Virus record (IMG/VR): IMGVR_UViG_3300038619_000274 | Coordinates: 1 to 36,915 of that record | Origin: a virus | Strand: one strand, 5' to 3' | DNA length: 36,915 nt | Shown here: one piece after another, positions 1 through 36,915 of the stretch | How the letters are laid out: each line of letters begins with the position of its first letter | Position numbering within the stretch: the stretch's first letter is position 1 | The notes under the pieces: model-generated | Told to the model about the DNA's origin: nothing | The model's database searches: none | What the model saw: only the letters and a program-made list of their open reading frames with translations | Made by a program: the position numbers and the translations under genes

Positions 1-125
1 ACGCTGTTTCCGAACCTGGTGCTGTCGGCGCCGGCGGTCGGGCCTGCGATATTCCGTGCGCCGCTGTTCACCGGGCACCCGCTACCGGCCAAGTCGCCGG
101 ACTTCATACCGCCGAACTTGGTGCT
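1..125 (+). repeat. Direct repeat, copy 1
   Basis: These 125 bases are identical to 304-428, a spacing of exactly 303 bases (101 codons, three protein repeat units). The copy begins at the first base of the window, so it may continue upstream. Confidence 0.95.
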
Positions 126-1050
126 GACGGCGACAGTCGCACCGCCGGTCGGCGCACGCGAACTCGGCAAGAACGCGCCACAGGTTTTCCACGCACCCGA
201 ATTCCTGCCGCCCAACCTGGTGCTGGCCGCCTTCGCCGCGGCGCCGATTGTTATTGCGCCCGATCTTTCGGCGCATGCTCCACCGGCATCACATCCGCCG
301 GAGACGCTGTTTCCGAACCTGGTGCTGTCGGCGCCGGCGGTCGGGCCTGCGATATTCCGTGCGCCGCTGTTCACCGGGCACCCGCTACCGGCCAAGTCGC
401 CGGACTTCATACCGCCGAACTTGGTGCTCGAACTTTCGGCGGGTGCGACTGCACCGTTCAGTTCCTACGATTTCTCGGCGCATCCGCAGGCCAGTGCTAC
501 ATCGCACGCGCCCGAGTGGATTGCGCCTAATCTGCTGCTCACGACGCTGGCGCCGGTGCTCTACCCGGCCGGCGGCGTATTTCTCGACGATCATCCGCCG
601 ATCGCATCGCATCCGCCGGAATTCCTGCCGCCGAACCTGGTGCTCATCCAGGGCGCGGTTGCGGCACCGATCTTTGCCGTTGACCTGTCGGCTCATCCGG
701 CCGCGCAGCCGCACGGCAAGGAGTTTTTGCCGCCTAACCTGGTGCTGAATGCACCGCAACCGGCGCCGATCGTCAGTCTCGACTTCTCCGCGCATCCGCC
801 GCCGCCGGCGCGAGCGCCGGACATCATCTTTCGCAACCTGGTGCTGTCGGTCCTTCCGGGGCCGGCCGCATTCCCGGTCCGTAATTTCGACTTGATGTTT
901 GCGGTTCCGGCGCGGCCAAGGCAGCAAGGGCCAGAGTTCATCGCGCCCAACCTGTGCGTCCCGCCGGGACCGATACCGCCGCCGCCGCCCGTTACCGATC
1001 TCCACTTCCGTCGCTTCCACGCCGACGTCGGCGGCATGATGGTGCATTGA
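1..1050 (+). CDS. Proline-rich repeat protein, 5' end outside window
   Basis: Open from the first base to a TGA at 1048-1050 (349 residues visible), so the true start lies upstream; the GTG at 19 is internal to a repeat. The protein consists of about nine degenerate units of 33-37 residues. Each ends in a motif like PEFLPPNLVL (variants PDFIPPNLVL, PEWIAPNLLL, PDIIFRNLVL), often preceded by a D-[FL]-SAHPP-like stretch. Units one and four are identical in DNA. The last unit runs into a Pro-rich tail and a His-containing C-terminus. It ends 5 bases before the portal start, so it belongs to the head operon. I do not recognise the family. The regular spacing suggests an elongated repeat protein such as a head fibre or decoration, but that is inference only. 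Confidence 0.75.
   Translation, partial: TLFPNLVLSAPAVGPAIFRAPLFTGHPLPAKSPDFIPPNLVLTATVAPPVGARELGKNAPQVFHAPEFLPPNLVLAAFAAAPIVIAPDLSAHAPPASHPPETLFPNLVLSAPAVGPAIFRAPLFTGHPLPAKSPDFIPPNLVLELSAGATAPFSSYDFSAHPQASATSHAPEWIAPNLLLTTLAPVLYPAGGVFLDDHPPIASHPPEFLPPNLVLIQGAVAAPIFAVDLSAHPAAQPHGKEFLPPNLVLNAPQPAPIVSLDFSAHPPPPARAPDIIFRNLVLSVLPGPAAFPVRNFDLMFAVPARPRQQGPEFIAPNLCVPPGPIPPPPPVTDLHFRRFHADVGGMMVH
304..428 (+). repeat. Direct repeat, copy 2
   Basis: Second copy of the 125-base repeat at 1-125. Identity ends at base 429 (C here, G at 126). The absence of even synonymous changes implies recent duplication, gene conversion, or an assembly effect at the window edge. Confidence 0.95.
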
Positions 1051-1055
1051 TCTGC

Positions 1056-3104
1056 ATGAAGTTTGGTCCTGTTCCTCCGAAAAAGCTGCCGCAACAGGAC
1101 CCCTCGCGGGTCCTTTTGCTTGCCGAGAAGTGGCAGCGCGCCGCGTATGCGCAGCAACGATGGGCCGAACAAGCCAAGATCGCGGTCGATTTTTTCGAAG
1201 GCCGGCAATGGACCGAGGCGCAGCTCAACGAGATGCGCCGAAAGCGCCGGCCGGCGTTCAAGTTCAACATGATCGCGCCGCTGGTGCGGCTGGTTTTGGG
1301 CTATCAGCGGTCGAACAAGACCGACATTACATTCTTGCCCGGCCAGGACGCGCGCGCGTCCGAGGAGCTTGCCGAGGCTTTGACCCGCATCGAGAAGGTC
1401 ATCGCCGAAGGCTCCCACATGGATTATGTGGACACCGAAGTATTCCTCGATGGCCTGATCTGCGCGCGGGGCTATTACGACACCCGGCTTGATTTTGAGA
1501 GCAACGATCTCGGCGAGGTCAAGACGCGGGCGGCCGATCCGTTTTCGATCTATCCCGATCCCGACGCCTCGACCTATGACTTCAACGAGAGCGCAGCCCA
1601 CATCTCGGAATCGTCGTTTGTCTCGCTCGACGAGATCGACGCCTGGTTCGGCAAAGATGCGATGGACCTGCTCAAGCCCTTCATCCTCGGGCAGACGCCG
1701 CTGGCGCCGGTCTCGTCCTACATGGTGGTCGATGAAGTCTCGCCGATCCGCACCTATGGCGAGCGCGCCGACACCGAAGACACCTGGTGGGACACCTTCT
1801 ATTCGCTGGTCGGCGACTTCGTTGATCCGAGCCGGAAAACCATCCGGCTCATCAACATGCAATGGAAGCAGAAGAAGCTCGCCAACGTCCTGATCGACCT
1901 CGAAACCGGCGACAAGGCGGTGCTGCCGGAGGAGTGGAAGCAGGAGGAAATCCAGAAGGTGCTGCTCTACGCCGACCAGGTGAAAAACCCGGTCAAGATA
2001 CAGCGCCGCACCATCGAATTTATCCAGTGGACGACGTTTGCCGGCGACCTCCTGCTCTACGACCAGGAATCGCAATACGACTCCTACACGCTGCAGCCGT
2101 ACTTTCCGTATTTCCGGCGCGGCATCACCCGCGGCATGGTCGAAGACTTGATCGACCCGCAGATGGAGAAGAACAAGCACCGCTCGGCGCGGAGCGAGAT
2201 CGCGGCCAAGACCGCGAACGGCGGCTGGAAATATTCCGACGACGCGTTCGACGCGCCGCAGGAAGCCAATCTCAAGAAATTCGGCTCATCGCCAGGCGTC
2301 AATATCAAATTCAAGTCCGGTGCCAAACATCCGCCCGAGCAAATCGTGCCCGGCGGGCCCGCCAACGCGCATAAAATTCTCGAAGACGACGCCGGCCAGG
2401 ACTTAAAAGACATCGCCGGCATCAACGAAGCAGCCCTCGGCCAGGAAATGAACGTCCAATCGGGACGCGCCATTCAGGCCAAGCAGCGCCAGGCGGTGCT
2501 CTCGATCCAAGTCTATATGGACAACTTCAAGCGCTCGAAGATGCTGGTCGGCGACCAGCACTTGAAGATCATCCAGCGGTACTACACCGAACCTCGCCTC
2601 TACCGGATCATGGGCAAGGACGGCAAATTCGGCCAGGTCCTGCTCAATCAGGAGCAGCAAGACCCAACCTCGGGACTGGCGCGCATCGCCAATGACGTGA
2701 CGATCGGCAAATACACGGTGGTGATCGACGACTCGCCGTTATCGGACACCTTCCTCAACGCGCAGTTCAACGAGATGTTGACGCTGCTCGGCAAGATGGG
2801 ACCGGCGATCGCGCCGTACATCCCGATGTTCGCCGACCTGATCATTGATATGTCCTCGATGCCGCGCAAGGACGAGTGGATCGAGCGCATCAAGGCGGTG
2901 TGGGAAGCGCAGCAGCAGCAAGCGCAAGCAGGCCAGGCGCCGCCCGGCCATCCCGCGCCCGGCCAGCATCCGCAACATGGTCATCCGCACGCGCAGCCGC
3001 ATCACGGCGCGCCGCATCATGCGGCCCCGCATCAGGGGCAAGAACAGCCAGGCCCGCTCGGCGGCGGCCCGGTTGCTGAAAACGTCGTGCCATTTTCGAG
3101 GTAA
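1056..3104 (+). CDS. Portal protein, P22-like
   Basis: The portal is the dodecameric ring at the capsid vertex through which DNA is packaged and ejected, and it anchors the tail. The 682-residue protein has the hallmarks of the P22-type family: an N-terminal region with FFEGRQW and FNMIAPLVRLVLGYQRSNK, a middle with ARGYYDTRLDFE and DPFSIYPDPDA, and a late SGRAIQAKQRQAVLSIQVYMDNF segment. I chose the ATG at 1056 because upstream in-frame codons overlap the previous gene and read as shadow sequence. Residues from about 627 to the end form an unusual His/Pro/Gln-rich tail with clusters such as HPQHGHPHAQPHHG. The gene follows the repeat protein and precedes small head genes and the scaffold, the usual head-module order. 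The family call is confident; the role of the His-rich tail is unknown. Confidence 0.9.
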   Translation: MKFGPVPPKKLPQQDPSRVLLLAEKWQRAAYAQQRWAEQAKIAVDFFEGRQWTEAQLNEMRRKRRPAFKFNMIAPLVRLVLGYQRSNKTDITFLPGQDARASEELAEALTRIEKVIAEGSHMDYVDTEVFLDGLICARGYYDTRLDFESNDLGEVKTRAADPFSIYPDPDASTYDFNESAAHISESSFVSLDEIDAWFGKDAMDLLKPFILGQTPLAPVSSYMVVDEVSPIRTYGERADTEDTWWDTFYSLVGDFVDPSRKTIRLINMQWKQKKLANVLIDLETGDKAVLPEEWKQEEIQKVLLYADQVKNPVKIQRRTIEFIQWTTFAGDLLLYDQESQYDSYTLQPYFPYFRRGITRGMVEDLIDPQMEKNKHRSARSEIAAKTANGGWKYSDDAFDAPQEANLKKFGSSPGVNIKFKSGAKHPPEQIVPGGPANAHKILEDDAGQDLKDIAGINEAALGQEMNVQSGRAIQAKQRQAVLSIQVYMDNFKRSKMLVGDQHLKIIQRYYTEPRLYRIMGKDGKFGQVLLNQEQQDPTSGLARIANDVTIGKYTVVIDDSPLSDTFLNAQFNEMLTLLGKMGPAIAPYIPMFADLIIDMSSMPRKDEWIERIKAVWEAQQQQAQAGQAPPGHPAPGQHPQHGHPHAQPHHGAPHHAAPHQGQEQPGPLGGGPVAENVVPFSR

Positions 3105-3107
3105 GCG

Positions 3108-3659
3108 ATGCCGATGCTCGATGATGACCGGCTCATCACGCCGGCGCTGCTCAAACGCTTCATGCAGGAAGCAGCCCTCGACGGCGGCAACGGCCAGCAC
3201 TACGCCTTCATCCGCCGCGACAACGGCAATCTCGTCGGCCATAACCCCTATTCGCCGGAGATCGCCGGCCATCAGATGATGTTTGCCGACGACGTGCTCA
3301 AGAAGCTCAATCGCGAGCTGCACCACGACGGCGCCTGGGTGATCGTCTTCACCAATCCGAAGCGGCCGGCGCCAGGCGATATTCTCTACGCGCAAGGCGC
3401 GCCGGCCGAATACGGCCGCTACGTCCTCATATGGCTCGACGAGGACGGCGACGCGCAGGTGCCGATCGAGTGGGTGGAGAACGAGAGCGAATTACTCGAC
3501 TTTGCCGACGTGCTGACAGCCGGCCTCGAAGCCATCATCCAGCAATGCGAGGCGGCTTGGGCGATGTGGCATCTGCACATGCGGCAGGTGATCGAGCCGC
3601 GCGAGGGCGAAACCTTCAAGCGCGCACAAGGCCAACAGGCCCCTTCGAGGAGGCATTGA
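3108..3659 (+). CDS. Hypothetical head-module protein
   Basis: A 183-residue soluble protein starting 3 bases after the portal stop. No signal peptide or membrane segment is visible. It has a mixed alpha/beta composition with an acidic middle (LDEDGDAQVPIEWVENESELLDF) followed by an amphipathic helix rich in Trp and His (EAAWAMWHLHMRQVIEP). I do not recognise the family. Tight spacing with the portal and scaffold genes implies co-expression and a likely role in head assembly or as a minor virion component. Confidence 0.75.
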   Translation: MPMLDDDRLITPALLKRFMQEAALDGGNGQHYAFIRRDNGNLVGHNPYSPEIAGHQMMFADDVLKKLNRELHHDGAWVIVFTNPKRPAPGDILYAQGAPAEYGRYVLIWLDEDGDAQVPIEWVENESELLDFADVLTAGLEAIIQQCEAAWAMWHLHMRQVIEPREGETFKRAQGQQAPSRRH

Positions 3660-3660
3660 C

Positions 3661-4029
3661 ATGGATTGGAGCGCTATTGCCGCGCTGGTTGCGCTGGCCT
3701 CGCTAGTAAGTGCCGGTCTCGCCTCTTACGGCACGCACGCCTATAAGCGCGGCCGCATCGACACGACGACCGCCGGCACCAGCAAGTCCGCAGAGGTGCT
3801 GGCAAACTTGGCGATCACCAAGCTCGACGCCATCTTGGCGCAATTCCTCGCGCATCAACTCGAAGATGCCCGGCTGTTTGCCAAGCTCGAAGCCCAAGTC
3901 GGCGAGACCAGCCGCGCACAGGCCAACGCCGACACTCGTCTCGCCAAGGCGCTCGATGATTTCGGTGCCGCGCTCGATCGCATGACTGGTCGCATCGACC
4001 GCGTGCTCGCCGAGCGCCCGTTGACTTAA
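3661..4029 (+). CDS. Small membrane-anchored coiled-coil protein
   Basis: A 122-residue protein with an N-terminal hydrophobic helix at about residues 5-25 (IAALVALASLVSAGLASYG), a short basic stretch, then a long helical region with heptad-like Leu/Ala spacing to the C-terminus. The start ATG lies one base after the preceding TGA, with a GAGG-type ribosome site just upstream at 3648-3651. One membrane helix plus a coiled coil resembles small phage membrane proteins of the holin-accessory or i-spanin type, but its position in the head module gives no direct support for lysis. Function unknown. Confidence 0.7.
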   Translation: MDWSAIAALVALASLVSAGLASYGTHAYKRGRIDTTTAGTSKSAEVLANLAITKLDAILAQFLAHQLEDARLFAKLEAQVGETSRAQANADTRLAKALDDFGAALDRMTGRIDRVLAERPLT

Positions 4030-4030
4030 A

Positions 4031-4240
4031 ATGCGCACCGGGCCGCCGCACACCTACGGCTGGCTTAAAGTCGGGACCGCCGACAAGCTCAACTTGTGGG
4101 AAACGCCGACTGGCTACTGCCTCTATCTCGATAAGGCCGCGTGGCTGCAACAGGACGAGACCGGCTTTATCACCTCGATCGAGCCGCCGGCGACGCCGCC
4201 GCGATGCTCGGCTGTGCCAAAAGCCGCCGGCCTACACTGA
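4031..4240 (+). CDS. Small hypothetical protein
   Basis: A 69-residue protein beginning just after the previous stop, with Trp/Tyr-rich sequence (YGWLKVGTADKLNLWETPTGYCLYLDKAAWLQQDE) that looks like a small beta domain, and a Pro-rich C-terminus. No family recognised. Placement in the tight gene string and balanced amino-acid composition support a real gene. Confidence 0.6.
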   Translation: MRTGPPHTYGWLKVGTADKLNLWETPTGYCLYLDKAAWLQQDETGFITSIEPPATPPRCSAVPKAAGLH

Positions 4241-4245
4241 ATTCC

Positions 4246-4259
4246 GCTCCGCAAGGAGC
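4246..4259 (+). other. Short GNRA-loop hairpin after 4240
   Basis: GCTCC and GGAGC pair as a 5-bp stem around a GCAA tetraloop six bases after the preceding stop. No T-tract follows, so it is not a convincing intrinsic terminator; it could stabilise RNA ends. Confidence 0.3.
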
Positions 4260-4298
4260 CGCCCTCACCTAGCGCGTTCTCGCCGGGTGCTTCCGCTT

Positions 4299-4318
4299 TG
4301 CGTGAGCGACATCACGCA
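4299..4318 (+). other. Hairpin in the leader of the scaffold gene
   Basis: TGCGTGA and TCACGCA form a perfect 7-bp stem with a 6-base loop in the 138-base gap between 4240 and 4379. The arms contain the CGTGA/TCACG half-sites of the repeated palindrome described elsewhere, in everted order, so it may be related to that element. No clear promoter is visible in the rest of the gap. Confidence 0.35.
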
Positions 4319-4378
4319 CAGAGCCGCCGTCTGACTTACGGGCGCTTCCGCAACGCCATTCCCGCGACAGAGGATGAC

Positions 4379-5542
4379 ATGACCATGAGTAGCGATGGAG
4401 TTACGCCCAATCCGGGCGATCAACAGCAACCCGATCCGGCAGCAGTTGCAGCCGCGGCGCAAGCCGCAGGTGCGCAACCCACAGCGGGAACGGAAGACGT
4501 TGATATTGACGAGCAAGCGGTCATCGAGGCCACGAGGGCAGCGGAAGCCGAGGAGGCTGCCGCCGCGGGCACCGATAAATCGCAAGCTCAACCCGGACAG
4601 GCACCAGGTGCGCAACCCGCAGCGGGACAAGGCCAGCAGGATCAGCAGCCCTCCGGGGATGTACTGCAGATCCCGAAGCCGCGTTTCGATGAGGTCGCCG
4701 CGCAACGCGACAAGGCGTTGCAAGGCGAAGCGTACTGGCGCGGCGTTGCCGAAGCGCGTGGAACGCAAACGCCGGGGCAACCCGGTCAAGCGCCCGCGGC
4801 GCAGCAACCGGCAGCGCAGCCTGCCCCCGATGCGCGGTTAGTGGAGATCAAGTCGCTGAAGCTTGCTCTCGCCAAGAAGTTTGACGACGGCGAGATCACT
4901 TACGCGGACTTGACCGCACAGACCGATGCACTGGCCGACAAAGAGCAGCAAATCCGCGAGGAAATGCTGGTCGCGAAGGTCAGACCGGCGGATGCGCCGG
5001 CGAAGGCAGGAAACGACGAACTCTATCTCAACACGCTGACGGCGGATCTCGAGGAGAAGCATCCTTGGGTGAAGGTGTTCGACAAAGCCGGCACCGACAT
5101 CGACTGGAAGTTTCTCCGCGACACGGCGGTCCAAAATCTTCTGGATCGCGGCGTTGATGCGACCAAGGGCACGCTCGGCACCTACGAACTCCGCAAGGAG
5201 ATGGCGGTGCTGGCGGACAAATACGGCCCCGCAATGGTCGGCGAGAAAGCCAAGGCAAAGAACGTCGCTATTCCCGGTCAAACGCAGGACGCCGGCGGAA
5301 CGCAGCCGCAGCCAAACCAGCAGCAGCAGCAACCCGCCAAGCCGCCGTTGAGCCCGGTCGCACTCGTGCGGTCGCAAAAGCTCGACGTCGCCGCTAACCA
5401 GCCGCCGAACGTGGCCGCGATGAGCGGTCATAACGGCGACGCTGGCGGCTCGCTCACCGATAGTCAGATCGAAGGGTTGAGCGAGGATCAATTCGACGCC
5501 CTGCCGGAAGCGCAACGCAACACACTCCTCGGCATCGCCTAA
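4379..5542 (+). CDS. Putative scaffolding protein
   Basis: A 387-residue, highly polar protein rich in Ala, Gln, Pro and Glu. It has a disordered N-terminal half with repeated PGQAP-type blocks, then a helical segment (SLKLALAKKFDDGEITYADLTAQTDALADKE) and a DLEEKHPWVKVFDKAG segment, ending with LPEAQRNTLLGIA. Size, composition and position directly before the major capsid gene match phage scaffolding proteins, which template procapsid assembly and are later removed. The start is the ATG at 4379, five bases after AGAGG; the ATG at 4385 is the alternative. The longer in-frame extension upstream lacks a ribosome site and crosses the leader hairpin. No protease domain is visible, so it is probably not a protease-scaffold fusion. 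Confidence 0.65.
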   Translation: MTMSSDGVTPNPGDQQQPDPAAVAAAAQAAGAQPTAGTEDVDIDEQAVIEATRAAEAEEAAAAGTDKSQAQPGQAPGAQPAAGQGQQDQQPSGDVLQIPKPRFDEVAAQRDKALQGEAYWRGVAEARGTQTPGQPGQAPAAQQPAAQPAPDARLVEIKSLKLALAKKFDDGEITYADLTAQTDALADKEQQIREEMLVAKVRPADAPAKAGNDELYLNTLTADLEEKHPWVKVFDKAGTDIDWKFLRDTAVQNLLDRGVDATKGTLGTYELRKEMAVLADKYGPAMVGEKAKAKNVAIPGQTQDAGGTQPQPNQQQQQPAKPPLSPVALVRSQKLDVAANQPPNVAAMSGHNGDAGGSLTDSQIEGLSEDQFDALPEAQRNTLLGIA

Positions 5543-5557
5543 ACACGAGGTATTCCC

Positions 5558-6697
5558 GTGGCAGCTACCGATTTCGGCGCCTTGAGCGCCGCCCGCAAGA
5601 TCGTTTGGGCCAATGAGCTTTGGAAAGCCGGACGCGATCAGTCGTTCTGGTTTGCCAACGGCTTCATCGGCAAGAACGAAAGCGACATGAACTCCGTCAT
5701 CCAGCGTGTGACAAAGCTCACCGAGACCGAGCGCGGCTACGAGTGCGTGATGCAACTCGTGCTCGATATGCAGTCGGACGGCGTGGTCGGCGACAACGAA
5801 TTGGAGGGCAACGAAGAAGCCCTGCAAAACGACAGCCAAACCATCCGCATCGACCAGTTGCGCAACGGCAACAAGTCGAAAGGTGAAATGTCCGAGCAGG
5901 CGACCGTGATCCGGTTCCGCCAGACGTCGAAGGACAAGCTCACCTTCTGGCTGGCCGACAAGCTCGACGAACTTATGTTCCTCACCGTCTCGGGCGTGTC
6001 GTATTCCAGCACCTACAACCTCGCCACCCGCGTCAACAGCCAGCTTCCGTCGCTGACGTTTGCCGGCGACGTGGTGGCGCCGTCCGCGCAACGTGTCCTT
6101 TATGCGGGCACGGCGACCTCGACGGCGACCTTGACCACCTCGAACACGATGAATTGGGCAACCATCGTCGAGAGCAACACGCTCGCGTCCGAAAAGCGGC
6201 TCCGTCCGATCCGCGACGGCGGCCGAAACTACTACTGCATGGTGCTGCATCCCCGCCAGCGCCGTGACCTGGTGCTCGACCCGACCTATCAGACCATCGT
6301 GCGGTCGGCCGAGAACCGCAGCTCGAAGAACTCCTTGTTCAAGGGTGCGATCGCCACCGTCGACGGCGTGGTGATCCACTTCCACAACAAGGTGATCAAC
6401 ACCTCGGGGCTCTCGTCCGGCTCGAAGTGGGGCTCGGGCGGCACCGTGGATGGCGCGCAGGCGCTCGTGCTCGGCGCGCAAGCCGGCGGTATCGCCACGG
6501 TCGGCAATATGTTCTGGCGGGAAGCGGTGCTCACCGATTACGGCAACCGGCCCGGTATCGGCGTCGGTCGCAAGATCGGCATGCTCAAGCCGCAGTTCCT
6601 GTCGATCTATGACGAGTCTGCGAGCGGACCCGGCATCGGCCCGGCGACGCGCCAGGACTTCGGCGTCATCTCCGTTTACACCGCAGCCGCGGCGTAA
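5558..6697 (+). CDS. Major capsid protein, N4-gp56/DUF4043-like
   Basis: A 379-residue protein forming the main shell, by homology and position. It resembles the N4-gp56/DUF4043 capsid family: a conserved N-terminus (KIVWANELWKAGRDQSFW), an oligomer-contact region (TKLTETERGYECVMQLVLDM), the segment RQTSKDKLTFWLADKLDELMF, and a late HPRQRRDLVLDPTYQ followed by a beta-rich C-terminus. The GTG start at 5558 follows an ACGAGG site. It is directly preceded by the scaffold-like gene and directly followed by a strong terminator hairpin, as expected for a very highly expressed gene. The P22 coat fold is the main alternative given the P22-like portal, but the motifs fit DUF4043 better. Confidence 0.8.
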   Translation: MAATDFGALSAARKIVWANELWKAGRDQSFWFANGFIGKNESDMNSVIQRVTKLTETERGYECVMQLVLDMQSDGVVGDNELEGNEEALQNDSQTIRIDQLRNGNKSKGEMSEQATVIRFRQTSKDKLTFWLADKLDELMFLTVSGVSYSSTYNLATRVNSQLPSLTFAGDVVAPSAQRVLYAGTATSTATLTTSNTMNWATIVESNTLASEKRLRPIRDGGRNYYCMVLHPRQRRDLVLDPTYQTIVRSAENRSSKNSLFKGAIATVDGVVIHFHNKVINTSGLSSGSKWGSGGTVDGAQALVLGAQAGGIATVGNMFWREAVLTDYGNRPGIGVGRKIGMLKPQFLSIYDESASGPGIGPATRQDFGVISVYTAAAA

Positions 6698-6716
6698 CCG
6701 GATCAACCGGATTGAG

Positions 6717-6753
6717 CAGGCTCGCGCCAATAAGCGCGGGCCTGTTTGTCCTT
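6717..6753 (+). terminator. Intrinsic terminator after capsid gene
   Basis: Bases 6717-6727 pair with 6734-6744 in an 11-bp stem with one G-T pair and a 6-base loop (CAATAA). The stem is followed by TTTGTCCTT. It lies 20 bases after the capsid stop and probably gives partial termination that sets the dose of downstream genes. Confidence 0.75.
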
Positions 6754-6788
6754 AGCCATTTCACCTGATCTCACCAGGAAGGGACACC

Positions 6789-7559
6789 ATGTCCAACAAC
6801 AACTTTTTCGTTCGCATCCAGCTTAAGGATGTTTTCAAGCAGCAGAACATCAACGACAGTGGCGCCGTGGCGTTCGTCTGCACCGCCGGCACGTCGACCT
6901 TGGCGACACTCCTTGACCAGTACGGCAATGCGCTCGCCAACCCGATCCAGCTCACGTCGGGCCTGATCTCCTTCCAGTTTGCGGCCTCAACGTCGCAGGA
7001 AGAAGCCGGCCTCGACATCTTCGGCATGACCGCGGACGGCTACTGGTTCGAGTACCTCAATGCCGTGGGCGTCGCGTCCGGCAAGATCACCGGCCTGGCG
7101 TCAGGAGCGAATGAAATCCTGATCGACAAGTCGATCAAGCGGATGCGGATGAAAATCCCGTTCGCCATCGGCAATACCGGGCCTGCCGGCGCGTGTGCGG
7201 CCGCCACGGAGTTCAAGATCGGCCTAGCGTTGCCGGCTTCGGCGATGGTGCTCGATCGTCTGCACGGCATGGGCGTGCTCGTCACGACCGCGCAATCGGG
7301 CAAGACGATCGAATTCGGCGTACTCTCGACGGAGACCGGCGGTACGGCTTCTGGCTTTATCAACGGCTCGTCGCTTGCTCCGACCGCACCGTCGCAACTC
7401 GTCATCGGCACCAACGGCGCAAACTTCTCCTCGAACGCGCCGTACAACACCGACAGCGAGACCGGCGGCGTCGCCAACGGCCTCGATCTCTCGCTCACGC
7501 TGTCTTCGGGCACGACCACGGCCGTAGGCTTCATCCTCGCGCCGTATGAGCTGGCCTAA
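6789..7559 (+). CDS. Probable virion protein after the coat gene
   Basis: A 256-residue protein starting nine bases after a strong GGAAGGG ribosome site. It is rich in Ser, Thr, Gly and Ala with short beta-forming hydrophobic stretches and no signal or membrane helix, a profile typical of capsid decoration or head-completion proteins. It has its own terminators on both sides, so it can be made in large amounts independently. I do not recognise a named family; a decoration protein is inferred from context. Confidence 0.65.
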   Translation: MSNNNFFVRIQLKDVFKQQNINDSGAVAFVCTAGTSTLATLLDQYGNALANPIQLTSGLISFQFAASTSQEEAGLDIFGMTADGYWFEYLNAVGVASGKITGLASGANEILIDKSIKRMRMKIPFAIGNTGPAGACAAATEFKIGLALPASAMVLDRLHGMGVLVTTAQSGKTIEFGVLSTETGGTASGFINGSSLAPTAPSQLVIGTNGANFSSNAPYNTDSETGGVANGLDLSLTLSSGTTTAVGFILAPYELA

Positions 7560-7575
7560 AGGCACACGAGCAACT

Positions 7576-7587
7576 GTCACGCGTGAC
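7576..7587. repeat. Repeated palindrome, copy 1 (intergenic)
   Basis: GTCACGCGTGAC, a perfect 12-bp palindrome. This is the only intergenic copy of six and abuts the stem of the terminator at 7587-7618, 17 bases after a stop codon. It could be an operator acting on read-through, or a binding site for a phage or host DNA-binding protein. Confidence 0.85.
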
Positions 7588-7618
7588 GGCCGGGCGGCAA
7601 TCTCCCGGCCGTTTCCTT
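7587..7618 (+). terminator. Intrinsic terminator after 7559
   Basis: CGGCCGGG (7587-7594) pairs perfectly with CCCGGCCG (7604-7611) around a 9-base loop, followed by TTTCCTTT. It ends the transcript of the gene at 6789-7559 and overlaps a copy of the repeated palindrome by one base. Confidence 0.75.
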
Positions 7619-7652
7619 TCCCCCCTCCATCGAAAAAGGCGAGGTCTCTCCC

Positions 7653-8288
7653 ATGAGTGCTGCCGCTTTGTCCCAATCGACCGTCGATCGCACCGATAAT
7701 GCTGCCAAAGCCGCAGCCAATCCCCCCGAACATGCGCAGGCGCAGACGCCGAAGCACGATGGCGCCACCAGCGCCAGCCTCCCGCAATTCCTCTACGTGC
7801 TCGACACCACCGCCACGCACAAAAGCGGCGCGCGCACCCATCAAATGCTGGTGGAGAAGCAGCCGCGCGATTTCACCTTCAAGGTTGGCGAGCCGCTCAA
7901 GCTCGCGCTTCCGATTGCGATCAAGTTTCTGCGCATCCCCGAGTTCCAGCGCACCGACGAGGACGGACTGATCCAGCCGTATCACCGCCAGCCTAAGCAA
8001 CCGCACGAGCTTGGCGCCGGCGAGAGGTTTGCAATCTCCGATCATCAGACCGTCGCCGATTACGGCGAGCTGTCGAACGTCGCGCTACTGCAGCGCGCGC
8101 TAGAGCTGCCGGGCGGCGAACTGCTCAAGGATCAAAGCCGGCCAACGCTGATCGACTTCATTGTCAAGACGACGGTCGAGCGGCGCAAAGCCAATCTGGA
8201 AAACCAGCGCGCTGCCGCCAAGGCAAAGCAGCAGCCGGCCGCCGAGAGCGACAGCGACGAATTCCTGCCCGAGCCTGAAGCCGAATAA
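7653..8288 (+). CDS. Hypothetical virion-module protein
   Basis: A 211-residue soluble protein with a disordered Ala/Gln-rich N-terminus (1-40), a central ordered region (FLYVLDTTATHKSGARTHQ to ELPGGELLKDQ) and a charged C-terminus ending in Asp/Glu residues. The helix FIVKTTVERRKANLENQRAA suggests a coiled-coil near the end. It lies between the probable decoration gene and the gp4-like adaptor and so is likely structural or assembly-related. Family not recognised. Confidence 0.65.
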   Translation: MSAAALSQSTVDRTDNAAKAAANPPEHAQAQTPKHDGATSASLPQFLYVLDTTATHKSGARTHQMLVEKQPRDFTFKVGEPLKLALPIAIKFLRIPEFQRTDEDGLIQPYHRQPKQPHELGAGERFAISDHQTVADYGELSNVALLQRALELPGGELLKDQSRPTLIDFIVKTTVERRKANLENQRAAAKAKQQPAAESDSDEFLPEPEAE

Positions 8289-8300
8289 CGGTCATCGTCA

Positions 8301-9341
8301 GTGAGTTCGGTTCAGTCGGCCAAGCAGCTTTGCGAGCAGGCGCTCCGCAACATTGGTTTCTACCCGGTCACGGATTCGGGCACGGACGGCAGCCAGTTGC
8401 GGCAGGCGATGATTTCGCTTGACCTGATCCTGGGCGAAGAAGCCGGCGTGGATAAGCTGTTTTTCCTCATTCCGGCAACGGTCTCGTTCACGCTGACAAA
8501 CGGCACCCCGCAATACGATCTGCTCGACGCGCTCGGCGCCGACGCGCCGGTTGACGGCATGCAATTCCCGGTCAAGGCGTACCTGCTCACGCCCACCGGA
8601 TCGAGCGTCGTCGGCATTTCCGGGACCATTCCCGGCACCATTGCGGTCGGGCAAAGCGCCGCCGATCTCACCGCCGGCGCGAACATGCCGCCCGGTGCGA
8701 CCGTCGCTGCGATCGACCTCGTTACCAATCAAATCACTTTGAGCGGTCCGAGCACGATCGTCGCCGGCGACAGCCTGCAGTTCAACGGTGCGGTGAATTT
8801 GACCGCGACCGGCACCGTCAACGGAGCCAACCAGGTGGCCGGCGTGTCGAATGTCCACCGCGAGCCGATTGAGATTGTCACGCGTGACACCTTCATGGCG
8901 TCGCGCCGCCCCGAAGAAATCGGCCGGCCGCGCATGGTCTATGTCGACCGCCTGCCGGACAACCAGCTTTACCTGCATCCGGTTTCGTCGCCGACCGATC
9001 AAGCGCTGCATATCCTGCAGCTCGACGTGCAGACCTATGCGCCGAACGTGGCGCCGGCCGGCGTCACCGGCAATCTTCCGCAAGGTGCCGTGCTGACCAA
9101 CTTCCGGCAGGCATGGCAGCGCTTCCTTGTGTTTCAGCTTTCGCACGATCTCGGCTCCGGTGCGATTTCCAAGCTCCCCGAAACCTCGCTCAACCGCTTC
9201 GGCAAGATCGCCGAATCGTCCCGCGCCCGCCTCGAAGCCTACGAGAACCGCGAACACGATACCGAGCCGCCGATCTGCGACGCTTACGATGCCGACATGC
9301 ACGGCTATGACGGCGATCCGGGCTATGTGAGGGTGCGCTGA
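8301..9341 (+). CDS. Head-tail adaptor, P22 gp4-like
   Basis: A 346-residue protein that probably binds below the portal and closes the filled head. Supporting features: an N-terminal helical pair (AKQLCEQALRNIGFYPV ... LRQAMISLDLILGEEAG) and a C-terminal helical part (NFRQAWQRFLVFQLSHDLG ... IAESSRARLEAYENREHD), the layout of P22 gp4-type tail accessory factors. A Gly/Thr-rich beta insertion at about residues 95-180 makes it longer than P22 gp4. The only suitable start is the GTG at 8301. Its last base is shared with the start codon of the following fibre gene. Homology is judged by pattern and position only. Confidence 0.55.
   Translation: MSSVQSAKQLCEQALRNIGFYPVTDSGTDGSQLRQAMISLDLILGEEAGVDKLFFLIPATVSFTLTNGTPQYDLLDALGADAPVDGMQFPVKAYLLTPTGSSVVGISGTIPGTIAVGQSAADLTAGANMPPGATVAAIDLVTNQITLSGPSTIVAGDSLQFNGAVNLTATGTVNGANQVAGVSNVHREPIEIVTRDTFMASRRPEEIGRPRMVYVDRLPDNQLYLHPVSSPTDQALHILQLDVQTYAPNVAPAGVTGNLPQGAVLTNFRQAWQRFLVFQLSHDLGSGAISKLPETSLNRFGKIAESSRARLEAYENREHDTEPPICDAYDADMHGYDGDPGYVRVR
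8877..8888. repeat. Repeated palindrome, copy 2
   Basis: GTCACGCGTGAC inside the gp4-like gene, where it encodes Val-Thr-Arg-Asp. The next base on each side extends it to the 14-bp palindrome TGTCACGCGTGACA. Confidence 0.85.
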
Positions 9342-11035
9342 TGGCTTTCCGCGGCTGCATCCCCGACTTCCAGATAGCCAATCCGCTCTACATCGGCGCC
9401 ACCGTCTCGTTCTATACCGTCACCGGCGACGGCTTATCGACCGGCGAACTGGCGACGCTCTATTCCGATCCGACCAGCTCCACGCCGGCGCAAAACCCGC
9501 AGACGCTCGATAGTGAGGGCAAGTTCGCGGCCCCGGTTTACATTGAATTGCCGGTGATCGCCCAGGTCGAAGGGCCGAACGTTGAGAGCCACGTTACCGG
9601 CGTCATCAATGCCCGCGGCACCTGGCGCGGCAGTTGGGTCACGGACACCAACTATTTTTCGTCCGATTTCGTGCAGGACCCGGCAAGCGGCAACGTCTAT
9701 GCCGCGGCGCTCGATTACACGTCGTCGTCGACGCTTGCCGCCGACGTTGCCGCCGGCAGTTTGATCCTCGTATTGTCGCTGTCGTCGATCATCGGCACCA
9801 TCGCGGTCAAGCAGGCCTGCCTCGCCGCCACCACGGCGAATATCACGCTGTCGGGCACACAGACCGTCGACGGCGTGGCGCTTTCGGTCGGCGAGCGCGT
9901 CCTGGTCAAAAACCAAAGCACCGCCTCGCAGAACGGCATCTATGTCGTCCAGTCCGGCGCCTGGACGCTCGCCACCGATTTCGCACAATCGAACGAGGTT
10001 CTGAGCGGTTGCCGCGTCTTTGTCACCACCGGCACGGTCAACGCCCTAAGCGAATGGGAATTGACCACCCCCGACCCGATCACGGTCGGCACCACGTCGC
10101 TCACCTGGTCGAACAATCAAACGCTGGTCGGCACGTTGACCGTCTCGGGGACGATCAATGTCACCGGCACGTTTGGGAGCGACGGCACCGCACAGACCTT
10201 TCCGACATCAGGCTCGATCGCCGGCACGTCGGACGCGCAGACGCTCACCAATAAGACGATCTCGGGCGGCACGCTATCGGGCACGATTGCCGGCACGCCG
10301 ACGCTTTCCGGCGCCAACTTCGTCACGCTGTCCAATATCGCGAACGCCGCGGCCTACACGCTCAACGGCAATCCGACCAGCGCCAGCGCCAACCATGCCG
10401 ACTTCACGCTCGGCAGCCTGACGGCAAAGTCGTCACCGGCCGGCGCCGATGTGGTGCTGATCGCGGATTCGGCGGCGTCCGGCGCGCTCAAAACAACGAC
10501 AGTCGCCGAAATCGTCGCCACCGGCGCCAGCGCCATGGTGCTGCTCAATACGCTCACCGCCAGCAATCAGGCCACACTGACAGACATAACGAGCCTGACG
10601 AGTACGTATAGCCGTTACGAAATTGTCTTTGAGAACGTAGTGCCCGCCACGACCGAAGCTATCTTGGAATTGCAGGTCTATTCTGGCGGGGCATACAAAA
10701 CGACGGGATACCTTGGGCTGATCTTTGGGTACGCGGACGGCACAATAACCACAAATACGACGACCTTTATTCCGCTCAATTATCCAACCGCGAATAACGC
10801 CAACGCCGCCAATTCATCTCCTGGCTATAGCGGAACGATTAGCGTCATTACACCAAGCACTGCCGGCATAATAAATTGGTACGGCACCATGAGCTGGATC
10901 ACCTTAGCTGGCACGGCTGGCGTAGGCGTCGTCAGCGGATTCTGGAACACGTCTGCCGTCGTGACCGGATTCCAAGTTCTGTTTGGCAGCGGCAACATCA
11001 CCTCGGGCGTCATCAAGATTTACGGCATCGTCTAA
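9341..11035 (+). CDS. Tail fibre / receptor-binding protein 1
   Basis: A 564-residue tail fibre. Residues 1-95 form an anchor-like domain with ATVSFYTVTGDG and the NPQTLDSEGKF / PVYIELPV pattern. Residues about 150-250 carry a widespread fibre repeat (ATTANITLSGTQTVDGV ... VGERVLVKNQ ... GIYVVQSGAW), followed by collagen-like Gly/Thr/Ser stretches around TLTNKTISGGTLSGTI. From about residue 400 the C-terminus is a separate beta-rich head that is likely to contact the host surface. DNA encoding this head (from about 10560) is clearly richer in A/T than the rest, which suggests module exchange. It begins on the last base of the gp4-like gene and ends before the lysis genes. Confidence 0.8.
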   Translation: MAFRGCIPDFQIANPLYIGATVSFYTVTGDGLSTGELATLYSDPTSSTPAQNPQTLDSEGKFAAPVYIELPVIAQVEGPNVESHVTGVINARGTWRGSWVTDTNYFSSDFVQDPASGNVYAAALDYTSSSTLAADVAAGSLILVLSLSSIIGTIAVKQACLAATTANITLSGTQTVDGVALSVGERVLVKNQSTASQNGIYVVQSGAWTLATDFAQSNEVLSGCRVFVTTGTVNALSEWELTTPDPITVGTTSLTWSNNQTLVGTLTVSGTINVTGTFGSDGTAQTFPTSGSIAGTSDAQTLTNKTISGGTLSGTIAGTPTLSGANFVTLSNIANAAAYTLNGNPTSASANHADFTLGSLTAKSSPAGADVVLIADSAASGALKTTTVAEIVATGASAMVLLNTLTASNQATLTDITSLTSTYSRYEIVFENVVPATTEAILELQVYSGGAYKTTGYLGLIFGYADGTITTNTTTFIPLNYPTANNANAANSSPGYSGTISVITPSTAGIINWYGTMSWITLAGTAGVGVVSGFWNTSAVVTGFQVLFGSGNITSGVIKIYGIV

Positions 11036-11057
11036 TCTGCAACTGAAAAGGTGAACC

Positions 11058-11330
11058 ATGAAACTTCTGCTGGACCTCGCACCCGGCATCGTCGCCGCAT
11101 TTGTGCTGCTCGGCGTCGGGTACTTCATCTATCTCACCGTCACCAAGGGATTGCCAGCGGCGATCGCCTGGGCGAAGACCTGGTGGACTAAGGCAAAGAA
11201 AGATTTTGCCGCGCTGGAAGCGCGTGTGCTGGCACTGGAGCAAAAAGTCGGTATCGCCAAGCCGGCTCCTGCTCCCGCGCCGGCGCCCGCAGCTTGGGCT
11301 CCTGCTCCCGCGCCGGCGCCCGCAGCTTGA
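11058..11330 (+). CDS. Small membrane protein, holin candidate
   Basis: A 90-residue protein with one strong transmembrane helix at about residues 8-29 (APGIVAAFVLLGVGYFIYLTV), an amphipathic Trp/Lys-rich stretch (AIAWAKTWWTKAKKDF), a short coiled-coil (LEARVLALEQKVG) and a Pro-Ala tail made of two identical 11-residue units. Start at the ATG preceded by GAAAAGG. As the first gene of the lysis cassette, with one membrane helix, it is a candidate holin or pinholin-like protein, but no family signature is recognised. Its TGA overlaps the TTG start of the next gene. Confidence 0.65.
   Translation: MKLLLDLAPGIVAAFVLLGVGYFIYLTVTKGLPAAIAWAKTWWTKAKKDFAALEARVLALEQKVGIAKPAPAPAPAPAAWAPAPAPAPAA
11264..11329 (+). 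repeat. Tandem repeat, 2 x 33 bases
   Basis: Bases 11264-11296 are repeated exactly at 11297-11329, encoding the Ala/Trp/Pro-Ala tail of the small membrane protein. The second copy includes the TTG that starts the next gene and abuts the stop codon, so copy-number change would lengthen the tail without breaking the downstream start. Confidence 0.95.
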
Positions 11331-11554
11331 TTTTGCTGCGGCGATGGCTCGCCGTCGTCGCGGTTTTTCTGTTCACGGCGCCTGACGGTCGGCCGGTCTT
11401 TATCGAAAGCGCCCAGGTCGCCGCCATCCAGCGGCCGCCGCCCGGCAGCGGCGTCTGCCAGGACGCCCCGACCATCATCGACACGCTGGCAAAGTCCTAT
11501 TGCGTGCGCGAAGCGCCGGAAGACGTCGCCCGAAAACTCCGATGGAAACCATGA
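11327..11554 (+). CDS. Small exported protein of the lysis cassette
   Basis: A roughly 75-residue protein that probably starts at the TTG at 11327, overlapping the preceding stop as TTGA; TTG at 11333 is the alternative. Its N-terminus (LLRRWLAVVAVFLFTAPDG) is a signal peptide or membrane anchor, followed by a short polar domain with two Cys residues (GVCQDAP, SYCVRE) that could form a disulphide in the periplasm. Its TGA overlaps the endolysin ATG as ATGA, so translation is coupled on both sides. No family recognised; an accessory lysis or envelope role is inferred from position. Confidence 0.6.
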   Translation: MILLRRWLAVVAVFLFTAPDGRPVFIESAQVAAIQRPPPGSGVCQDAPTIIDTLAKSYCVREAPEDVARKLRWKP

Positions 11555-12402
11555 TGCGCATGAGCATGGGCGGACTGAGCCACCTTACAAAGCCGTGGGA
11601 GGAATATGTCGGCTTCCCCTACGACGACAAGGTGCCGCCGCGGATCATCAACGGCAAACGCGTCTATGTCGAATGGACCGGCGGCCCGGTGCGGGGGACG
11701 ATCACCGGCGGCTACGGCCACACTGATGCTGCAGGTTCCCCGAAGATAGAGCCGGGGATGCGCTGGACGGAAGCCGAGGCCTCCGCTCTCCTCGATCGAG
11801 ACATGGCGAAGTACGAAGCAATCGTGAACGCCAATCTGAGAGTTGCGGTGACGCAACACCAGTTCGACGCGCTGGCCGATACCGCCTTCAACTGTCCGTC
11901 CGCAATCCCGCATGTCTGCAGCTATGTGAACGCCGGCAACTGGCCGGCGGCCGAGCGGCTCTTGCTGCAATACGTCAATTCCAAGGGCGAGCGGATGCTC
12001 GGCCTGGTGCATCGCCGCAATGCGGAAATCACCTGGGCGAATACACCCGATGATGTCGAGAACGCGGCGCTGCCGAGCGCGGCCTATTCGACCTCGCCGG
12101 AAATCTACTCGCCCAAGGCCGAACGCGAACCGGCGCCGAAGACGCTGCCGCAATCGAAGGTCGCGACCGGCTCCGGCATCGTCGGCGCCGGTGGAATATG
12201 GACCGCGCTGCAATCGTTCAACGAGCACGCGGCGCCGATCGAGGAAGCCAAGGGCCATCTCGGCAACCTTGGCATCGGCGATCAGCTCATGGCGCTCGCG
12301 CACTCGCCGGCGATCGGCGTCGCCATCGGCATTGTGCTCGTCGGCATCGCGGCGTTCATCTTCGTCGACCGGCGCAGCAAGCTTAACAACGACCACGTTT
12401 AG
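11551..12402 (+). CDS. Endolysin, GH24 lysozyme with C-terminal membrane segment
   Basis: A muramidase cleaving peptidoglycan glycan strands. The GH24 catalytic region is visible: Glu17 (or 18) in WEEYVGFPYDD, Asp26, and Thr52 in the TGGYGH block, matching the Glu-Asp-Thr triad of T4-type lysozymes. An insertion of about 20 residues (27-49) separates Asp from Thr. The conserved lower lobe (QHQFDALADTAFNCPS ... RRNAEI) follows. Residues 190-250 form a Pro/Ala linker, then a hydrophobic helix (IGVAIGIVLVGIAAFIFV) and a basic tail. I chose the ATG at 11551 because it overlaps the previous stop as ATGA; 11542 is possible. The membrane segment at the C-terminal rather than N-terminal end is unlike known SAR endolysins. 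Confidence 0.85.
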   Translation: MMRMSMGGLSHLTKPWEEYVGFPYDDKVPPRIINGKRVYVEWTGGPVRGTITGGYGHTDAAGSPKIEPGMRWTEAEASALLDRDMAKYEAIVNANLRVAVTQHQFDALADTAFNCPSAIPHVCSYVNAGNWPAAERLLLQYVNSKGERMLGLVHRRNAEITWANTPDDVENAALPSAAYSTSPEIYSPKAEREPAPKTLPQSKVATGSGIVGAGGIWTALQSFNEHAAPIEEAKGHLGNLGIGDQLMALAHSPAIGVAIGIVLVGIAAFIFVDRRSKLNNDHV

Positions 12403-12518
12403 TCGGCTTCCGCCGATTGCGTGCTTGGGCGGTCCAGTTTGCCCAAGCGCAGTTGCTCTTTGAGTAGCCCATTCCGCTCGCCCGCCGTCATAAAGATGCG
12501 CTTACGTCGATTCGCCAT
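12399..12518 (-). CDS. Possible 39-residue minus-strand protein
   Basis: A short open frame (MANRRKRIFM start) in the gap between the endolysin and spanin genes, rich in Arg, Lys, Leu and Gln. Its TAA overlaps the endolysin TAG as TTAG, the same arrangement used by other minus-strand genes here, which argues for reality. Against it: no clear ribosome site and only moderate third-position GC. If real it may be a small basic regulator. Confidence 0.35.
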   Translation of the reverse strand: MANRRKRIFMTAGERNGLLKEQLRLGKLDRPSTQSAEAD

Positions 12519-12547
12519 GGGCGGAGTATAGCAGGAGCACAACGACC

Positions 12548-12991
12548 ATGTTTGAGGTCTTTACCGGCATCAGCCAGGCGTGGCGCGAGATCGAGCACAT
12601 CAGCGAGATCACCGGCTTTTCGGTGACGCTCTTGGTCGGGCTTGCCGCGCTCGCCTATCTCGATCCCGGCATCCGCAAATGGGCAATCCGGGGCGGCATC
12701 TTCGTCATCCTCGCCTATGTCGGTGGCATGACGCTCTACGGCCTGGGCGCCAAGGACGTGCGCGGGCAATGGAACGCTGCCGACGCCAAGGCGGACAAGG
12801 AACGTGTCACGCGTGACAAGACGATCAACGACGCGCTGGAAACGAAATACGCACCGCAAATCACGGCGCTGACCAAGCAGTCGGCGGACTTGCAGAAACA
12901 GGTCGAGGCCTATGAGAAAAAGCTACTCGCGGACAAAAGCGCTGGCGCTTCTTGCCAGCTTGGCGCCGACGCTCTGCGCTTGCGCCAGTGA
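12548..12991 (+). CDS. Inner-membrane spanin-like protein with two membrane helices
   Basis: A 147-residue protein with membrane helices at about 22-38 (TGFSVTLLVGLAALAYL) and 50-67 (GIFVILAYVGGMTLYGLG), then a long charged coiled-coil (about 78-130) and a short Cys-containing tail. A coiled-coil i-spanin (Rz-like) is indicated because a lipoprotein gene starts inside its 3' end in another frame, the classical Rz/Rz1 arrangement. Typical i-spanins have one membrane helix, so the second helix is unusual and could make it a holin-spanin fusion or invert the topology. The ribosome site AGGAG lies at 12532-12536. It contains a copy of the repeated palindrome. Confidence 0.65.
   Translation: MFEVFTGISQAWREIEHISEITGFSVTLLVGLAALAYLDPGIRKWAIRGGIFVILAYVGGMTLYGLGAKDVRGQWNAADAKADKERVTRDKTINDALETKYAPQITALTKQSADLQKQVEAYEKKLLADKSAGASCQLGADALRLRQ
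12806..12817. repeat. Repeated palindrome, copy 3
   Basis: GTCACGCGTGAC within the i-spanin-like gene, read as Val-Thr-Arg-Asp. Flanking bases extend it to the 14-bp TGTCACGCGTGACA. Confidence 0.85.
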
Positions 12992-13205
12992 GCCGAAGGG
13001 AACGGCACCGCTCGCGGTGAAGGTTCCCGACGTGTGCGAGCGCGTGCTCAATCCGGTGGCGCTACCGGCCGCGAAGGCGACCGACGATGCGCGCGTGGCT
13101 TTCATCCAGGACGACGCGGCGCTGATTACCGCCAAGGGCGAAATCGACGCCGGGCGGAACTGCCTGCGGGATCTGCGGCAAAGCTACAGCAAGGCAAAGA
13201 AATGA
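12912..13205 (+). CDS. Outer-membrane lipoprotein, o-spanin (Rz1-like)
   Basis: A 97-residue lipoprotein precursor: basic N-terminus (MRKSYSRTKA), hydrophobic core (LALLASLAPT) and lipobox LCAC with the lipid-bearing Cys at residue 24, then a periplasmic domain of 73 residues ending in a basic helix. It begins inside the i-spanin-like gene and overlaps it by 80 bases in a different frame, the hallmark of embedded or overlapping spanin pairs. The two proteins should bridge the periplasm and fuse inner and outer membranes in the last step of lysis. Two further Cys residues could form a disulphide. The downstream gene begins in an ATGA overlap. Confidence 0.75.
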   Translation: MRKSYSRTKALALLASLAPTLCACASEPKGTAPLAVKVPDVCERVLNPVALPAAKATDDARVAFIQDDAALITAKGEIDAGRNCLRDLRQSYSKAKK

Positions 13206-13696
13206 CCGGACTGATGCGCTTTGCGATCGCGGCCGCCATCTTCGGCGGCTTTTTTATTGCCGCGCCGGCGGCGGCACTCGATCACGGCTTCGATCCAAAC
13301 AGCCCGATCACGCAATGGTTCGACACGCTGATGCGGCCGGATATGCCGGCTAACCGCTGTTGCGGCGTGAGCGACGCCTATCGCGTCGAGGTGATCGAAC
13401 AGGGAGGCGAAGATGGCAGCGGTCCCAACTGGATCGTCAAGATCGCCGATGGCAGCGCAATCACTTTCCCTGACGGCAAAACGCGGACGGCAATACCCGA
13501 TGGCACGATTATCCATGTTCCGGCAGCCAAAGTGACAAAAGCCAGTCAAAGCAATCCGACCAAATCGGCGTGGCTGTTCGTCTATATCAACGAATGGATC
13601 AAGGGCGCCGACGACATGCCGGTGCGAACCGACGACCCGAGCCAGCACTCGGTCAGCACGATCTATTGCCTCGTGCCGCTACCGCCGAGTTTTTGA
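13202..13696 (+). CDS. Exported protein with Cys-Cys motif
   Basis: A 164-residue secreted protein. The N-terminus (LMRFAIAAAIFGGFFIAAPAAALDHG) is a good signal peptide with cleavage near residue 25. The mature part has NRCCGVSDAYRVEV, a beta-rich middle (WIVKIADGSAITFPDG) and a late Cys near the C-terminus. The ATG overlaps the o-spanin stop as ATGA, so it is the last gene of the lysis operon. Similar exported CCGxxDA-containing proteins are common in Hyphomicrobiales and their phages, but their function is not known to me. A periplasmic role, perhaps in superinfection or lysis timing, is speculation. Confidence 0.65.
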   Translation: MTGLMRFAIAAAIFGGFFIAAPAAALDHGFDPNSPITQWFDTLMRPDMPANRCCGVSDAYRVEVIEQGGEDGSGPNWIVKIADGSAITFPDGKTRTAIPDGTIIHVPAAKVTKASQSNPTKSAWLFVYINEWIKGADDMPVRTDDPSQHSVSTIYCLVPLPPSF

Positions 13697-13699
13697 TCC

Positions 13700-15616
13700 A
13701 TGGCAACCGAACCGAGCGTTAGGTTGGAGGAATTCGACGTGTGGCGGCCGGGTTACGGCTTTGCCACGGTGACGGTGCTGATCGGCGGCACCACGTCGCC
13801 GGCCTCGATCTTCCTCGATCAAGACTGCACGCAAGCAGCGACCAATCCACAAACCTTGCTGCAGCAGACGCAAGGCGACATTTCCTACGGCAAGTGGGCG
13901 CAGCCGCTTTATACGCAGACGCCTTACTTCCTGCAGATCAACGACGTCGACGAGACCGGCGTTGTCGGCGTGCCGCTCACGACGCTGGTCGGTCAAGACG
14001 CTTCGCTCGCAACCGTCATTCCGACCAATGCCTCGGTCGCGGGAAATCTCGACGACATTCTCGCGCGCACCATCAACGTGCTCAATTATGGGCCGTTTCT
14101 CACGATCAACGCGCAAGGCGCGTCGGCGACCACCAATACCAACTCGTTGGTGGCGGCGATCGCGCAAGCTGCAGCCAACGGCGGCGGCGAGGTCGAGCTG
14201 CCGGACGGCACGTTCGGGATCACAAGCTTCACCATTCCGCCCGGCGTGATTGTGGTCGGTCAAGGCGGCTGGTCGGGCGCCACGGTGCTGCAATCGACCA
14301 GCGCCAGCGCGGTGGTCACGGTGTCCGGCAACGAGGCCGGATTGAAGCATCTATGTCTCGACGGCTTGAGCCAGGTCACCAATTCGATCGGCCTTTACGC
14401 GCGGCTCGTCGATCAGGTCATCCTTGAGGATGTGCTGATCAAACGCTTCGACTTCGGCATCCAGTTGATCGGCGGCAACGGCAATCACTGGAAGGACGTG
14501 TGGCTGTCGGACTGCGAGATCGGCTATCAGGGCGAAGGCAACAGCCTGGTCAACTCGACCAACAACGGCGGCCCGCTGGAATTCTGCCGGTGGGACGGCG
14601 GCATTGTCGATACCTGCACCACGGTCGGCATCCAACTCGAATGCATCGACGATCTGTGCGATCACCACGCCTTCGCCGGCATCCAGTTCAACGACAATAC
14701 CGGCATTGCTTTTGAGGTCATCGGCGCGCGCGACACGCTGCTGCAGAGCTGCGCCTGGAACGGCAACACCACTGACCTCCAAGTGCAAGACGGCGCGCCG
14801 ATCAATACAGCGGGAACCAATACCGTCATCGGCTTCGAGTGCCAGGACGGGTCTTTCATCGGCACCGGCTCGGCCGGTTCGGCCATCAATCTGTCAGGCA
14901 CGCTCTCGCATGTTGCCTTCCGGCGCTGCGAATTCACCCTGGAAACCATCACGCTCACCACGCCGGGCTCGAACGTCCTCGAAGAAGATTGCCGGCAGAT
15001 TTCCGGCGTCACGTTTGCCGGCACCGCGACCAACTGGATTATCTCCAAGTCGTACAATTCCGGCAAAACCATCGGATTGACCACCGGCAATGCCGCGACC
15101 GTGGCTTGGGGCCTGGCGCTCAACGACGGCCAATACACTTTGCTCAAGGCCCGCGTCGTCGCGCGATCGCGCAGCAATACCGACTTTGCCTTTTTCGAGA
15201 TTATCGTCGGCGCCTATTGCACCGGCGCGACGCTCGATTACGACGCGCAGACGGCAAACTTCACCGCCGGCGATGTCGTTTCCGGAGCCACTTCGGGCGC
15301 AACGGCGCGAATTCTCGCCGCCACGAACTCGGGAGCGACCGGCTCGCTGACGCTGCAGGATGTCAACGGCACCTTCCTCAACAACGAAGCATTGTCCGAC
15401 ACCGGCGCCGGCGCCGCGATCGTCAACGGCACGATCACCCATGGCACGGCCACGCTCGATACACCGACCTCGGTGCATACGACCAATGCCTCGTCGTTTG
15501 CCTGCGCCTTTGCCGTCAGTGCGCAGGAGGTGTTCCTGCACGTCACCGGCTTAAGCTCGACCAACGTCGAATGGTTCTGCAACGTCGACGTGATTTCGAG
15601 CCAGCAGATTGAATAA
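13700..15616 (+). CDS. Tailspike with pectate-lyase-like beta-helix
   Basis: A 638-residue tailspike, likely an enzyme or receptor binder for host surface polysaccharide. Residues 1-110 resemble the N-terminal anchor of the fibre at 9341-11035 (FATVTVLIGG, FLDQDCTQAATNPQTL, a G..SYGKWAQPLY stretch). Residues about 125-175 have the pectate-lyase-3 entry pattern (LTINAQGASATTNTNSLVAAI ... GGGEVELPDGTFGI). To about 440 the sequence is a right-handed parallel beta-helix with repeated short Asn/Asp turns. Residues about 510-590 match a phage module of the GATSGATARILAATNSGATG type. Catalytic residues cannot be assigned by eye. The stop overlaps the next start as TAATG. Confidence 0.8.
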   Translation: MATEPSVRLEEFDVWRPGYGFATVTVLIGGTTSPASIFLDQDCTQAATNPQTLLQQTQGDISYGKWAQPLYTQTPYFLQINDVDETGVVGVPLTTLVGQDASLATVIPTNASVAGNLDDILARTINVLNYGPFLTINAQGASATTNTNSLVAAIAQAAANGGGEVELPDGTFGITSFTIPPGVIVVGQGGWSGATVLQSTSASAVVTVSGNEAGLKHLCLDGLSQVTNSIGLYARLVDQVILEDVLIKRFDFGIQLIGGNGNHWKDVWLSDCEIGYQGEGNSLVNSTNNGGPLEFCRWDGGIVDTCTTVGIQLECIDDLCDHHAFAGIQFNDNTGIAFEVIGARDTLLQSCAWNGNTTDLQVQDGAPINTAGTNTVIGFECQDGSFIGTGSAGSAINLSGTLSHVAFRRCEFTLETITLTTPGSNVLEEDCRQISGVTFAGTATNWIISKSYNSGKTIGLTTGNAATVAWGLALNDGQYTLLKARVVARSRSNTDFAFFEIIVGAYCTGATLDYDAQTANFTAGDVVSGATSGATARILAATNSGATGSLTLQDVNGTFLNNEALSDTGAGAAIVNGTITHGTATLDTPTSVHTTNASSFACAFAVSAQEVFLHVTGLSSTNVEWFCNVDVISSQQIE

Positions 15617-17067
15617 TGGCAGGGAAACCGCACGGCGGCGCCGAGGACTGGATTCCTCTGCCTCTCGATAAAGGGCTGTTCGCCAATCTCGACCCGGATG
15701 TGGTCACTTCCTATGACACCGCGCTCGAAAACGCCTTCATCAACGAACTCGGCGGGATCTCGCGCTTTCCCGGCCTGGTGACGTTTGCCGACTTCTCAGG
15801 CGTCGACAATAGCCGGGTGCATGGCTTGCGCGACTTCGAGGGCGACCTGATCGCCACGACGCAGCGCGGCTCGGTATTTCGCATCGGGCAGAATGGCATC
15901 GTCACCAACTGCACGTCGGTTCCGGTGTCGGGTGGCCAACGCACCATCATGGCGCCGACCAACCAGGAGTTATTGCTGGCCGGAGGCGGCCCGATCGTGC
16001 GGCTGCGCCAAGCCACCACGGAATTGCTCTCCGAGGAAGCGCCGAACGCGGCCTATATCGGCTGGATCGACGGCTACACGATCGCCTGCGAGGTCAACAC
16101 CTTCGATTGGTTCTACGCCAATCCCGGCGTCGTCGATCAGTGGCCGGCGCTCAACAGCGAGGCGGCCGACTCGACGCCCGACAACATCACGGCGTTTCTG
16201 ATTGATCCGTACCGCGAATTGCTGTTCTGCGGCGCCAACAAGATCGAGCAATGGGAGCGGCTCACCACCGGCACCGATCCGTTCTTCCGCCGCTATGCCT
16301 GCGGCGAGGGCATCAAGCTGCCCTACGGCATCGTCTGGGCGGACAACTCGGTCTTCATCATCAACGCCAAGACCGAACTGGTGAAATTCAACCAGCAGAT
16401 TTCACAGAATGTCGGCGGCGAGATCGGTTTGTTGCTGGAGGAGATCGACGATTGGACGGATAGCTGGATCGGCGGCTATCCGGATCGGCCGCTCAACGTC
16501 GTCGGCCAAAAATTCATTCTCATCCAGGCGCCGAACGCAACGAACGAATACGGCACCAAGGGCGTCACGCTCATTTTCGATTATCGTAACAAGAAGTTTT
16601 TCCAGATTTACGGATGGGACAGCAAGCAAAGCGTGCCGACGCGCTGGCCCGGATGGAGTCATTGGCCAGCCTGGGACAACGTTTACGTCGGTGGTGAGGG
16701 CAAGGTTTATCAGCTCACCACCAACAGCTACGCAAACGACGGAAATCTGCAGCGCTGGCTGGTGCGAACCTCGCATATCAGCCAGGGCAATATGTTCCAG
16801 ATCACCAACTTCCGGCTGCGGCTCAAGCGCGGCATCGGCAGCGCGAACGCAGCGCCGCCGACGATCCGCGTGCGCTGCCGGCGCGACGCCGGCCCATTTT
16901 CCGCTTGGATCAATCGCGATCTCGGTGTGTCCGGCGACAACATACAATTCAAAAACTTTGGTCCGTTCGGGACGGCAACGAGCTTCATGTTCGAGATTTC
17001 GACCTCAGACCCGGTGCCGGTCAATCTGGTCAAGGCCGAAGTCAAAGGCTTCACGGTGGGGCATTAA
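15616..17067 (+). CDS. Tail hub / packaged-DNA stabilisation protein, P22 gp10-like
   Basis: A 483-residue protein rich in Trp, Tyr and beta-strand segments. It starts with PLPLDKGLFANLDPDVVTSYDTALENAFINELGG and carries propeller-like repeats (LLLAGGGPIVRLRQ, FCGANKIEQWERLT, VYVGGEGKVYQLTT), a pattern shared with P22 gp10-type proteins that form the hub below gp4 and plug the tail. It follows the tailspike gene with a one-base overlap and precedes the ejection genes. Assignment rests on N-terminal pattern, length and gene order; P22 gp10 itself is of similar size. Confidence 0.65.
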   Translation: MAGKPHGGAEDWIPLPLDKGLFANLDPDVVTSYDTALENAFINELGGISRFPGLVTFADFSGVDNSRVHGLRDFEGDLIATTQRGSVFRIGQNGIVTNCTSVPVSGGQRTIMAPTNQELLLAGGGPIVRLRQATTELLSEEAPNAAYIGWIDGYTIACEVNTFDWFYANPGVVDQWPALNSEAADSTPDNITAFLIDPYRELLFCGANKIEQWERLTTGTDPFFRRYACGEGIKLPYGIVWADNSVFIINAKTELVKFNQQISQNVGGEIGLLLEEIDDWTDSWIGGYPDRPLNVVGQKFILIQAPNATNEYGTKGVTLIFDYRNKKFFQIYGWDSKQSVPTRWPGWSHWPAWDNVYVGGEGKVYQLTTNSYANDGNLQRWLVRTSHISQGNMFQITNFRLRLKRGIGSANAAPPTIRVRCRRDAGPFSAWINRDLGVSGDNIQFKNFGPFGTATSFMFEISTSDPVPVNLVKAEVKGFTVGH

Positions 17068-17376
17068 ATGAGCATCACCGAGACCAATAGCCCGCTCTAC
17101 CCGCCGCCGCCACGACTGACCGGCGAGTATCAAGTCGATAACTTGGTGCTGTCGGATTACAATTCCTCGATCTATCAGGCGCTCACCACGCCGCCGCCGG
17201 GCAGCATTGATCCAAATAATCTGCCCGATCCATCCAATTCGACGATTTCGCAAGCGCAATTGACGGCGAACATCGCCATGCAGTTTGCGCTTTCGATCAA
17301 CACCGCGCTCGGCACCGCCGGCGTGAGCGGCTTCCCGTTGACTCCGCCGACGACCGAAACCGGATCGGACAGCTAA
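17068..17376 (+). CDS. Small hypothetical virion-module protein
   Basis: A 102-residue protein starting immediately after the gp10-like stop. The N-terminal half is Pro-rich (PLYPPPPRLTGEY, TTPPPGSIDPNN) and the second half has a short amphipathic helix (AQLTANIAMQFALSINTALG). No family recognised. Position between hub and ejection genes suggests a small tail or ejection component. Confidence 0.6.
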   Translation: MSITETNSPLYPPPPRLTGEYQVDNLVLSDYNSSIYQALTTPPPGSIDPNNLPDPSNSTISQAQLTANIAMQFALSINTALGTAGVSGFPLTPPTTETGSDS

Positions 17377-17380
17377 GACC

Positions 17381-18169
17381 ATGGCAGCTCAGGCGTTGAA
17401 CACTGGCAGCGGCAATCCTACGCCAACGCCACCGCAGCGGTACGCCAGCAACGCGCCGGAATTTGTCGGCGGGCAGACCAATCCGAATACCGGCGAGATC
17501 ATTCCGGCCTCGCAGTCGCTTGCCGATGTGGCGCCGGCGCCGCCGCCGCCGGCGACACCGACGACGCAGCTTGGCACGGTCACGCCGCCACCAAATATAG
17601 CGACGCTCGGTGGCAGCTATCTCGGCGAGACGGTCGGTGCGTCGGTCGGCGGTGCGGTCGGTGCAGGCGCATCGCTGTCGAGTGCCTTTTCCTCGACCGC
17701 GAACAACATCACCAACGTCCTCAAGGGGCCGTTCGGCACACAGCCCGCCGCCGCAGCCAGCTCGACCACATCGGGCCTGCCGGCCGCAACGGCGCCGGTT
17801 GATGCGTTCGGCGAAACCACCGGCACAACGGCGCAGACAGCAACATCGGCGGCAGCGCCGGCGGCAGCCGACGCAACCGGTGCTTTGTCCGGGGCCTCGA
17901 TCGGCAGCGCAGTCGGCGCCGGCCTCGGCGCTGGTTTCTTCACCGCACTCGGCGGCGTGATCTCCGGCGAGAAACCATCGACCTATGTTCCGCAAGCCGC
18001 TGGCGCGACTATCGGCGCAGCCGCGGGCACATTTCTCGGCGCGCTGGTCGGCGGCCCGATCGGCGGCGCCATCGGTGGCGCGGTCGGCGGCTTCGCCGGT
18101 CAATATCTCGGCCCTGACATCTCTAAGGCCGCCAGCGCGATCGGCTCCTTCTTCTCGCATCTGTTCTAA
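17381..18169 (+). CDS. Glycine-zipper protein, probable ejection protein
   Basis: A 262-residue Gly/Ala/Thr-rich protein. The N-terminal 75 residues are Pro-rich and disordered. Two glycine-zipper blocks follow: about 79-100 (GETVGASVGGAVGAGASL) and about 165-245 (SIGSAVGAGLGAGFF and GALVGGPIGGAIGGAVGGF). Such zippers pack helices in membranes and occur in phage proteins that form or enter a channel during DNA ejection. Gene order, after the gp10-like gene and before coiled-coil proteins, matches that use. A direct family assignment is not possible by eye. Confidence 0.65.
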   Translation: MAAQALNTGSGNPTPTPPQRYASNAPEFVGGQTNPNTGEIIPASQSLADVAPAPPPPATPTTQLGTVTPPPNIATLGGSYLGETVGASVGGAVGAGASLSSAFSSTANNITNVLKGPFGTQPAAAASSTTSGLPAATAPVDAFGETTGTTAQTATSAAAPAAADATGALSGASIGSAVGAGLGAGFFTALGGVISGEKPSTYVPQAAGATIGAAAGTFLGALVGGPIGGAIGGAVGGFAGQYLGPDISKAASAIGSFFSHLF

Positions 18170-18184
18170 GAAAGGACACGCCCA

Positions 18185-18694
18185 ATGTTCCCCACCCAAC
18201 CGCAACGGCCCGGCCCTCCGGCGACCGCACCAAATCCCGCGGCAGGACCGCGCCCCGCCCCAGCACCCGCGCCAGCGCCGCAAGGCGGCCCCCCGCCAGG
18301 TGGCGCTGCACCAGGCGGCGGCATACCGCCGGGTCTGCAGCAGCACATCAATCCGAACGATCCGGTGCAAGCAGCCATCCTCAAGCAGATGGGATCGCTG
18401 ACCGCACAGGACGCGGCTACGCTCGCCCAAGGCATCTCGCCGCCGGCGATGCAGGTGCTCAAGAAAATGCTGCCGCAGATCAGTTTTGTTTTTGACGCAC
18501 TCGCTGCCAAGCAAGGCGGCGGCGGTAACGCCGCTCCCGCCGGCAACGGCGCGGGTGCTTCGGACCCCGCGGCAGCAGGTGCCGCAGATGCCGCCGCTGC
18601 ATCGGGCGGCTCGCCGCAGACCCCGCCGCGTGCGGCGCCTCCCGGCGGTTCGGGCTTGCCGCAGCCGCAGACGCGGCTCGGCGAGATGCAATAA
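18185..18694 (+). CDS. Pro/Ala/Gly-rich virion-associated protein
   Basis: A 169-residue protein with a disordered Pro-rich N-terminus (about 1-50), a central ordered helical domain (about 55-115: HINPNDPVQAAILKQMG ... AMQVLKKMLPQISFVFDALA) and a disordered Gly/Ala/Pro C-terminus. The start follows a GAAAGGA site. Its position within the ejection block suggests an internal virion protein. Family not recognised. Confidence 0.6.
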   Translation: MFPTQPQRPGPPATAPNPAAGPRPAPAPAPAPQGGPPPGGAAPGGGIPPGLQQHINPNDPVQAAILKQMGSLTAQDAATLAQGISPPAMQVLKKMLPQISFVFDALAAKQGGGGNAAPAGNGAGASDPAAAGAADAAAASGGSPQTPPRAAPPGGSGLPQPQTRLGEMQ

Positions 18695-18739
18695 GCGGGC
18701 GGACTTTCCTTTCGGTATATCCCTTAAAGGTACAGTCTC

Positions 18740-19309
18740 ATGTGGTCATTCTTAGCGCCGGCGCTTGCCGTCGCCGGCGGCACTTTTCTTGCCGCCAGCA
18801 CCAACGCCAACGCGGCCAACACCGCCGTCCAAGGCATCCAGAGCGCGACGCAGCAGCTCCAGACCACCGATAATAGTATCGCGCAAACTGGCGGGGTCGG
18901 GCCGGGCGCGACGTATCTGCGACAGGTGCTCGCTTCACCGACAAACTTGACGCCGGAACAGCAATATCAACTGCAGCAGAACCGCATTTCCCTCGCCAAT
19001 CAAATCCACGGTTCGGATTATGCCGGCTCGGGACGAACCGCGGCGGCCTTGTTCAAGACTACCGACGACAACTTCGTGAATACCGCGCTGCAGGCCAATC
19101 AGGGCCGCGCCGATACCGCCGCCAAACAGCTCGACGCCACGTCGACGCAAGCGGCCGAATCGGCCGCACAGGCCGGCGCGACGGGCGCCACGTCGGAAGC
19201 CAACATCGAAGCCAATGCCGGGCTTGCCACCGGCAAACTCTACGGCCAGGCGCTCGGCGACGTGACGAGCCTCGTCACGCGGCAGAGCAAATTGCAGAGC
19301 ACCAACTGA
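18740..19309 (+). CDS. Ejection protein, P22 gp7-like
   Basis: A 189-residue protein with an N-terminal Ala-rich hydrophobic segment (FLAPALAVAGGTFLAAS), then long helical, Gln/Ala-rich coiled-coil sequence including LTPEQQYQLQQNRISLANQ and a repeat-like AESAAQAGATGATSEAN stretch. This layout resembles P22 gp7-type DNA-transfer proteins that leave the virion with the DNA. The ATG of the next gene overlaps the stop as TGATG, indicating coupled translation and likely a partner protein. Confidence 0.55.
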   Translation: MWSFLAPALAVAGGTFLAASTNANAANTAVQGIQSATQQLQTTDNSIAQTGGVGPGATYLRQVLASPTNLTPEQQYQLQQNRISLANQIHGSDYAGSGRTAAALFKTTDDNFVNTALQANQGRADTAAKQLDATSTQAAESAAQAGATGATSEANIEANAGLATGKLYGQALGDVTSLVTRQSKLQSTN

Positions 19310-20403
19310 TGCCCGACAATCTTCCCTTCATCGCGTCGAATCCGGCGATCGACGAGTTCAACCGCGCCAACAAGGTAGCCGACGAGACCGAGAACGCGCA
19401 GCTAGAGCGCGAAGGCAAGACGCTTTCCAACAAGACCGCGGAATTCAAGCTCTCGACCGATCAGGCTGAAGCGCCGACGCGGCTTCGGCAACTCAACGCG
19501 CAGACCGATCTCGCACAGACCAGTGCGGCGACGGCGGCGGCGAAGGCGCCCTATGCCGGGCCGGAAGCGGCCGCGCAGCTCGCACAGACGCGCGCAAGCA
19601 CGCAAGCGACCATCGCCGGCATGAACAACCAGCAAGCGCGCCTGCACATGGAGGCGTTCACAAAGGAGATCGAACTTCTCGACGCCGGCGACGTGGACGG
19701 CGCCAAGCGCATGGCGGCGAGTGTCGGCGACACTATCCCCGACGCGATCGTGCAAAACTCGCAAACGCGGGCGGCGATCAAGACCATCACCGCGACAGCG
19801 CAGCAAGCCTATCCGAACCGCCCGAAAGATCAGATGACCTATATCAGCGCGCACATCCACGAACTCGCCGCGCGCGCGCAGCAGAACCAGCCGGTCAATC
19901 CGCAGACGGCGCCGTATCAAGAGGTCCAGGGCGTGCCGGCGCCGCCGGAATCGAGCGCCAAGGAAGGCGCCGGCGGCGAGAAGGAACGGATCATCTCCAA
20001 TCTGATGGCGCACGATCCGAAGCTCTCCTATGCCGAAGCGGTCGCGCTCTCCAATCGCGCGCCGCAGGGCGACACGATCGCGCTGCGCAAGGAAACACTG
20101 GCGCTCAATGCCGCCAAGGCCGATCCGAATTACAACAACAATGCCGAGGCGACGCTCGCGACATGGCGGGCAAAATACGGACTACCGCCGATGCCGGGCG
20201 CGGCGGGTGCCGCTCCGCCGGCGCGGCCAGGGAGCGTGCCGCAAGGTTCCGCTTATTCGCCGAGCCGCAATATGTGGCGCGACCCGACCGGCAATCTCTA
20301 CGACGCCAACGGCCAGCCCGTTGCAGCGCAACCGGCCGCGCCGGCAGCTCCCGCTGCACCTGCCGCGCCGCAAGCCTATCCTTCCCCGCCGATCTCCCAA
20401 TAA
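19309..20403 (+). CDS. Coiled-coil internal virion / ejection protein
   Basis: A 364-residue, mostly helical protein, rich in Ala, Gln and Glu, with long charged coiled-coil stretches at about 15-120. A central domain follows (GDVDGAKRMAASVGDTIPDA ... KTITATAQQAYPNRPKDQ), and a Pro/Ala-rich C-terminal third has the segment SRNMWRDPTGNLYDANGQPV and a run of PAAPAAP. Translation is coupled to the gp7-like gene. It likely corresponds to the second ejection protein of podoviruses, although sequence family is not recognisable. Confidence 0.6.
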   Translation: MPDNLPFIASNPAIDEFNRANKVADETENAQLEREGKTLSNKTAEFKLSTDQAEAPTRLRQLNAQTDLAQTSAATAAAKAPYAGPEAAAQLAQTRASTQATIAGMNNQQARLHMEAFTKEIELLDAGDVDGAKRMAASVGDTIPDAIVQNSQTRAAIKTITATAQQAYPNRPKDQMTYISAHIHELAARAQQNQPVNPQTAPYQEVQGVPAPPESSAKEGAGGEKERIISNLMAHDPKLSYAEAVALSNRAPQGDTIALRKETLALNAAKADPNYNNNAEATLATWRAKYGLPPMPGAAGAAPPARPGSVPQGSAYSPSRNMWRDPTGNLYDANGQPVAAQPAAPAAPAAPAAPQAYPSPPISQ

Positions 20404-20406
20404 ATC

Positions 20407-22818
20407 ATGGCAAGTCCCCCAGCTCCCGACGATTGGGTCGTGCCGGAGCAAACAAACGCGGCCGCGGCGCCGGCGGACGATTGGGTCGTGCCGAAAGGCT
20501 CGATGCTGGAACGCGCGCACGCGGCGATCGAGGATAGTTCGGTCGGACGCGTGCAGCGCGCGGTGCTCGAGGGCGAGAAGCAAGGCTTCGGCTCCGAGCC
20601 GCTCGGCATTGTCGGCGGCTCGCCGACCGATCAGGCATTGACCAGGCTCGGCATCTTTCATGAGCCGGGCAAGGGTTATGTCGGGCCGCAGGGCACGGTG
20701 CAGCTCCTCGACGAAGCGATATTGCGCCCAAGTGCCGTAGCGGCCGACGCGTTCTTTCGCGCATTGAGCGCGGCGGGCAGCGGCGTCGCCGCCGGCGCCG
20801 GACAAGTGGCGCGCGAATTCGGCCAGAGCGAGCCGCAAGTCCGCAAGCTTACCGGCGACATCCAGACCGGCGAAGAACTCGCCGTGATGTCGCACATACC
20901 TGAGGCGGGCCTACTGGAATCGGGCCGCACTGTCGGCGCGCCGGCCTTCGAGAAAGTCCAAGCCTCGCCCGAGCAGATCGAGGATTTTCTCGCGCAGGCG
21001 GCGCGAGCACCGAACGCACCGACACCGCCGCCGTCAAAGACGCGGCAGGACATCGACGAATTCCTGCGCCAGCGCGAAGCGCGCGAGCAAGGGCAAGCCG
21101 CGCCGGCCGGCACGCCGCAACTGCCGCCGCCGGACGATTGGACGGTGCCGGCGGAGCAGGCCGCACCGGCGCCGCAACCGGCCGCGCCTTCAGGCGGTGC
21201 GCTCGACACGTTGTTCCCCTCACTCGATGAACCAGGCCGCGCGTCACCGCCGCCGGCGCAAGAGGTTGCCGATGATCGTCAAAACGGGGTCGGGCTACCA
21301 GGTGAAGTCGGAGCACGGCAAGAACCTGTCCAAAGCCAATCTGTCGAAGGGCCAAGCGGAGCGCCGGCTGGAGCAGGTGGAATACTTCAAGCACGCGCAC
21401 AAGAAGGGGCACCAGCGCCCGCAAACCAGACTTCAACATCAGCGGTAGGACCGCACACGCTGAAAGCGCTGCTCGACGATCCGCGCTCCGCCGACGAGAT
21501 CAGCGCGATCGCCGCGGCCGAGCATGGTGTCAGCGATGCGGTCGAAGCGCACGCGATCGCCGATGCGTCGTCACCAACCAATCAAATGGTTGTTGACAAC
21601 CAAACGGGGGTTAACCCCCAACCTGCCGTCGAGGACTGGCAAGCGGGCGTCGAAGCTGCAGCGCCGGCCGGCACCCGCGATGATCCAGTCGCGCTGTACG
21701 CGCCTACCGACGTGCACGCCGGCGCCGAGATCACCGCAACGCCGACACAAGGCCAGGCCGAAGCCGGCAATTACCGCAAGCGCCATGTCGAATGGCAGGG
21801 GCTGGATCTCACCGTCGAGACCGAAGCGGGCGCCGCGCGCACCGGCACCGGGCCCGGGGGCGTGCCTTGGTCGGTCACGCTGCAGAACCCCTACGGTTAC
21901 ATCAAGGGCACAAAAGGCCGCGACGGCGAGCAAATCGACGCCTATCTCGGCCCCGAACCGGCCTCCCCGCATGTCTTTGTCGTCGATCAGATCAATCCGG
22001 ATAGCGGCCGATTCGACGAGCACAAGGCGCTGATCGGCTTCGCGGACGAGCAAAGCGCCATTGCCGGCTATGTAGCGGGCTTTTCGGACGGCAGCGGCCA
22101 AGGCCGCCTGGGCGCCATTACGGCGCTCACCGTTGAGGGCTTTAAGGACTGGCTGTCGAAGGGCGTCCGGCGCAACCCCACCGCATACAGCGACCCTGTA
22201 CGCGCGATAGAGGGCGCGGCAAACGAAGCCGGGATGAACCTCACGGACGCCGAGGCGGAAGCCGCGGCTCACGCGAAAAAGGTCAGCAATGCTGACCCAA
22301 CCGAAGCATTACTCACCGTCGTCGATCATCAAGGGCTTGCGGCGGTCGACGGTGCGATAGAGACTGCCAAGACGGAAGGACTCACTGATGCCTGGACTGC
22401 TCACGGCGCGACAGAGAGTGAGGCTGGCGCAGGAATTGCGCCGGCGGGCGAACGGCCAGCCGAACCTGAAAGCGCGGGAGCGGAAGGAATTTCGCCGGCG
22501 AGCGTCGAACCTCATGGCGGCGAACAAGCTGGAAGCGCAGGCGAGCCGAGCGTAGCATCAAAGCCGGCCGCGCCCGTACCCGAGCCGGAAGCCGCGCCCG
22601 TCACGCGTGACGAAGCGCCGGCGGAGCCGAAAATCGTCGAGGCTGTCACCGTCGCCTATCTCAAAGACGTGACGAAGCGCGTGCCGTCTATGGGTGCTGG
22701 CGACAGGACGCGCGCCCGCGAGTTCATCGACACGATGTTGTCCAACATGGACAGCAACGGCAAGAAGCTCGCCGAGCATTGCGTCGAGACCGGCGGCAAG
22801 TTCTCGCTGCGCGGCTAA
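20407..22818 (+). CDS. Polyvalent protein with pyrophosphatase-like domain
   Basis: An 803-residue multi-domain protein, probably packaged and injected with DNA. The motif DDWVVP occurs at residues 8-13 and 24-29, with DDWTVP at 243-248. Residues about 454-585 resemble the inorganic-pyrophosphatase-like domain of phage polyvalent proteins: YGYIKGTKGRDGEQIDAYLG contains a D-G-E-x-I-D signature close to that of soluble pyrophosphatases, followed by HVFVVDQINP and DEHKALIGF. A small C-terminal domain ends with GGKFSLRG. Two stretches linking the domains (about 289-347 and 661-716) are low-complexity and overlap two nested genes in another frame. Substrate and activity are unknown. Confidence 0.75.
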   Translation: MASPPAPDDWVVPEQTNAAAAPADDWVVPKGSMLERAHAAIEDSSVGRVQRAVLEGEKQGFGSEPLGIVGGSPTDQALTRLGIFHEPGKGYVGPQGTVQLLDEAILRPSAVAADAFFRALSAAGSGVAAGAGQVAREFGQSEPQVRKLTGDIQTGEELAVMSHIPEAGLLESGRTVGAPAFEKVQASPEQIEDFLAQAARAPNAPTPPPSKTRQDIDEFLRQREAREQGQAAPAGTPQLPPPDDWTVPAEQAAPAPQPAAPSGGALDTLFPSLDEPGRASPPPAQEVADDRQNGVGLPGEVGARQEPVQSQSVEGPSGAPAGAGGILQARAQEGAPAPANQTSTSAVGPHTLKALLDDPRSADEISAIAAAEHGVSDAVEAHAIADASSPTNQMVVDNQTGVNPQPAVEDWQAGVEAAAPAGTRDDPVALYAPTDVHAGAEITATPTQGQAEAGNYRKRHVEWQGLDLTVETEAGAARTGTGPGGVPWSVTLQNPYGYIKGTKGRDGEQIDAYLGPEPASPHVFVVDQINPDSGRFDEHKALIGFADEQSAIAGYVAGFSDGSGQGRLGAITALTVEGFKDWLSKGVRRNPTAYSDPVRAIEGAANEAGMNLTDAEAEAAAHAKKVSNADPTEALLTVVDHQGLAAVDGAIETAKTEGLTDAWTAHGATESEAGAGIAPAGERPAEPESAGAEGISPASVEPHGGEQAGSAGEPSVASKPAAPVPEPEAAPVTRDEAPAEPKIVEAVTVAYLKDVTKRVPSMGAGDRTRAREFIDTMLSNMDSNGKKLAEHCVETGGKFSLRG
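21272..21448 (+). CDS. Nested small basic phage protein
   Basis: A 58-residue protein wholly inside the polyvalent gene, in the +1 frame. AGAGG at 21261-21265 sits 6 bases before the ATG. The sequence (YQVKSEHGKNLSKANLSKGQ, then AERRLEQVEYFKHAHKKG) resembles a widespread family of small Lys-rich phage proteins with a GKNL ... A..RL.QVE.FKH pattern. Third codon positions are almost all G or C until the last eight codons, as in real genes here, whereas the enclosing frame is locally poor in GC at third positions. Function unknown; a nucleic-acid-binding role is possible from charge. Confidence 0.75.
   Translation: MIVKTGSGYQVKSEHGKNLSKANLSKGQAERRLEQVEYFKHAHKKGHQRPQTRLQHQR
21588..21619. repeat. 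Two adjacent palindromes inside the polyvalent gene
   Basis: GGTTGTTGACAACC (6-bp arms around TG) is followed four bases later by GGGGGTTAACCCCC, a perfect 14-bp palindrome. The stretch is locally A/T-rich within GC-rich coding DNA. It may be a protein-binding site or a remnant of a former intergenic region. Confidence 0.5.
22388..22555 (+). CDS. Nested small Arg-rich protein
   Basis: A 55-residue protein wholly inside the polyvalent gene, in the +1 frame, starting 7 bases after GGAAGGA. It is strongly helical and basic (ARQRVRLAQELRRRANGQ, LKARERKEFRRRASNLMAANK) and resembles small DNA- or RNA-binding phage proteins, but no family is assigned. Third codon positions are strongly GC-biased in this frame, while the enclosing frame is mixed and gives low-complexity Ala/Gly/Glu/Pro sequence. 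It sits exactly at the junction between the pyrophosphatase-like domain and the C-terminal domain. Confidence 0.65.
   Translation: MPGLLTARQRVRLAQELRRRANGQPNLKARERKEFRRRASNLMAANKLEAQASRA
22600..22611. repeat. Repeated palindrome, copy 4
   Basis: GTCACGCGTGAC in the C-terminal part of the polyvalent gene, encoding Val-Thr-Arg-Asp at residues 732-735, 44 bases after the nested gene stop. Confidence 0.85.
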
Positions 22819-22997
22819 AGCGGTTCGTCAAATATCTGGCGGAGCCCGCAATCGCACACATACTCGCAGCTATAGACGCGCGCGCCACTCGGCCGCTCGC
22901 TTGGCGACGCCATCACGAGCTTCATCGGACCTTCGCACGCCGGACAGTAATGCGCCCAATCGGCCGCAAGCACGCGGCGGGTTTGTTGTACGGCCAT
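22815..22997 (-). CDS. Small zinc-ribbon-like protein
   Basis: A 60-residue minus-strand protein with two Cys pairs (HYCPACEGPM and CEYVCDCGL) that suggest a zinc-binding ribbon. An excellent ribosome site, AAGGAG, lies 6 bases before the ATG on the minus strand. Its TAG shares bases with the TAA of the polyvalent gene (CTAA). A hairpin at 23002-23020 covers the ribosome site. Likely a small regulator or accessory protein acquired as a single-gene insert. Confidence 0.75.
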   Translation of the reverse strand: MAVQQTRRVLAADWAHYCPACEGPMKLVMASPSERPSGARVYSCEYVCDCGLRQIFDEPL

Positions 22998-23135
22998 GAT
23001 CGTCTCCTTCTATGGGAGACGCCTTCCTGTCATCGCCGCCTGGATAGCGGGAGTGCCAGCCGAAAACTGTTCAAAACGACTCACTTTTAAGTAGCCGGCA
23101 ACACCGGCCAACCTCCCTCAAAAAAGGAGCAGACA
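22998..23135. promoter_or_regulatory. Divergent intergenic region
   Basis: This 138-base gap separates the minus-strand zinc-ribbon gene from the plus-strand SpeD-like gene, so promoters for both probably lie here. It contains an A/T-richer core (23066-23090) and a 5-bp hairpin (GCCGG/CCGGC, 23094-23108). No canonical -35/-10 pair is convincing. A strong AAGGAG site at 23124-23129 serves the plus gene. Confidence 0.45.
23002..23020 (-). promoter_or_regulatory. Hairpin covering a ribosome site
   Basis: GTCTCC (23002-23007) and GGAGAC (23015-23020) form a 6-bp stem. Read on the minus strand, the 3' arm contains the GGAG of the ribosome site of the zinc-ribbon gene, four bases before its ATG, so folding should hinder translation. 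Confidence 0.45.
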
Positions 23136-23546
23136 ATGGATCGACGGAGCAATCCGGCGAAGGCGCAGAGCGTTGCGCCGGCGCCGGATGAACTCGGCCG
23201 CCGCATGTTCATGCGCGGCATTGCGTTGCACGGCGCGCTCGACGAGCTGGAATGGCGGAGGCTGTTGCTCCACGCCGCGACCGCGCTCGGCATGTCGCCG
23301 GTCGGGGTGGCCGCAGCCTGGCGCTACCCGCTCAAAGACGGCTCGGGCGGCAACGGCACGACGATGGTGCAGCCGATCACCGAGAGCTTCCTCGCGCTCG
23401 ACACCTGGCCGGATTTAGGCGGCGCCTATCTGTTCGTGTGCTCCTGCAAGCCGTTCCCCCCCAACGTCCTCACCAAAACCATCGAAACCTTTGGCCTGCA
23501 GGTCGGCGAGGCTATCGGCGCGCCTGATTGTCTGAGGTTGTGCTGA
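23136..23546 (+). CDS. SpeD/SpeH-like (AdoMet decarboxylase-related) protein
   Basis: A 136-residue protein, the usual length of a bacterial/archaeal class S-adenosylmethionine decarboxylase proenzyme. The segment QPITESFLALDTWPDLGGAY aligns with the self-cleavage region of that family (ESHLTIHTYPE-like). Glu83-Ser84 would be the cleavage site forming the pyruvoyl cofactor, and C102/C104 lie where the catalytic Cys is found. The His needed for processing (five residues after Ser) is replaced by Asp89. It may therefore be a divergent or altered enzyme. The start ATG follows a strong AAGGAG site. The ATP-grasp gene begins two bases after it. The assignment is by pattern only. Confidence 0.55.
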   Translation: MDRRSNPAKAQSVAPAPDELGRRMFMRGIALHGALDELEWRRLLLHAATALGMSPVGVAAAWRYPLKDGSGGNGTTMVQPITESFLALDTWPDLGGAYLFVCSCKPFPPNVLTKTIETFGLQVGEAIGAPDCLRLC

Positions 23547-23547
23547 T

Positions 23548-24804
23548 ATGACCAATTATCGAAGCAAAACCTGCTGCGTCGTCGATAACGGCCTGTTTCT
23601 CGAAGTGGCGATCACGCTCGCCAAGGACTTCGGCAAGGTCCTCTATTACATGCCGTGGCAGTCCGGCTATCCGACGTCGAACGTGCTGCTCGTAGGCCAC
23701 GGTATTCCCGGCGTCACGCGCATCGACAGCTTTTGGCCGCTGCTCGACGAGATTGACCTGTTCGTGTTCCCCGACGTGTACGAGGGTCCGCTGCAGGAGC
23801 ATCTTGCGAGCCTCGGCAAGCGGGTGTGGGGCAGCCGCAACGGCGACCAGCTTGAGCTATTCCGCGCCGACAGCAAGAAACACATGAAGTCGCTTGGCAT
23901 CGACATTGGGCCGTGGAAACTCATCAAGGGCATCGACAAGCTGCGCGAACACCTTGAAAAGCACGACGATCAATGGGTGAAGATTTCGCGCACGCGCGGC
24001 GACTTCGAGACCTTCCACGCGGAAAACTACGACCTGGTGAAGCCCAAGATCGACGAGCTGGAGCACCAGCTCGGCGCCAAGGGCGAGATCATGGAATTCA
24101 TCGTCGAGGAAGGCATCCCCGACGCGGTGGAGATCGCCTACGACGGCTTCACCATCGACGGCAAGTTTGCCAAGAACGCGACGTTCGGCATCGAGGTCAA
24201 AGACAAGGGCCTGGTGACGAAGACCACCAAATACGACGCCCTGCCCGAGCAACTGCGCACGGTCAACGACAAGCTCAAAGGCACGCTGGCCGAATTCCGC
24301 TATCGCAACTTCCTCGCGGTCGAAATGCGGATCACCAAAGACGGCACGCCTTACGTGATTGATCCGTGCTGTCGCGCCGGCTCGCCGCCGTCCGAATTGC
24401 TGCTCGAACTGATCTGTAATTGGGCGGACATCATGTGGGAAGGCGCCGAGGGCACCGTGGTCGAGCCGGTGTTTCAGGCGAAGTGGGGCGCCGAGCTGCT
24501 GCTCATCTCCGATTGGGGCGACACCCACTGGCAACCGCTGCAATTCCCGAAGTCGATCCGCGAGCAAGTCAAGCTGCGCTACGCCGCTGTCATCGACGGC
24601 ACCTATTACGTCGTGCCGCAGGCCTCCGCGCATCCCGAGATCGGCGCCGTTGTCGCCACCGGCGACACGATGGACGCCGCGATCAAGGAAGTCTGCGCGA
24701 TCGCCGAGAAGGTGAAGGGCTTTTACGTCGAGGTCGTGCCCGAGTGCCTCGATGAAGCGCAGGAGCAATTCGACAAGCTGCGCGAGTTCGGGATTAAGGT
24801 TTAG
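23548..24804 (+). CDS. ATP-grasp ligase-like protein
   Basis: A 418-residue protein with an ATP-grasp profile. An N-terminal pre-grasp domain (about 1-110, with KTCCVVDNGLFLEVAITLAKDFG) is followed by a lid-like region (WVKISRTRGDFETFH, GEIMEFIVEEGIPDAVEIAYDGF), a metal/ATP-binding segment (FLAVEMRITKDGTPYVIDPCCRAG) and a C-terminal domain (EIGAVVATGDTMDAAIKEVCAIAE) resembling the end of PurD-type glycinamide ribonucleotide synthetases. Such enzymes ligate a carboxylate to an amine with ATP. It starts two bases after the SpeD-like gene and probably acts with it, but no substrate can be named. Its TAG overlaps the stop of the minus-strand gene as TTAG. Confidence 0.65.
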   Translation: MTNYRSKTCCVVDNGLFLEVAITLAKDFGKVLYYMPWQSGYPTSNVLLVGHGIPGVTRIDSFWPLLDEIDLFVFPDVYEGPLQEHLASLGKRVWGSRNGDQLELFRADSKKHMKSLGIDIGPWKLIKGIDKLREHLEKHDDQWVKISRTRGDFETFHAENYDLVKPKIDELEHQLGAKGEIMEFIVEEGIPDAVEIAYDGFTIDGKFAKNATFGIEVKDKGLVTKTTKYDALPEQLRTVNDKLKGTLAEFRYRNFLAVEMRITKDGTPYVIDPCCRAGSPPSELLLELICNWADIMWEGAEGTVVEPVFQAKWGAELLLISDWGDTHWQPLQFPKSIREQVKLRYAAVIDGTYYVVPQASAHPEIGAVVATGDTMDAAIKEVCAIAEKVKGFYVEVVPECLDEAQEQFDKLREFGIKV

Positions 24805-25316
24805 ATCGGGAAGATGGGCGTCCCGTCTCTCAGTAGCACATGCGGCATGCGCATCGCTTTGAGCATGTTGTTTTCTAAAACCTGCAGCTCGTCCTCGGTC
24901 ATTCCATTTTCGTCGCGGCGCGGCAGGCCGGCCTCGGCGCGCTCACTATCGGTGATGATTTGCACACCGTTGTCGAGAAACAGGTCCGATAGTTCAACCG
25001 CACACTCGCGGTACAAATTGCGTTCCGAGTGATCGCAAACATACCGCCCGACGATGTGCAGGACGGAGCCGAGCAGCTGCTGCGCCCGCCCGTAGCGCCG
25101 ATTGATCGTGATTTTCGGGCTGCCCGGCTTGGGCGCCGGCGGCAACGGCATCCAGTGTGTCGGCTCGATTCGGGTGTTCCAATTTCCTTCGCTGTCCCGA
25201 TAGCCGCCATCCTTAGCTCGATACGCTAGGCCAATCGCGCGCTTACCATCGCGCGGCCAGTAATAGATAAACATCTCGTCTTGAGGCGCCGTTTCGATCG
25301 GTTGCCAGCGAGCCAT
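24801..25316 (-). CDS. DUF551-like phage protein
   Basis: A 171-residue minus-strand protein. Its N-terminus (RWQPIETAPQDEMFIYYW ... PTHWMPLPPAP) matches the widespread DUF551-type phage pattern (W-P-I-E-T-A-P ... HWMPLP). A distinct C-terminal part (RRYGRAQQLLGSVLHIVGRYV onward) is helical and charged. I chose the ATG at 25316 because GGAGG lies six bases upstream; TTG codons further out give only a two-residue extension. Its stop overlaps the ATP-grasp stop, and its start is 11 bases from the start of the giant gene on the other strand. Function of the family is unknown. Confidence 0.75.
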   Translation of the reverse strand: MARWQPIETAPQDEMFIYYWPRDGKRAIGLAYRAKDGGYRDSEGNWNTRIEPTHWMPLPPAPKPGSPKITINRRYGRAQQLLGSVLHIVGRYVCDHSERNLYRECAVELSDLFLDNGVQIITDSERAEAGLPRRDENGMTEDELQVLENNMLKAMRMPHVLLRDGTPIFPI

Positions 25317-25327
25317 CAACAACCTCC

Positions 25328-28300
25328 ATGATCCGCTGTCCCAACTTCCGCTCCGATAAGGCGCGGGATGACTTCAATGCTGTGCTGGCGCGGCTCGGCG
25401 GCGTAGCCATGTCCGCCGACGACATCTCGCCGCGGCAACCCTATCTCGCGCGCCTCAACGAAAAGCAAACGCAGGCTTATCACGTCGCGCACTATTTATG
25501 GAACGCGCACAAGACGCCGGCGGAGATCGGGGCTTTCCTCGATGCACTCGACCAGGTGAGGGATGCGCTGGAGGCAGAGCCGGCGCCGACACCCGCAAAA
25601 ACGCTGGCACCAGCGCAAAAAGCGGAGAACGAAACGGGACGGCCTCCTTCTGTTCCGGGTGACGTAGCGTCAACCGAAGCCGCCCCGCTGTCGAACCTGC
25701 CGGCGATCAATCTGGCGCGGGATCTGCTCGAACGGCTGCGCGCCGGCAAGCCGATCTCGACCAAGATCATGCAGCAGATGGCGGCCGAGATTTATGGCGC
25801 CAAGCTGTCCGAGGGGCATTTCGACCGCAAGGACATGCAGGACGCGCTTGAGCTTGCGGTGAACATGCGGATTGCCGAAGACGCCGCATTGCGCACCGAT
25901 AAGGGCGAGTGGCGCGAGCCGATGGCGAAGCTCGACGAGCTTTTGTCGAAGCTGCCGACACAGCGGGTGCGCTCCGAGGAACAAGAGAGCTTCCAGCAAT
26001 TCTCGACGCCACCGACCTATAGCGCTGCCGCGGCCTATGCCGCGAACCTGCGCGATGGCGACGTCGTGCTTGAGCCTTCGGCCGGCACCGGCTCGCTGGT
26101 CGCGGCGACCTCAAAGCCGGGCGTGAAAATTATCGCCAACGAATTGTCCGAGCGGCGCACCGCGCTGCTGCGCGCGCTGATCGGCGACCGGATTTTTCAC
26201 GAGAACGCCGAGCAGCTCAACAACACGCTGCCCGACAGCGTGAAGCCTTCCATCGTGGTGATGAACCCGCCGTTTTCGCAGACCGCCGGCCGCATGGGCG
26301 ACAAGAAGGTGCCGATGACCGGCGCCATCCACGTCGAGCAAGGCTTAAAGCGCCTCGAACCGGGTGGGCGCCTGGTGGCGATCGTCGGCCGCGGCATGAC
26401 CATGGGGGCGCCGGTCTATCGCGCCTGGTGGTCGAAGATTGGCAAGGAATACACCGTCCGCGCCAATATCGGCGTCGACGGCAAGGTGTTCGAGAAATAC
26501 GGCACCACTTTCGGCACTCGTTTACTCGTCATAGATAAGGTGAAGCCGACCGGCGAAGCGCCGGTTTTGGCAGACGCGCAGACGGTCGATGACCTGATGC
26601 GCGCATTGGAGCCGATCCGAAATGCCCGGACTGCCGCAGAACAACATGGTGCTCAATCGGCTGGCGCTGAATTGGCTGAAGCAAGCCAAGACGCCGGGGG
26701 TGCCCCATTATCTGAACCTGCTGCTGCTGGCGGAGTGGGGCCTGGAGAACGGGGCATCGGGGGGCTGGCCGGAGAAGGAGCGACCAGCACTGCGGGATCA
26801 GGTGAACCTGATGTTCGGGTGGAAGCCGGCGAACACGCTGGCGTGGCTGCTGTCGAACCCGGAAGCGGGCGACCGAGCGGAGCAACAGGACAATCTCCTG
26901 AAGTTGCTGGAGGCCGTGGACAACCCGAAGGACGCGGCGGCGCACGTCCTCAACGCAATCTGGGACCGGCTGGTGGCGACGACGCCGCAGCTACAGCCCG
27001 CAGCGAGCGAGTTGAGCTAGAGCACGCCGAGCCTGGTTCGCAGGGCGCAGCGGAAATTTCCGACAGCCTCTACGATCAGTACCGCCCGCAGCGCGTCAAA
27101 GTGCCGGGCGCCAAGCCGCATCCGTCAAAGCTCGTCGAATCCGCGGCGATGGCATCCGTGCCGCCGCCGGCGCCGACGTACAAGCCGAGCCTGCCGCGCG
27201 CGGTGATCGAGAAGGGCTTGCTCTCCGACGCGCAGATCGAACCCGTCATCTATGCCGGCGAGGCGCACGCCAAGATGTTGCCGGCGGCGGAAGGCGAGCC
27301 GGCGAGGCGCAAGGGCTTTTTCATCGGCGACGGCACCGGCGTCGGCAAAGGCCGCGAGGTCGCCGGCATCATCCTCGATAACTGGAACCAGGGGCGCACC
27401 AAGGCCGTGTGGGTGTCGGAGAAGCGAAAGCTGCTCACCGACGCCAAGCGCGACTGGAAGGGGCTGCAACAAAACCCCGATCACCTTTTCGACGTGGGCA
27501 AGGTCAAGACCGGCGAGCCGATCGACGCCAAGAAGGGCATCGCGTTTGTTACCTACGACACGCTCAAGGGCGGCATGTCGGATCAAGCGGCGCTCTCCCG
27601 CGGCGGTTTCGTGCGCAAGCAGTCCGTCTCGGTCAACGGCCAGCCTGGCTTGGTGCAATCGGTCGGCAAAGTCGCGCGCGGCAAACCGGCGCAGATCACC
27701 GTCAAGCTCGAAAACGGCACCACCGTCACCGTGCCGGCGAAAGAAGTGAAGGCGGAGGAAAAGGCCGCGGTCAAATCGCGCATCGACCAGCTCGCCGATT
27801 GGTTCGGCAAGGACTTCGACGGCGTGATTGCTTTCGATGAAGCCCACAACATGGGCAACGCCACCGACACCAAGGGCGACCGCGGACAGAAAGACGCGGC
27901 GATGAAGGCAATCGCCGGCATGGACCTGCAGAAGCGGCTCCCCAACGCCCGCATTGTCTATGTCTCCGCCACCGGCGCCACCGAGGTTTCCAATCTCGCT
28001 TATGCCGATCGGCTCGGGCTGTGGGGCAGGGGCACGCCGTTTGCCTCGCGCGCCGCGTTCGTCTCGCAAGTCACCGAAGGCGGCATCGCGGCGATGGAGC
28101 TCATCGCCCGCGACATGAAGCAGCTCGGCCTCTACACCGCGCGCAATCTCTCCTATGACGGCGTTGAATACGATCGCGTCGAGCACAAGCTCGATGCCAA
28201 CCAGCGCGAGATTTACGACACGTTGGCGCAAGCCTGGCAGGTGGTGCTGCGCGACATCAACGCGGCGCTCAAGCTCACCGGCGGCAACTTCGACAGCCGC

Positions 28301-31300
28301 GCGAAGTCCGCCGCCATGTCGGCGTTTTGGGGCGGCCATCAGCGGTTTTTCAATCAGATCATCACCTCGATGCAGATGCCGTCCGTCGTCAAGGCGGTCG
28401 AGCAGGATCTCGCGGCCGGCCGGCAGGTGGTGCTGCAACTCACCAACACCAACGAGGCGTCGCAGGAGCGCGCCGCGGCGAAAGCGCAGACCGCCGAGGA
28501 CATCGAGGACCTCGACATCACGCCGCGCGACCAGATCATCCAGCTCGTCGAAAACTCGTTCCCGACGCAGGAATATGAAACCTACGTCGACGACGACGGC
28601 AAGGAGCGCTCGCGCCCGGTGGTCGATAGCAACGGCAATGCGGTGCAGAACAAGGAAGCCGTCGCCATGCGCGAGCGGCTGATCGACCAGTTGGCTTCGG
28701 TGCGCGTGCCGCAGGGACCGCTCGACCTGGTGCTCGATCACTTTGGCGTCGATACGGTCGCCGAAGTCACCGGCCGCGGGCGCCGTTTTGTGCTCAAGCC
28801 CGACGAGAAAACCGGGCAGAAGCGCCGCGTCGAGGAAAGCCGGCCGGGCTCGGCCAACCAGGCGGAGACCGACGCCTTCCAGGAGGGCAAGAAGAAAGTC
28901 CTGATCTTCTCGGAAGCCGGCGGCACTGGCGCGTCTTACCATGCCGACAATACCGCGGCCTCGAAGGACGCGCGGCGCTCGCACTACCTGGTGCAAGGCG
29001 GCTGGCGCGCCGACAAGGCGGTGCAGGGCTTTGGCCGTACCCACCGCAGCAACCAGGCGTCGGCGCCAATCTTCCGGCTGGTGACGACGGACCTGCAGGG
29101 GCAGAAGCGGTTTATCTCCTCGATCGCGCGCCGGCTCGGGCAGCTCGGCGCGCTCACCAAGGGCGAACGCAAAGCCGGCGACCAAGGCATCTTCTCGGCC
29201 CGCGACAATCTCGAAAGCACCGAGGCGCGCACCGCGCTCACACAGTTTTTCCGGGACATCTACAACAACGCCGTTCCCGGCATCGACATCAACGACTTCG
29301 AGGAACAGACCGGCCTGAAGCTGCGCAACAAGGACGAGGAAGGCCGCAGCATGGGGATGCTGGAGGACTTGCCGCCGATCACGCAATTCCTCAACCGGCT
29401 ATTGTCGCTCAAGTTCGACCTGCAGAACACCACGTTCAACTCGTTCTCGGAACGGCTCGACGCGGTGATCGAGGCGCGGCGCGAGGCCGGCCTGCTCGAT
29501 GTGGGCCTGGAAACCGTCAAGGCCGACAAGATCGCCAAGGAGACCGAGCAGACCGTGCATACGGTCGAAGGCTCGGGCGCGCAGACAAAATACGTCAAGC
29601 TGAAATTGTCAGACAAGTTCAAGGCCACCGACTTCGATACCGTGGCCTCGAACGAATGGCGCAAGGTGACGGCCTGGCTCGAAAGCCCGAACGGCAAAGT
29701 GTACGCCGCGGCCGAGGCGCCGAGCCTCACGGACGCCAGCACCGGCCGCATCATCGACAGCTATCGCCTTGTCAGTCCGGTGTCGGATTCGCGCACCATC
29801 AACAAGGAGAACGTCGAGAAGCCCGATACCAAGTGGAAGAAGATCGAAAAGAGCGAAGCCTCCGCGCTGTGGCGCAAGGAGATCGCCGCCGCGCCTGAGT
29901 ATGTCACGCGTGACATGCACCTGATTACCGGTGCGATCCTGCCGATCTGGGATCGGCTCAAAGGCAACCCCCGCGTGGTACGGCTTGCGACCGAGGCCGG
30001 CGAGCGGCTGATCGGGCGCGTTGTGCCAAACGACGCGATCGCCGCCACGCTTAAAGCTCTCGGCGCCGAAGCAAAGGCACAGAGCTACACGGCCGCGGAC
30101 GTGTTCCTGAAGGTGCGCGCCGGCGGCCGCGCTACGCTGGCAAACGGCTGGACCTTGAGCCGGCGCCTGGTCGCCGGCGAGCACCGCATCGAATTGACCG
30201 GCCCGAGCGCATTTTCCGAAGCGCAGGAGGTCAAGAAAGACGGCGTGTTCACCGAGCGCATCGACTATAAGACGCGGTTTTTCGTGCCGACCGACGCCGA
30301 AGCAGGCTCTCGCGTCATCGAGCGCCTCACCCAATACCGGCCGGTGACGGACCTGGTGGAGCGCGGCGCCGCACCCCACGACATGGCCGCCGGCGACGAG
30401 CCGATGTTCTCGGTGAAGGGCGACGATCGTGTTAAGGGCGAAAGCGACGCACTCGCGGAAGCGGTCGCGCGGCGTCTTTTGCCGGCGTTGCGCGCCGAGC
30501 TTGACCGGATGGGCCTCTCGGACATTCCGCTCAATCTGCCCGGCACGCTGACGGCGCGCATCGGCGCCAAAAAGTACGAACTCAACGGCTATTACTTCCG
30601 CCAAGCGATCACGATTGCGCTCAATGCCGAAGACATCGGGCGAACCTTGCACCATGAGGCGCTGCACGCGCTTCACGATCTCGGGGTGTTCAAAGACACC
30701 GAATGGCAAATCCTGACGCGGCAATCCGACCGCGCCTGGCGCAAGCAATTCCGCATCGAGGAGGGTTACGCGCATCTGGCTGATGAGCTGCGCACCGAGG
30801 AAGGTATCGCCCACGCCTACGCCGCCTGGGCAAAAGGCGAGATGAAAGTGGACGGTCGGATCGCCCGGCTGTTCAAGCGCATCCGCGACTTCTTCGAAGC
30901 GTTGCGCAACGCGCTGCGCGGGCTTGGCTTCAAAAGCGCCGAGGACGTGTTCCGCAACATCAAAGAAGGCGAGATCGGGAACCGAGCACGCGCCGGCGCC
31001 GGCGACGAGCCGATGTTCGAGATGCGCCGGGACAATGCGCCGGCGGAAGCTCGCGCCACGCCGAACCTCAACCGCCGCATCCGCGACCGCATCGAAGCGG
31101 CGCTCGACAGCAAGTTCGGCCGCAAATTCATCGAGGGGACGCAAGACCTCTCGCACCCGGTCAAGCTCTTGCAGGACGAGCTTGAAATGCGCCGGGAAGG
31201 CGCCTTCGAGGACCCGGAGGACTTCTACACCCGCAAGCGCCTTTATCCCGGCCGCGTCGGCGCCTGGACCGACACCTTCAACAAGAAGCATCTCGATCCG

Positions 31301-33484
31301 ATCGTGCGGCTGTTGAAGGCCAACAATATTCCGCTAGCCGACGCCGGCGACTTCCTCTACGCGCTGCACGCCGCCGAGCGCAACGAGGCCATGGACAGGA
31401 TCAATCCCGGCCTTGGCGGCGAAGGCTCGGGCATGTCGAACGAGGAAGCCGCCAAGATCATCGCCGAAGTCAAGCGCGGCGAGCACGCCGCCGCCTTCGA
31501 CGAGCTGCGCGAGAAAGTCGGCAAAATCCGCGACCTGATCCTCAACGTGATGGAGAAGTCCGGGCTAGAAAAGCCCGAGGTCATCGCCGAATGGAAGAAA
31601 CGCTACGAGGACTATGTTCCGCTGCGCGGGTGGGAAGTGGAGCCGGACGATGCGCCGCCGGAATTTCGCGGACCTGGCGCTGGCTTCAATGTCCGCGGCA
31701 AAGAGGTCAAGCAGGCGCTTGGCCGCCGCTCGAAGGCCGACAACCCGATCGTCAACCTGTTTGACCAGGCGTATCGCACCTTCGATCGCGCCGAGCGGAA
31801 CCGTTACCTGCAATCGCTCTACCGCGCGATTGATGATCTCGGCGACGAGGCGTCCGACGTCGCCACGCTCGATCGCGGCAAGCCGCAGCGCACCATAGAC
31901 AAGCGCACCGGCCTGGTCAAAACCGTGGAGAATTCCGGCCAGTATATGAACCCGAAGGCGGTCTATCTTAAATTCGACGGCAATCCGCACTTCATGGTGT
32001 TTGCCGATCAGGAGCTTGCCGAAGCGGTCAAGCGCATGAGCGCGGACAGCGTAGGCATCTTTCACGCCTATCTGAAGCTGCAGAACAAGATGAAGGCGCT
32101 ATGGACGCATTACAGCCCCGACTTCTTGTTCCGGCATTTCATGTTCCGCTACCCGATCGAGGGCGCGCTCAACTCGTTCGAGCAAAAGGAGGGCGGCGAG
32201 CATAAGGTCAATCAGTATATCCGCGACGCCTTCCCGTTCGTCGGCAGGGCCAGCAAAGCTATCTTTGCTTCCAACAAGGGGATCGTTCACGACGATCCAG
32301 CAATCCGGGAAATGCAGGAGGTATGGGATAAAGTCCGGCGCGGCGGCGGGGCGATGATGTTTCGCAACATGCGCGACATCGACCTCACCCGCGAGCACCT
32401 GCAGACCGCGCTCAAGGACTTGTCCGATCGGCCGCTCGCCAACGCGCGCGCCAAGTGGCGGCACGGCATCGAGGCGTTGGATACAATCACCAATGCGCTC
32501 GACAACTCGCTCCGGCTAGCTGCGGCATATTCTGCGATCAAGCAAGGCAAGACCGTGCAGCAGGCGGCGCTGATCGCGCGCGAGGCCACGGTTGATTTCC
32601 AGCTCAAGGGCCGCTGGAACAACCTCATGGGCATCTTCTTTCCGTTCTCCAACGTCGCCATCCAGACCACCGCGCGGATGACCAAGGCGGTTTATCGCTC
32701 GCGCATCATGCGGCGCGTGTTCGGCTCGACGCTGCTCGCGGGCTTCCTCGTGTCGGCGTTCAATTATCTCGTCGCCGGCGACGACAAGGACAGCATCCCG
32801 TTCTTCGACAAAATCCCGGAGTGGGACCGGCGGCTCAACTTCATCATCCTCAACCCGTTCGATACCGACGACAAAGGCCCGCAGCCGATCAAGATACCGA
32901 TGCCGTACAATTGGGCGTTCCCGCTCGTGCTCGGCTACGCCTTCGGCGGCATGATGTTCGGCAAGGAAGGACCAAAAAAACTGATGACCATGCTGGCACG
33001 CTCGGCAATGGAGACCTTCACCCCGCTCGGCTCGGAACAGAACCTCGCCGGCATAGCGACGCCGGAAGCCTTCCGGCCGCTCGTTCACATCTACACCAAC
33101 GAGGATTGGGCCGGGCGCCCGATCCACGTCGACCCCGATTTCCAGAAACGCCCGAACGCCTATTCGCCGAGGAAAACCACCGGCGCCGGCTGGTCGGCGA
33201 TCGCCAAGGGCGTCAATACCGCGACCGGCGGCTCACCAGGCAAGTCCGGCGTGCTCGACCTCTACCCCGAAGATTACCGGGAAATGATCGACCAGTTCGC
33301 CGGCACGCAAATCCGGCTCGGACAGAACATTTGGGACACCGGCGAATCGGTAGCCGAAGGCAAATGGCCGCAAGCGACGAAAATCCCGCTCGAACGCGTC
33401 ATCCGCGGCACCGACTATGACGCCGCCGATCGCGCGCGCGGCGATGAAGCACGCGATCGACAAAAGCATCCGTGGAAGCACTGA
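25328..33484 (+). CDS. Giant DarB-like polyvalent protein (methyltransferase-helicase-protease)
   Basis: A 2718-residue protein, probably injected with DNA to block host restriction, as P1 DarB does. Domains in order: N-terminal region; adenine N6-methyltransferase (about 220-420) with LEPSAGTGSL and NPPF near 313-316; low-complexity linker (about 435-580); SF2 helicase of the strawberry-notch type (about 580-1300) with Walker A GDGTGVGKG (from 667), DEAH (837-840), SATG (about 879) and QGFGRTHR (1233-1240). A zincin follows with HEALH at 1776-1780, then helical regions and an LPD38-like C-terminus with hydrophobic helix GSTLLAGFLVSAFNYLV and the motif DLYPEDY. DEPMF motifs occur before and after the zincin. 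There is no good ribosome site at the ATG; MSADDIS at 25412 is an alternative start. The linker contains a nested gene. Confidence 0.85.
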   Translation: MIRCPNFRSDKARDDFNAVLARLGGVAMSADDISPRQPYLARLNEKQTQAYHVAHYLWNAHKTPAEIGAFLDALDQVRDALEAEPAPTPAKTLAPAQKAENETGRPPSVPGDVASTEAAPLSNLPAINLARDLLERLRAGKPISTKIMQQMAAEIYGAKLSEGHFDRKDMQDALELAVNMRIAEDAALRTDKGEWREPMAKLDELLSKLPTQRVRSEEQESFQQFSTPPTYSAAAAYAANLRDGDVVLEPSAGTGSLVAATSKPGVKIIANELSERRTALLRALIGDRIFHENAEQLNNTLPDSVKPSIVVMNPPFSQTAGRMGDKKVPMTGAIHVEQGLKRLEPGGRLVAIVGRGMTMGAPVYRAWWSKIGKEYTVRANIGVDGKVFEKYGTTFGTRLLVIDKVKPTGEAPVLADAQTVDDLMRALEPIRNARTAAEQHGAQSAGAELAEASQDAGGAPLSEPAAAGGVGPGERGIGGLAGEGATSTAGSGEPDVRVEAGEHAGVAAVEPGSGRPSGATGQSPEVAGGRGQPEGRGGARPQRNLGPAGGDDAAATARSERVELEHAEPGSQGAAEISDSLYDQYRPQRVKVPGAKPHPSKLVESAAMASVPPPAPTYKPSLPRAVIEKGLLSDAQIEPVIYAGEAHAKMLPAAEGEPARRKGFFIGDGTGVGKGREVAGIILDNWNQGRTKAVWVSEKRKLLTDAKRDWKGLQQNPDHLFDVGKVKTGEPIDAKKGIAFVTYDTLKGGMSDQAALSRGGFVRKQSVSVNGQPGLVQSVGKVARGKPAQITVKLENGTTVTVPAKEVKAEEKAAVKSRIDQLADWFGKDFDGVIAFDEAHNMGNATDTKGDRGQKDAAMKAIAGMDLQKRLPNARIVYVSATGATEVSNLAYADRLGLWGRGTPFASRAAFVSQVTEGGIAAMELIARDMKQLGLYTARNLSYDGVEYDRVEHKLDANQREIYDTLAQAWQVVLRDINAALKLTGGNFDSRAKSAAMSAFWGGHQRFFNQIITSMQMPSVVKAVEQDLAAGRQVVLQLTNTNEASQERAAAKAQTAEDIEDLDITPRDQIIQLVENSFPTQEYETYVDDDGKERSRPVVDSNGNAVQNKEAVAMRERLIDQLASVRVPQGPLDLVLDHFGVDTVAEVTGRGRRFVLKPDEKTGQKRRVEESRPGSANQAETDAFQEGKKKVLIFSEAGGTGASYHADNTAASKDARRSHYLVQGGWRADKAVQGFGRTHRSNQASAPIFRLVTTDLQGQKRFISSIARRLGQLGALTKGERKAGDQGIFSARDNLESTEARTALTQFFRDIYNNAVPGIDINDFEEQTGLKLRNKDEEGRSMGMLEDLPPITQFLNRLLSLKFDLQNTTFNSFSERLDAVIEARREAGLLDVGLETVKADKIAKETEQTVHTVEGSGAQTKYVKLKLSDKFKATDFDTVASNEWRKVTAWLESPNGKVYAAAEAPSLTDASTGRIIDSYRLVSPVSDSRTINKENVEKPDTKWKKIEKSEASALWRKEIAAAPEYVTRDMHLITGAILPIWDRLKGNPRVVRLATEAGERLIGRVVPNDAIAATLKALGAEAKAQSYTAADVFLKVRAGGRATLANGWTLSRRLVAGEHRIELTGPSAFSEAQEVKKDGVFTERIDYKTRFFVPTDAEAGSRVIERLTQYRPVTDLVERGAAPHDMAAGDEPMFSVKGDDRVKGESDALAEAVARRLLPALRAELDRMGLSDIPLNLPGTLTARIGAKKYELNGYYFRQAITIALNAEDIGRTLHHEALHALHDLGVFKDTEWQILTRQSDRAWRKQFRIEEGYAHLADELRTEEGIAHAYAAWAKGEMKVDGRIARLFKRIRDFFEALRNALRGLGFKSAEDVFRNIKEGEIGNRARAGAGDEPMFEMRRDNAPAEARATPNLNRRIRDRIEAALDSKFGRKFIEGTQDLSHPVKLLQDELEMRREGAFEDPEDFYTRKRLYPGRVGAWTDTFNKKHLDPIVRLLKANNIPLADAGDFLYALHAAERNEAMDRINPGLGGEGSGMSNEEAAKIIAEVKRGEHAAAFDELREKVGKIRDLILNVMEKSGLEKPEVIAEWKKRYEDYVPLRGWEVEPDDAPPEFRGPGAGFNVRGKEVKQALGRRSKADNPIVNLFDQAYRTFDRAERNRYLQSLYRAIDDLGDEASDVATLDRGKPQRTIDKRTGLVKTVENSGQYMNPKAVYLKFDGNPHFMVFADQELAEAVKRMSADSVGIFHAYLKLQNKMKALWTHYSPDFLFRHFMFRYPIEGALNSFEQKEGGEHKVNQYIRDAFPFVGRASKAIFASNKGIVHDDPAIREMQEVWDKVRRGGGAMMFRNMRDIDLTREHLQTALKDLSDRPLANARAKWRHGIEALDTITNALDNSLRLAAAYSAIKQGKTVQQAALIAREATVDFQLKGRWNNLMGIFFPFSNVAIQTTARMTKAVYRSRIMRRVFGSTLLAGFLVSAFNYLVAGDDKDSIPFFDKIPEWDRRLNFIILNPFDTDDKGPQPIKIPMPYNWAFPLVLGYAFGGMMFGKEGPKKLMTMLARSAMETFTPLGSEQNLAGIATPEAFRPLVHIYTNEDWAGRPIHVDPDFQKRPNAYSPRKTTGAGWSAIAKGVNTATGGSPGKSGVLDLYPEDYREMIDQFAGTQIRLGQNIWDTGESVAEGKWPQATKIPLERVIRGTDYDAADRARGDEARDRQKHPWKH
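26622..27020 (+). CDS. Nested 132-residue protein inside the giant polyvalent gene
   Basis: An open frame in the +1 frame of the giant gene, lying exactly on the linker between the methyltransferase and helicase domains. Composition is that of a globular helical protein (LNRLALNWLKQAKTPGVP, YLNLLLLAEWGLENG, VNLMFGWKPANTLAWLLSNP, LLKLLEAVDNPKDAAAH). Third codon positions are nearly all G or C in this frame, while the giant frame here has many A/T third positions and encodes Ala/Gly/Glu-rich sequence. GGAG at 26608-26611 is ten bases from the ATG, a weak site; the ATG at 26646 is an alternative. No family recognised; function unknown. Confidence 0.7.
   Translation: MPGLPQNNMVLNRLALNWLKQAKTPGVPHYLNLLLLAEWGLENGASGGWPEKERPALRDQVNLMFGWKPANTLAWLLSNPEAGDRAEQQDNLLKLLEAVDNPKDAAAHVLNAIWDRLVATTPQLQPAASELS
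29903..29914. repeat. Repeated palindrome, copy 5
   Basis: GTCACGCGTGAC within the giant polyvalent gene, encoding Val-Thr-Arg-Asp. Flanking bases extend it to ATGTCACGCGTGACAT, a 16-bp perfect palindrome. Confidence 0.85.
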
Positions 33485-33925
33485 TTATTGCGGCGTGATC
33501 TTGAACGTGCCGGACTGATCGCCGTTGATGGCGGTGTCTGACACAACGCCGATCAGCCCGCCGCCGACTTGTGCCATCACCTGCTCACCGCGCGGCGCGA
33601 CGACGAACGCATAATTCTTACCCGGCTCGGCATTGAATTTGACGCTGTAGCGCCCCGGCCCGCACCAGCATGTCACAGTCACGATCATCGGCCCCGGCCG
33701 TACAGTGCCGCTGTAGGATTGCCCGAGCGCGAGATCCGCAAACTTGGCGCCGTTCACGTCCACGCTCGCCGGCGCCGCGACCGCCACCAGGTCGCGCGAG
33801 CGGGTGATCGTCACTGTTGCTTGTCCCGGCGCGGCAGAAACCGCAGGCGGCGCAGGCGCTTCCGTCATGCAGCCGCATAGCGCCAGCAGCGCGATGAAGA
33901 CCACAAATCGGCAAATCGCGGCCAT
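33485..33925 (-). CDS. DUF2846-like lipoprotein
   Basis: A 146-residue lipoprotein precursor. The N-terminus (MAAICRFVVFIALLALCGCM) carries a lipobox LCGC with the lipid-bearing Cys at residue 19. The mature domain (VTITRSRDLVAVAAPASVDV ... ALGQSYSGTVRPGPMIVTV ... FNAEPGKNYAFVV) fits the DUF2846 beta-sandwich lipoprotein pattern. I chose the ATG at 33925; a GTG at 33958 would add 11 residues before the signal. It is convergent with the giant gene, stops abutting (TGATTA). Such outer-membrane lipoproteins in phages can alter the infected or lysogenic host surface, but the role here is unknown. Confidence 0.75.
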   Translation of the reverse strand: MAAICRFVVFIALLALCGCMTEAPAPPAVSAAPGQATVTITRSRDLVAVAAPASVDVNGAKFADLALGQSYSGTVRPGPMIVTVTCWCGPGRYSVKFNAEPGKNYAFVVAPRGEQVMAQVGGGLIGVVSDTAINGDQSGTFKITPQ

Positions 33926-34035
33926 GACGCAAAAGCCTAAGTCGGGAGACCCGCTCACGCAAACGCATCGTCAACCACTATCCAGTTAGACTGTATCCTT
34001 CCCAAGACCGCTCCCCACATGGAGCGCTGTCACTT

Positions 34036-34068
34036 GCCGCTCCGGCTTCGCGCCGGGGCGGCTTTTTT
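34036..34068 (+). terminator. Strong intrinsic terminator
   Basis: GCCGCTCCGGC (34036-34046) pairs with GCCGGGGCGGC (34052-34062), an 11-bp stem with one T-G pair and loop TTCGC, followed by TTTTTT. It should end the rightward transcript that began upstream of the giant gene, beyond the minus-strand lipoprotein gene. No T-tract is present on the other strand. Confidence 0.85.
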
Positions 34069-34075
34069 GCGTTTT

Positions 34076-34099
34076 ATGCTTATCCGGTTTAGACACACA
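34076..34099 (+). repeat. 24-bp inverted repeat, left arm
   Basis: Matches 34472-34495 in inverted orientation at 21 of 24 bases (14 identical, 3 different, 7 identical). The pair frames the gene 34116-34436. Confidence 0.8.
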
Positions 34100-34115
34100 G
34101 CCCTAGAGCTTGTGG

Positions 34116-34436
34116 TCATTGCCGATGCTCCGCTTTTGCGATGGCGTCGCAAAATTCGTCGTAGAGCTTTATGTCTTCATCGCTGTCAGCGAAGTCTGCG
34201 ATAATCGACTGCGTAGCCTTCATGGCCCTTAGCATCATCGGGGCGGCTGCAATCAGGTGCGCGTTAGCCAGATGCGTCTTTTTCAGTCGATCCGAGTCGT
34301 CAAAGCCCGACCATTTCACGACGGCGTTGCCATGATCGTCTTGAACCTCGATGATTTTTTTGCCCGGAAACTGCGGACGCAGCAGCGCGTGATAGACTTT
34401 CCACGGCCCCGACGTGTGCTTGCCCTTCGCGCTCAT
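34116..34436 (-). CDS. Conserved small phage protein (HTSGPW / LIAAAP type)
   Basis: A 106-residue protein with the common phage signature of an N-terminal HTSGPWKV and a central NAHLIAAAPMMLRAMK, usually found in accessory regions of phages and prophages with unknown function. It is preceded by AGAGG seven bases before the ATG on the minus strand. It lies between two arms of a 24-bp inverted repeat, suggesting insertion as a cassette, and it is the last gene of the minus-strand accessory run. Confidence 0.75.
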   Translation of the reverse strand: MSAKGKHTSGPWKVYHALLRPQFPGKKIIEVQDDHGNAVVKWSGFDDSDRLKKTHLANAHLIAAAPMMLRAMKATQSIIADFADSDEDIKLYDEFCDAIAKAEHRQ

Positions 34437-34471
34437 TTGAAGCCTCTCAACATCTTGTATCTCTCAGCGTT

Positions 34472-34495
34472 TGTGTGTGGCAACCGGATAAGCAT
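34472..34495 (-). repeat. 24-bp inverted repeat, right arm
   Basis: Inverted partner of 34076-34099, lying between the start of the gene at 34436 and the stop of the gene at 34505. A TTTGCGTTTTA motif follows this arm directly and occurs in the same orientation just before the left arm. Confidence 0.8.
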
Positions 34496-34504
34496 GTTTG
34501 CGTT

Positions 34505-34681
34505 TTAATCAACGCCGTGCTTCGGACAACCGTGCACCCACTCGCCGGCGATCTTATTCGACTTCCAACCTTCGCGCTTTGCTGCGGGCCAAACCTCATT
34601 CCATTCGTCGCTGTCGCCGACGAATATCTCATCGCAGCTATCGCACTCGATGACGATCTTGCCGTGCTGGTGGTCGATCAT
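34505..34681 (-). CDS. Small Cys-rich phage protein
   Basis: A 58-residue minus-strand protein with CDSCDEIF near residue 13 and a C-terminal CPKHGVD, a Cys-x-x-Cys ... Cys-x-x-His arrangement that suggests a zinc site, around the block SDEWNEVWPAAKREGWKSNK. This pattern is common in small phage and prophage proteins of unknown function. The ATG overlaps the TGA of the HerA-like gene as ATGA, and GGGAGG lies just upstream, so translation is coupled. Confidence 0.75.
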   Translation of the reverse strand: MIDHQHGKIVIECDSCDEIFVGDSDEWNEVWPAAKREGWKSNKIAGEWVHGCPKHGVD

Positions 34682-36498
34682 GCGGCCTCCCTGCCTTCCA
34701 TCAACATCGGGGAAGCGCGGAGCTGCTTGTCACGCGTGACTTCGATCAGGCCAGGCGATCGCAATCGACCGAGATAAGTGCTGTAGGTTCCCGACGTATG
34801 AACGAGACCGACATCGGCCGCCAACTGCTCGCGCGTTGTCCATTGCGGGTAAATCTCGGCGAGCCGCCGCAACATCGGCCCGACGCCGGAGATTTTAGAC
34901 ACCCAAAACTCGACGAGCGCGCGACCAGGCGGCGGCATCGTCGGCACGCTGTCGCCGAGATCGGCTAGACCCTTCTCGGTGACAAACCAAAGGTCGCCGC
35001 GCCGCTCGATACGGCCAGCGTCGGACAGCCTGCCGCGATAGGTCGACCAGGTGCCGGAGTTCTTAAAACCAGCGGCAACGCGCCATTGGCCTTCCGTCAT
35101 GCCTGCCGGGTAGACGCTCGCCAGCGCCGCAAGCGGCTTGCGCTCGGCGCCGAGCGGTCGATCGCCGTCGTCGGAAGGGGTGGCGCTCTTGGCGCCGGAT
35201 GGCACTCGGGGCGGGACGCTTGGCGCGGCGCGGGGCACCATTGTCGGCGCCGGCGCCGCTGGCGTGAACGTCACCGGCTCCGCCTTCGCGTCCCGGATAT
35301 TCACAGCCTCCAACTCGCCGTCGATCTGCTCCATGAACTTGCGCGCATAGCCGCGCAAGGTGCCGAGGACGCTTTTGAGGTTTTTGCGCAGTTCGCGTTC
35401 CATGACACCCTTGAGCTTCTTTTCGGCCTGCTCAAACCCACGCTTCTCGGCGGCGGCGATCGCGTCCTTGTCGGGCGGCGCCTTGGCTGTTGACTTATAA
35501 GTCAACTTCGCGATTTCCCGGTCCCTTTCAGCCACTTGCGCCCGCAGCGCCCGCGGATCGTTGGCTTTTGCCTCCGCCTCGACCGTCGCCAGGCGCTCCT
35601 TCAAGTCCCCGAGATTGATCGGTTTGAGCGCCTTGGCTTTCTTCGCCCGCTCGCCTCGCTTCGGCGCCCGCGAGCTGTCGAATGTCGCCTTGCGCGGGAA
35701 CTGCACAGTCTCGAGCACGCCATGTGTCGGGAGCCACACGACGCCTTCGCCCACCTGCATCGCCGGCAGCGAATCCTTGATCGCCTTGCCCTGCGCCTTG
35801 TCGGCCTGGCCTTCGATCCACGCATCGAGCGCATCGCGGTCCTGTGACGACGTGAGCTTGAACGCGATTAGGCCGTCCATTTGCGAGAGCACGTTTTTGT
35901 TGACGACGGCGGGGCGCTGCGAGATCAGCCACGGCACAAATCCCTTGACGCGGCCGCGGCGCACGATGTTCTCCATGAGGCCGAGCAAGGTCTCGTCGCC
36001 GCCATGCGGCTTTTGCGGTGCGAACAGGTCGGCCTCGTCAACGACCAGGTGGAACGGTTCACCGCCGGCCTTGCGGTAGATGGTTTCGAGGAACGCCGTC
36101 ATGAAGCGCCGTTCCGACGATTTGCTGCCAAGCTCGCACAAGTCGACGATGCAGCTCTCCGCCATCGTCGCGGCTGTCTCGCCGATCAGCGCGCCGGCAT
36201 ACTCGTCGAGCGGGAGATCGCCGCGCGATCCGCCGAAGATCGCGACATTGTAGGGCGACGGATGCTTGCCGTCCGCGGTGAGCCGCAATCCCCACCAGAC
36301 TGAAAGTGGGTCAATGATGACCACTTTGGCCTTTTGTTGGAGCAGCCGTTCCACCGCAGCACCTGCATTGTAGGTTTTTCCACTTCCCGAGGTTCCTAGA
36401 AAACCCAAGCGATCATCGAGAGCGGAGTTAGGTATTGGATATGCAGTCATTGGGCCCTGACCGCTCAACAACGCAATCGCTTGCTCTAAATCCGTCAT
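34678..36498 (-). CDS. HerA/FtsK-like ATPase with winged-helix C-terminus
   Basis: A 606-residue P-loop ATPase of the HerA-FtsK group (DUF87-like): Walker A GTSGSGKT at 35-42, KVVIIDPLSVWWG after it, Walker B LVVDEAD at about 150, and a sensor-like WLISQRPAVVNKNVLSQMD. Residues about 280-380 are a charged coiled-coil, 400-450 a Pro-rich linker, and the C-terminus has two winged-helix-like repeats (YPAGMTEGQWRVAAGFKNSGTWSTYRGRLSDAG and a related copy with GTYSTYLGRLRSPG). HerA proteins pump or process DNA, usually with a NurA nuclease; none is visible here. The start follows AGAGG. The role in this phage is unknown; a tailed phage normally packages with terminase instead. Confidence 0.75.
   Translation of the reverse strand: MTDLEQAIALLSGQGPMTAYPIPNSALDDRLGFLGTSGSGKTYNAGAAVERLLQQKAKVVIIDPLSVWWGLRLTADGKHPSPYNVAIFGGSRGDLPLDEYAGALIGETAATMAESCIVDLCELGSKSSERRFMTAFLETIYRKAGGEPFHLVVDEADLFAPQKPHGGDETLLGLMENIVRRGRVKGFVPWLISQRPAVVNKNVLSQMDGLIAFKLTSSQDRDALDAWIEGQADKAQGKAIKDSLPAMQVGEGVVWLPTHGVLETVQFPRKATFDSSRAPKRGERAKKAKALKPINLGDLKERLATVEAEAKANDPRALRAQVAERDREIAKLTYKSTAKAPPDKDAIAAAEKRGFEQAEKKLKGVMERELRKNLKSVLGTLRGYARKFMEQIDGELEAVNIRDAKAEPVTFTPAAPAPTMVPRAAPSVPPRVPSGAKSATPSDDGDRPLGAERKPLAALASVYPAGMTEGQWRVAAGFKNSGTWSTYRGRLSDAGRIERRGDLWFVTEKGLADLGDSVPTMPPPGRALVEFWVSKISGVGPMLRRLAEIYPQWTTREQLAADVGLVHTSGTYSTYLGRLRSPGLIEVTRDKQLRASPMLMEGREAA
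34729..34740. repeat. Repeated palindrome, copy 6
   Basis: GTCACGCGTGAC near the 3' end of the minus-strand HerA-like gene. Read on that strand it again encodes Val-Thr-Arg-Asp. Confidence 0.85.
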
Positions 36499-36507
36499 CT
36501 TTCGCCT

Positions 36508-36915
36508 CTATGCCGCCGCTGTTCCGGGCGCTGGAACGCGTTGAACACTTTTCCGCCGGCGCCCGGCCCACTGGCGCTTCCGCACCTTCGGGTTCTTGTT
36601 GATCTTGATGCAGTGGTAGCGCGCCTGGCGGCGCAGCTCGGGCCGGCTCATCACATCGGCCATCACCGCGGACTGGATGGCGCGGTATGCCGGCGATTGC
36701 CGGACGCGCTTCTGCCCGCGGATGCACTTATTTTTCAACGCCTCGTCGTCGCGCATGCGGCCATTGAGGCGCTTCATGCGGCCCGATCGAGCGGCGCGTT
36801 CCGTCTCGGTGACTGTCGCCGCGCGCCGGCCGGCATATTGGCCCGCACGCCACCGCTTGCGCATCGTGACGCCGAAAGCGGTGCGGCGCTCCGGTGTCCA
36901 AGGCCTGCCGCTCAT
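36508..36915 (-). CDS. Basic small protein, possibly DNA-binding
   Basis: A 135-residue, very Arg-rich protein. The start ATG coincides with the last base of the window, so a longer form cannot be excluded. The N-terminus (WTPERRTAFGVTMRKRW) and the later RRQARYHCIKINKNPKVRKRQW resemble NUMOD3-like basic helix motifs that accompany phage DNA-binding proteins, but no enzyme motif is seen. It precedes the HerA-like gene by nine bases on the same strand and probably shares its transcript. Function unknown. Confidence 0.55.
   Translation of the reverse strand: MSGRPWTPERRTAFGVTMRKRWRAGQYAGRRAATVTETERAARSGRMKRLNGRMRDDEALKNKCIRGQKRVRQSPAYRAIQSAVMADVMSRPELRRQARYHCIKINKNPKVRKRQWAGRRRKSVQRVPAPGTAAA

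Follow-up and report, generated by a model that had tools for sequence, protein, structure and literature searches.

A recurrent palindrome in a viral genome fragment

What binds a perfect 12-bp palindrome that recurs unchanged along a viral genome? The window analyzed here, meaning the whole stretch of 36,915 nucleotides, carries six exact copies of GTCACGCGTGAC, beginning at positions 7576, 8877, 12806, 22600, 29903, and 34729 as reported in the first-pass annotation. The word consists of two CGTGAC hexamers set head to head with no gap and is the most common palindromic 12-mer of the window. A Markov model of the window predicts 0.003 to 0.004 exact copies, in agreement with the earlier chance estimate of ∼0.004. 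Versions of GTCACGCGTGAC with one or two mismatches were absent from the window, whereas dinucleotide shuffles predict 3.25 occurrences at ≤2 mismatches, and the core CACGCGTG is confined in the window to the 12-mer (6/6). The palindrome extends to at least 14 bp at four copies, those at 8877, 12806, and 29903 (TGTCACGCGTGACA) and that at 22600 (CGTCACGCGTGACG), rather than reaching 14 to 16 bp at the three copies originally described.

All six copies lie in or beside the genes that run from the structural genes to a HerA/DUF87-type ATPase gene. The portal gene (954..3104, plus strand; PHROG 156) served to find relatives, and the major head protein gene (5558..6697, plus strand; PHROG 334) provides context. 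A portal scan for prophage relatives returned five loci, one at 42% and four weak (24 to 28%), none of them assigned to a host. Site 1 (7576..7587; like the others, given without strand) is intergenic, 16 bp past the ORF at 6789-7559, and, consistent with the terminator noted previously, abuts a GC hairpin resembling a terminator; the surrounding 91 bases folded no better than their shuffles (z = −0.03). Site 2 (8877..8888) is positionally conserved within a late gene (ORF 8301-9341, plus strand), the aligned codons being exact in the records G008 and G009 and carrying one mismatch in G002 and G020. Site 3 (12806..12817), within ORF 12548-12991, is absent from three aligned homologues. Site 4 (22600..22611) falls in the variable 3′ portion of ORF 20407-22818, which has mixed PHROG matches, including DarB-like and minor head protein. 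Site 5 (29903..29914), a 16-bp palindrome in the giant ORF 25328-33484, is also exact in the relative G003, and site 6 (34729..34740), close to the 3′ end of the ATPase gene (34678..36498, minus strand), is absent from seven aligned homologues. A site lies 17 to 24 bp upstream of the homologue of this ATPase gene in G018, G116, and G117; the window has none there.

Constraint on the DNA

The five in-gene copies of the window all read Val-Thr-Arg-Asp (VTRD), as first annotated. This shared phase by itself is weak evidence, a point on which we agree with the earlier reading, and it is the exact codon use that is strong. All five VTRD peptides in the predicted proteins of the window are encoded by exactly GTC-ACG-CGT-GAC (P = 0.011 per case), which argues that the constraint acts on the DNA. 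Across six site-bearing records, 12/12 VTRD and 8/8 SRVT peptides were exact sites, at a chance of ∼1% each. Chance, or a codon or protein bias toward VTRD, would fit the reading of VTRD at five copies but is refuted by this codon use, by the minute number of copies expected, and by the two reading frames that in-gene copies use (17 VTRD-type and 13 SRV-type in 14 records).

Insertion of a mobile palindrome was also considered and is not supported, since the gapless homologues at 8877, 29903, 34729, and G018 18483 differ by substitutions; alignments at 12806, 22600, and G018 53404 contain gaps, and the argument rests on the gapless sites.

Hexamer arrays in replication initiator genes

The hexamer was followed in relatives and other phages, the window being a fragment without the initiator region. 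Relatives had a hexamer cluster in or near an initiator gene, as did many unrelated phages, but not all. Over the ∼4 to 5 kb read for each of 13 named phages, arrays of CGTGAC were present in the initiator or initiator-like genes of 7, with hexamers inside and outside the gene numbering 9 and 0 in Escherichia coli phage vB_EcoS-813R8, 11 and 3 in Pseudomonas phage Marin, 7 and 0 in Aeromonas phage pAEv1818, 5 and 0 in Gordonia phage Zitch, 4 and 0 in Latilactobacillus phage TMW 1.1386 P1, 3 and 0 in Ruminococcus phage phiRg519T2, and 4 and 4 in Mycobacterium phage Awesomesauce. The hexamer was absent or single in the initiator genes of the other six. The array-bearing phages span proteobacterial, actinobacterial, and firmicute hosts.

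In viral contigs, the palindrome together with a third hexamer was identified in at least 120 stretches, whereas two scrambled control hexamers gave 1 and 4. Among the matches listed, the top 25 PHROG families of 109 dereplicated cluster ORFs included 18 replication families and 7 unknown, and the largest family over the listed clusters covered 29 of the 109 ORFs. When 20 of the 109 listed ORFs were drawn at random, 16 matched replication-initiation, primosomal, or helicase-loader families and 4 matched none. Up to 5 of the 23 ORFs over isolated 14-mers that formed control set A5, which is not clean because replication genes are among its ORFs, matched one replication family, and tail, head, and SbcCD families were also represented. 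Searching upstream of the peptide for a basic motif with a loose regular expression gave weak separation (64/120 listed versus 8/27 controls). All 120 listed clusters lie in open frames of ≥70 codons, which is nearly trivial at high GC, and the longest frame appears to be antisense at some of these loci.

A GTTACG-based form of the same layout is present in the initiator genes of both G120 and G122. This version of the pattern was found in 59 stretches; replication families made up 15 of the 25 most-matched families for 58 of the ORFs over them. As judged from sequence, such covariation within initiator genes points to the initiator as the binder. A literature search, with subscription papers on phage origins mostly outside its reach, returned no paper linking the motif to phages.

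Codistribution with an initiator subclade

The initiator taken as an example of the subclade (G018 18037-18909) qualifies by profile match as a PHROG 3729/3926 replication initiation protein (E values, 9e−15 and 1e−7, respectively; both partial). Its best match is the unnamed family PHROG 21423, and no Pfam match was obtained. A structural model of the initiator had a mean pLDDT of 81 and a pTM of 0.41, and a fold search with it gave no match at E values up to 0.001. A search of the window for the subclade initiator was negative.

Ten records with a subclade initiator carried 36 palindromes in 384 kb. The comparison set, 16 further phage records of similar GC (9 portal and 7 initiator relatives, with near-duplicates including G012/G013 and G125/G126), held a single copy in 593 kb; the subclade fork in the tree has middling support (91/97). 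Outside both sets were G000, G002, G072, G123, G111, and G067, together with the portal records G004, G006, G014 to G017, and G021 to G025; these portal records have zero copies. Of 21 loci from an initiator search, 6 of which had contributed to the query and belonged to records whose copies of the word were known beforehand, the best 10 were all in word-bearing records (1 to 8 copies), compared with 2 of the remaining 11. Among the 15 new loci, the word accompanied 5/5 within the best ten and 1/10 of the rest. Of 18 initiators, 7 (including two identical proteins) had the exact 12-mer at the same aligned codons within the gene.

The initiator family as a whole was present in 11/13 word-positive and 7/11 word-negative records, the negatives having been partly picked for having an initiator, and by presence alone it does not separate the two groups; only the subclade does. 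The 12-mer was absent from ten records whose initiators are distant or of the E. coli type, and thus the hexamer array alone does not bring dispersal. Dispersed copies were present without a subclade initiator in G111 (7 copies) and G067 (4 copies); by eye, a gene 5 kb from the G111 cluster is DUF1376-like. For the L-numbered loci listed, copies were counted in the records of 89, with at least four in G067, G072, and G111, and four more were counted elsewhere; 26 were left out of the count (L007 to L009, L014, L016, L019, L026, L028, L035, L039 to L041, L049, L050, L056, L057, L059, L062, L075, L077 to L082, and L084).

Placement of the copies

Based on gene calls from a simple finder that missed some genes, such as a ParB-like gene of G018, 30 of 60 sites in 14 records were not fully within a predicted gene (6.6 expected), and 13 of 36 isolated sites in 12 records lay between genes (3.7 expected); the share in the window itself is 1/6. 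Further hexamers (1 to 6) within 40 bp accompanied 13 of 49 sites in 12 records, and all 13 were ≤2 kb from an initiator gene. The other 36 had no further hexamer within that distance and mostly ordinary AT content. Secondary full origins were therefore rejected as an explanation, isolated palindromes without further iterons and AT-rich DNA probably not being full extra origins. Copies remote from the cluster were found in G018, G116, and G072, and the word is not restricted to the origin region.

A replication initiator as the candidate binder

Because the six copies are built from the unit that is arrayed in initiator genes, the phage initiator probably binds at scattered points. We propose, with a probability of roughly 0.7 and from sequence comparison, that the six palindromes are sites, dispersed along the genome, at which the phage's own replication initiator binds. 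We infer that the initiator binds the word, that this phage encodes one outside the fragment, and that the dispersed copies play the following role. The initiator would be O-like, with a helical domain predicted at its N terminus and a long basic helix after it, and CGTGAC would be its iteron, two of which are paired in each site. The putative origin in relatives consists of the palindrome, CGTGAC, and then CGTGAC and/or GTCACG, in or within ∼2 kb of the initiator gene, and the remaining palindromes appear singly, spread over early and late genes. Initiator dimers most likely occupy these scattered sites, and this could limit free initiator and damp transcription or reinitiation as the initiator level rises; the net effect would be that of replication-linked stoperators.

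A broader and more tentative suggestion is that GTNACG (mostly GTCACG/CGTGAC, with GTTACG and apparently GTAACG) may be an origin code common to many initiators of proteobacterial, actinobacterial, and firmicute phages, and that the initiator of one clade might serve as a genome-wide regulator through dispersed palindromes, coupling replication level to expression or genome organization. Dispersed phage palindromes are an open puzzle, and here such a word can be tied to one protein class, the replication initiator. A short hexamer would also let sequence alone point to candidate origins inside the initiator genes of many phages, and a direct coupling of replication to late expression could arise if initiators do act at such dispersed sites.

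Other candidate binders

The initial suggestion of dispersed protein sites holds insofar as a phage-encoded DNA-binding protein is concerned, the word being present in relatives and in excess between genes, but the binders then named found no support. It is unlikely that the word is the target of some other protein also acting at these origins, whether a phage protein such as that of the YRKTDRR type or a nucleoid or replication factor of the host. The YRKTDRR-type family (∼150 residues; the type at G018 22105-22581) was present in 9/13 word-positive and 1/11 word-negative records, a better separation than that given by the whole initiator family; however, it was not found in the word-bearing records G072, G123, G111, and G067. 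A host factor would have to be common to several phyla, given arrays in proteobacterial, actinobacterial, and firmicute phages, and the GTTACG covariation inside initiator genes favors the initiator.

True stoperators of an immunity repressor, blocking transcription at many points in a lysogen, are rather improbable. The word is dispersed, exact, and in excess between genes, a cluster lies near CI/Cro-type genes in G018 and G019, and the stoperators of L5-type mycobacteriophages are described in PMC9283540 as many near-identical sites across the genome, many in short intergenic gaps. Those sites are, however, asymmetric, oriented 13-mers of the immunity repressor (PMC9283540), whereas the word is perfectly palindromic, is related to an origin-like cluster, and is apparently apart from the palindromes of the immunity region. 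A TACAG-N5-CTGTA-type palindrome was found at the CI/Cro genes of G008, G019, G003, and G020, of which G003 has one copy of the word and G020 none, and CI-like relatives are present both in word-bearing records and in those lacking it. Because relatives have other palindromes close to their CI/Cro-type genes (G008 and G019, with a third palindrome in G018 seen by eye), immunity appears to use other sites, contrary to the repressor initially put forward as binder. Stoperators would also leave the arrays in initiator genes unexplained.

Plasmid prophage N15 carries dispersed centromere-like partition sites. Sites of this type would be inverted repeats, few in number, spread across a temperate phage genome, as the word is, and a ParB-like gene (PHROG 1033; Pfam DUF6551, with ParB_N below the cutoff) adjoins the G018 site at 2911. 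N15, however, needs ParAB, and this was the only ParB-like gene found in 32 records, mostly fragments: it had no tblastn match in the 31 others, and a six-frame search for the ParA Walker motif was negative in all 32. The hexamer arrays lie in initiator genes and not by par genes, and partition, including the ParB-like binder suggested at first, is highly improbable. A modification site, the remaining early suggestion, does not explain those arrays. A promoter-like role for the word was also considered and set aside.

Relation to known systems

In origins of the lambda type, the iterons recognized by the O initiator lie within gene O itself. The location of ori-lambda in gene O is given in PMC6022878, and the hexamer arrays likewise lie within an O-like initiator gene, past the predicted DNA-binding part. 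Unlike lambda, one short hexamer is found across many initiator families, and single palindromes are dispersed genome-wide. A single protein serving both an origin and scattered motifs has a counterpart in ZEBRA of Epstein-Barr virus, an origin-binding protein whose motifs are distributed over the genome of the virus according to PMC2924361, although ZEBRA is a eukaryotic herpesvirus protein and homology is not claimed. The cluster O mycobacteriophage Corndog has a 17-bp palindrome in 34 copies, called of unknown function in PMC4351075, which differs in sequence and in its 3-bp spacer and for which no initiator link is described in the available text of that source. Like the word studied here, the Corndog repeat is a dispersed perfect dyad with invariant half-sites, with many copies intergenic and about one third in genes (PMC4351075).

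Distribution and conservation of the palindrome

The six exact copies of GTCACGCGTGAC, a 12-bp palindrome of two head-to-head CGTGAC hexamers (reverse complement, GTCACG), were confirmed at positions 7576, 8877, 12806, 22600, 29903 and 34729 of the window, and the first-pass annotation's chance expectation of ∼0.004 copies was recomputed as 0.003 to 0.004. Four copies, rather than the three originally counted, extend to at least 14 bp, and no copies with one or two mismatches were identified in the window. The window, a 36.9-kb virus record, carries portal, major head, tail-fibre-type, endolysin, and head-closure genes and a HerA/DUF87-type ATPase gene, together with a gene for a 2,718-residue polyvalent protein (25328 to 33484) whose long matches (PHROG 14770, 9133, and 6263) include methyltransferase-like ones. 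The first ORF (19 to 1050) encodes repeated PPNLVL-type peptide units, mirrored in DNA repeats such as AACCTGGTGCTG.

A portal search identified 25 related contigs, five of which carried the palindrome (G018, seven copies; G008, four; G019, three; G009, two; G003, one). A further relative, G002, instead carried four copies of ATCACGCGTGAC, in either orientation, and one GTCGCGCGTGAC. Positional conservation in relatives, a check named in the first-pass annotation, was seen at some positions (8877 and 29903) and was lacking in other aligned homologues. Position 8877 corresponds to G008 4663 and G009 7079, with one mismatch in G002 11953; G020 keeps the peptide VTRD at this position but uses a different codon for Arg, and the site is missing from six other aligned homologues. 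Position 29903 corresponds to G003 59001. The gap upstream of homologous genes holds a site in G018 (31169) and G008 (8999), with one mismatch in G002 (16331). In G018, G116, and G117, the HerA-type gene is also preceded by a site at a distance of 17 to 24 bp; the G116 site falls within the last part of the gene before it.

Constraint on DNA and placement relative to genes

Within genes, the palindrome is read as VTRD or SRVT. VTRD occurs five times in the predicted proteins of the window, each time encoded by GTC ACG CGT GAC, which for one VTRD has a probability of 0.011 from codon usage. In a codon check that took in 13 records, exact sites accounted for 12/12 VTRD and 8/8 SRVT across six pooled site-bearing records, and the single VTRD of G003, which has one site, was exact. 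The only two VTRD of G020 and the only SRVT of G125, both records without the palindrome, were not exact; the other five records contained neither peptide. Aligned homologues at some sites (window 34729 and G116 38624) carry unrelated residues, so the peptide is dispensable for the protein. The constraint acts on DNA. A T precedes the site in 54% of 98 half-sites, compared with 18% in the background.

Of the 60 sites in 14 site-bearing records, 30 were not wholly within a predicted gene (6.6 expected). In 12 records this held for 10 of 13 sites that had another hexamer no more than 40 bp away (1.6 expected) and for 13 of 36 isolated sites (3.7 expected; binomial, 3e−5), although these statistics are only indicative, as the records are related to each other and the gene calls are our own.

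Association with an O-like replication initiator

A compact cluster of GTCACGCGTGAC, CGTGAC, and then CGTGAC and/or GTCACG was present in G018, G019, G009, and G008. The cluster was within the gene for an O-like protein in G008 and G072, roughly 140 to 245 bp upstream of it in G042 and the nearly identical G117, and 1.4 to 1.8 kb from it in G018, G019, and G009; G018 and G019 retain one exact palindrome inside the O-like gene. The G018 protein (18037 to 18909) gave partial-length matches to PHROG 3729 and 3926 (replication initiation proteins). A short ORF (58 to 65 residues) of similar sequence adjoins the cluster in G018 (16808), G019 (7369 to 7545), and G116 (1804 to 1998).

An initiator profile search returned 21 loci, six of them query members whose records had been known beforehand to carry the palindrome. 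The 10 best matches were all in palindrome-bearing records (one to eight copies); among the other 11 loci the palindrome occurred in two records (G123, two copies; G072, six) and was absent from nine. Considering only the 15 newcomers, it was present in 5/5 within the best ten (G115, G116, G117, G073, and G118) and in 1/10 of the rest (G123), noting that the G117 initiator is the same as that of query member G042 and that G073 had also been seen in an earlier palindrome scan. A tree built from 18 initiators, 17 of them different, placed the records of the 10 best matches in one group with support of 91/97, under the tool's mark for strong support. These subclade records held 36 palindromes in 384 kb versus 1 in 593 kb of 16 other records (nine portal relatives and seven initiator relatives). 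No match to the subclade initiator was found in the window using tblastn.

For 13 named phages that encode related or DUF1376-type proteins, ∼4 to 5 kb each were also read. Hexamers numbered nine in the gene and none outside it in Escherichia coli vB_EcoS-813R8, 11 and three in Pseudomonas Marin (gene annotated hypothetical), seven and none in Aeromonas pAEv1818, five and none in Gordonia Zitch, four and none in a Latilactobacillus phage, three and none in a Ruminococcus phage, four and four in Mycobacterium Awesomesauce, and one and one in an Oenococcus phage. In-gene hexamers were absent from Bordetella IFTN2, Acinetobacter Ab105-1phi, Streptococcus Javan290, Bradyrhizobium ppBjS10J-1, and Pseudomonas P54; the Javan290 gene carries CGTTAC six times, and that of ppBjS10J-1 carries CGTTAC five times and CGTAAC four times. 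The palindrome itself was absent from 10 records with E. coli-type, Pseudomonas, Aeromonas, Gordonia, or firmicute initiators. Hexamer arrays are thus widespread, and dispersed palindromes a lineage trait.

Several counts weigh against this link. The initiator family as a whole was found in 11/13 positive and 7/11 negative records, and a ∼150-residue YRKTDRR-type family (G018 22105 to 22581 and homologues; function unknown) in 9/13 versus 1/11, a distribution close to that of the palindrome. In addition, dispersed palindromes occur in G111 (seven copies) and G067 (four), in which no subclade initiator was found.

Covariation of motif and initiator genes

The pattern GTCACGCGTGAC-N0-8-CGTGAC matched at least 120 stretches in viral contigs; the same layout matched one and four stretches with the scrambled hexamers GCTACG and GACTCG, respectively, and 59 (L437 to L495) with GTTACG. 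Taking the longest open frame over each listed cluster, the 120 were reduced to 109 after dereplication. Among the matches listed, these ORFs matched 74 PHROG families, the largest being matched by 29/109, and the best 25 families by membership comprised 18 replication-type (replication initiation, primosomal, DnaD-like, O-like, replisome organiser, or replication proteins) and seven unknown. As the family list does not give the union, 20 of the 109 listed ORFs were drawn at random; 16 matched at least one replication family and four had no family match. For the GTTACG set (58/59 loci), the top 25 families were 15 replication, six unknown, and four virion with one member each. The G120 and G122 initiator genes repeat the layout with GTTACG, in GTTACGCGTAAC-type variants. 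Thus, the motif and initiator genes vary together.

Possible roles of the dispersed copies

In a model of the G018 initiator (mean pLDDT, 81), an N-terminal helical domain is accompanied by a long helix rich in Arg and Lys (residues 119 to 137), which precedes the linker whose DNA holds the site. No significant match to the model was found among solved structures. Each CGTGAC is probably a half-site; the palindrome would hold two initiator molecules, and the hexamer cluster would represent the origin. Isolated copies have neither extra hexamers nor AT-rich flanks and therefore are probably not complete origins. Their placement best fits initiator held away from the origin together with roadblocks at gene borders, although partition sites, also raised in the first-pass annotation, or local loading of replication proteins are possible.

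As a system, the sites combine features of lambda-type origin iterons with those of the mycobacteriophage stoperators to which they were first likened. Lambda-type iterons are restricted to the origin, whereas copies of GTCACGCGTGAC are not. Stoperators are asymmetric, a feature that the palindrome fails to share, and are bound by the immunity repressor, for which it is probably not the site. The literature searched yielded no paper that connects the motif with phages. A second palindrome, TACA-N7-TGTA, often TACAG-N5-CTGTA, lies at CI/Cro-type genes of relatives (G008 23589, 24345, and 24376; G019 7089, 7120, and 7934; G003 12441, 12472, and 13153; G020 50939, 50970, and 51706) and is probably the immunity operator. 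The window has two matches of this type, both inside genes (22186 and 33701).

Follow-up and report, generated by a model that had tools for sequence, protein, structure and literature searches.

Small phage genes probably nested within the inter-domain linkers of giant polyvalent genes

Results

Three small frames lie inside two long phage genes

The window, by which we mean the whole stretch of DNA analysed here, is a 36.9-kb IMG/VR viral record (IMGVR_UViG_3300038619_000274) with a GC content of.63. Two long genes, A and B, enclose three small frames, n1, n2, and n3, each lying wholly within the outer frame and on the same strand, i.e., as a nested overlap.

20407..22818, + strand: host gene A, 803-aa polyvalent-type protein, InPase domain at aa 449-583; encloses n1 and n2
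21260..21266, + strand: SD-like AAGAGGT ahead of n1, from sequence
21272..21448, + strand: n1, 58 aa, nested; basic; predicted beta-beta-beta-alpha core; at least 445 IMG/VR relatives
22374..22380, + strand: SD-like GGAAGGA ahead of n2, from sequence
22388..22555, + strand: n2, 55 aa, nested; basic; nested relatives in L003, L007, L019, and L100
25328..33484, + strand: host gene B, 2718-aa polyvalent protein, Pfam PF13872, PF13871, and PF18857; encloses n3
26608..26611, + strand: weak SD-like GGAG, 10 nt ahead of n3, from sequence
26622..27020, + strand: n3, 132 aa, nested; predicted all-helical; 11 records, every one nested

Gene A has one recognised domain, the InPase (Pfam PF18823, E 1.7e-46), and is 43% identical to its relative in contig L003. 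Gene B joins an MTase-like region, a Strawberry-notch helicase, and LPD38, and thus carries several conflict-related domains on one polypeptide, as polyvalent proteins do; its MTase-like region (approximately aa 218-417) is weak in Pfam and a DNA methyltransferase in PHROGs. Gene A is joined to relatives of gene B in several phages, and a gene A-like InPase part and a gene B-like part share one open frame in L007, L008, L010, L019, and L100.

An earlier, sequence-only reading of the window had placed the three small frames between domains of the large proteins, all in the same relative frame. The coordinates are exact, each frame is offset by +1 from the enclosing one, and the Pfam and PHROGs domain positions agree with the location: n1 spans aa 289-348 of gene A, upstream of the InPase, n2 spans aa 661-717, downstream of it, and n3 spans aa 432-565 of gene B, between the MTase-like region and the helicase. 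The codon-position GC profile also bears out the claim that third positions are G/C-rich in the nested frames and depleted in the host frames. At codon positions 1/2/3, the nested frames have GC contents of.61/.34/.83 (n1),.70/.52/.80 (n2), and.69/.41/.87 (n3), giving third positions of.80-.87, whereas the host-frame third positions fall to.34,.52, and.41 within n1, n2, and n3, with the full-length host genes reaching.71 and.81. Pfam and PHROGs held no family for n1-n3 at an E-value below 0.1.

Translation signals vary between families

Good ribosome sites had been claimed for two of the small genes, and n1 and n2 have them (AAGAGGT and GGAAGGA), while n3 has GGAG alone in the window. SD-like sites precede all five n2 starts (5/5), and in L016-L018 the n3 start follows AAGGAGG or GGAGGA. 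Among nested n1 starts, SD matches of 5 nt or more occur in 26% vs 8% of the background, those of 4 nt or more stay at the background level (28% vs 27%), and many AT-rich nested starts lack an SD. As a general proof of translation, the SD is unconvincing in AT-rich phages. Internal initiation at the nested ATGs of the shared mRNA would yield the small proteins, and the sequence features suggest that n1-n3 are translated.

n1 occurs both nested and alone, n2 and n3 only nested

A scan of IMG/VR found at least 445 n1 relatives, the best 80 of which were fetched. In 40 of these 80 loci, n1 is nested in a giant open frame of approximately 800-2700 aa, without exception in the same phase; the nested share is not a population estimate because the 80 were picked by likeness to an alignment that included nested copies. 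The nested contigs span 32-68% GC. One further locus, L092, was flagged as nested; n1 there precedes the ORF start, and the locus was left out of the count. Nearly all remaining fetched loci are stand-alone, often within tight gene arrays, and the host-type frame contains a stop in 38 of 40 stand-alone copies. The start codon at the nested 5' end is conserved in both nested and stand-alone n1, which is single-copy in all records with a match (35/35), nested or alone, the two kinds never occurring together. A tree of n1 has too few columns to count origins or events.

Several stand-alone copies adjoin terminase large subunit genes, and one precedes a portal gene. The window has a terminase large subunit-like gene (phrog_2666) at 34678-36498 on the minus strand, approximately 13 kb from n1; unlike the terminase genes adjoined by stand-alone copies, it is distant from n1 and on the opposite strand. 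Among cultured phages, Aeromonas phage 1233 alone matched n1 at E 0.01, in a stand-alone locus with no feature annotated there, and a search of 398 genomes of one phylum, run without a positive control, gave no n1 match.

In contrast to n1, the other two families were found nested only, so that the search for stand-alone homologues proposed in the earlier reading succeeded for one gene of the three. Nested n2 was found in five records (the window, L003, L007, L019, and L100). In L007, L019, and L100, a single ORF corresponds to both proteins of the window, and n2 separates its InPase part from its MTase part. The n3 family comprises 11 records (the window, L003, L007, L008, L010, L016-L019, L100, and L103) and always lies at the MTase-helicase junction, in a long open frame and in the same phase, down to approximately 28-31% identity for the most distant members. 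All three genes are nested at the same places in L003, a 61-kb contig, with identities of 72% (n1), 42% (n2), and 68% (n3). Neither n2 nor n3 was found stand-alone in eight viral scans, one genome-contig scan, or the 398 genomes. The query protein P0003 had no match in cultured phages, and since single-sequence scans with P0003 and P0002 matched no relative in viral contigs, alignments were needed for the relative search.

A candidate fourth nested family of approximately 43-86 aa, in the same phase, was seen in two unrelated host groups:

L068:4289-4438, L071:4331-4462, L095:4232-4492, L096:3455-3595, and L099:3461-3595

Conservation lies with the small proteins

The earlier reading had named synonymous-site constraint as a check, and over the same bases the nested pN/pS lies below that of the host frame for every gene: 0.16 vs 3.16 for n1, 0.67 vs 1.24 for n3, and 0.82 vs 1.33 for n2, the nested values of n2 and n3 not being far below 1. 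Differences among nested n1 copies are most frequent at nested position 3 and fewest at position 2, the wobble position of the host; the reverse would be expected if selection acted in the host frame alone. Among nearer relatives, n3 is 44-68% identical, the linker encoded by the same bases 29-52%, and the host flanks 65-88%. From these identities and the pN/pS values, it follows that conservation acts on the small proteins, while the host frame is kept open and is otherwise free.

That the host frame is kept open is visible in the wobble bases of n1, where T makes up 2.4% in nested copies vs 18.9% in stand-alone ones, a difference present in every GC class. When n1 was redrawn synonymously with the codon usage of the host gene, the host frame was open in fewer than 1% of versions in most AT-rich hosts; since the copies share ancestry, multiplying these fractions does not give a probability. 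Because the nested pN/pS is low and wobble T is depleted, both frames are selected in nested n1.

The open length of the nested frame was rejected as evidence, an open n3 frame being not rare at this GC: for the linker peptide and codon usage of the host, it is open in 20-86% of random versions. The evidence for n3 is therefore conservation, not length. As judged from the sequence comparisons, chance is excluded once the relatives are considered.

The shared phase allows host stops to be cleared synonymously

In all nested copies, the host codon starts at the wobble base of the nested gene. Since T is the first base of every stop codon, the small gene can, in this phase, clear every host-frame stop through synonymous wobble changes. 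In the opposite same-strand phase, the host codon would start at the second base of the nested codon, which is fixed by the amino acid. We infer this phase rule from the genetic code, and all nested copies are consistent with it. The nested arrangement is thus stable because host codons start at the nested wobble base and stops start with T, and the shared relative frame, which this permits, is not independent evidence. The host codons in the overlap are composed of a wobble base without T followed by the nested first and second bases, resulting in peptides rich in Gly/Ala/Glu/Pro/Gln; the linker is a by-product of stop clearance in this phase. Translation of this stretch in the host frame would give the giant protein a disordered Ala/Gly/Glu/Pro-rich linker. 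The earlier proposal that one stretch is read both as a linker and as a separate small gene therefore holds, in that the frames behave as genes and the host reads linker.

Mosaic borders coincide with the ends of n1

Nested copies that share 80% or more identity over the n1 DNA often have unrelated host peptides next to it, on one side or on both, and pairwise local DNA alignments start or end at the n1 borders. The spans, relative to n1, are:

L028/L054, 0..138 (n1 length 138)
L027/L028, -1..134
L064/L071, -1..125
L031/L050, -611..131
L068/L071, -1..2619

Since the flanks differ and the borders lie at the n1 ends, transfer as a cassette, or else recombination at n1, fits no less well than read-through. 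Of the capture by fusion proposed in the earlier reading, the reuse of an older gene as a linker has stood for n1; read-through fusion of neighbouring genes is one possible route to it. n1 would travel as a frame-compatible cassette, or act as a hinge where giant-gene domains are exchanged between phages.

Short direct repeats were seen inside the giant genes at L042:3965-5289 (26 nt) and L026:3968-5218 (54 nt), recurring every ~400-720 nt with one copy adjoining n1; they may be domain exchange sites. At L060:2176-6760, an upstream 658-aa frame extends across n1 to a stop just past it, and the n1 frame continues as a 919-aa ORF, i.e., either two genes overlap at n1 or the assembly has slipped. 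Like the borders, these loci favour a role of n1 in transfer or exchange.

Predicted structures and possible functions

The AlphaFold model of n1 has a small core, predicted with confidence, in which strands precede a helix (beta-beta-beta-alpha, pLDDT 85). Against viral models, Foldseek returned small uncharacterised phage proteins (best E 0.0075, TMt up to 0.83) as well as segments of prohead protease and XkdF-like proteins, the E-values of the latter being weak. The PDB matches 3bid (Z 4.1, rmsd 2.9, 52 aligned) and 6q2z (HVO_2922; Z 3.9, rmsd 3.1, 48 aligned) are weak, and we assign n1 to no fold family. The n1 protein is strongly basic, with a net charge of +9 in the window; because of this charge, the stand-alone copies often found by terminase, and the look-alikes in prohead protease and XkdF-like proteins, we would guess at a head or packaging-related role, perhaps in nucleic-acid binding. 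n2 is short and basic (net +11). n3 is predicted to be all-helical (model pLDDT 70), and its model had no significant match in the PDB.

Discussion

Our analysis supports, with a probability of roughly 0.8, a model in which n1-n3 are real small phage genes within the inter-domain linkers of giant polyvalent genes, n1 probably being the older partner and serving as a cassette or hinge. For n1, reuse of an older gene as a linker is well supported, and this gene is probably both more widespread and older than the giant-gene reading.

The GC content of the window and the ease with which the n3 frame stays open would suit a composition artefact, in which the wobble-rich frame of a GC-rich phage looks open and gene-like by chance. 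However, n1 is nested in contigs from 32% to 68% GC and stands alone elsewhere, and conservation is higher for the nested proteins than for the host reading, a pattern that refutes the artefact for n1 and n3 and leaves it scarcely credible overall. It is nearly as improbable that the stretch serves as an element at the DNA or RNA level, such as a recombination or packaging site, with its coding look secondary. The mosaic borders at n1 and the direct repeats at the junctions of some hosts would suit such an element, but changes track the nested codons, being fastest at the wobble base and slowest at position 2, and the amino acids are retained in contigs that differ widely in GC; this codon-structured change largely refutes the element, while an added recombination role is possible. 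Programmed frameshifting from the host into a shorter fusion product, with no separate protein, is somewhat less remote but still improbable: the frames overlap on the same strand and the L060 upstream ORF ends just past n1 where the n1 frame continues, yet the nested 5' start codon is conserved in nested and stand-alone n1, and SD-like sites lie at the n2 starts and several n3 starts.

More weight belongs to overprinting, in which the linker came first and n2 and n3 arose newly inside it. Because neither has been found stand-alone, we regard this origin as a genuine, if clearly less favoured, possibility for these two genes; against it, the linker is less conserved than n3 and varies freely, and n1, in a similar location, does occur alone. 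As in overprinted viral genes, one DNA is read in two frames. In viral overlaps, the frame two nucleotides downstream of the older frame tends to be disordered (PMC8227390), and the host linker relative to n1 fits this trend. In overprinting, the small inner gene is usually the new one and has the narrower distribution, whereas here n1 is widespread, with roughly half of its fetched loci stand-alone, n2 and n3 being nested only, and the outer reading over n1 looks new.

Small genes nested in the +1 frame are familiar from embedded spanins, e.g., Rz1 within Rz of lambda, where embedded, overlapped, and separated forms exist (PMC6139136). Like n1-n3, the inner gene lies wholly within the larger one and is often missed by gene callers. 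Unlike in Rz/Rz1, the outer gene is here a giant polyvalent gene, the overlap coincides with linkers between domains, the small genes belong to several unrelated families, and n1 is located at mosaic borders. Nothing indicates a role in lysis; the inspected translations of n1, n2, and n3 in the window contain no cysteine, and thus no lipobox of the embedded spanin kind. The InPase, MTase-like, helicase, and LPD38 parts of the host genes are those of polyvalent phage proteins (PMC5512222), in a text search of which nested genes are not mentioned. The open-access papers searched did not describe small genes nested in polyvalent linkers.

These genes point to a repeated, conserved class nested in giant phage genes, of a kind that automatic annotation tends to suppress, and depletion of wobble T together with reversed codon-position bias within long ORFs offers a signature with which to search for more. 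n1 inverts the usual story of overprinting, with a widespread gene inside and a new reading outside, and the arrangement suggests how modular giant proteins can join without a designed linker. More tentatively, and on balance doubtfully, the small genes may act as joints that supply a needed phage protein, a ready-made disordered linker, and homology for in-frame domain exchange; if so, one gene would help to drive the domain shuffling of anti-host proteins.

Follow-up and report, generated by a model that had tools for sequence, protein, structure and literature searches.

The window analyzed here, meaning the whole stretch of DNA under study, is a 36,915-base IMG/VR virus record. On its plus strand, an open reading frame (ORF) encoding 803 amino acids (aa) contains a second ORF in the +1 frame. 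The following features were delineated at this locus.

20407-22818, plus strand: enclosing gene of the phage polyvalent type, 803 aa, with low-complexity linkers around an InPase domain; a homologue is present in L002
21260-21265, plus strand: AAGAGG, a Shine-Dalgarno (SD)-like sequence ending 6 nt before the nested ATG, recognized from the sequence
21271-21447, plus strand: the nested DNA as read in the enclosing frame, residues 289-347, a Gly/Pro/Gln/Glu-rich linker
21272-21448, plus strand: nested gene, 58 aa, supported by homologues and an AlphaFold2 model
21751-22155, plus strand: InPase domain (PF18823), enclosing residues 449-583, E=1.7e-46

The translation of 21272-21448 (+), the +1 frame within the 803-aa ORF at 20407-22818, is MIVKTGSGYQVKSEHGKNLSKANLSKGQAERRLEQVEYFKHAHKKGHQRPQTRLQHQR, followed by a stop codon. 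Its residues 1-41 form a conserved core, and a basic tail makes up the C terminus. In the 803-aa protein, InPase was the only domain recognized; the polyvalent type is characterized by several different effector domains in one polypeptide.

An ORF within a GC-rich, low-complexity linker might be a chance shadow, and many shadow ORFs are present in the window. When the nested gene was recoded synonymously, the enclosing frame stayed open, so that both frames were open, in about 18% of cases (P=0.18). In this GC-rich genome, the window alone is therefore no proof of dual coding, and the proof is supplied by its relatives. Among the relatives found, L002 is the closest; its nested protein is 72% identical and lies at the homologous place in a 964-aa enclosing homologue, the two enclosing proteins being 53% identical. 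At the nested site, up to 32 residues per 41-codon window are identical in the nested frame, far above the same frame elsewhere in the alignment (mean, 17.9; maximum, 24; 320 gapless windows), and outside this site the nested frame never outscores the enclosing frame. The codon-position pattern of the linker zone is also reversed relative to that of the flanks. Moreover, homologues reach 79% identity over 43 columns and include free-standing genes (L003, L005, and many more). The chance shadow is already refuted by these homologues, and we assign it a negligible probability. The initial annotation had considered a shadow very unlikely and is upheld in this respect; the confident free-standing homologues that it had proposed to search for were found, the window protein itself having no match better than E=0.1 in Pfam or PHROGs. 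The opposite outcome that it had envisaged, a frame lacking homologues with only the enclosing frame conserved, was not observed: homologues exist, and substitutions in the zone follow the nested frame. Comparative sequence evidence thus confirms 21272-21448 as a real gene, and we hold it to be almost certainly dual-coded as well.

We define the EYFKH small-protein family from an alignment (A5), as no database name was found for it. The family consensus is MIxKTxxGYxVxSExGKNLSxPxLSKxxAxKRLxQVEYFKH, with the motifs M-I start, GYxV, S13, KNL, AxxRL, and QVEYFKH over about 43 residues. M1, V11, R32, and E37 are invariant in 84 alignment rows, and the window protein has every family motif. Searches with a four-row alignment (A1) gave 364 viral-contig relatives (the best 80 of 364 were taken) and 39 relatives in genome contigs, and a second alignment (A6) gave 490 relatives (the best 80 of 490 taken). 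When 50,697 phage records were searched with two members as queries, matches at E<=0.01 were limited to Aeromonas phage 1233 and Vibrio phages PGA and PGB; by this search, the family is nearly absent from cultured phages. The free-standing 43-codon copy of Aeromonas phage 1233 (L005, 5001-5132) is unannotated, and the 10-kb stretch shown has one annotated gene. Distant members form the N terminus of an Escherichia phage Bas80 protein (profile E=6.5e-11) and, as an in-frame fusion, the C terminus of the Vibrio phage PGA portal protein (profile E=8.5e-11), while in L090 the small domain sits in frame within a longer protein. The family therefore takes the forms of free-standing genes, in-frame domains, and nested genes. 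It was also seen in MAG contigs (L086-L124) of Omnitrophota, Acidobacteria, Micrarchaeota, and CPR bacteria.

The AlphaFold2 model predicts two strands and one helix, with an average pLDDT of >90 over residues 1-40. Pfam has no model for the family, the family profile had no match at E<=1 among PDB sequences, and Foldseek found none at E<=0.001 in the PDB. In BFVD, the best Foldseek hit had an E value of 0.019, and both fused and free viral members were matched; proteins named prohead protease and XkdF appeared lower in the list, names that serve as a lead only. For 86 members, weak Pfam matches were to SPOR, DUF2188, and DUF6316; the Pfam search gave no match to DUF1508 at E<=0.1, and no nuclease family was among the Pfam and PHROG matches. 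PDB entries 3bid and 2k7i, which we take to be YegP/UPF0339 (DUF1508) small proteins, have a similar strand-helix arrangement with weak VIA-align Z scores (3.8 and 2.1, respectively), but there is no sequence match and we do not claim membership.

The arrangement in the window recurs widely. We examined 124 viral loci, namely, the window and the relatives closest to the queries, a set in which the nested fraction is no census and from which L004 (a near-copy of L003), L005 (an annotated phage), and repeat fetches of the same contigs were left out. A copy was considered nested if the enclosing frame was open for at least 100 codons on each side of it. By this definition, 61 of the 124 loci were nested, in enclosing ORFs of about 800 to 2,700 codons; 56 had a stop in the enclosing-type (+2) frame within the small gene, and 7 were open but uncounted (L049, L063, L064, L070, L073, L157, and L159). 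Seven loci (L128, L129, L135, L136, and L139-L141) came from searches able to match the enclosing-frame peptide, which favor nesting; without them, 54 of 117 were nested. Only 1 of 39 genome-contig loci (L087) was nested. The small stand-alone phage protein proposed in the initial annotation is thus half of the picture: 56 of the 124 viral loci are of the free-standing type, but nested copies make up about half of the viral relatives examined. In the 54 of the 61 nested loci with <50% G+C, such long ORFs cannot be due to chance. All 61 nested copies share one relative frame, which the M-I start explains: an Ile codon (AT.) directly after the ATG creates a TGA in the alternative forward frame.

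Nucleotide differences between related loci carry the signature of both readings. At enclosing codon positions 1/2/3, the window and L002 differ at 11/8/7 sites in the nested zone versus 166/170/288 in the flanks, and the contrast was sharper in other pairs, with counts of 11/3/0 versus 117/96/322 for L033 and L017 and 11/3/2 versus 180/121/312 for L010 and L014 (14 pairs passed the filters, drawn from the window-L002 pair plus every pairwise combination of 15 loci). Within the zone, substitutions track the nested frame; in the flanks, they track the enclosing one. We also recoded 28 nested loci having an enclosing ORF of >700 codons synonymously by exact sampling. The probability that the enclosing frame would be open was <=0.037 in 26 of the 28, the others being the window (0.18) and L002 (0.13). 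Non-nested copies in AT-rich genomes were never open in the +2 frame (0 of 45; 0.31 expected). Over all non-nested copies, 14 of 91 were open versus 3.9 expected, all 14 in genomes with >=55% G+C, an excess that points either to ambiguity in some GC-rich cases or to a crude codon model.

Codon usage points in the same direction. In the two low-GC bins, nested copies had means of 1.8 and 0.4 T-ending codons per 43, versus 12.8 and 8.4 for non-nested copies. Third positions were 2.2% T and 50% G in 54 nested AT-rich loci, versus 25% T and 24% G in 29 free AT-rich loci; the enclosing first codon position outside the nested zone was 15.5% T and 37% G. The near-lack of T-ending codons in nested AT-rich copies keeps the enclosing frame open, and T avoidance exceeds stop avoidance in most loci, related loci not being independent. 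Read in the enclosing frame, the nested zone is nearly devoid of Cys, Trp, His, Met, and Phe. As far as sequences can tell, both frames are under constraint.

How the nested frame might be translated was assessed from its start region. In the window, start-site scoring gave a 5-nt SD match at 21260-21265. An alternative GTG at 21197 would yield an 83-residue version of the nested protein, unlike the family members, which begin at the position of the nested ATG. All 50 distinct nested starts were ATG or GTG (47 and 3, respectively). Compared with control ATGs (those elsewhere in the same ORFs and frame, unmatched for local composition), nested leaders were richer in A (fraction of 0.53 versus 0.33, p=8.5e-10) and less folded (-5.2 versus -10.8 kcal/mol, p=1.8e-14). 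An SD match of >=4 nt was found at 9 of 50 nested starts, 25 of 41 free starts, and 12 of 43 first ATGs of enclosing genes. The start features fit internal initiation, in which the small protein would be made from its own ATG on the mRNA of the giant gene, by way of an SD-like site in the phage type of the window and of A-rich, unstructured leaders in most AT-rich relatives. The stable fold at the nested start of the window (-20.9 kcal/mol) and the small number of nested starts with such an SD match (9 of 50) count against it. The same data bear on +1 frameshifting of the giant mRNA, by which a shortened giant would acquire the small domain as a tail without a start of its own. Such a product would resemble the C-terminal fusion on the portal protein and the domain inside the longer protein of L090, a fixed frame relation would suit it, and the nested frame of the window is open for 128 codons upstream. 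However, every distinct nested start is ATG or GTG, the fixed frame is already accounted for by the M-I start, and in many loci (e.g., L035, L057, L023, and L080) a nested-frame stop lies 1 to 7 codons upstream, so that a slip site would hardly fit. We therefore regard frameshifting as improbable.

The enclosing genes are mosaics, and the nested copies lie at differing places in them. The flanks of the 61 nested copies fell into 25 left and 29 right families in 35 combinations, and the whole enclosing ORFs formed one chained mosaic group of 55 plus six singletons (a left-flank alignment, A7, was too diverged and was left out of the results). Nested sites differ between homologous giant genes and are often at module junctions. 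In L019, one left module stops at the nested gene, whereas in L032 it runs on for 130 residues without the gene. Another module lies directly behind the nested gene in 5 of 13 loci examined (L203, L205, L206, L208, and L210), is farther from it in other loci, and is ahead of it in L216. The record of L132 has a homologous giant-gene module and no copy of the small gene in 50.9 kb; in place of the nested-gene linker, that module has an unrelated Q/E-rich linker.

The L132 module bears on the proposal in the initial annotation that the linker is the derived, overprinted sequence. The enclosing protein has this linker where the small gene is, the module lacking the gene has an unrelated one, and substitutions in nested zones avoid nested positions 1 and 2, all of which favor the proposal. 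For the window itself, searches with the enclosing N terminus gave only the L002 contig, and no homologue of the enclosing protein that lacks the nested gene and could serve as an empty site was found by them; a derived linker in this particular phage would be an extrapolation from other lineages.

Each record tested had a single copy of the family, whether nested (34 of 34) or free (16 of 16), although records may be incomplete. The resolution of the family tree is poor, 50 of its 95 inner branches being open. Placing the nested state on it takes 13 changes (12 to 14 in bootstraps), of which at least 3 are forced by well-supported branches. The 'GGPY' branch is all free on the tree, and L177, found later, is a nested 'GGPY'-type member. 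These observations suggest repeated origins of the nested state, through relocation of a gene that elsewhere resides in or near the head/packaging module, with only the observed frame able to stay open, given the M-I start. The direction would presumably be from free to nested, the poor resolution of the tree counting against certainty here, and of the two overlapping genes in this recurrent arrangement the nested one is probably the older.

The breaks between modules also raise the possibility that the stretch is kept mainly as DNA, a homology anchor for swapping giant-gene modules, with coding being secondary. Between related giants, 33 of 86 alignment breaks start between -12 and +40 aa from the nested 3' end, versus 5.4 predicted from length, and a module that directly follows the nested gene in some loci follows other modules elsewhere. 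However, the break pairs are not independent and were picked by left-flank homology, conservation is at the amino-acid level (changes fall at nested position 3), and it extends to free copies outside giant genes. An anchor as the main role is thus unlikely, and a dual-coded stretch is preferred.

Genomic contexts provided clues to function. For 15 of 24 listed free-standing loci, neighbors (20 proteins in all) were compared with PHROGs. The free copy adjoins or is near genes for the terminase large subunit, portal, or major capsid protein in 10 of the 15 (L011, L021, L022, L040, L044, L048, L049, L066, L083, and L085). It adjoins a glycosyltransferase gene in L036, and the tested neighbors of L012, L031, L059, and L061 had no PHROG match. 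Several copies in bacterial and archaeal MAGs have cellular neighbors, such as Ku, LemA, histone deacetylase (HDAC), and ribonucleotide reductase. The small protein may work in the head or in the packaging/ejection assembly near the portal and, when nested, would be made together with the giant; this is the weakest step, and we offer it tentatively, as somewhat less likely than other roles taken together.

The enclosing giants have 37 cysteines in 111,871 residues (0.33 per 1,000), versus 258 in 46,518 residues (5.55 per 1,000) in other long ORFs of the same loci. Near-absence of cysteine has been noted for injected N4-like virion RNA polymerases (PMC3915230). By analogy, the nearly cysteine-free giants are presumably packaged in the virion and ejected with the DNA, which would explain why the off-frame reading is kept stop-free and nearly without Cys and aromatic residues. 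Near-absence of cysteine is a possible sequence signature of ejected proteins. Elsewhere in the window, a 2,718-aa ORF at 25328-33484 (+) has a single cysteine and matches phrog_14770, a group of giant phage proteins without an assigned function (E=9.9e-98); it is probably a second ejected giant protein. A 418-aa ORF at 23548-24804 (+), between the enclosing gene and the 2,718-aa ORF, has no PHROG match.

No published description of a nested small gene in phage giants was found in the open-license PMC literature. The closest arrangement found there is ShiLan, an out-of-frame HNH endonuclease domain inserted in a phage DNA methylase (PMC11855218). In both cases, an out-of-frame gene lies within an insertion that does not close the host frame, the host protein has an extra loop, and the manner of translation start is unsettled (PMC11855218). 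The present case differs from ShiLan in its tiny protein without a nuclease (a core of about 43 residues), its many host proteins and sites, its additional free-standing genes and in-frame domains, and its clear dual-frame constraint. A selfish, homing-type insertion like ShiLan, in which the small protein serves its own spread, would agree with this likeness and with the varied insertion sites and unbroken host frame, but a protein of about 43 residues without a nuclease match, one copy per record, and free copies beside head genes or cellular genes make homing an unlikely explanation as well.

Two other systems share features with the dual-coded stretch. Like the embedded lysis genes of single-stranded RNA phages, which are described as de novo evolved, it places a small protein inside a larger phage gene; here, however, a wide family is nested and the enclosing reading looks newer (PMC7693330). 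With polyvalent proteins, it shares enclosing proteins with InPase or ART-PolyVal domains and mosaic architectures; fusions of InPase to portal domains are also described, and packaging and injection of these versions are considered likely (PMC5512222). The terms "overlapping gene," "frameshift," and "linker" do not occur in that paper (PMC5512222).

Taken as a whole, the data are very probably best explained by a dual-coded stretch with a small gene repeatedly relocated in polyvalent-type giants. The +1 frame would encode a small basic protein of two strands plus a helix, and the main frame would provide a large polyvalent-type phage protein with a flexible linker that joins its modules. A broader model is about evenly balanced in our estimation: a portable overlapping gene, single copy and from the head module, would have moved many times into giant cysteine-poor ejected proteins, inserting only in the frame that the M-I start permits; its off-frame reading would become an interdomain linker and its 3' edge a junction for module swaps, and nesting would link synthesis of the small protein to synthesis of the ejected giant.

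The usual view of nested phage genes is that they arise de novo, as overprints within an older gene. In the present case, an old gene family is apparently the guest and a giant gene the host, many times over and at unrelated sites. The arrangement extends further than the initial annotation stated, as nesting recurs in giant genes of other uncultured phages. Gene callers tend to drop nested ORFs, so a conserved single-copy phage gene may be missed by them; the free-standing copy in Aeromonas phage 1233 is unannotated, too. The codon-level record of both frames makes the origin, persistence, and movement of overlapping genes directly testable.

Follow-up and report, generated by a model that had tools for sequence, protein, structure and literature searches.

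A recurrent, apparently undescribed phage gene pair encoding a SpeD-like protein and a PurD-like ATP-grasp ligase

Background

The AdoMetDC (SpeD) fold and the ATP-grasp fold support two chemistries, namely pyruvoyl-dependent α-decarboxylation, which gives an amine, and the ATP-driven coupling of a carboxylate with an amine, respectively. According to the accessible text of two studies, relatives of SpeD in phages and bacteria, SpeDC and SpeDA, decarboxylate ornithine or arginine (PMC9992855, PMC10407285), and Gln, Thr, Phe and Tyr are diagnostic of SpeDC (PMC10407285). The same text calls the processing histidine, His68 of the T. maritima enzyme, essential and expects it to be conserved in AdoMetDC/SpeD, SpeDA and SpeDC (PMC10407285), while the available part of a study of human AdoMetDC reports that loss of the matching histidine slows activation and that the second processing step needs it (PMC3975893). 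Trypanosome AdoMetDC is reported to be regulated by a catalytically dead "prozyme" of the same fold (PMC5201418). Bacterial operons in which AdoMetDC accompanies a glutathionylspermidine-synthetase-like ATP-grasp protein are described in the accessible part of another report (PMC11237479, citing Li 2019), and the phage amidoligase modules of PA11, phiRIO-1 and phiM6 comprise seven genes, as far as the available text of their description goes (PMC6256558). In the literature searched, which left subscription papers and preprints mostly outside, we found no description of a SpeD and ATP-grasp pair in phages.

Here we analyse such a pair. It is real, recurrent and apparently undescribed, and consists of known kinds of enzyme with an unusual change in one active site. 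The reading that we favour, while rating it somewhat below an even chance, is a two-enzyme phage pathway, with an amine produced by the SpeD-like enzyme and then joined to a carboxylate by the ligase.

Locus layout and folds of the two proteins

The DNA analysed, henceforth the window, is the whole stretch of 36,915 nucleotides of the IMG/VR virus record IMGVR_UViG_3300038619_000274. On its plus strand the SpeD-like ORF (23136..23546, 136 aa) is followed by the PurD-like ATP-grasp ligase ORF (23548..24804, 418 aa) after a single base (23547), rather than the two bases given in a preliminary description of this locus. The plus-strand AAGGAG at 23124..23129, 6 bases 5' of the SpeD-like ATG, is Shine-Dalgarno-like as read from the sequence. 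The ORF 5' of the SpeD-like gene (22815-22997) is on the opposite strand, as the divergent promoter region of that description would have it, but no sigma-70-like site was detected in 22600-25400, for which shuffled sequences average 0.7. The placement of the pair in a virion-gene region holds, since the portal (954-3101), major head protein (5558-6694) and head closure (15616-17064) genes are all found in the window, on the plus strand.

Other ORFs of the window include one for an 803-aa protein directly upstream of the pair (20407-22818), with a polyvalent-protein-type inorganic-pyrophosphatase domain (PF18823, 157.9 bits), and a minus-strand, DUF551-like ORF (24801-25322; 23.7 bits, cut-off 22) that overlaps the end of the ligase gene by 4 bases. 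Beyond these lie a 2718-aa polyvalent-type protein (25328-33484), residues 1-724 of which match phage DNA methyltransferase families, and a large-terminase-like ORF (34678-36498; phrog_2666, residues 25-241) on the minus strand, the portal, head and tail genes being on the plus strand.

The SpeD-like protein scores 27.3 bits against the Pfam AdoMet_dc model (cut-off 25), which is also matched at E <= 0.01 by 43 of its 49 aligned relatives. The best PDB relatives of its AlphaFold2 model (mean pLDDT 90.8) are the T. maritima AdoMetDC structures 1vr7/1tlu (Z 13.0, 107 residues, rmsd 2.9, 18% identity), with the first clearly unrelated fold at Z 8.2. The score above a curated cut-off together with the AdoMetDC fold makes 23136-23546 a member of the AdoMet_dc fold superfamily, in agreement with its preliminary naming as SpeD/SpeH-like.

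The second protein had been called an ATP-grasp ligase, and its AlphaFold2 model (pLDDT 96.5) bears this out by aligning over nearly its full length with glycinamide ribonucleotide (GAR) synthetases (Z 31.8, 373 residues, 15% identity). PurD is the sole PDB match of the family profile at E <= 0.01. The direct NCBIfam purD match of the window ligase is weak, at 19.5 bits far under the equivalog cut-off of 288, and weak matches to this model occur in 25 of the 67 ligase members. No Pfam, PHROG or PADLOC family was matched by the window ligase; across the 67 members no Pfam ATP-grasp model was matched and PHROG gave one weak match, and a glutathionylspermidine-synthetase-type Pfam model matched neither the window ligase nor any member. 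A viral structure library returned partial ATP-grasp matches only, with a best query TM-score of 0.45 among the matches listed. A defence system was considered and rejected, there being no PADLOC match.

Conservation within the family is strict at the presumptive active site: Lys145, Arg150, Glu154, Glu187, Glu195, Asp199, Glu216, Lys218, Glu259, Asp272, Arg276 and Asn291 are invariant in all 67 rows. Going by the roles of such residues in the ATP-grasp fold, Lys145 (codon 23980..23982, plus strand) is the probable ATP lysine, and Glu259 (24322..24324, plus strand) and Asp272 (24361..24363, plus strand), the latter in a DPxxR motif, are probable Mg ligands. This invariance is as would be expected of a working ATP-grasp enzyme, and on the strength of the modelled fold, with the lysine, acidic Mg ligands and arginine in place and their roles assigned from the fold, the protein belongs to the ATP-grasp superfamily.

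Aspartate in place of the processing histidine

Ser84 of the SpeD-like protein (codon 23385..23387, plus strand) aligns with T. maritima Ser63 and is the predicted pyruvoyl residue, and Cys104 (23445..23447, plus strand) corresponds to the catalytic Cys83. Both residues, together with Gly74, are invariant in 49 of 49 SpeD-like rows, and the serine and cysteine also in all 50 phage rows of a larger set. The protein therefore has the pyruvoyl serine and catalytic cysteine of catalytic AdoMetDC/SpeD, SpeDA and SpeDC, but the processing histidine common to these is replaced by Asp89 (23400..23402, plus strand), aligned with T. maritima His68. The preliminary description was correct on both counts, having predicted cleavage at Glu83-Ser84 and seen a His-to-Asp change near the cleavage serine. 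Among the 49 SpeD-like rows, 43 carry Asp at position 89, 5 carry His and 1 carries Glu. The corresponding counts in the larger set are 44, 5 and 1 (n=50) for phages, against 48 of 51 cell rows with His, the other three having Ser, Ala and a gap, respectively. The pyruvoyl serine is absent in three of the 51 cell rows and the cysteine likewise in three.

Loss of the processing histidine might mean that the SpeD-like protein has no decarboxylase role and acts instead as a self-processing or non-processing, prozyme-like regulator of the ligase. The tight genetic coupling of the two genes and, in the text available, the prozyme-type regulation known for the AdoMetDC fold (PMC5201418) would fit such a role, but Ser84 and Cys104 would be needless in a dead partner and are nonetheless present in every one of the 50 phage rows, and we regard such a role as very unlikely. 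For a two-enzyme pathway the Asp-bearing protein would have to mature, and its invariant serine and cysteine suggest that it does.

Several other members of the SpeD family depart from the usual pattern. The bacterial proteins L151 and L164 lack both the pyruvoyl serine and the cysteine and are possibly inactive paralogues, and in L159, also bacterial, the alignment has a long insertion right before the cleavage serine that may be an artefact. A canonical-lineage phage SpeD adjoining a ligase (L045:5421-5771) also has Asp for the processing histidine (ESHICLDT), apparently independently.

A distinct phage clade of SpeD-like proteins

In a tree of the SpeD family (100 rows, with the largely unaligned c_L161 omitted and the fragmentary phage rows L020 and L107 excluded from the alignment), a branch with an SH-aLRT of 86 separates off 44 phage rows, in which position 89 is Asp in 43 and Glu in the remaining one, L023. 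This D-clade is set apart from 37 cell SpeD rows, 13 ornithine-decarboxylase-type Thr rows and 6 canonical-lineage phage rows, and its support is moderate owing to few alignment columns and long branches. The cell rows derive from a single phylum sample (148 genomes, of which 71 gave a match) and represent the best 30 loci, 20 weaker ones and L111. As judged from this alignment, the D-clade is outside the sampled canonical and ODC-like SpeD groups. Changes at His68, at the Asp located four residues ahead of the cysteine and at the Pro following TW distinguish it from canonical SpeD. With columns inferred from the 13 ODC-type cell rows, the window protein shows Gln79 and Tyr98 of the SpeDC diagnostic set, but has Glu83 and Trp91 at the other positions.

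These results bear on the earlier proposal that the SpeD-like protein makes decarboxylated AdoMet (dcAdoMet), with the ligase or an unseen transferase putting an aminopropyl-type group on a target. The fold and the Pfam match do point to AdoMetDC, the canonical-lineage SpeDs found beside a ligase in six loci resemble ordinary class 1b SpeD (five with His), the equivalent of T. maritima Glu72, Asp93 in the window, is Asp in 34 of the 50 phage rows, and the bacterial operons of PMC11237479, so far as its accessible text describes them, join AdoMetDC to an ATP-grasp protein of a different, glutathionylspermidine-synthetase-like kind. The proposal is nevertheless left unsupported by the position of the D-clade outside canonical AdoMetDC, with the departures listed above, by the ornithine- or arginine-decarboxylating phage relatives, and by a search for spermidine synthase that, with working controls, came up empty in all 22 pair-bearing records (possibly fragments). 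Moreover, to our knowledge transfer of the aminopropyl group from dcAdoMet lies outside the chemistry of ATP-grasp ligases, which could use only the free amine end of this molecule. In the genome of Bradyrhizobium sp. YR681 (G001), the sole named isolate genome carrying the pair, the SpeD of the pair is the only AdoMet_dc match, but there are two Spermine_synth (spermidine-synthase-like) matches, so that a host spermidine synthase is possible for a SpeD plus SpeE route. Altogether we consider dcAdoMet supply quite unlikely, and in the two-enzyme pathway AdoMet would be a less likely substrate of the SpeD-like enzyme than a compound resembling ornithine or arginine, or a new one.

The same records bear on hypermodification of DNA, in which the pair would attach an amine to a modified base of the phage genome. 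Phage phiW-14, with its putrescine-modified thymine, is a precedent, and the pair lies among packaging genes in many loci. A thymidylate-synthase-like (hydroxymethylase-like) gene was, however, found in 0 of the 22 pair-bearing records, again with working controls and with records that may be fragments. A route through such enzymes was accordingly rejected, and we hold DNA hypermodification as a whole to be highly improbable.

Recurrence and genomic setting of the pair

Scans of IMG/VR and a genome collection yielded 118 confirmed ligase loci, of which 80 were retained, along with 23 loci found by SpeD and 4 genome loci. A ligase is present in 21 of the 23 loci found by SpeD alone, the exceptions being L108, which is cut by the contig end, and L109, and SpeD is present in 40 of the 66 ligase-found loci with more than 1.5 kb upstream, or 38 of 59 clusters at 95% identity. 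The search for the pair in other phages that the preliminary description had proposed is thus positive, and of the two outcomes it had named as telling against its reading, unrelated folds and absence of the pair from relatives, neither was observed. SpeD is always upstream of the ligase on the same strand in the pair loci, and among 69 of these (duplicates included) the frames overlap in 29, lie within 30 bases in 12 and within 200 in 11, and are farther apart in 17. No SpeD was found elsewhere in any of 27 records lacking one near the ligase, and together with the 26 of 66 ligase loci without SpeD this implies that the ligase can act without it or uses a host amine. The pair is not bound to one genomic spot: in searches with two portal families, the portal lies at most 3 kb downstream of it in 30 loci, upstream in 3 and farther away in 2, including the window, and none was seen in 18.

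The occurrence of each gene without the other, in those 26 ligase loci and in L109, would also fit a chance meeting of unconnected auxiliary genes at one insertion spot among the late genes, with the SpeD supplying polyamines and the ligase serving some other end, and lone SpeD genes are indeed known in phages according to the accessible text of PMC9992855. This is unlikely in our view, given the ligase in 21 of 23 SpeD-found loci, the fixed order and strand, the overlapping frames in 29 of 69 loci, and the persistence of the pair across differing surroundings and a change of SpeD lineage. The six ligases with a canonical-lineage SpeD are nested in a well-supported group whose ligases mostly have D-clade partners, pointing to at least one exchange of SpeD with the pairing kept, and retention of a SpeD-fold enzyme through such a change argues for functional dependence.

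Two stronger evolutionary claims were rejected. Several independent swaps of SpeD had been suggested by a first tree with up to four changes, but when the canonical lineage is treated as a whole, an AU test does not reject the six ligases as one clade (p 0.739), and the tree holding them together is better by 22 log units. Specific co-evolution of SpeD and ligase was also dropped: their mirror-tree distance correlation over 15 loci (r 0.81) is matched by those of each with the portal (0.87 and 0.84), and general co-inheritance by shared descent explains it.

L109 carries a D-clade SpeD (L109:9983-10366) without a ligase where L042 has both, the two loci having a common terminase-portal-SpeD-head order (gene names being our reading of the ORFs). 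A small protein family with conserved H(E/A)L..E and EPG..P.APY adjoins the ligase or SpeD, on either side, in 17 loci (e.g. L068:9573-10001, L072:9621-9989, L083:11253-11648). Queries with the ligase and the D-clade SpeD gave no credible match in 50,697 isolate phage records, the one weak match (E 0.5) being put down to chance, while the canonical-lineage SpeD of L025 matches three phage records. The ligase had no match in 72,556 plasmid records. Close copies of the window may be missing from what these searches cover.

Proposed pathway

In the two-enzyme pathway that we favour, the SpeD-fold proenzyme would cleave itself before Ser84 to create the pyruvoyl group, and the pyruvoyl enzyme would decarboxylate an α-amino acid to a primary amine. 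The PurD-like ligase would turn a carboxylate into an acyl-phosphate and couple it to this amine, and the resulting amide may be a polyamine-type conjugate or a protein tag. From its position, the pair would probably be expressed late with the structural genes. The starting points computed here are the two folds, the invariant pyruvoyl serine, the catalytic cysteine, the ATP/Mg-type residues and the recurrent same-strand pairing, from which we infer the enzymatic activity and the order of the steps. Against this pathway speak the 26 of 66 ligase loci without SpeD, the SpeD without ligase in L109 and the replacement of the histidine on which the second processing step usually depends. Nor was a third pathway gene identified. 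The small protein family is a candidate for such a role, but it occurs on either side of the two genes, and its four tested members gave no match over Pfam cut-offs.

A bolder version, possible but doubtful, is a phage-specific system unknown in cells, in which a new class of pyruvoyl decarboxylase with Asp in the role of the processing histidine works with its own ligase family, and the amine conjugate helps to assemble virions, package the genome or take over the host. That the pair represents an undescribed phage pathway, as the preliminary description had suggested, is plausible. If so, a further group of phage SpeD proteins would join the AdoMet and ornithine/arginine decarboxylases, a processing histidine supposed to be fixed would prove exchangeable, and a ligase family missed by isolate-based phage collections would receive a name. 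The pair would also offer a short, expressible two-gene target for discovering a phage metabolite, or a modification of proteins, that is new.

Comparison with known systems

With class 1b AdoMetDC/SpeD (SpeH), represented by T. maritima TM0655, the window SpeD shares the fold over the aligned 107 residues, the pyruvoyl serine, the later cysteine, the Glu preceding the serine and a Gly ten residues earlier. It differs in its low identity (18%), in the Asp that the D-clade has for His68, in the Asp four residues before the cysteine (VDIFTC), which is mostly lost, and in a YP...GKGG stretch before the cleavage site. SpeDC and SpeDA resemble it as phage-borne proteins of the SpeD fold, and Tyr98 and an S-C-K/R motif are common to the D-clade and the 13 SpeDC-like cell rows, with Gln79 in half of the phage rows. 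Unlike them, the D-clade has Asp for His (43 Asp and one Glu among 44), forms a separate clade, lacks the Thr before the serine (Glu in 43 and Asp in 7 of the 50 phage rows) and has Trp rather than Phe at position 91. The ligase is like PurD in fold over its whole length and unlike it in identity (15-18%), in the absence from all 67 rows of GREHA, which we take to be the N-terminal PurD motif, and in a DPxxRxGSPP that replaces a PurD motif.

As to the pairing itself, the bacterial AdoMetDC/ATP-grasp operons, in the accessible account of them (PMC11237479), similarly combine a SpeD-family gene with a nearby ATP-grasp ligase, in a context beyond plain spermidine synthesis, whereas the window ligase belongs to another ATP-grasp branch and is phage-borne. 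The phage amidoligase modules have seven genes, with SpeD going unmentioned in the available text (PMC6256558), and the window ligase is without a credible match in the phage collection; even so, these modules and the present pair have in common that genes for making peptide or amide bonds are carried by phages.

Follow-up and report, generated by a model that had tools for sequence, protein, structure and literature searches.

The window, that is, the whole stretch of 36,915 nucleotides that was analysed, is a virus record containing portal, major head and terminase genes together with a gene for a giant multi-domain protein, within which a much shorter open reading frame (ORF) lies fully nested in the +1 frame. 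The features concerned are the following.

25328–33484, + strand: parent gene, 2718 aa, comprising methyltransferase, linker, Strawberry-notch helicase and LPD38
25928–26611, + strand: methyltransferase domain of the parent; N6_Mtase match under the Pfam cut-off (E 0.1), NPPF motif conserved
26608–26611, + strand: GGAG, Shine-Dalgarno-like, 10 nt upstream of the nested ATG
26622–27020, + strand: nested gene, 132 aa, +1 frame relative to the parent, ATG at 26622 and TAG at 27018–27020; predicted all-helical globular protein
26645–26995, + strand: parent-frame linker, residues 40–156 of the modelled segment, pLDDT below 50, predicted to be disordered
27068–29515, + strand: Strawberry-notch-type helicase module of the parent, AAA_34 and Helicase_C_4 (Pfam)
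32804–33391, + strand: LPD38 polyvalent-protein domain of the parent (domain match)

The parent shows the fusion of a methyltransferase with an SF2 helicase by which DarB-like proteins are recognized, the AAA_34 and Helicase_C_4 matches being strong and the N6_Mtase match sub-threshold with a conserved NPPF motif. A polyvalent parent is also in keeping with the occurrence of LPD38 alongside the portal, head and terminase genes of the window and, as a second fitting context, with the relaxase and coupling-protein genes that adjoin the long-form parent on plasmids. In a Pfam scan of eight nest-bearing parents, the helicase domains alone were common to all, the methyltransferase being placed via alignment, and the remaining domains varied; ArdC-N/zincin was found in the parent on a plasmid. 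Elsewhere in the window (20407–22818), a second multi-domain protein contains a domain resembling inorganic pyrophosphatase (InPase), of a type that phage polyvalent proteins are known to carry.

The initial annotation had placed a 132-residue ORF inside the methyltransferase-helicase gene, and it is found at exactly that position. It had also been called the longest nested frame, which is incorrect, since four same-strand nested ORFs (143–199 aa) and several on the reverse strand (up to 753 aa) exceed it. Its description as Leu-rich and unlike the usual Arg/Pro-rich shadow frames holds: among the ten nested ORFs on the same strand that reach 80 aa, it alone is Leu-rich, Arg/Pro-poor and high in GC3, with a Leu fraction of 0.18 (0.01–0.09 in the nine others), an Arg plus Pro fraction of 0.12 (0.24–0.34) and a GC3 of 0.86 (0.36–0.73). 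The length of the window ORF is no better than chance, the frame staying open in 69% of synonymous reshuffles of the parent (P = 0.69), and an open frame is improbable under the same shuffling at four other loci (L023, L026, L036 and L040; P 0–0.01). Chance is exceeded in conservation, in the codon-position signature, at the start sites and in the predicted fold, not in length. As to the codon-position signature, the GC3 of the parent, mostly 0.7–0.9 along the gene, is 0.44 and 0.38 in two 150-nt blocks (26678–26977), where the GC of its codon position 1 climbs to 0.84 and 0.90; because parent position 1 is nested position 3, the coding signature switches frame over these blocks. An Ala/Gly-rich parent produces part of this shift, and the switch is therefore counted as supporting evidence only. 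Family-wide, the mean GC1, GC2 and GC3 of the nested frame are 0.64, 0.37 and 0.75, and nested GC3 tracks that of the flanking methyltransferase (r = 0.85, 85 loci).

No relative was returned by tblastn of the window nested protein against cultured phages or by a single-sequence scan of viral contigs, and relatives were reached via the parent protein instead. When the nested protein was compared by tblastn with ten parent-found loci, a +1 frame in the same place was matched in L002/L004 (one contig), L003, L005 and L006; L007 was matched at E 0.002, L008 and L009 weakly, and L010 and L011 not at all, while direct reading revealed a comparable ATG-started frame in all nine distinct loci. Identity of the nested frame was 68, 53, 46 and 34% in L002, L003, L005 and L006, respectively, against 57, 43 and 40% for the parent linker in the first three and none detected in the fourth. 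Scans with the methyltransferase-linker-helicase alignment found at least 79 viral and at least 80 genome loci, and the 169 listed loci, including the window, reduce to 153 unique linkers, 93 of at least 320 nt and 60 shorter. Among the matches listed, 88 of the 93 long linkers hold a +1 ORF of at least 60 aa that starts with ATG near the methyltransferase end, and the iterated family profile matches 85 of these 88 ORFs but none of the 23 comparable ORFs of short linkers; the profile was built from the same loci that it counts, and only the plasmids and new genome matches described below were held out.

The three long-linker ORFs without a profile match belong to L061, L087 and L110, and the five long linkers without such an ORF to L083, L111, L112, L114 and L116, of which L083 and L112 still hold a long, unmatched +1 frame and L111, L114 and L116 belong, in the parent-domain tree, to the clade of short linkers. 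This clade (SH-aLRT 100 in an unrooted tree made by a quick method) gave no profile match in 8904 stop-to-stop frames from 63 loci, among the matches listed. Nest-bearing parents have a median open length of 3363 aa (26 complete) and nest-less ones of about 1470 aa (53 complete), a correlation that counts as a single event because it follows one split in the tree. At L087 (6692–7042) and L110 (6692–7069), the same slot is occupied by a different +1-frame ORF, the two being 38% identical to each other and unmatched by the main-family profile; judging from sequence, the slot may have been re-filled, or the ORF may have diverged past recognition. Four other loci (L090, L113, L188 and L192) carry roughly 300–420 nt of extra parent-frame sequence after the nested stop and ahead of the helicase, indicating that inserts land beside the nested gene.

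With a profile made without them, the nested ORF was recovered in all four held-out plasmids with the long form (E 4e-22 to 6e-27), those of Methylotuvimicrobium alcaliphilum 20Z (NC_016108), Methylomonas LL1 (NZ_CP064652), Thioflavicoccus mobilis and Methylomonas AM2-LC. It is absent from the gene tables of the first three, tables that are themselves incomplete, and the AM2-LC record has no annotation at all. On the T. mobilis plasmid, no gene is listed across the whole methyltransferase-linker-helicase stretch (L174:6001–8250), where perhaps the parent is broken and the nested ORF still open. The profile had no significant match in 24 kb of phage P1 including darB or in Bacteroides phage BS-TP4. 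Searches that started from the nested family rather than from the parent gave exactly one match in each of 48 of 50 viral records, which had been chosen for the methylase-helicase dyad, and were positive in 13 of 15 source genomes and, within one order, in 19 of 301, four of which were already known. Among the 22 loci from the two genome searches, some of which are training sequences, 21 sit between methyltransferase and helicase, the exception being a locus whose parent frame is truncated downstream of the methyltransferase. Two nested copies (L179 and L229) occur in a single genome, G058, each within its own methylase-helicase gene.

That the nested frame is selected as a protein is indicated by two comparisons. 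In all 14 pairs formed with the window, nested similarity exceeds a null in which synonymous codons are permuted within each parent linker, both parent proteins and the codon counts being kept (z 6.7–22.2). Among six close relatives, pN is lower than pS for the nested frame in 15 of 15 pairs and for the parent linker frame in only 5, with pN above pS in the other 10, and the flanks are clearly constrained; these are simple pairwise counts in which the overlap is not modelled jointly. The start sites are likewise distinctive. A Shine-Dalgarno match of at least 4 nt precedes 67 of 85 nested starts, as compared with 6.8, 9.0 and 9.0% of 1198, 1272 and 133 control ATGs in the three frames (2603 in total). 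The parent codons that hold the nested ATG are AAT (52), GAT (29), CAT (3) and TAT (1), and the frame is open for a median of only 8 codons ahead of the ATG (3 or fewer in 15 of 85).

Modelled alone by AlphaFold2 from 60 aligned members, the nested protein is predicted to be helical (pLDDT 92.3, pTM 0.85; helices at residues 5–8, 10–21, 32–42, 51–64, 69–76, 85–98, 102–120 and 128–131), a confidence that depends on aligning these very +1 frames, whereas the parent frame over the same stretch reaches a pLDDT of 58.7 (27 aligned sequences). Profile searches of 60 nested members against PHROGs, Pfam and NCBIfam gave scattered weak matches, each family being hit by one member; ten standalone members (see below) against Pfam and NCBIfam likewise pointed to no consistent family, and the single window protein matched no Pfam family. 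The nested proteins thus appear, as far as these sequence searches reach, to form a family without described relatives. The best structural matches were not significant (Foldseek E 0.94 in the PDB and 0.83 in BFVD; VIA-align Z 3.3 over 53 residues), a result that does not show a new fold. A profile search of the PDB returned repeated weak matches to sigma-70 at family profile positions 13–39, not significant (E 0.94–10), a sequence-level lead toward a possible link with RNA polymerase. Far from being predicted as disordered and devoid of homologues, the protein has a confident helical fold and relatives, and the proposal that a globular protein overprints the linker is strongly supported by the conserved family, the confident fold, the disordered parent linker and the free-standing homologues described next.

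Wider searches from the nested family were positive in 6 of 398 genomes from the phylum of a Peptococcaceae genome, in 1 of 399 from the order of a Burkholderiaceae genome and in 1 of 247 from the phylum of a Bacteroidetes genome; two draws that overlap, made around G054 and G058, gave 11 of 297 and 9 of 247. Only three of the 16 resulting loci (L200–L215) lie inside a dyad, and the strict proposition that the family occurs only ever inside this parent was dropped, 13 of them lying outside. Around these 13, no trace of methyltransferase or helicase rose above noise; 11 are full-length free-standing genes, one is a match with two internal stops and one a fragment. By BLASTP, standalone L216 matches nested L023 at E 5.5e-35 (42% identity) and L221 matches L092 at E 8e-25 (46%), the best values of the other nine standalone genes against nested members being E 6e-12 to 2e-18; one more standalone candidate (L230) lies in a 3.3 kb stretch. 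The Strawberry-notch helicase was undetected in all 13 genomes with non-dyad homologues, which are possibly incomplete, and was detected in all five nested-form carriers that served as a positive control. The genes around the standalone copies differ from locus to locus, among them Ppx/GppA with a PAS histidine kinase, rubrerythrin with a NapC-type cytochrome, peptidase M29, NUDIX and PCMT, and no consistent gene partner emerges. In L223, L224, L225 and L226, the standalone gene lies beside or near a Ppx/GppA phosphatase gene (by Pfam in L223, by resemblance in L224 and L225), and in L223, L225 and L226 a PAS histidine kinase/response regulator gene directly adjoins it. Standalone copies occupy three places in the family tree, implying three changes, although the tree is poorly resolved, with few columns and unsettled bootstrap values; these placements make repeated escape or repeated capture likely as judged from sequence.

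It is very probable, given the sequence comparisons and the structural model, that 26622–27020 is a real, fully nested out-of-frame gene with a compact predicted helical fold. The least probable account is that the long open frame has no function and is a by-product of an Ala/Gly-rich linker encoded in high-GC DNA. The persistence of the window frame under synonymous shuffling would suit it, and on the length of the window ORF alone a chance frame would not have been ruled out; it is ruled out by conservation beyond the synonymous-permutation null and by the standalone homologues, and the improbably open frames at the four loci named above, the ribosome sites and the predicted fold are likewise at odds with a by-product. 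Hardly less improbable is programmed frameshifting, which would join the nested sequence to the parent in an alternative product fused to the methyltransferase. Such events exist, and a long open overlap on the same strand in the +1 frame is what they would require, but a frameshift product is disfavoured by the start-site data, namely the conserved ATG with its ribosome site and the few open codons ahead of it, which leave little room for entry from upstream, as well as by standalone homologues that start at a similar place. The nested gene, with its own conserved ATG and putative ribosome-binding site, would be read as a protein by ribosomes initiating internally on the parent mRNA, so that synthesis of the small protein would keep pace with that of the giant one. 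The parent frame running through it yields, on prediction, a disordered and weakly constrained spacer that separates the methyltransferase from the helicase.

As to function, the nested protein may, less surely, be a small acidic accessory, an escort or regulator that, within the producing cell, keeps the transferred methylase-helicase in solution, inactive or competent for transfer, a role argued by analogy with VirE1 and P1 Ulx and held at somewhat below even chance. It would be consistent with the single copy in 48 of the 50 viral records, with carriers that differ in their domains outside the methyltransferase-helicase module and with a small, mildly acidic family (median 126 aa, pI 4.8 and net charge -6; pI 5.3 and net charge -3 in the window member). 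This charge looks too small for a DNA-mimic antirestriction protein of the kind of Ocr and ArdA, and that candidate was rejected. The nest-less clade and P1 darB do without the nested gene, and the 13 genomes with non-dyad homologues gave no Strawberry-notch match, both of which weigh against an accessory. The modulation of the flanking domains raised by the initial annotation is possible: it is weakly favoured by the position of the nested gene between the two domains in almost every phage and plasmid carrier seen, and is countered by homologues that stand alone where the helicase was undetected (0 of 13; control, 5 of 5). We give the same tentative weight to the reading that the small protein works independently on a cellular target of its own, be it in host takeover, regulation or anti-defence, the linker being a convenient site that ensures co-expression. 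The 11 full-length free-standing genes without methyltransferase or helicase traces, together with the further candidate, argue for it, and at least where no helicase was detected a role outside the dyad must exist; against it stand the single linker copy in the dyad-chosen virus records and the 21 of 22 loci between the two domains. Escort or regulator and independent effector or regulator thus appear about equally likely, the standalone copies weighing for the latter. Put together with the accessory role, the fuller history, which we offer with still more reserve, would be that providing room for the gene is what the linker is for: a giant transferred antirestriction protein came to overprint a small folded one, the read-through becoming a disordered spacer, and the arrangement has persisted in phages and conjugative plasmids of several phyla since the small protein must be made in step with, and act on, the methylase-helicase, copies having escaped as ordinary chromosomal genes.

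To our knowledge, long conserved same-strand overlapping genes encoding a stably folded protein have rarely been documented in bacteria and mobile elements, and they tend to escape standard annotation. A whole family appears to have been overlooked inside a known antirestriction protein class, sequenced plasmids included; its folded inner gene set against a disordered outer frame would offer a clean system for studying how overlaps originate and persist, and its product is a candidate partner in the handling of giant methylase-helicases before transfer. Lambda Rz1 in Rz and comS in srfA are fully nested out-of-frame genes with complete overlap on the same strand and a separate product. The present case differs from both in that the inner gene is predicted to be folded and constrained and the outer frame a disordered linker, and in its spread over very diverse elements of several phyla. 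No account of the nested gene was found in the open-access literature searched on overlapping genes with DarB-type proteins, and it could be described elsewhere.

The parent itself resembles the methylase-helicase dyad of polyvalent proteins, with P1 DarB as the archetype, in being an adenine methyltransferase fused to an SF2 helicase (PMC5512222). In its main text, where the words 'overlapping' and 'linker' are absent, that source (Iyer et al. 2017) proposes that proteins of this class are transferred along with DNA and names a Strawberry-notch-type version of the dyad in Methylomonas (PMC5512222). P1 darB differs from the parent in its helicase type and in having no nested-family match. Two further sources describe DarB as packaged in the P1 head and list its 17-kDa neighbour Ulx as aiding DarB localisation (PMC9024508, PMC12810830). 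Ulx thus resembles the nested gene as a small protein encoded beside a DarB-type gene (PMC9024508), but it is a separate downstream gene, and homology was rejected, none being detectable from the single Ulx sequence (hhalign probability 0.1). A second parallel is VirE1, described in PMC5389803 as a small acidic chaperone that is produced along with its cargo, the transferred DNA-binding protein VirE2, which has two folded domains and a flexible linker. Although VirE1 is encoded by a separate gene and the likeness is one of description, the nested protein, too, is small, acidic and encoded with its presumed cargo.
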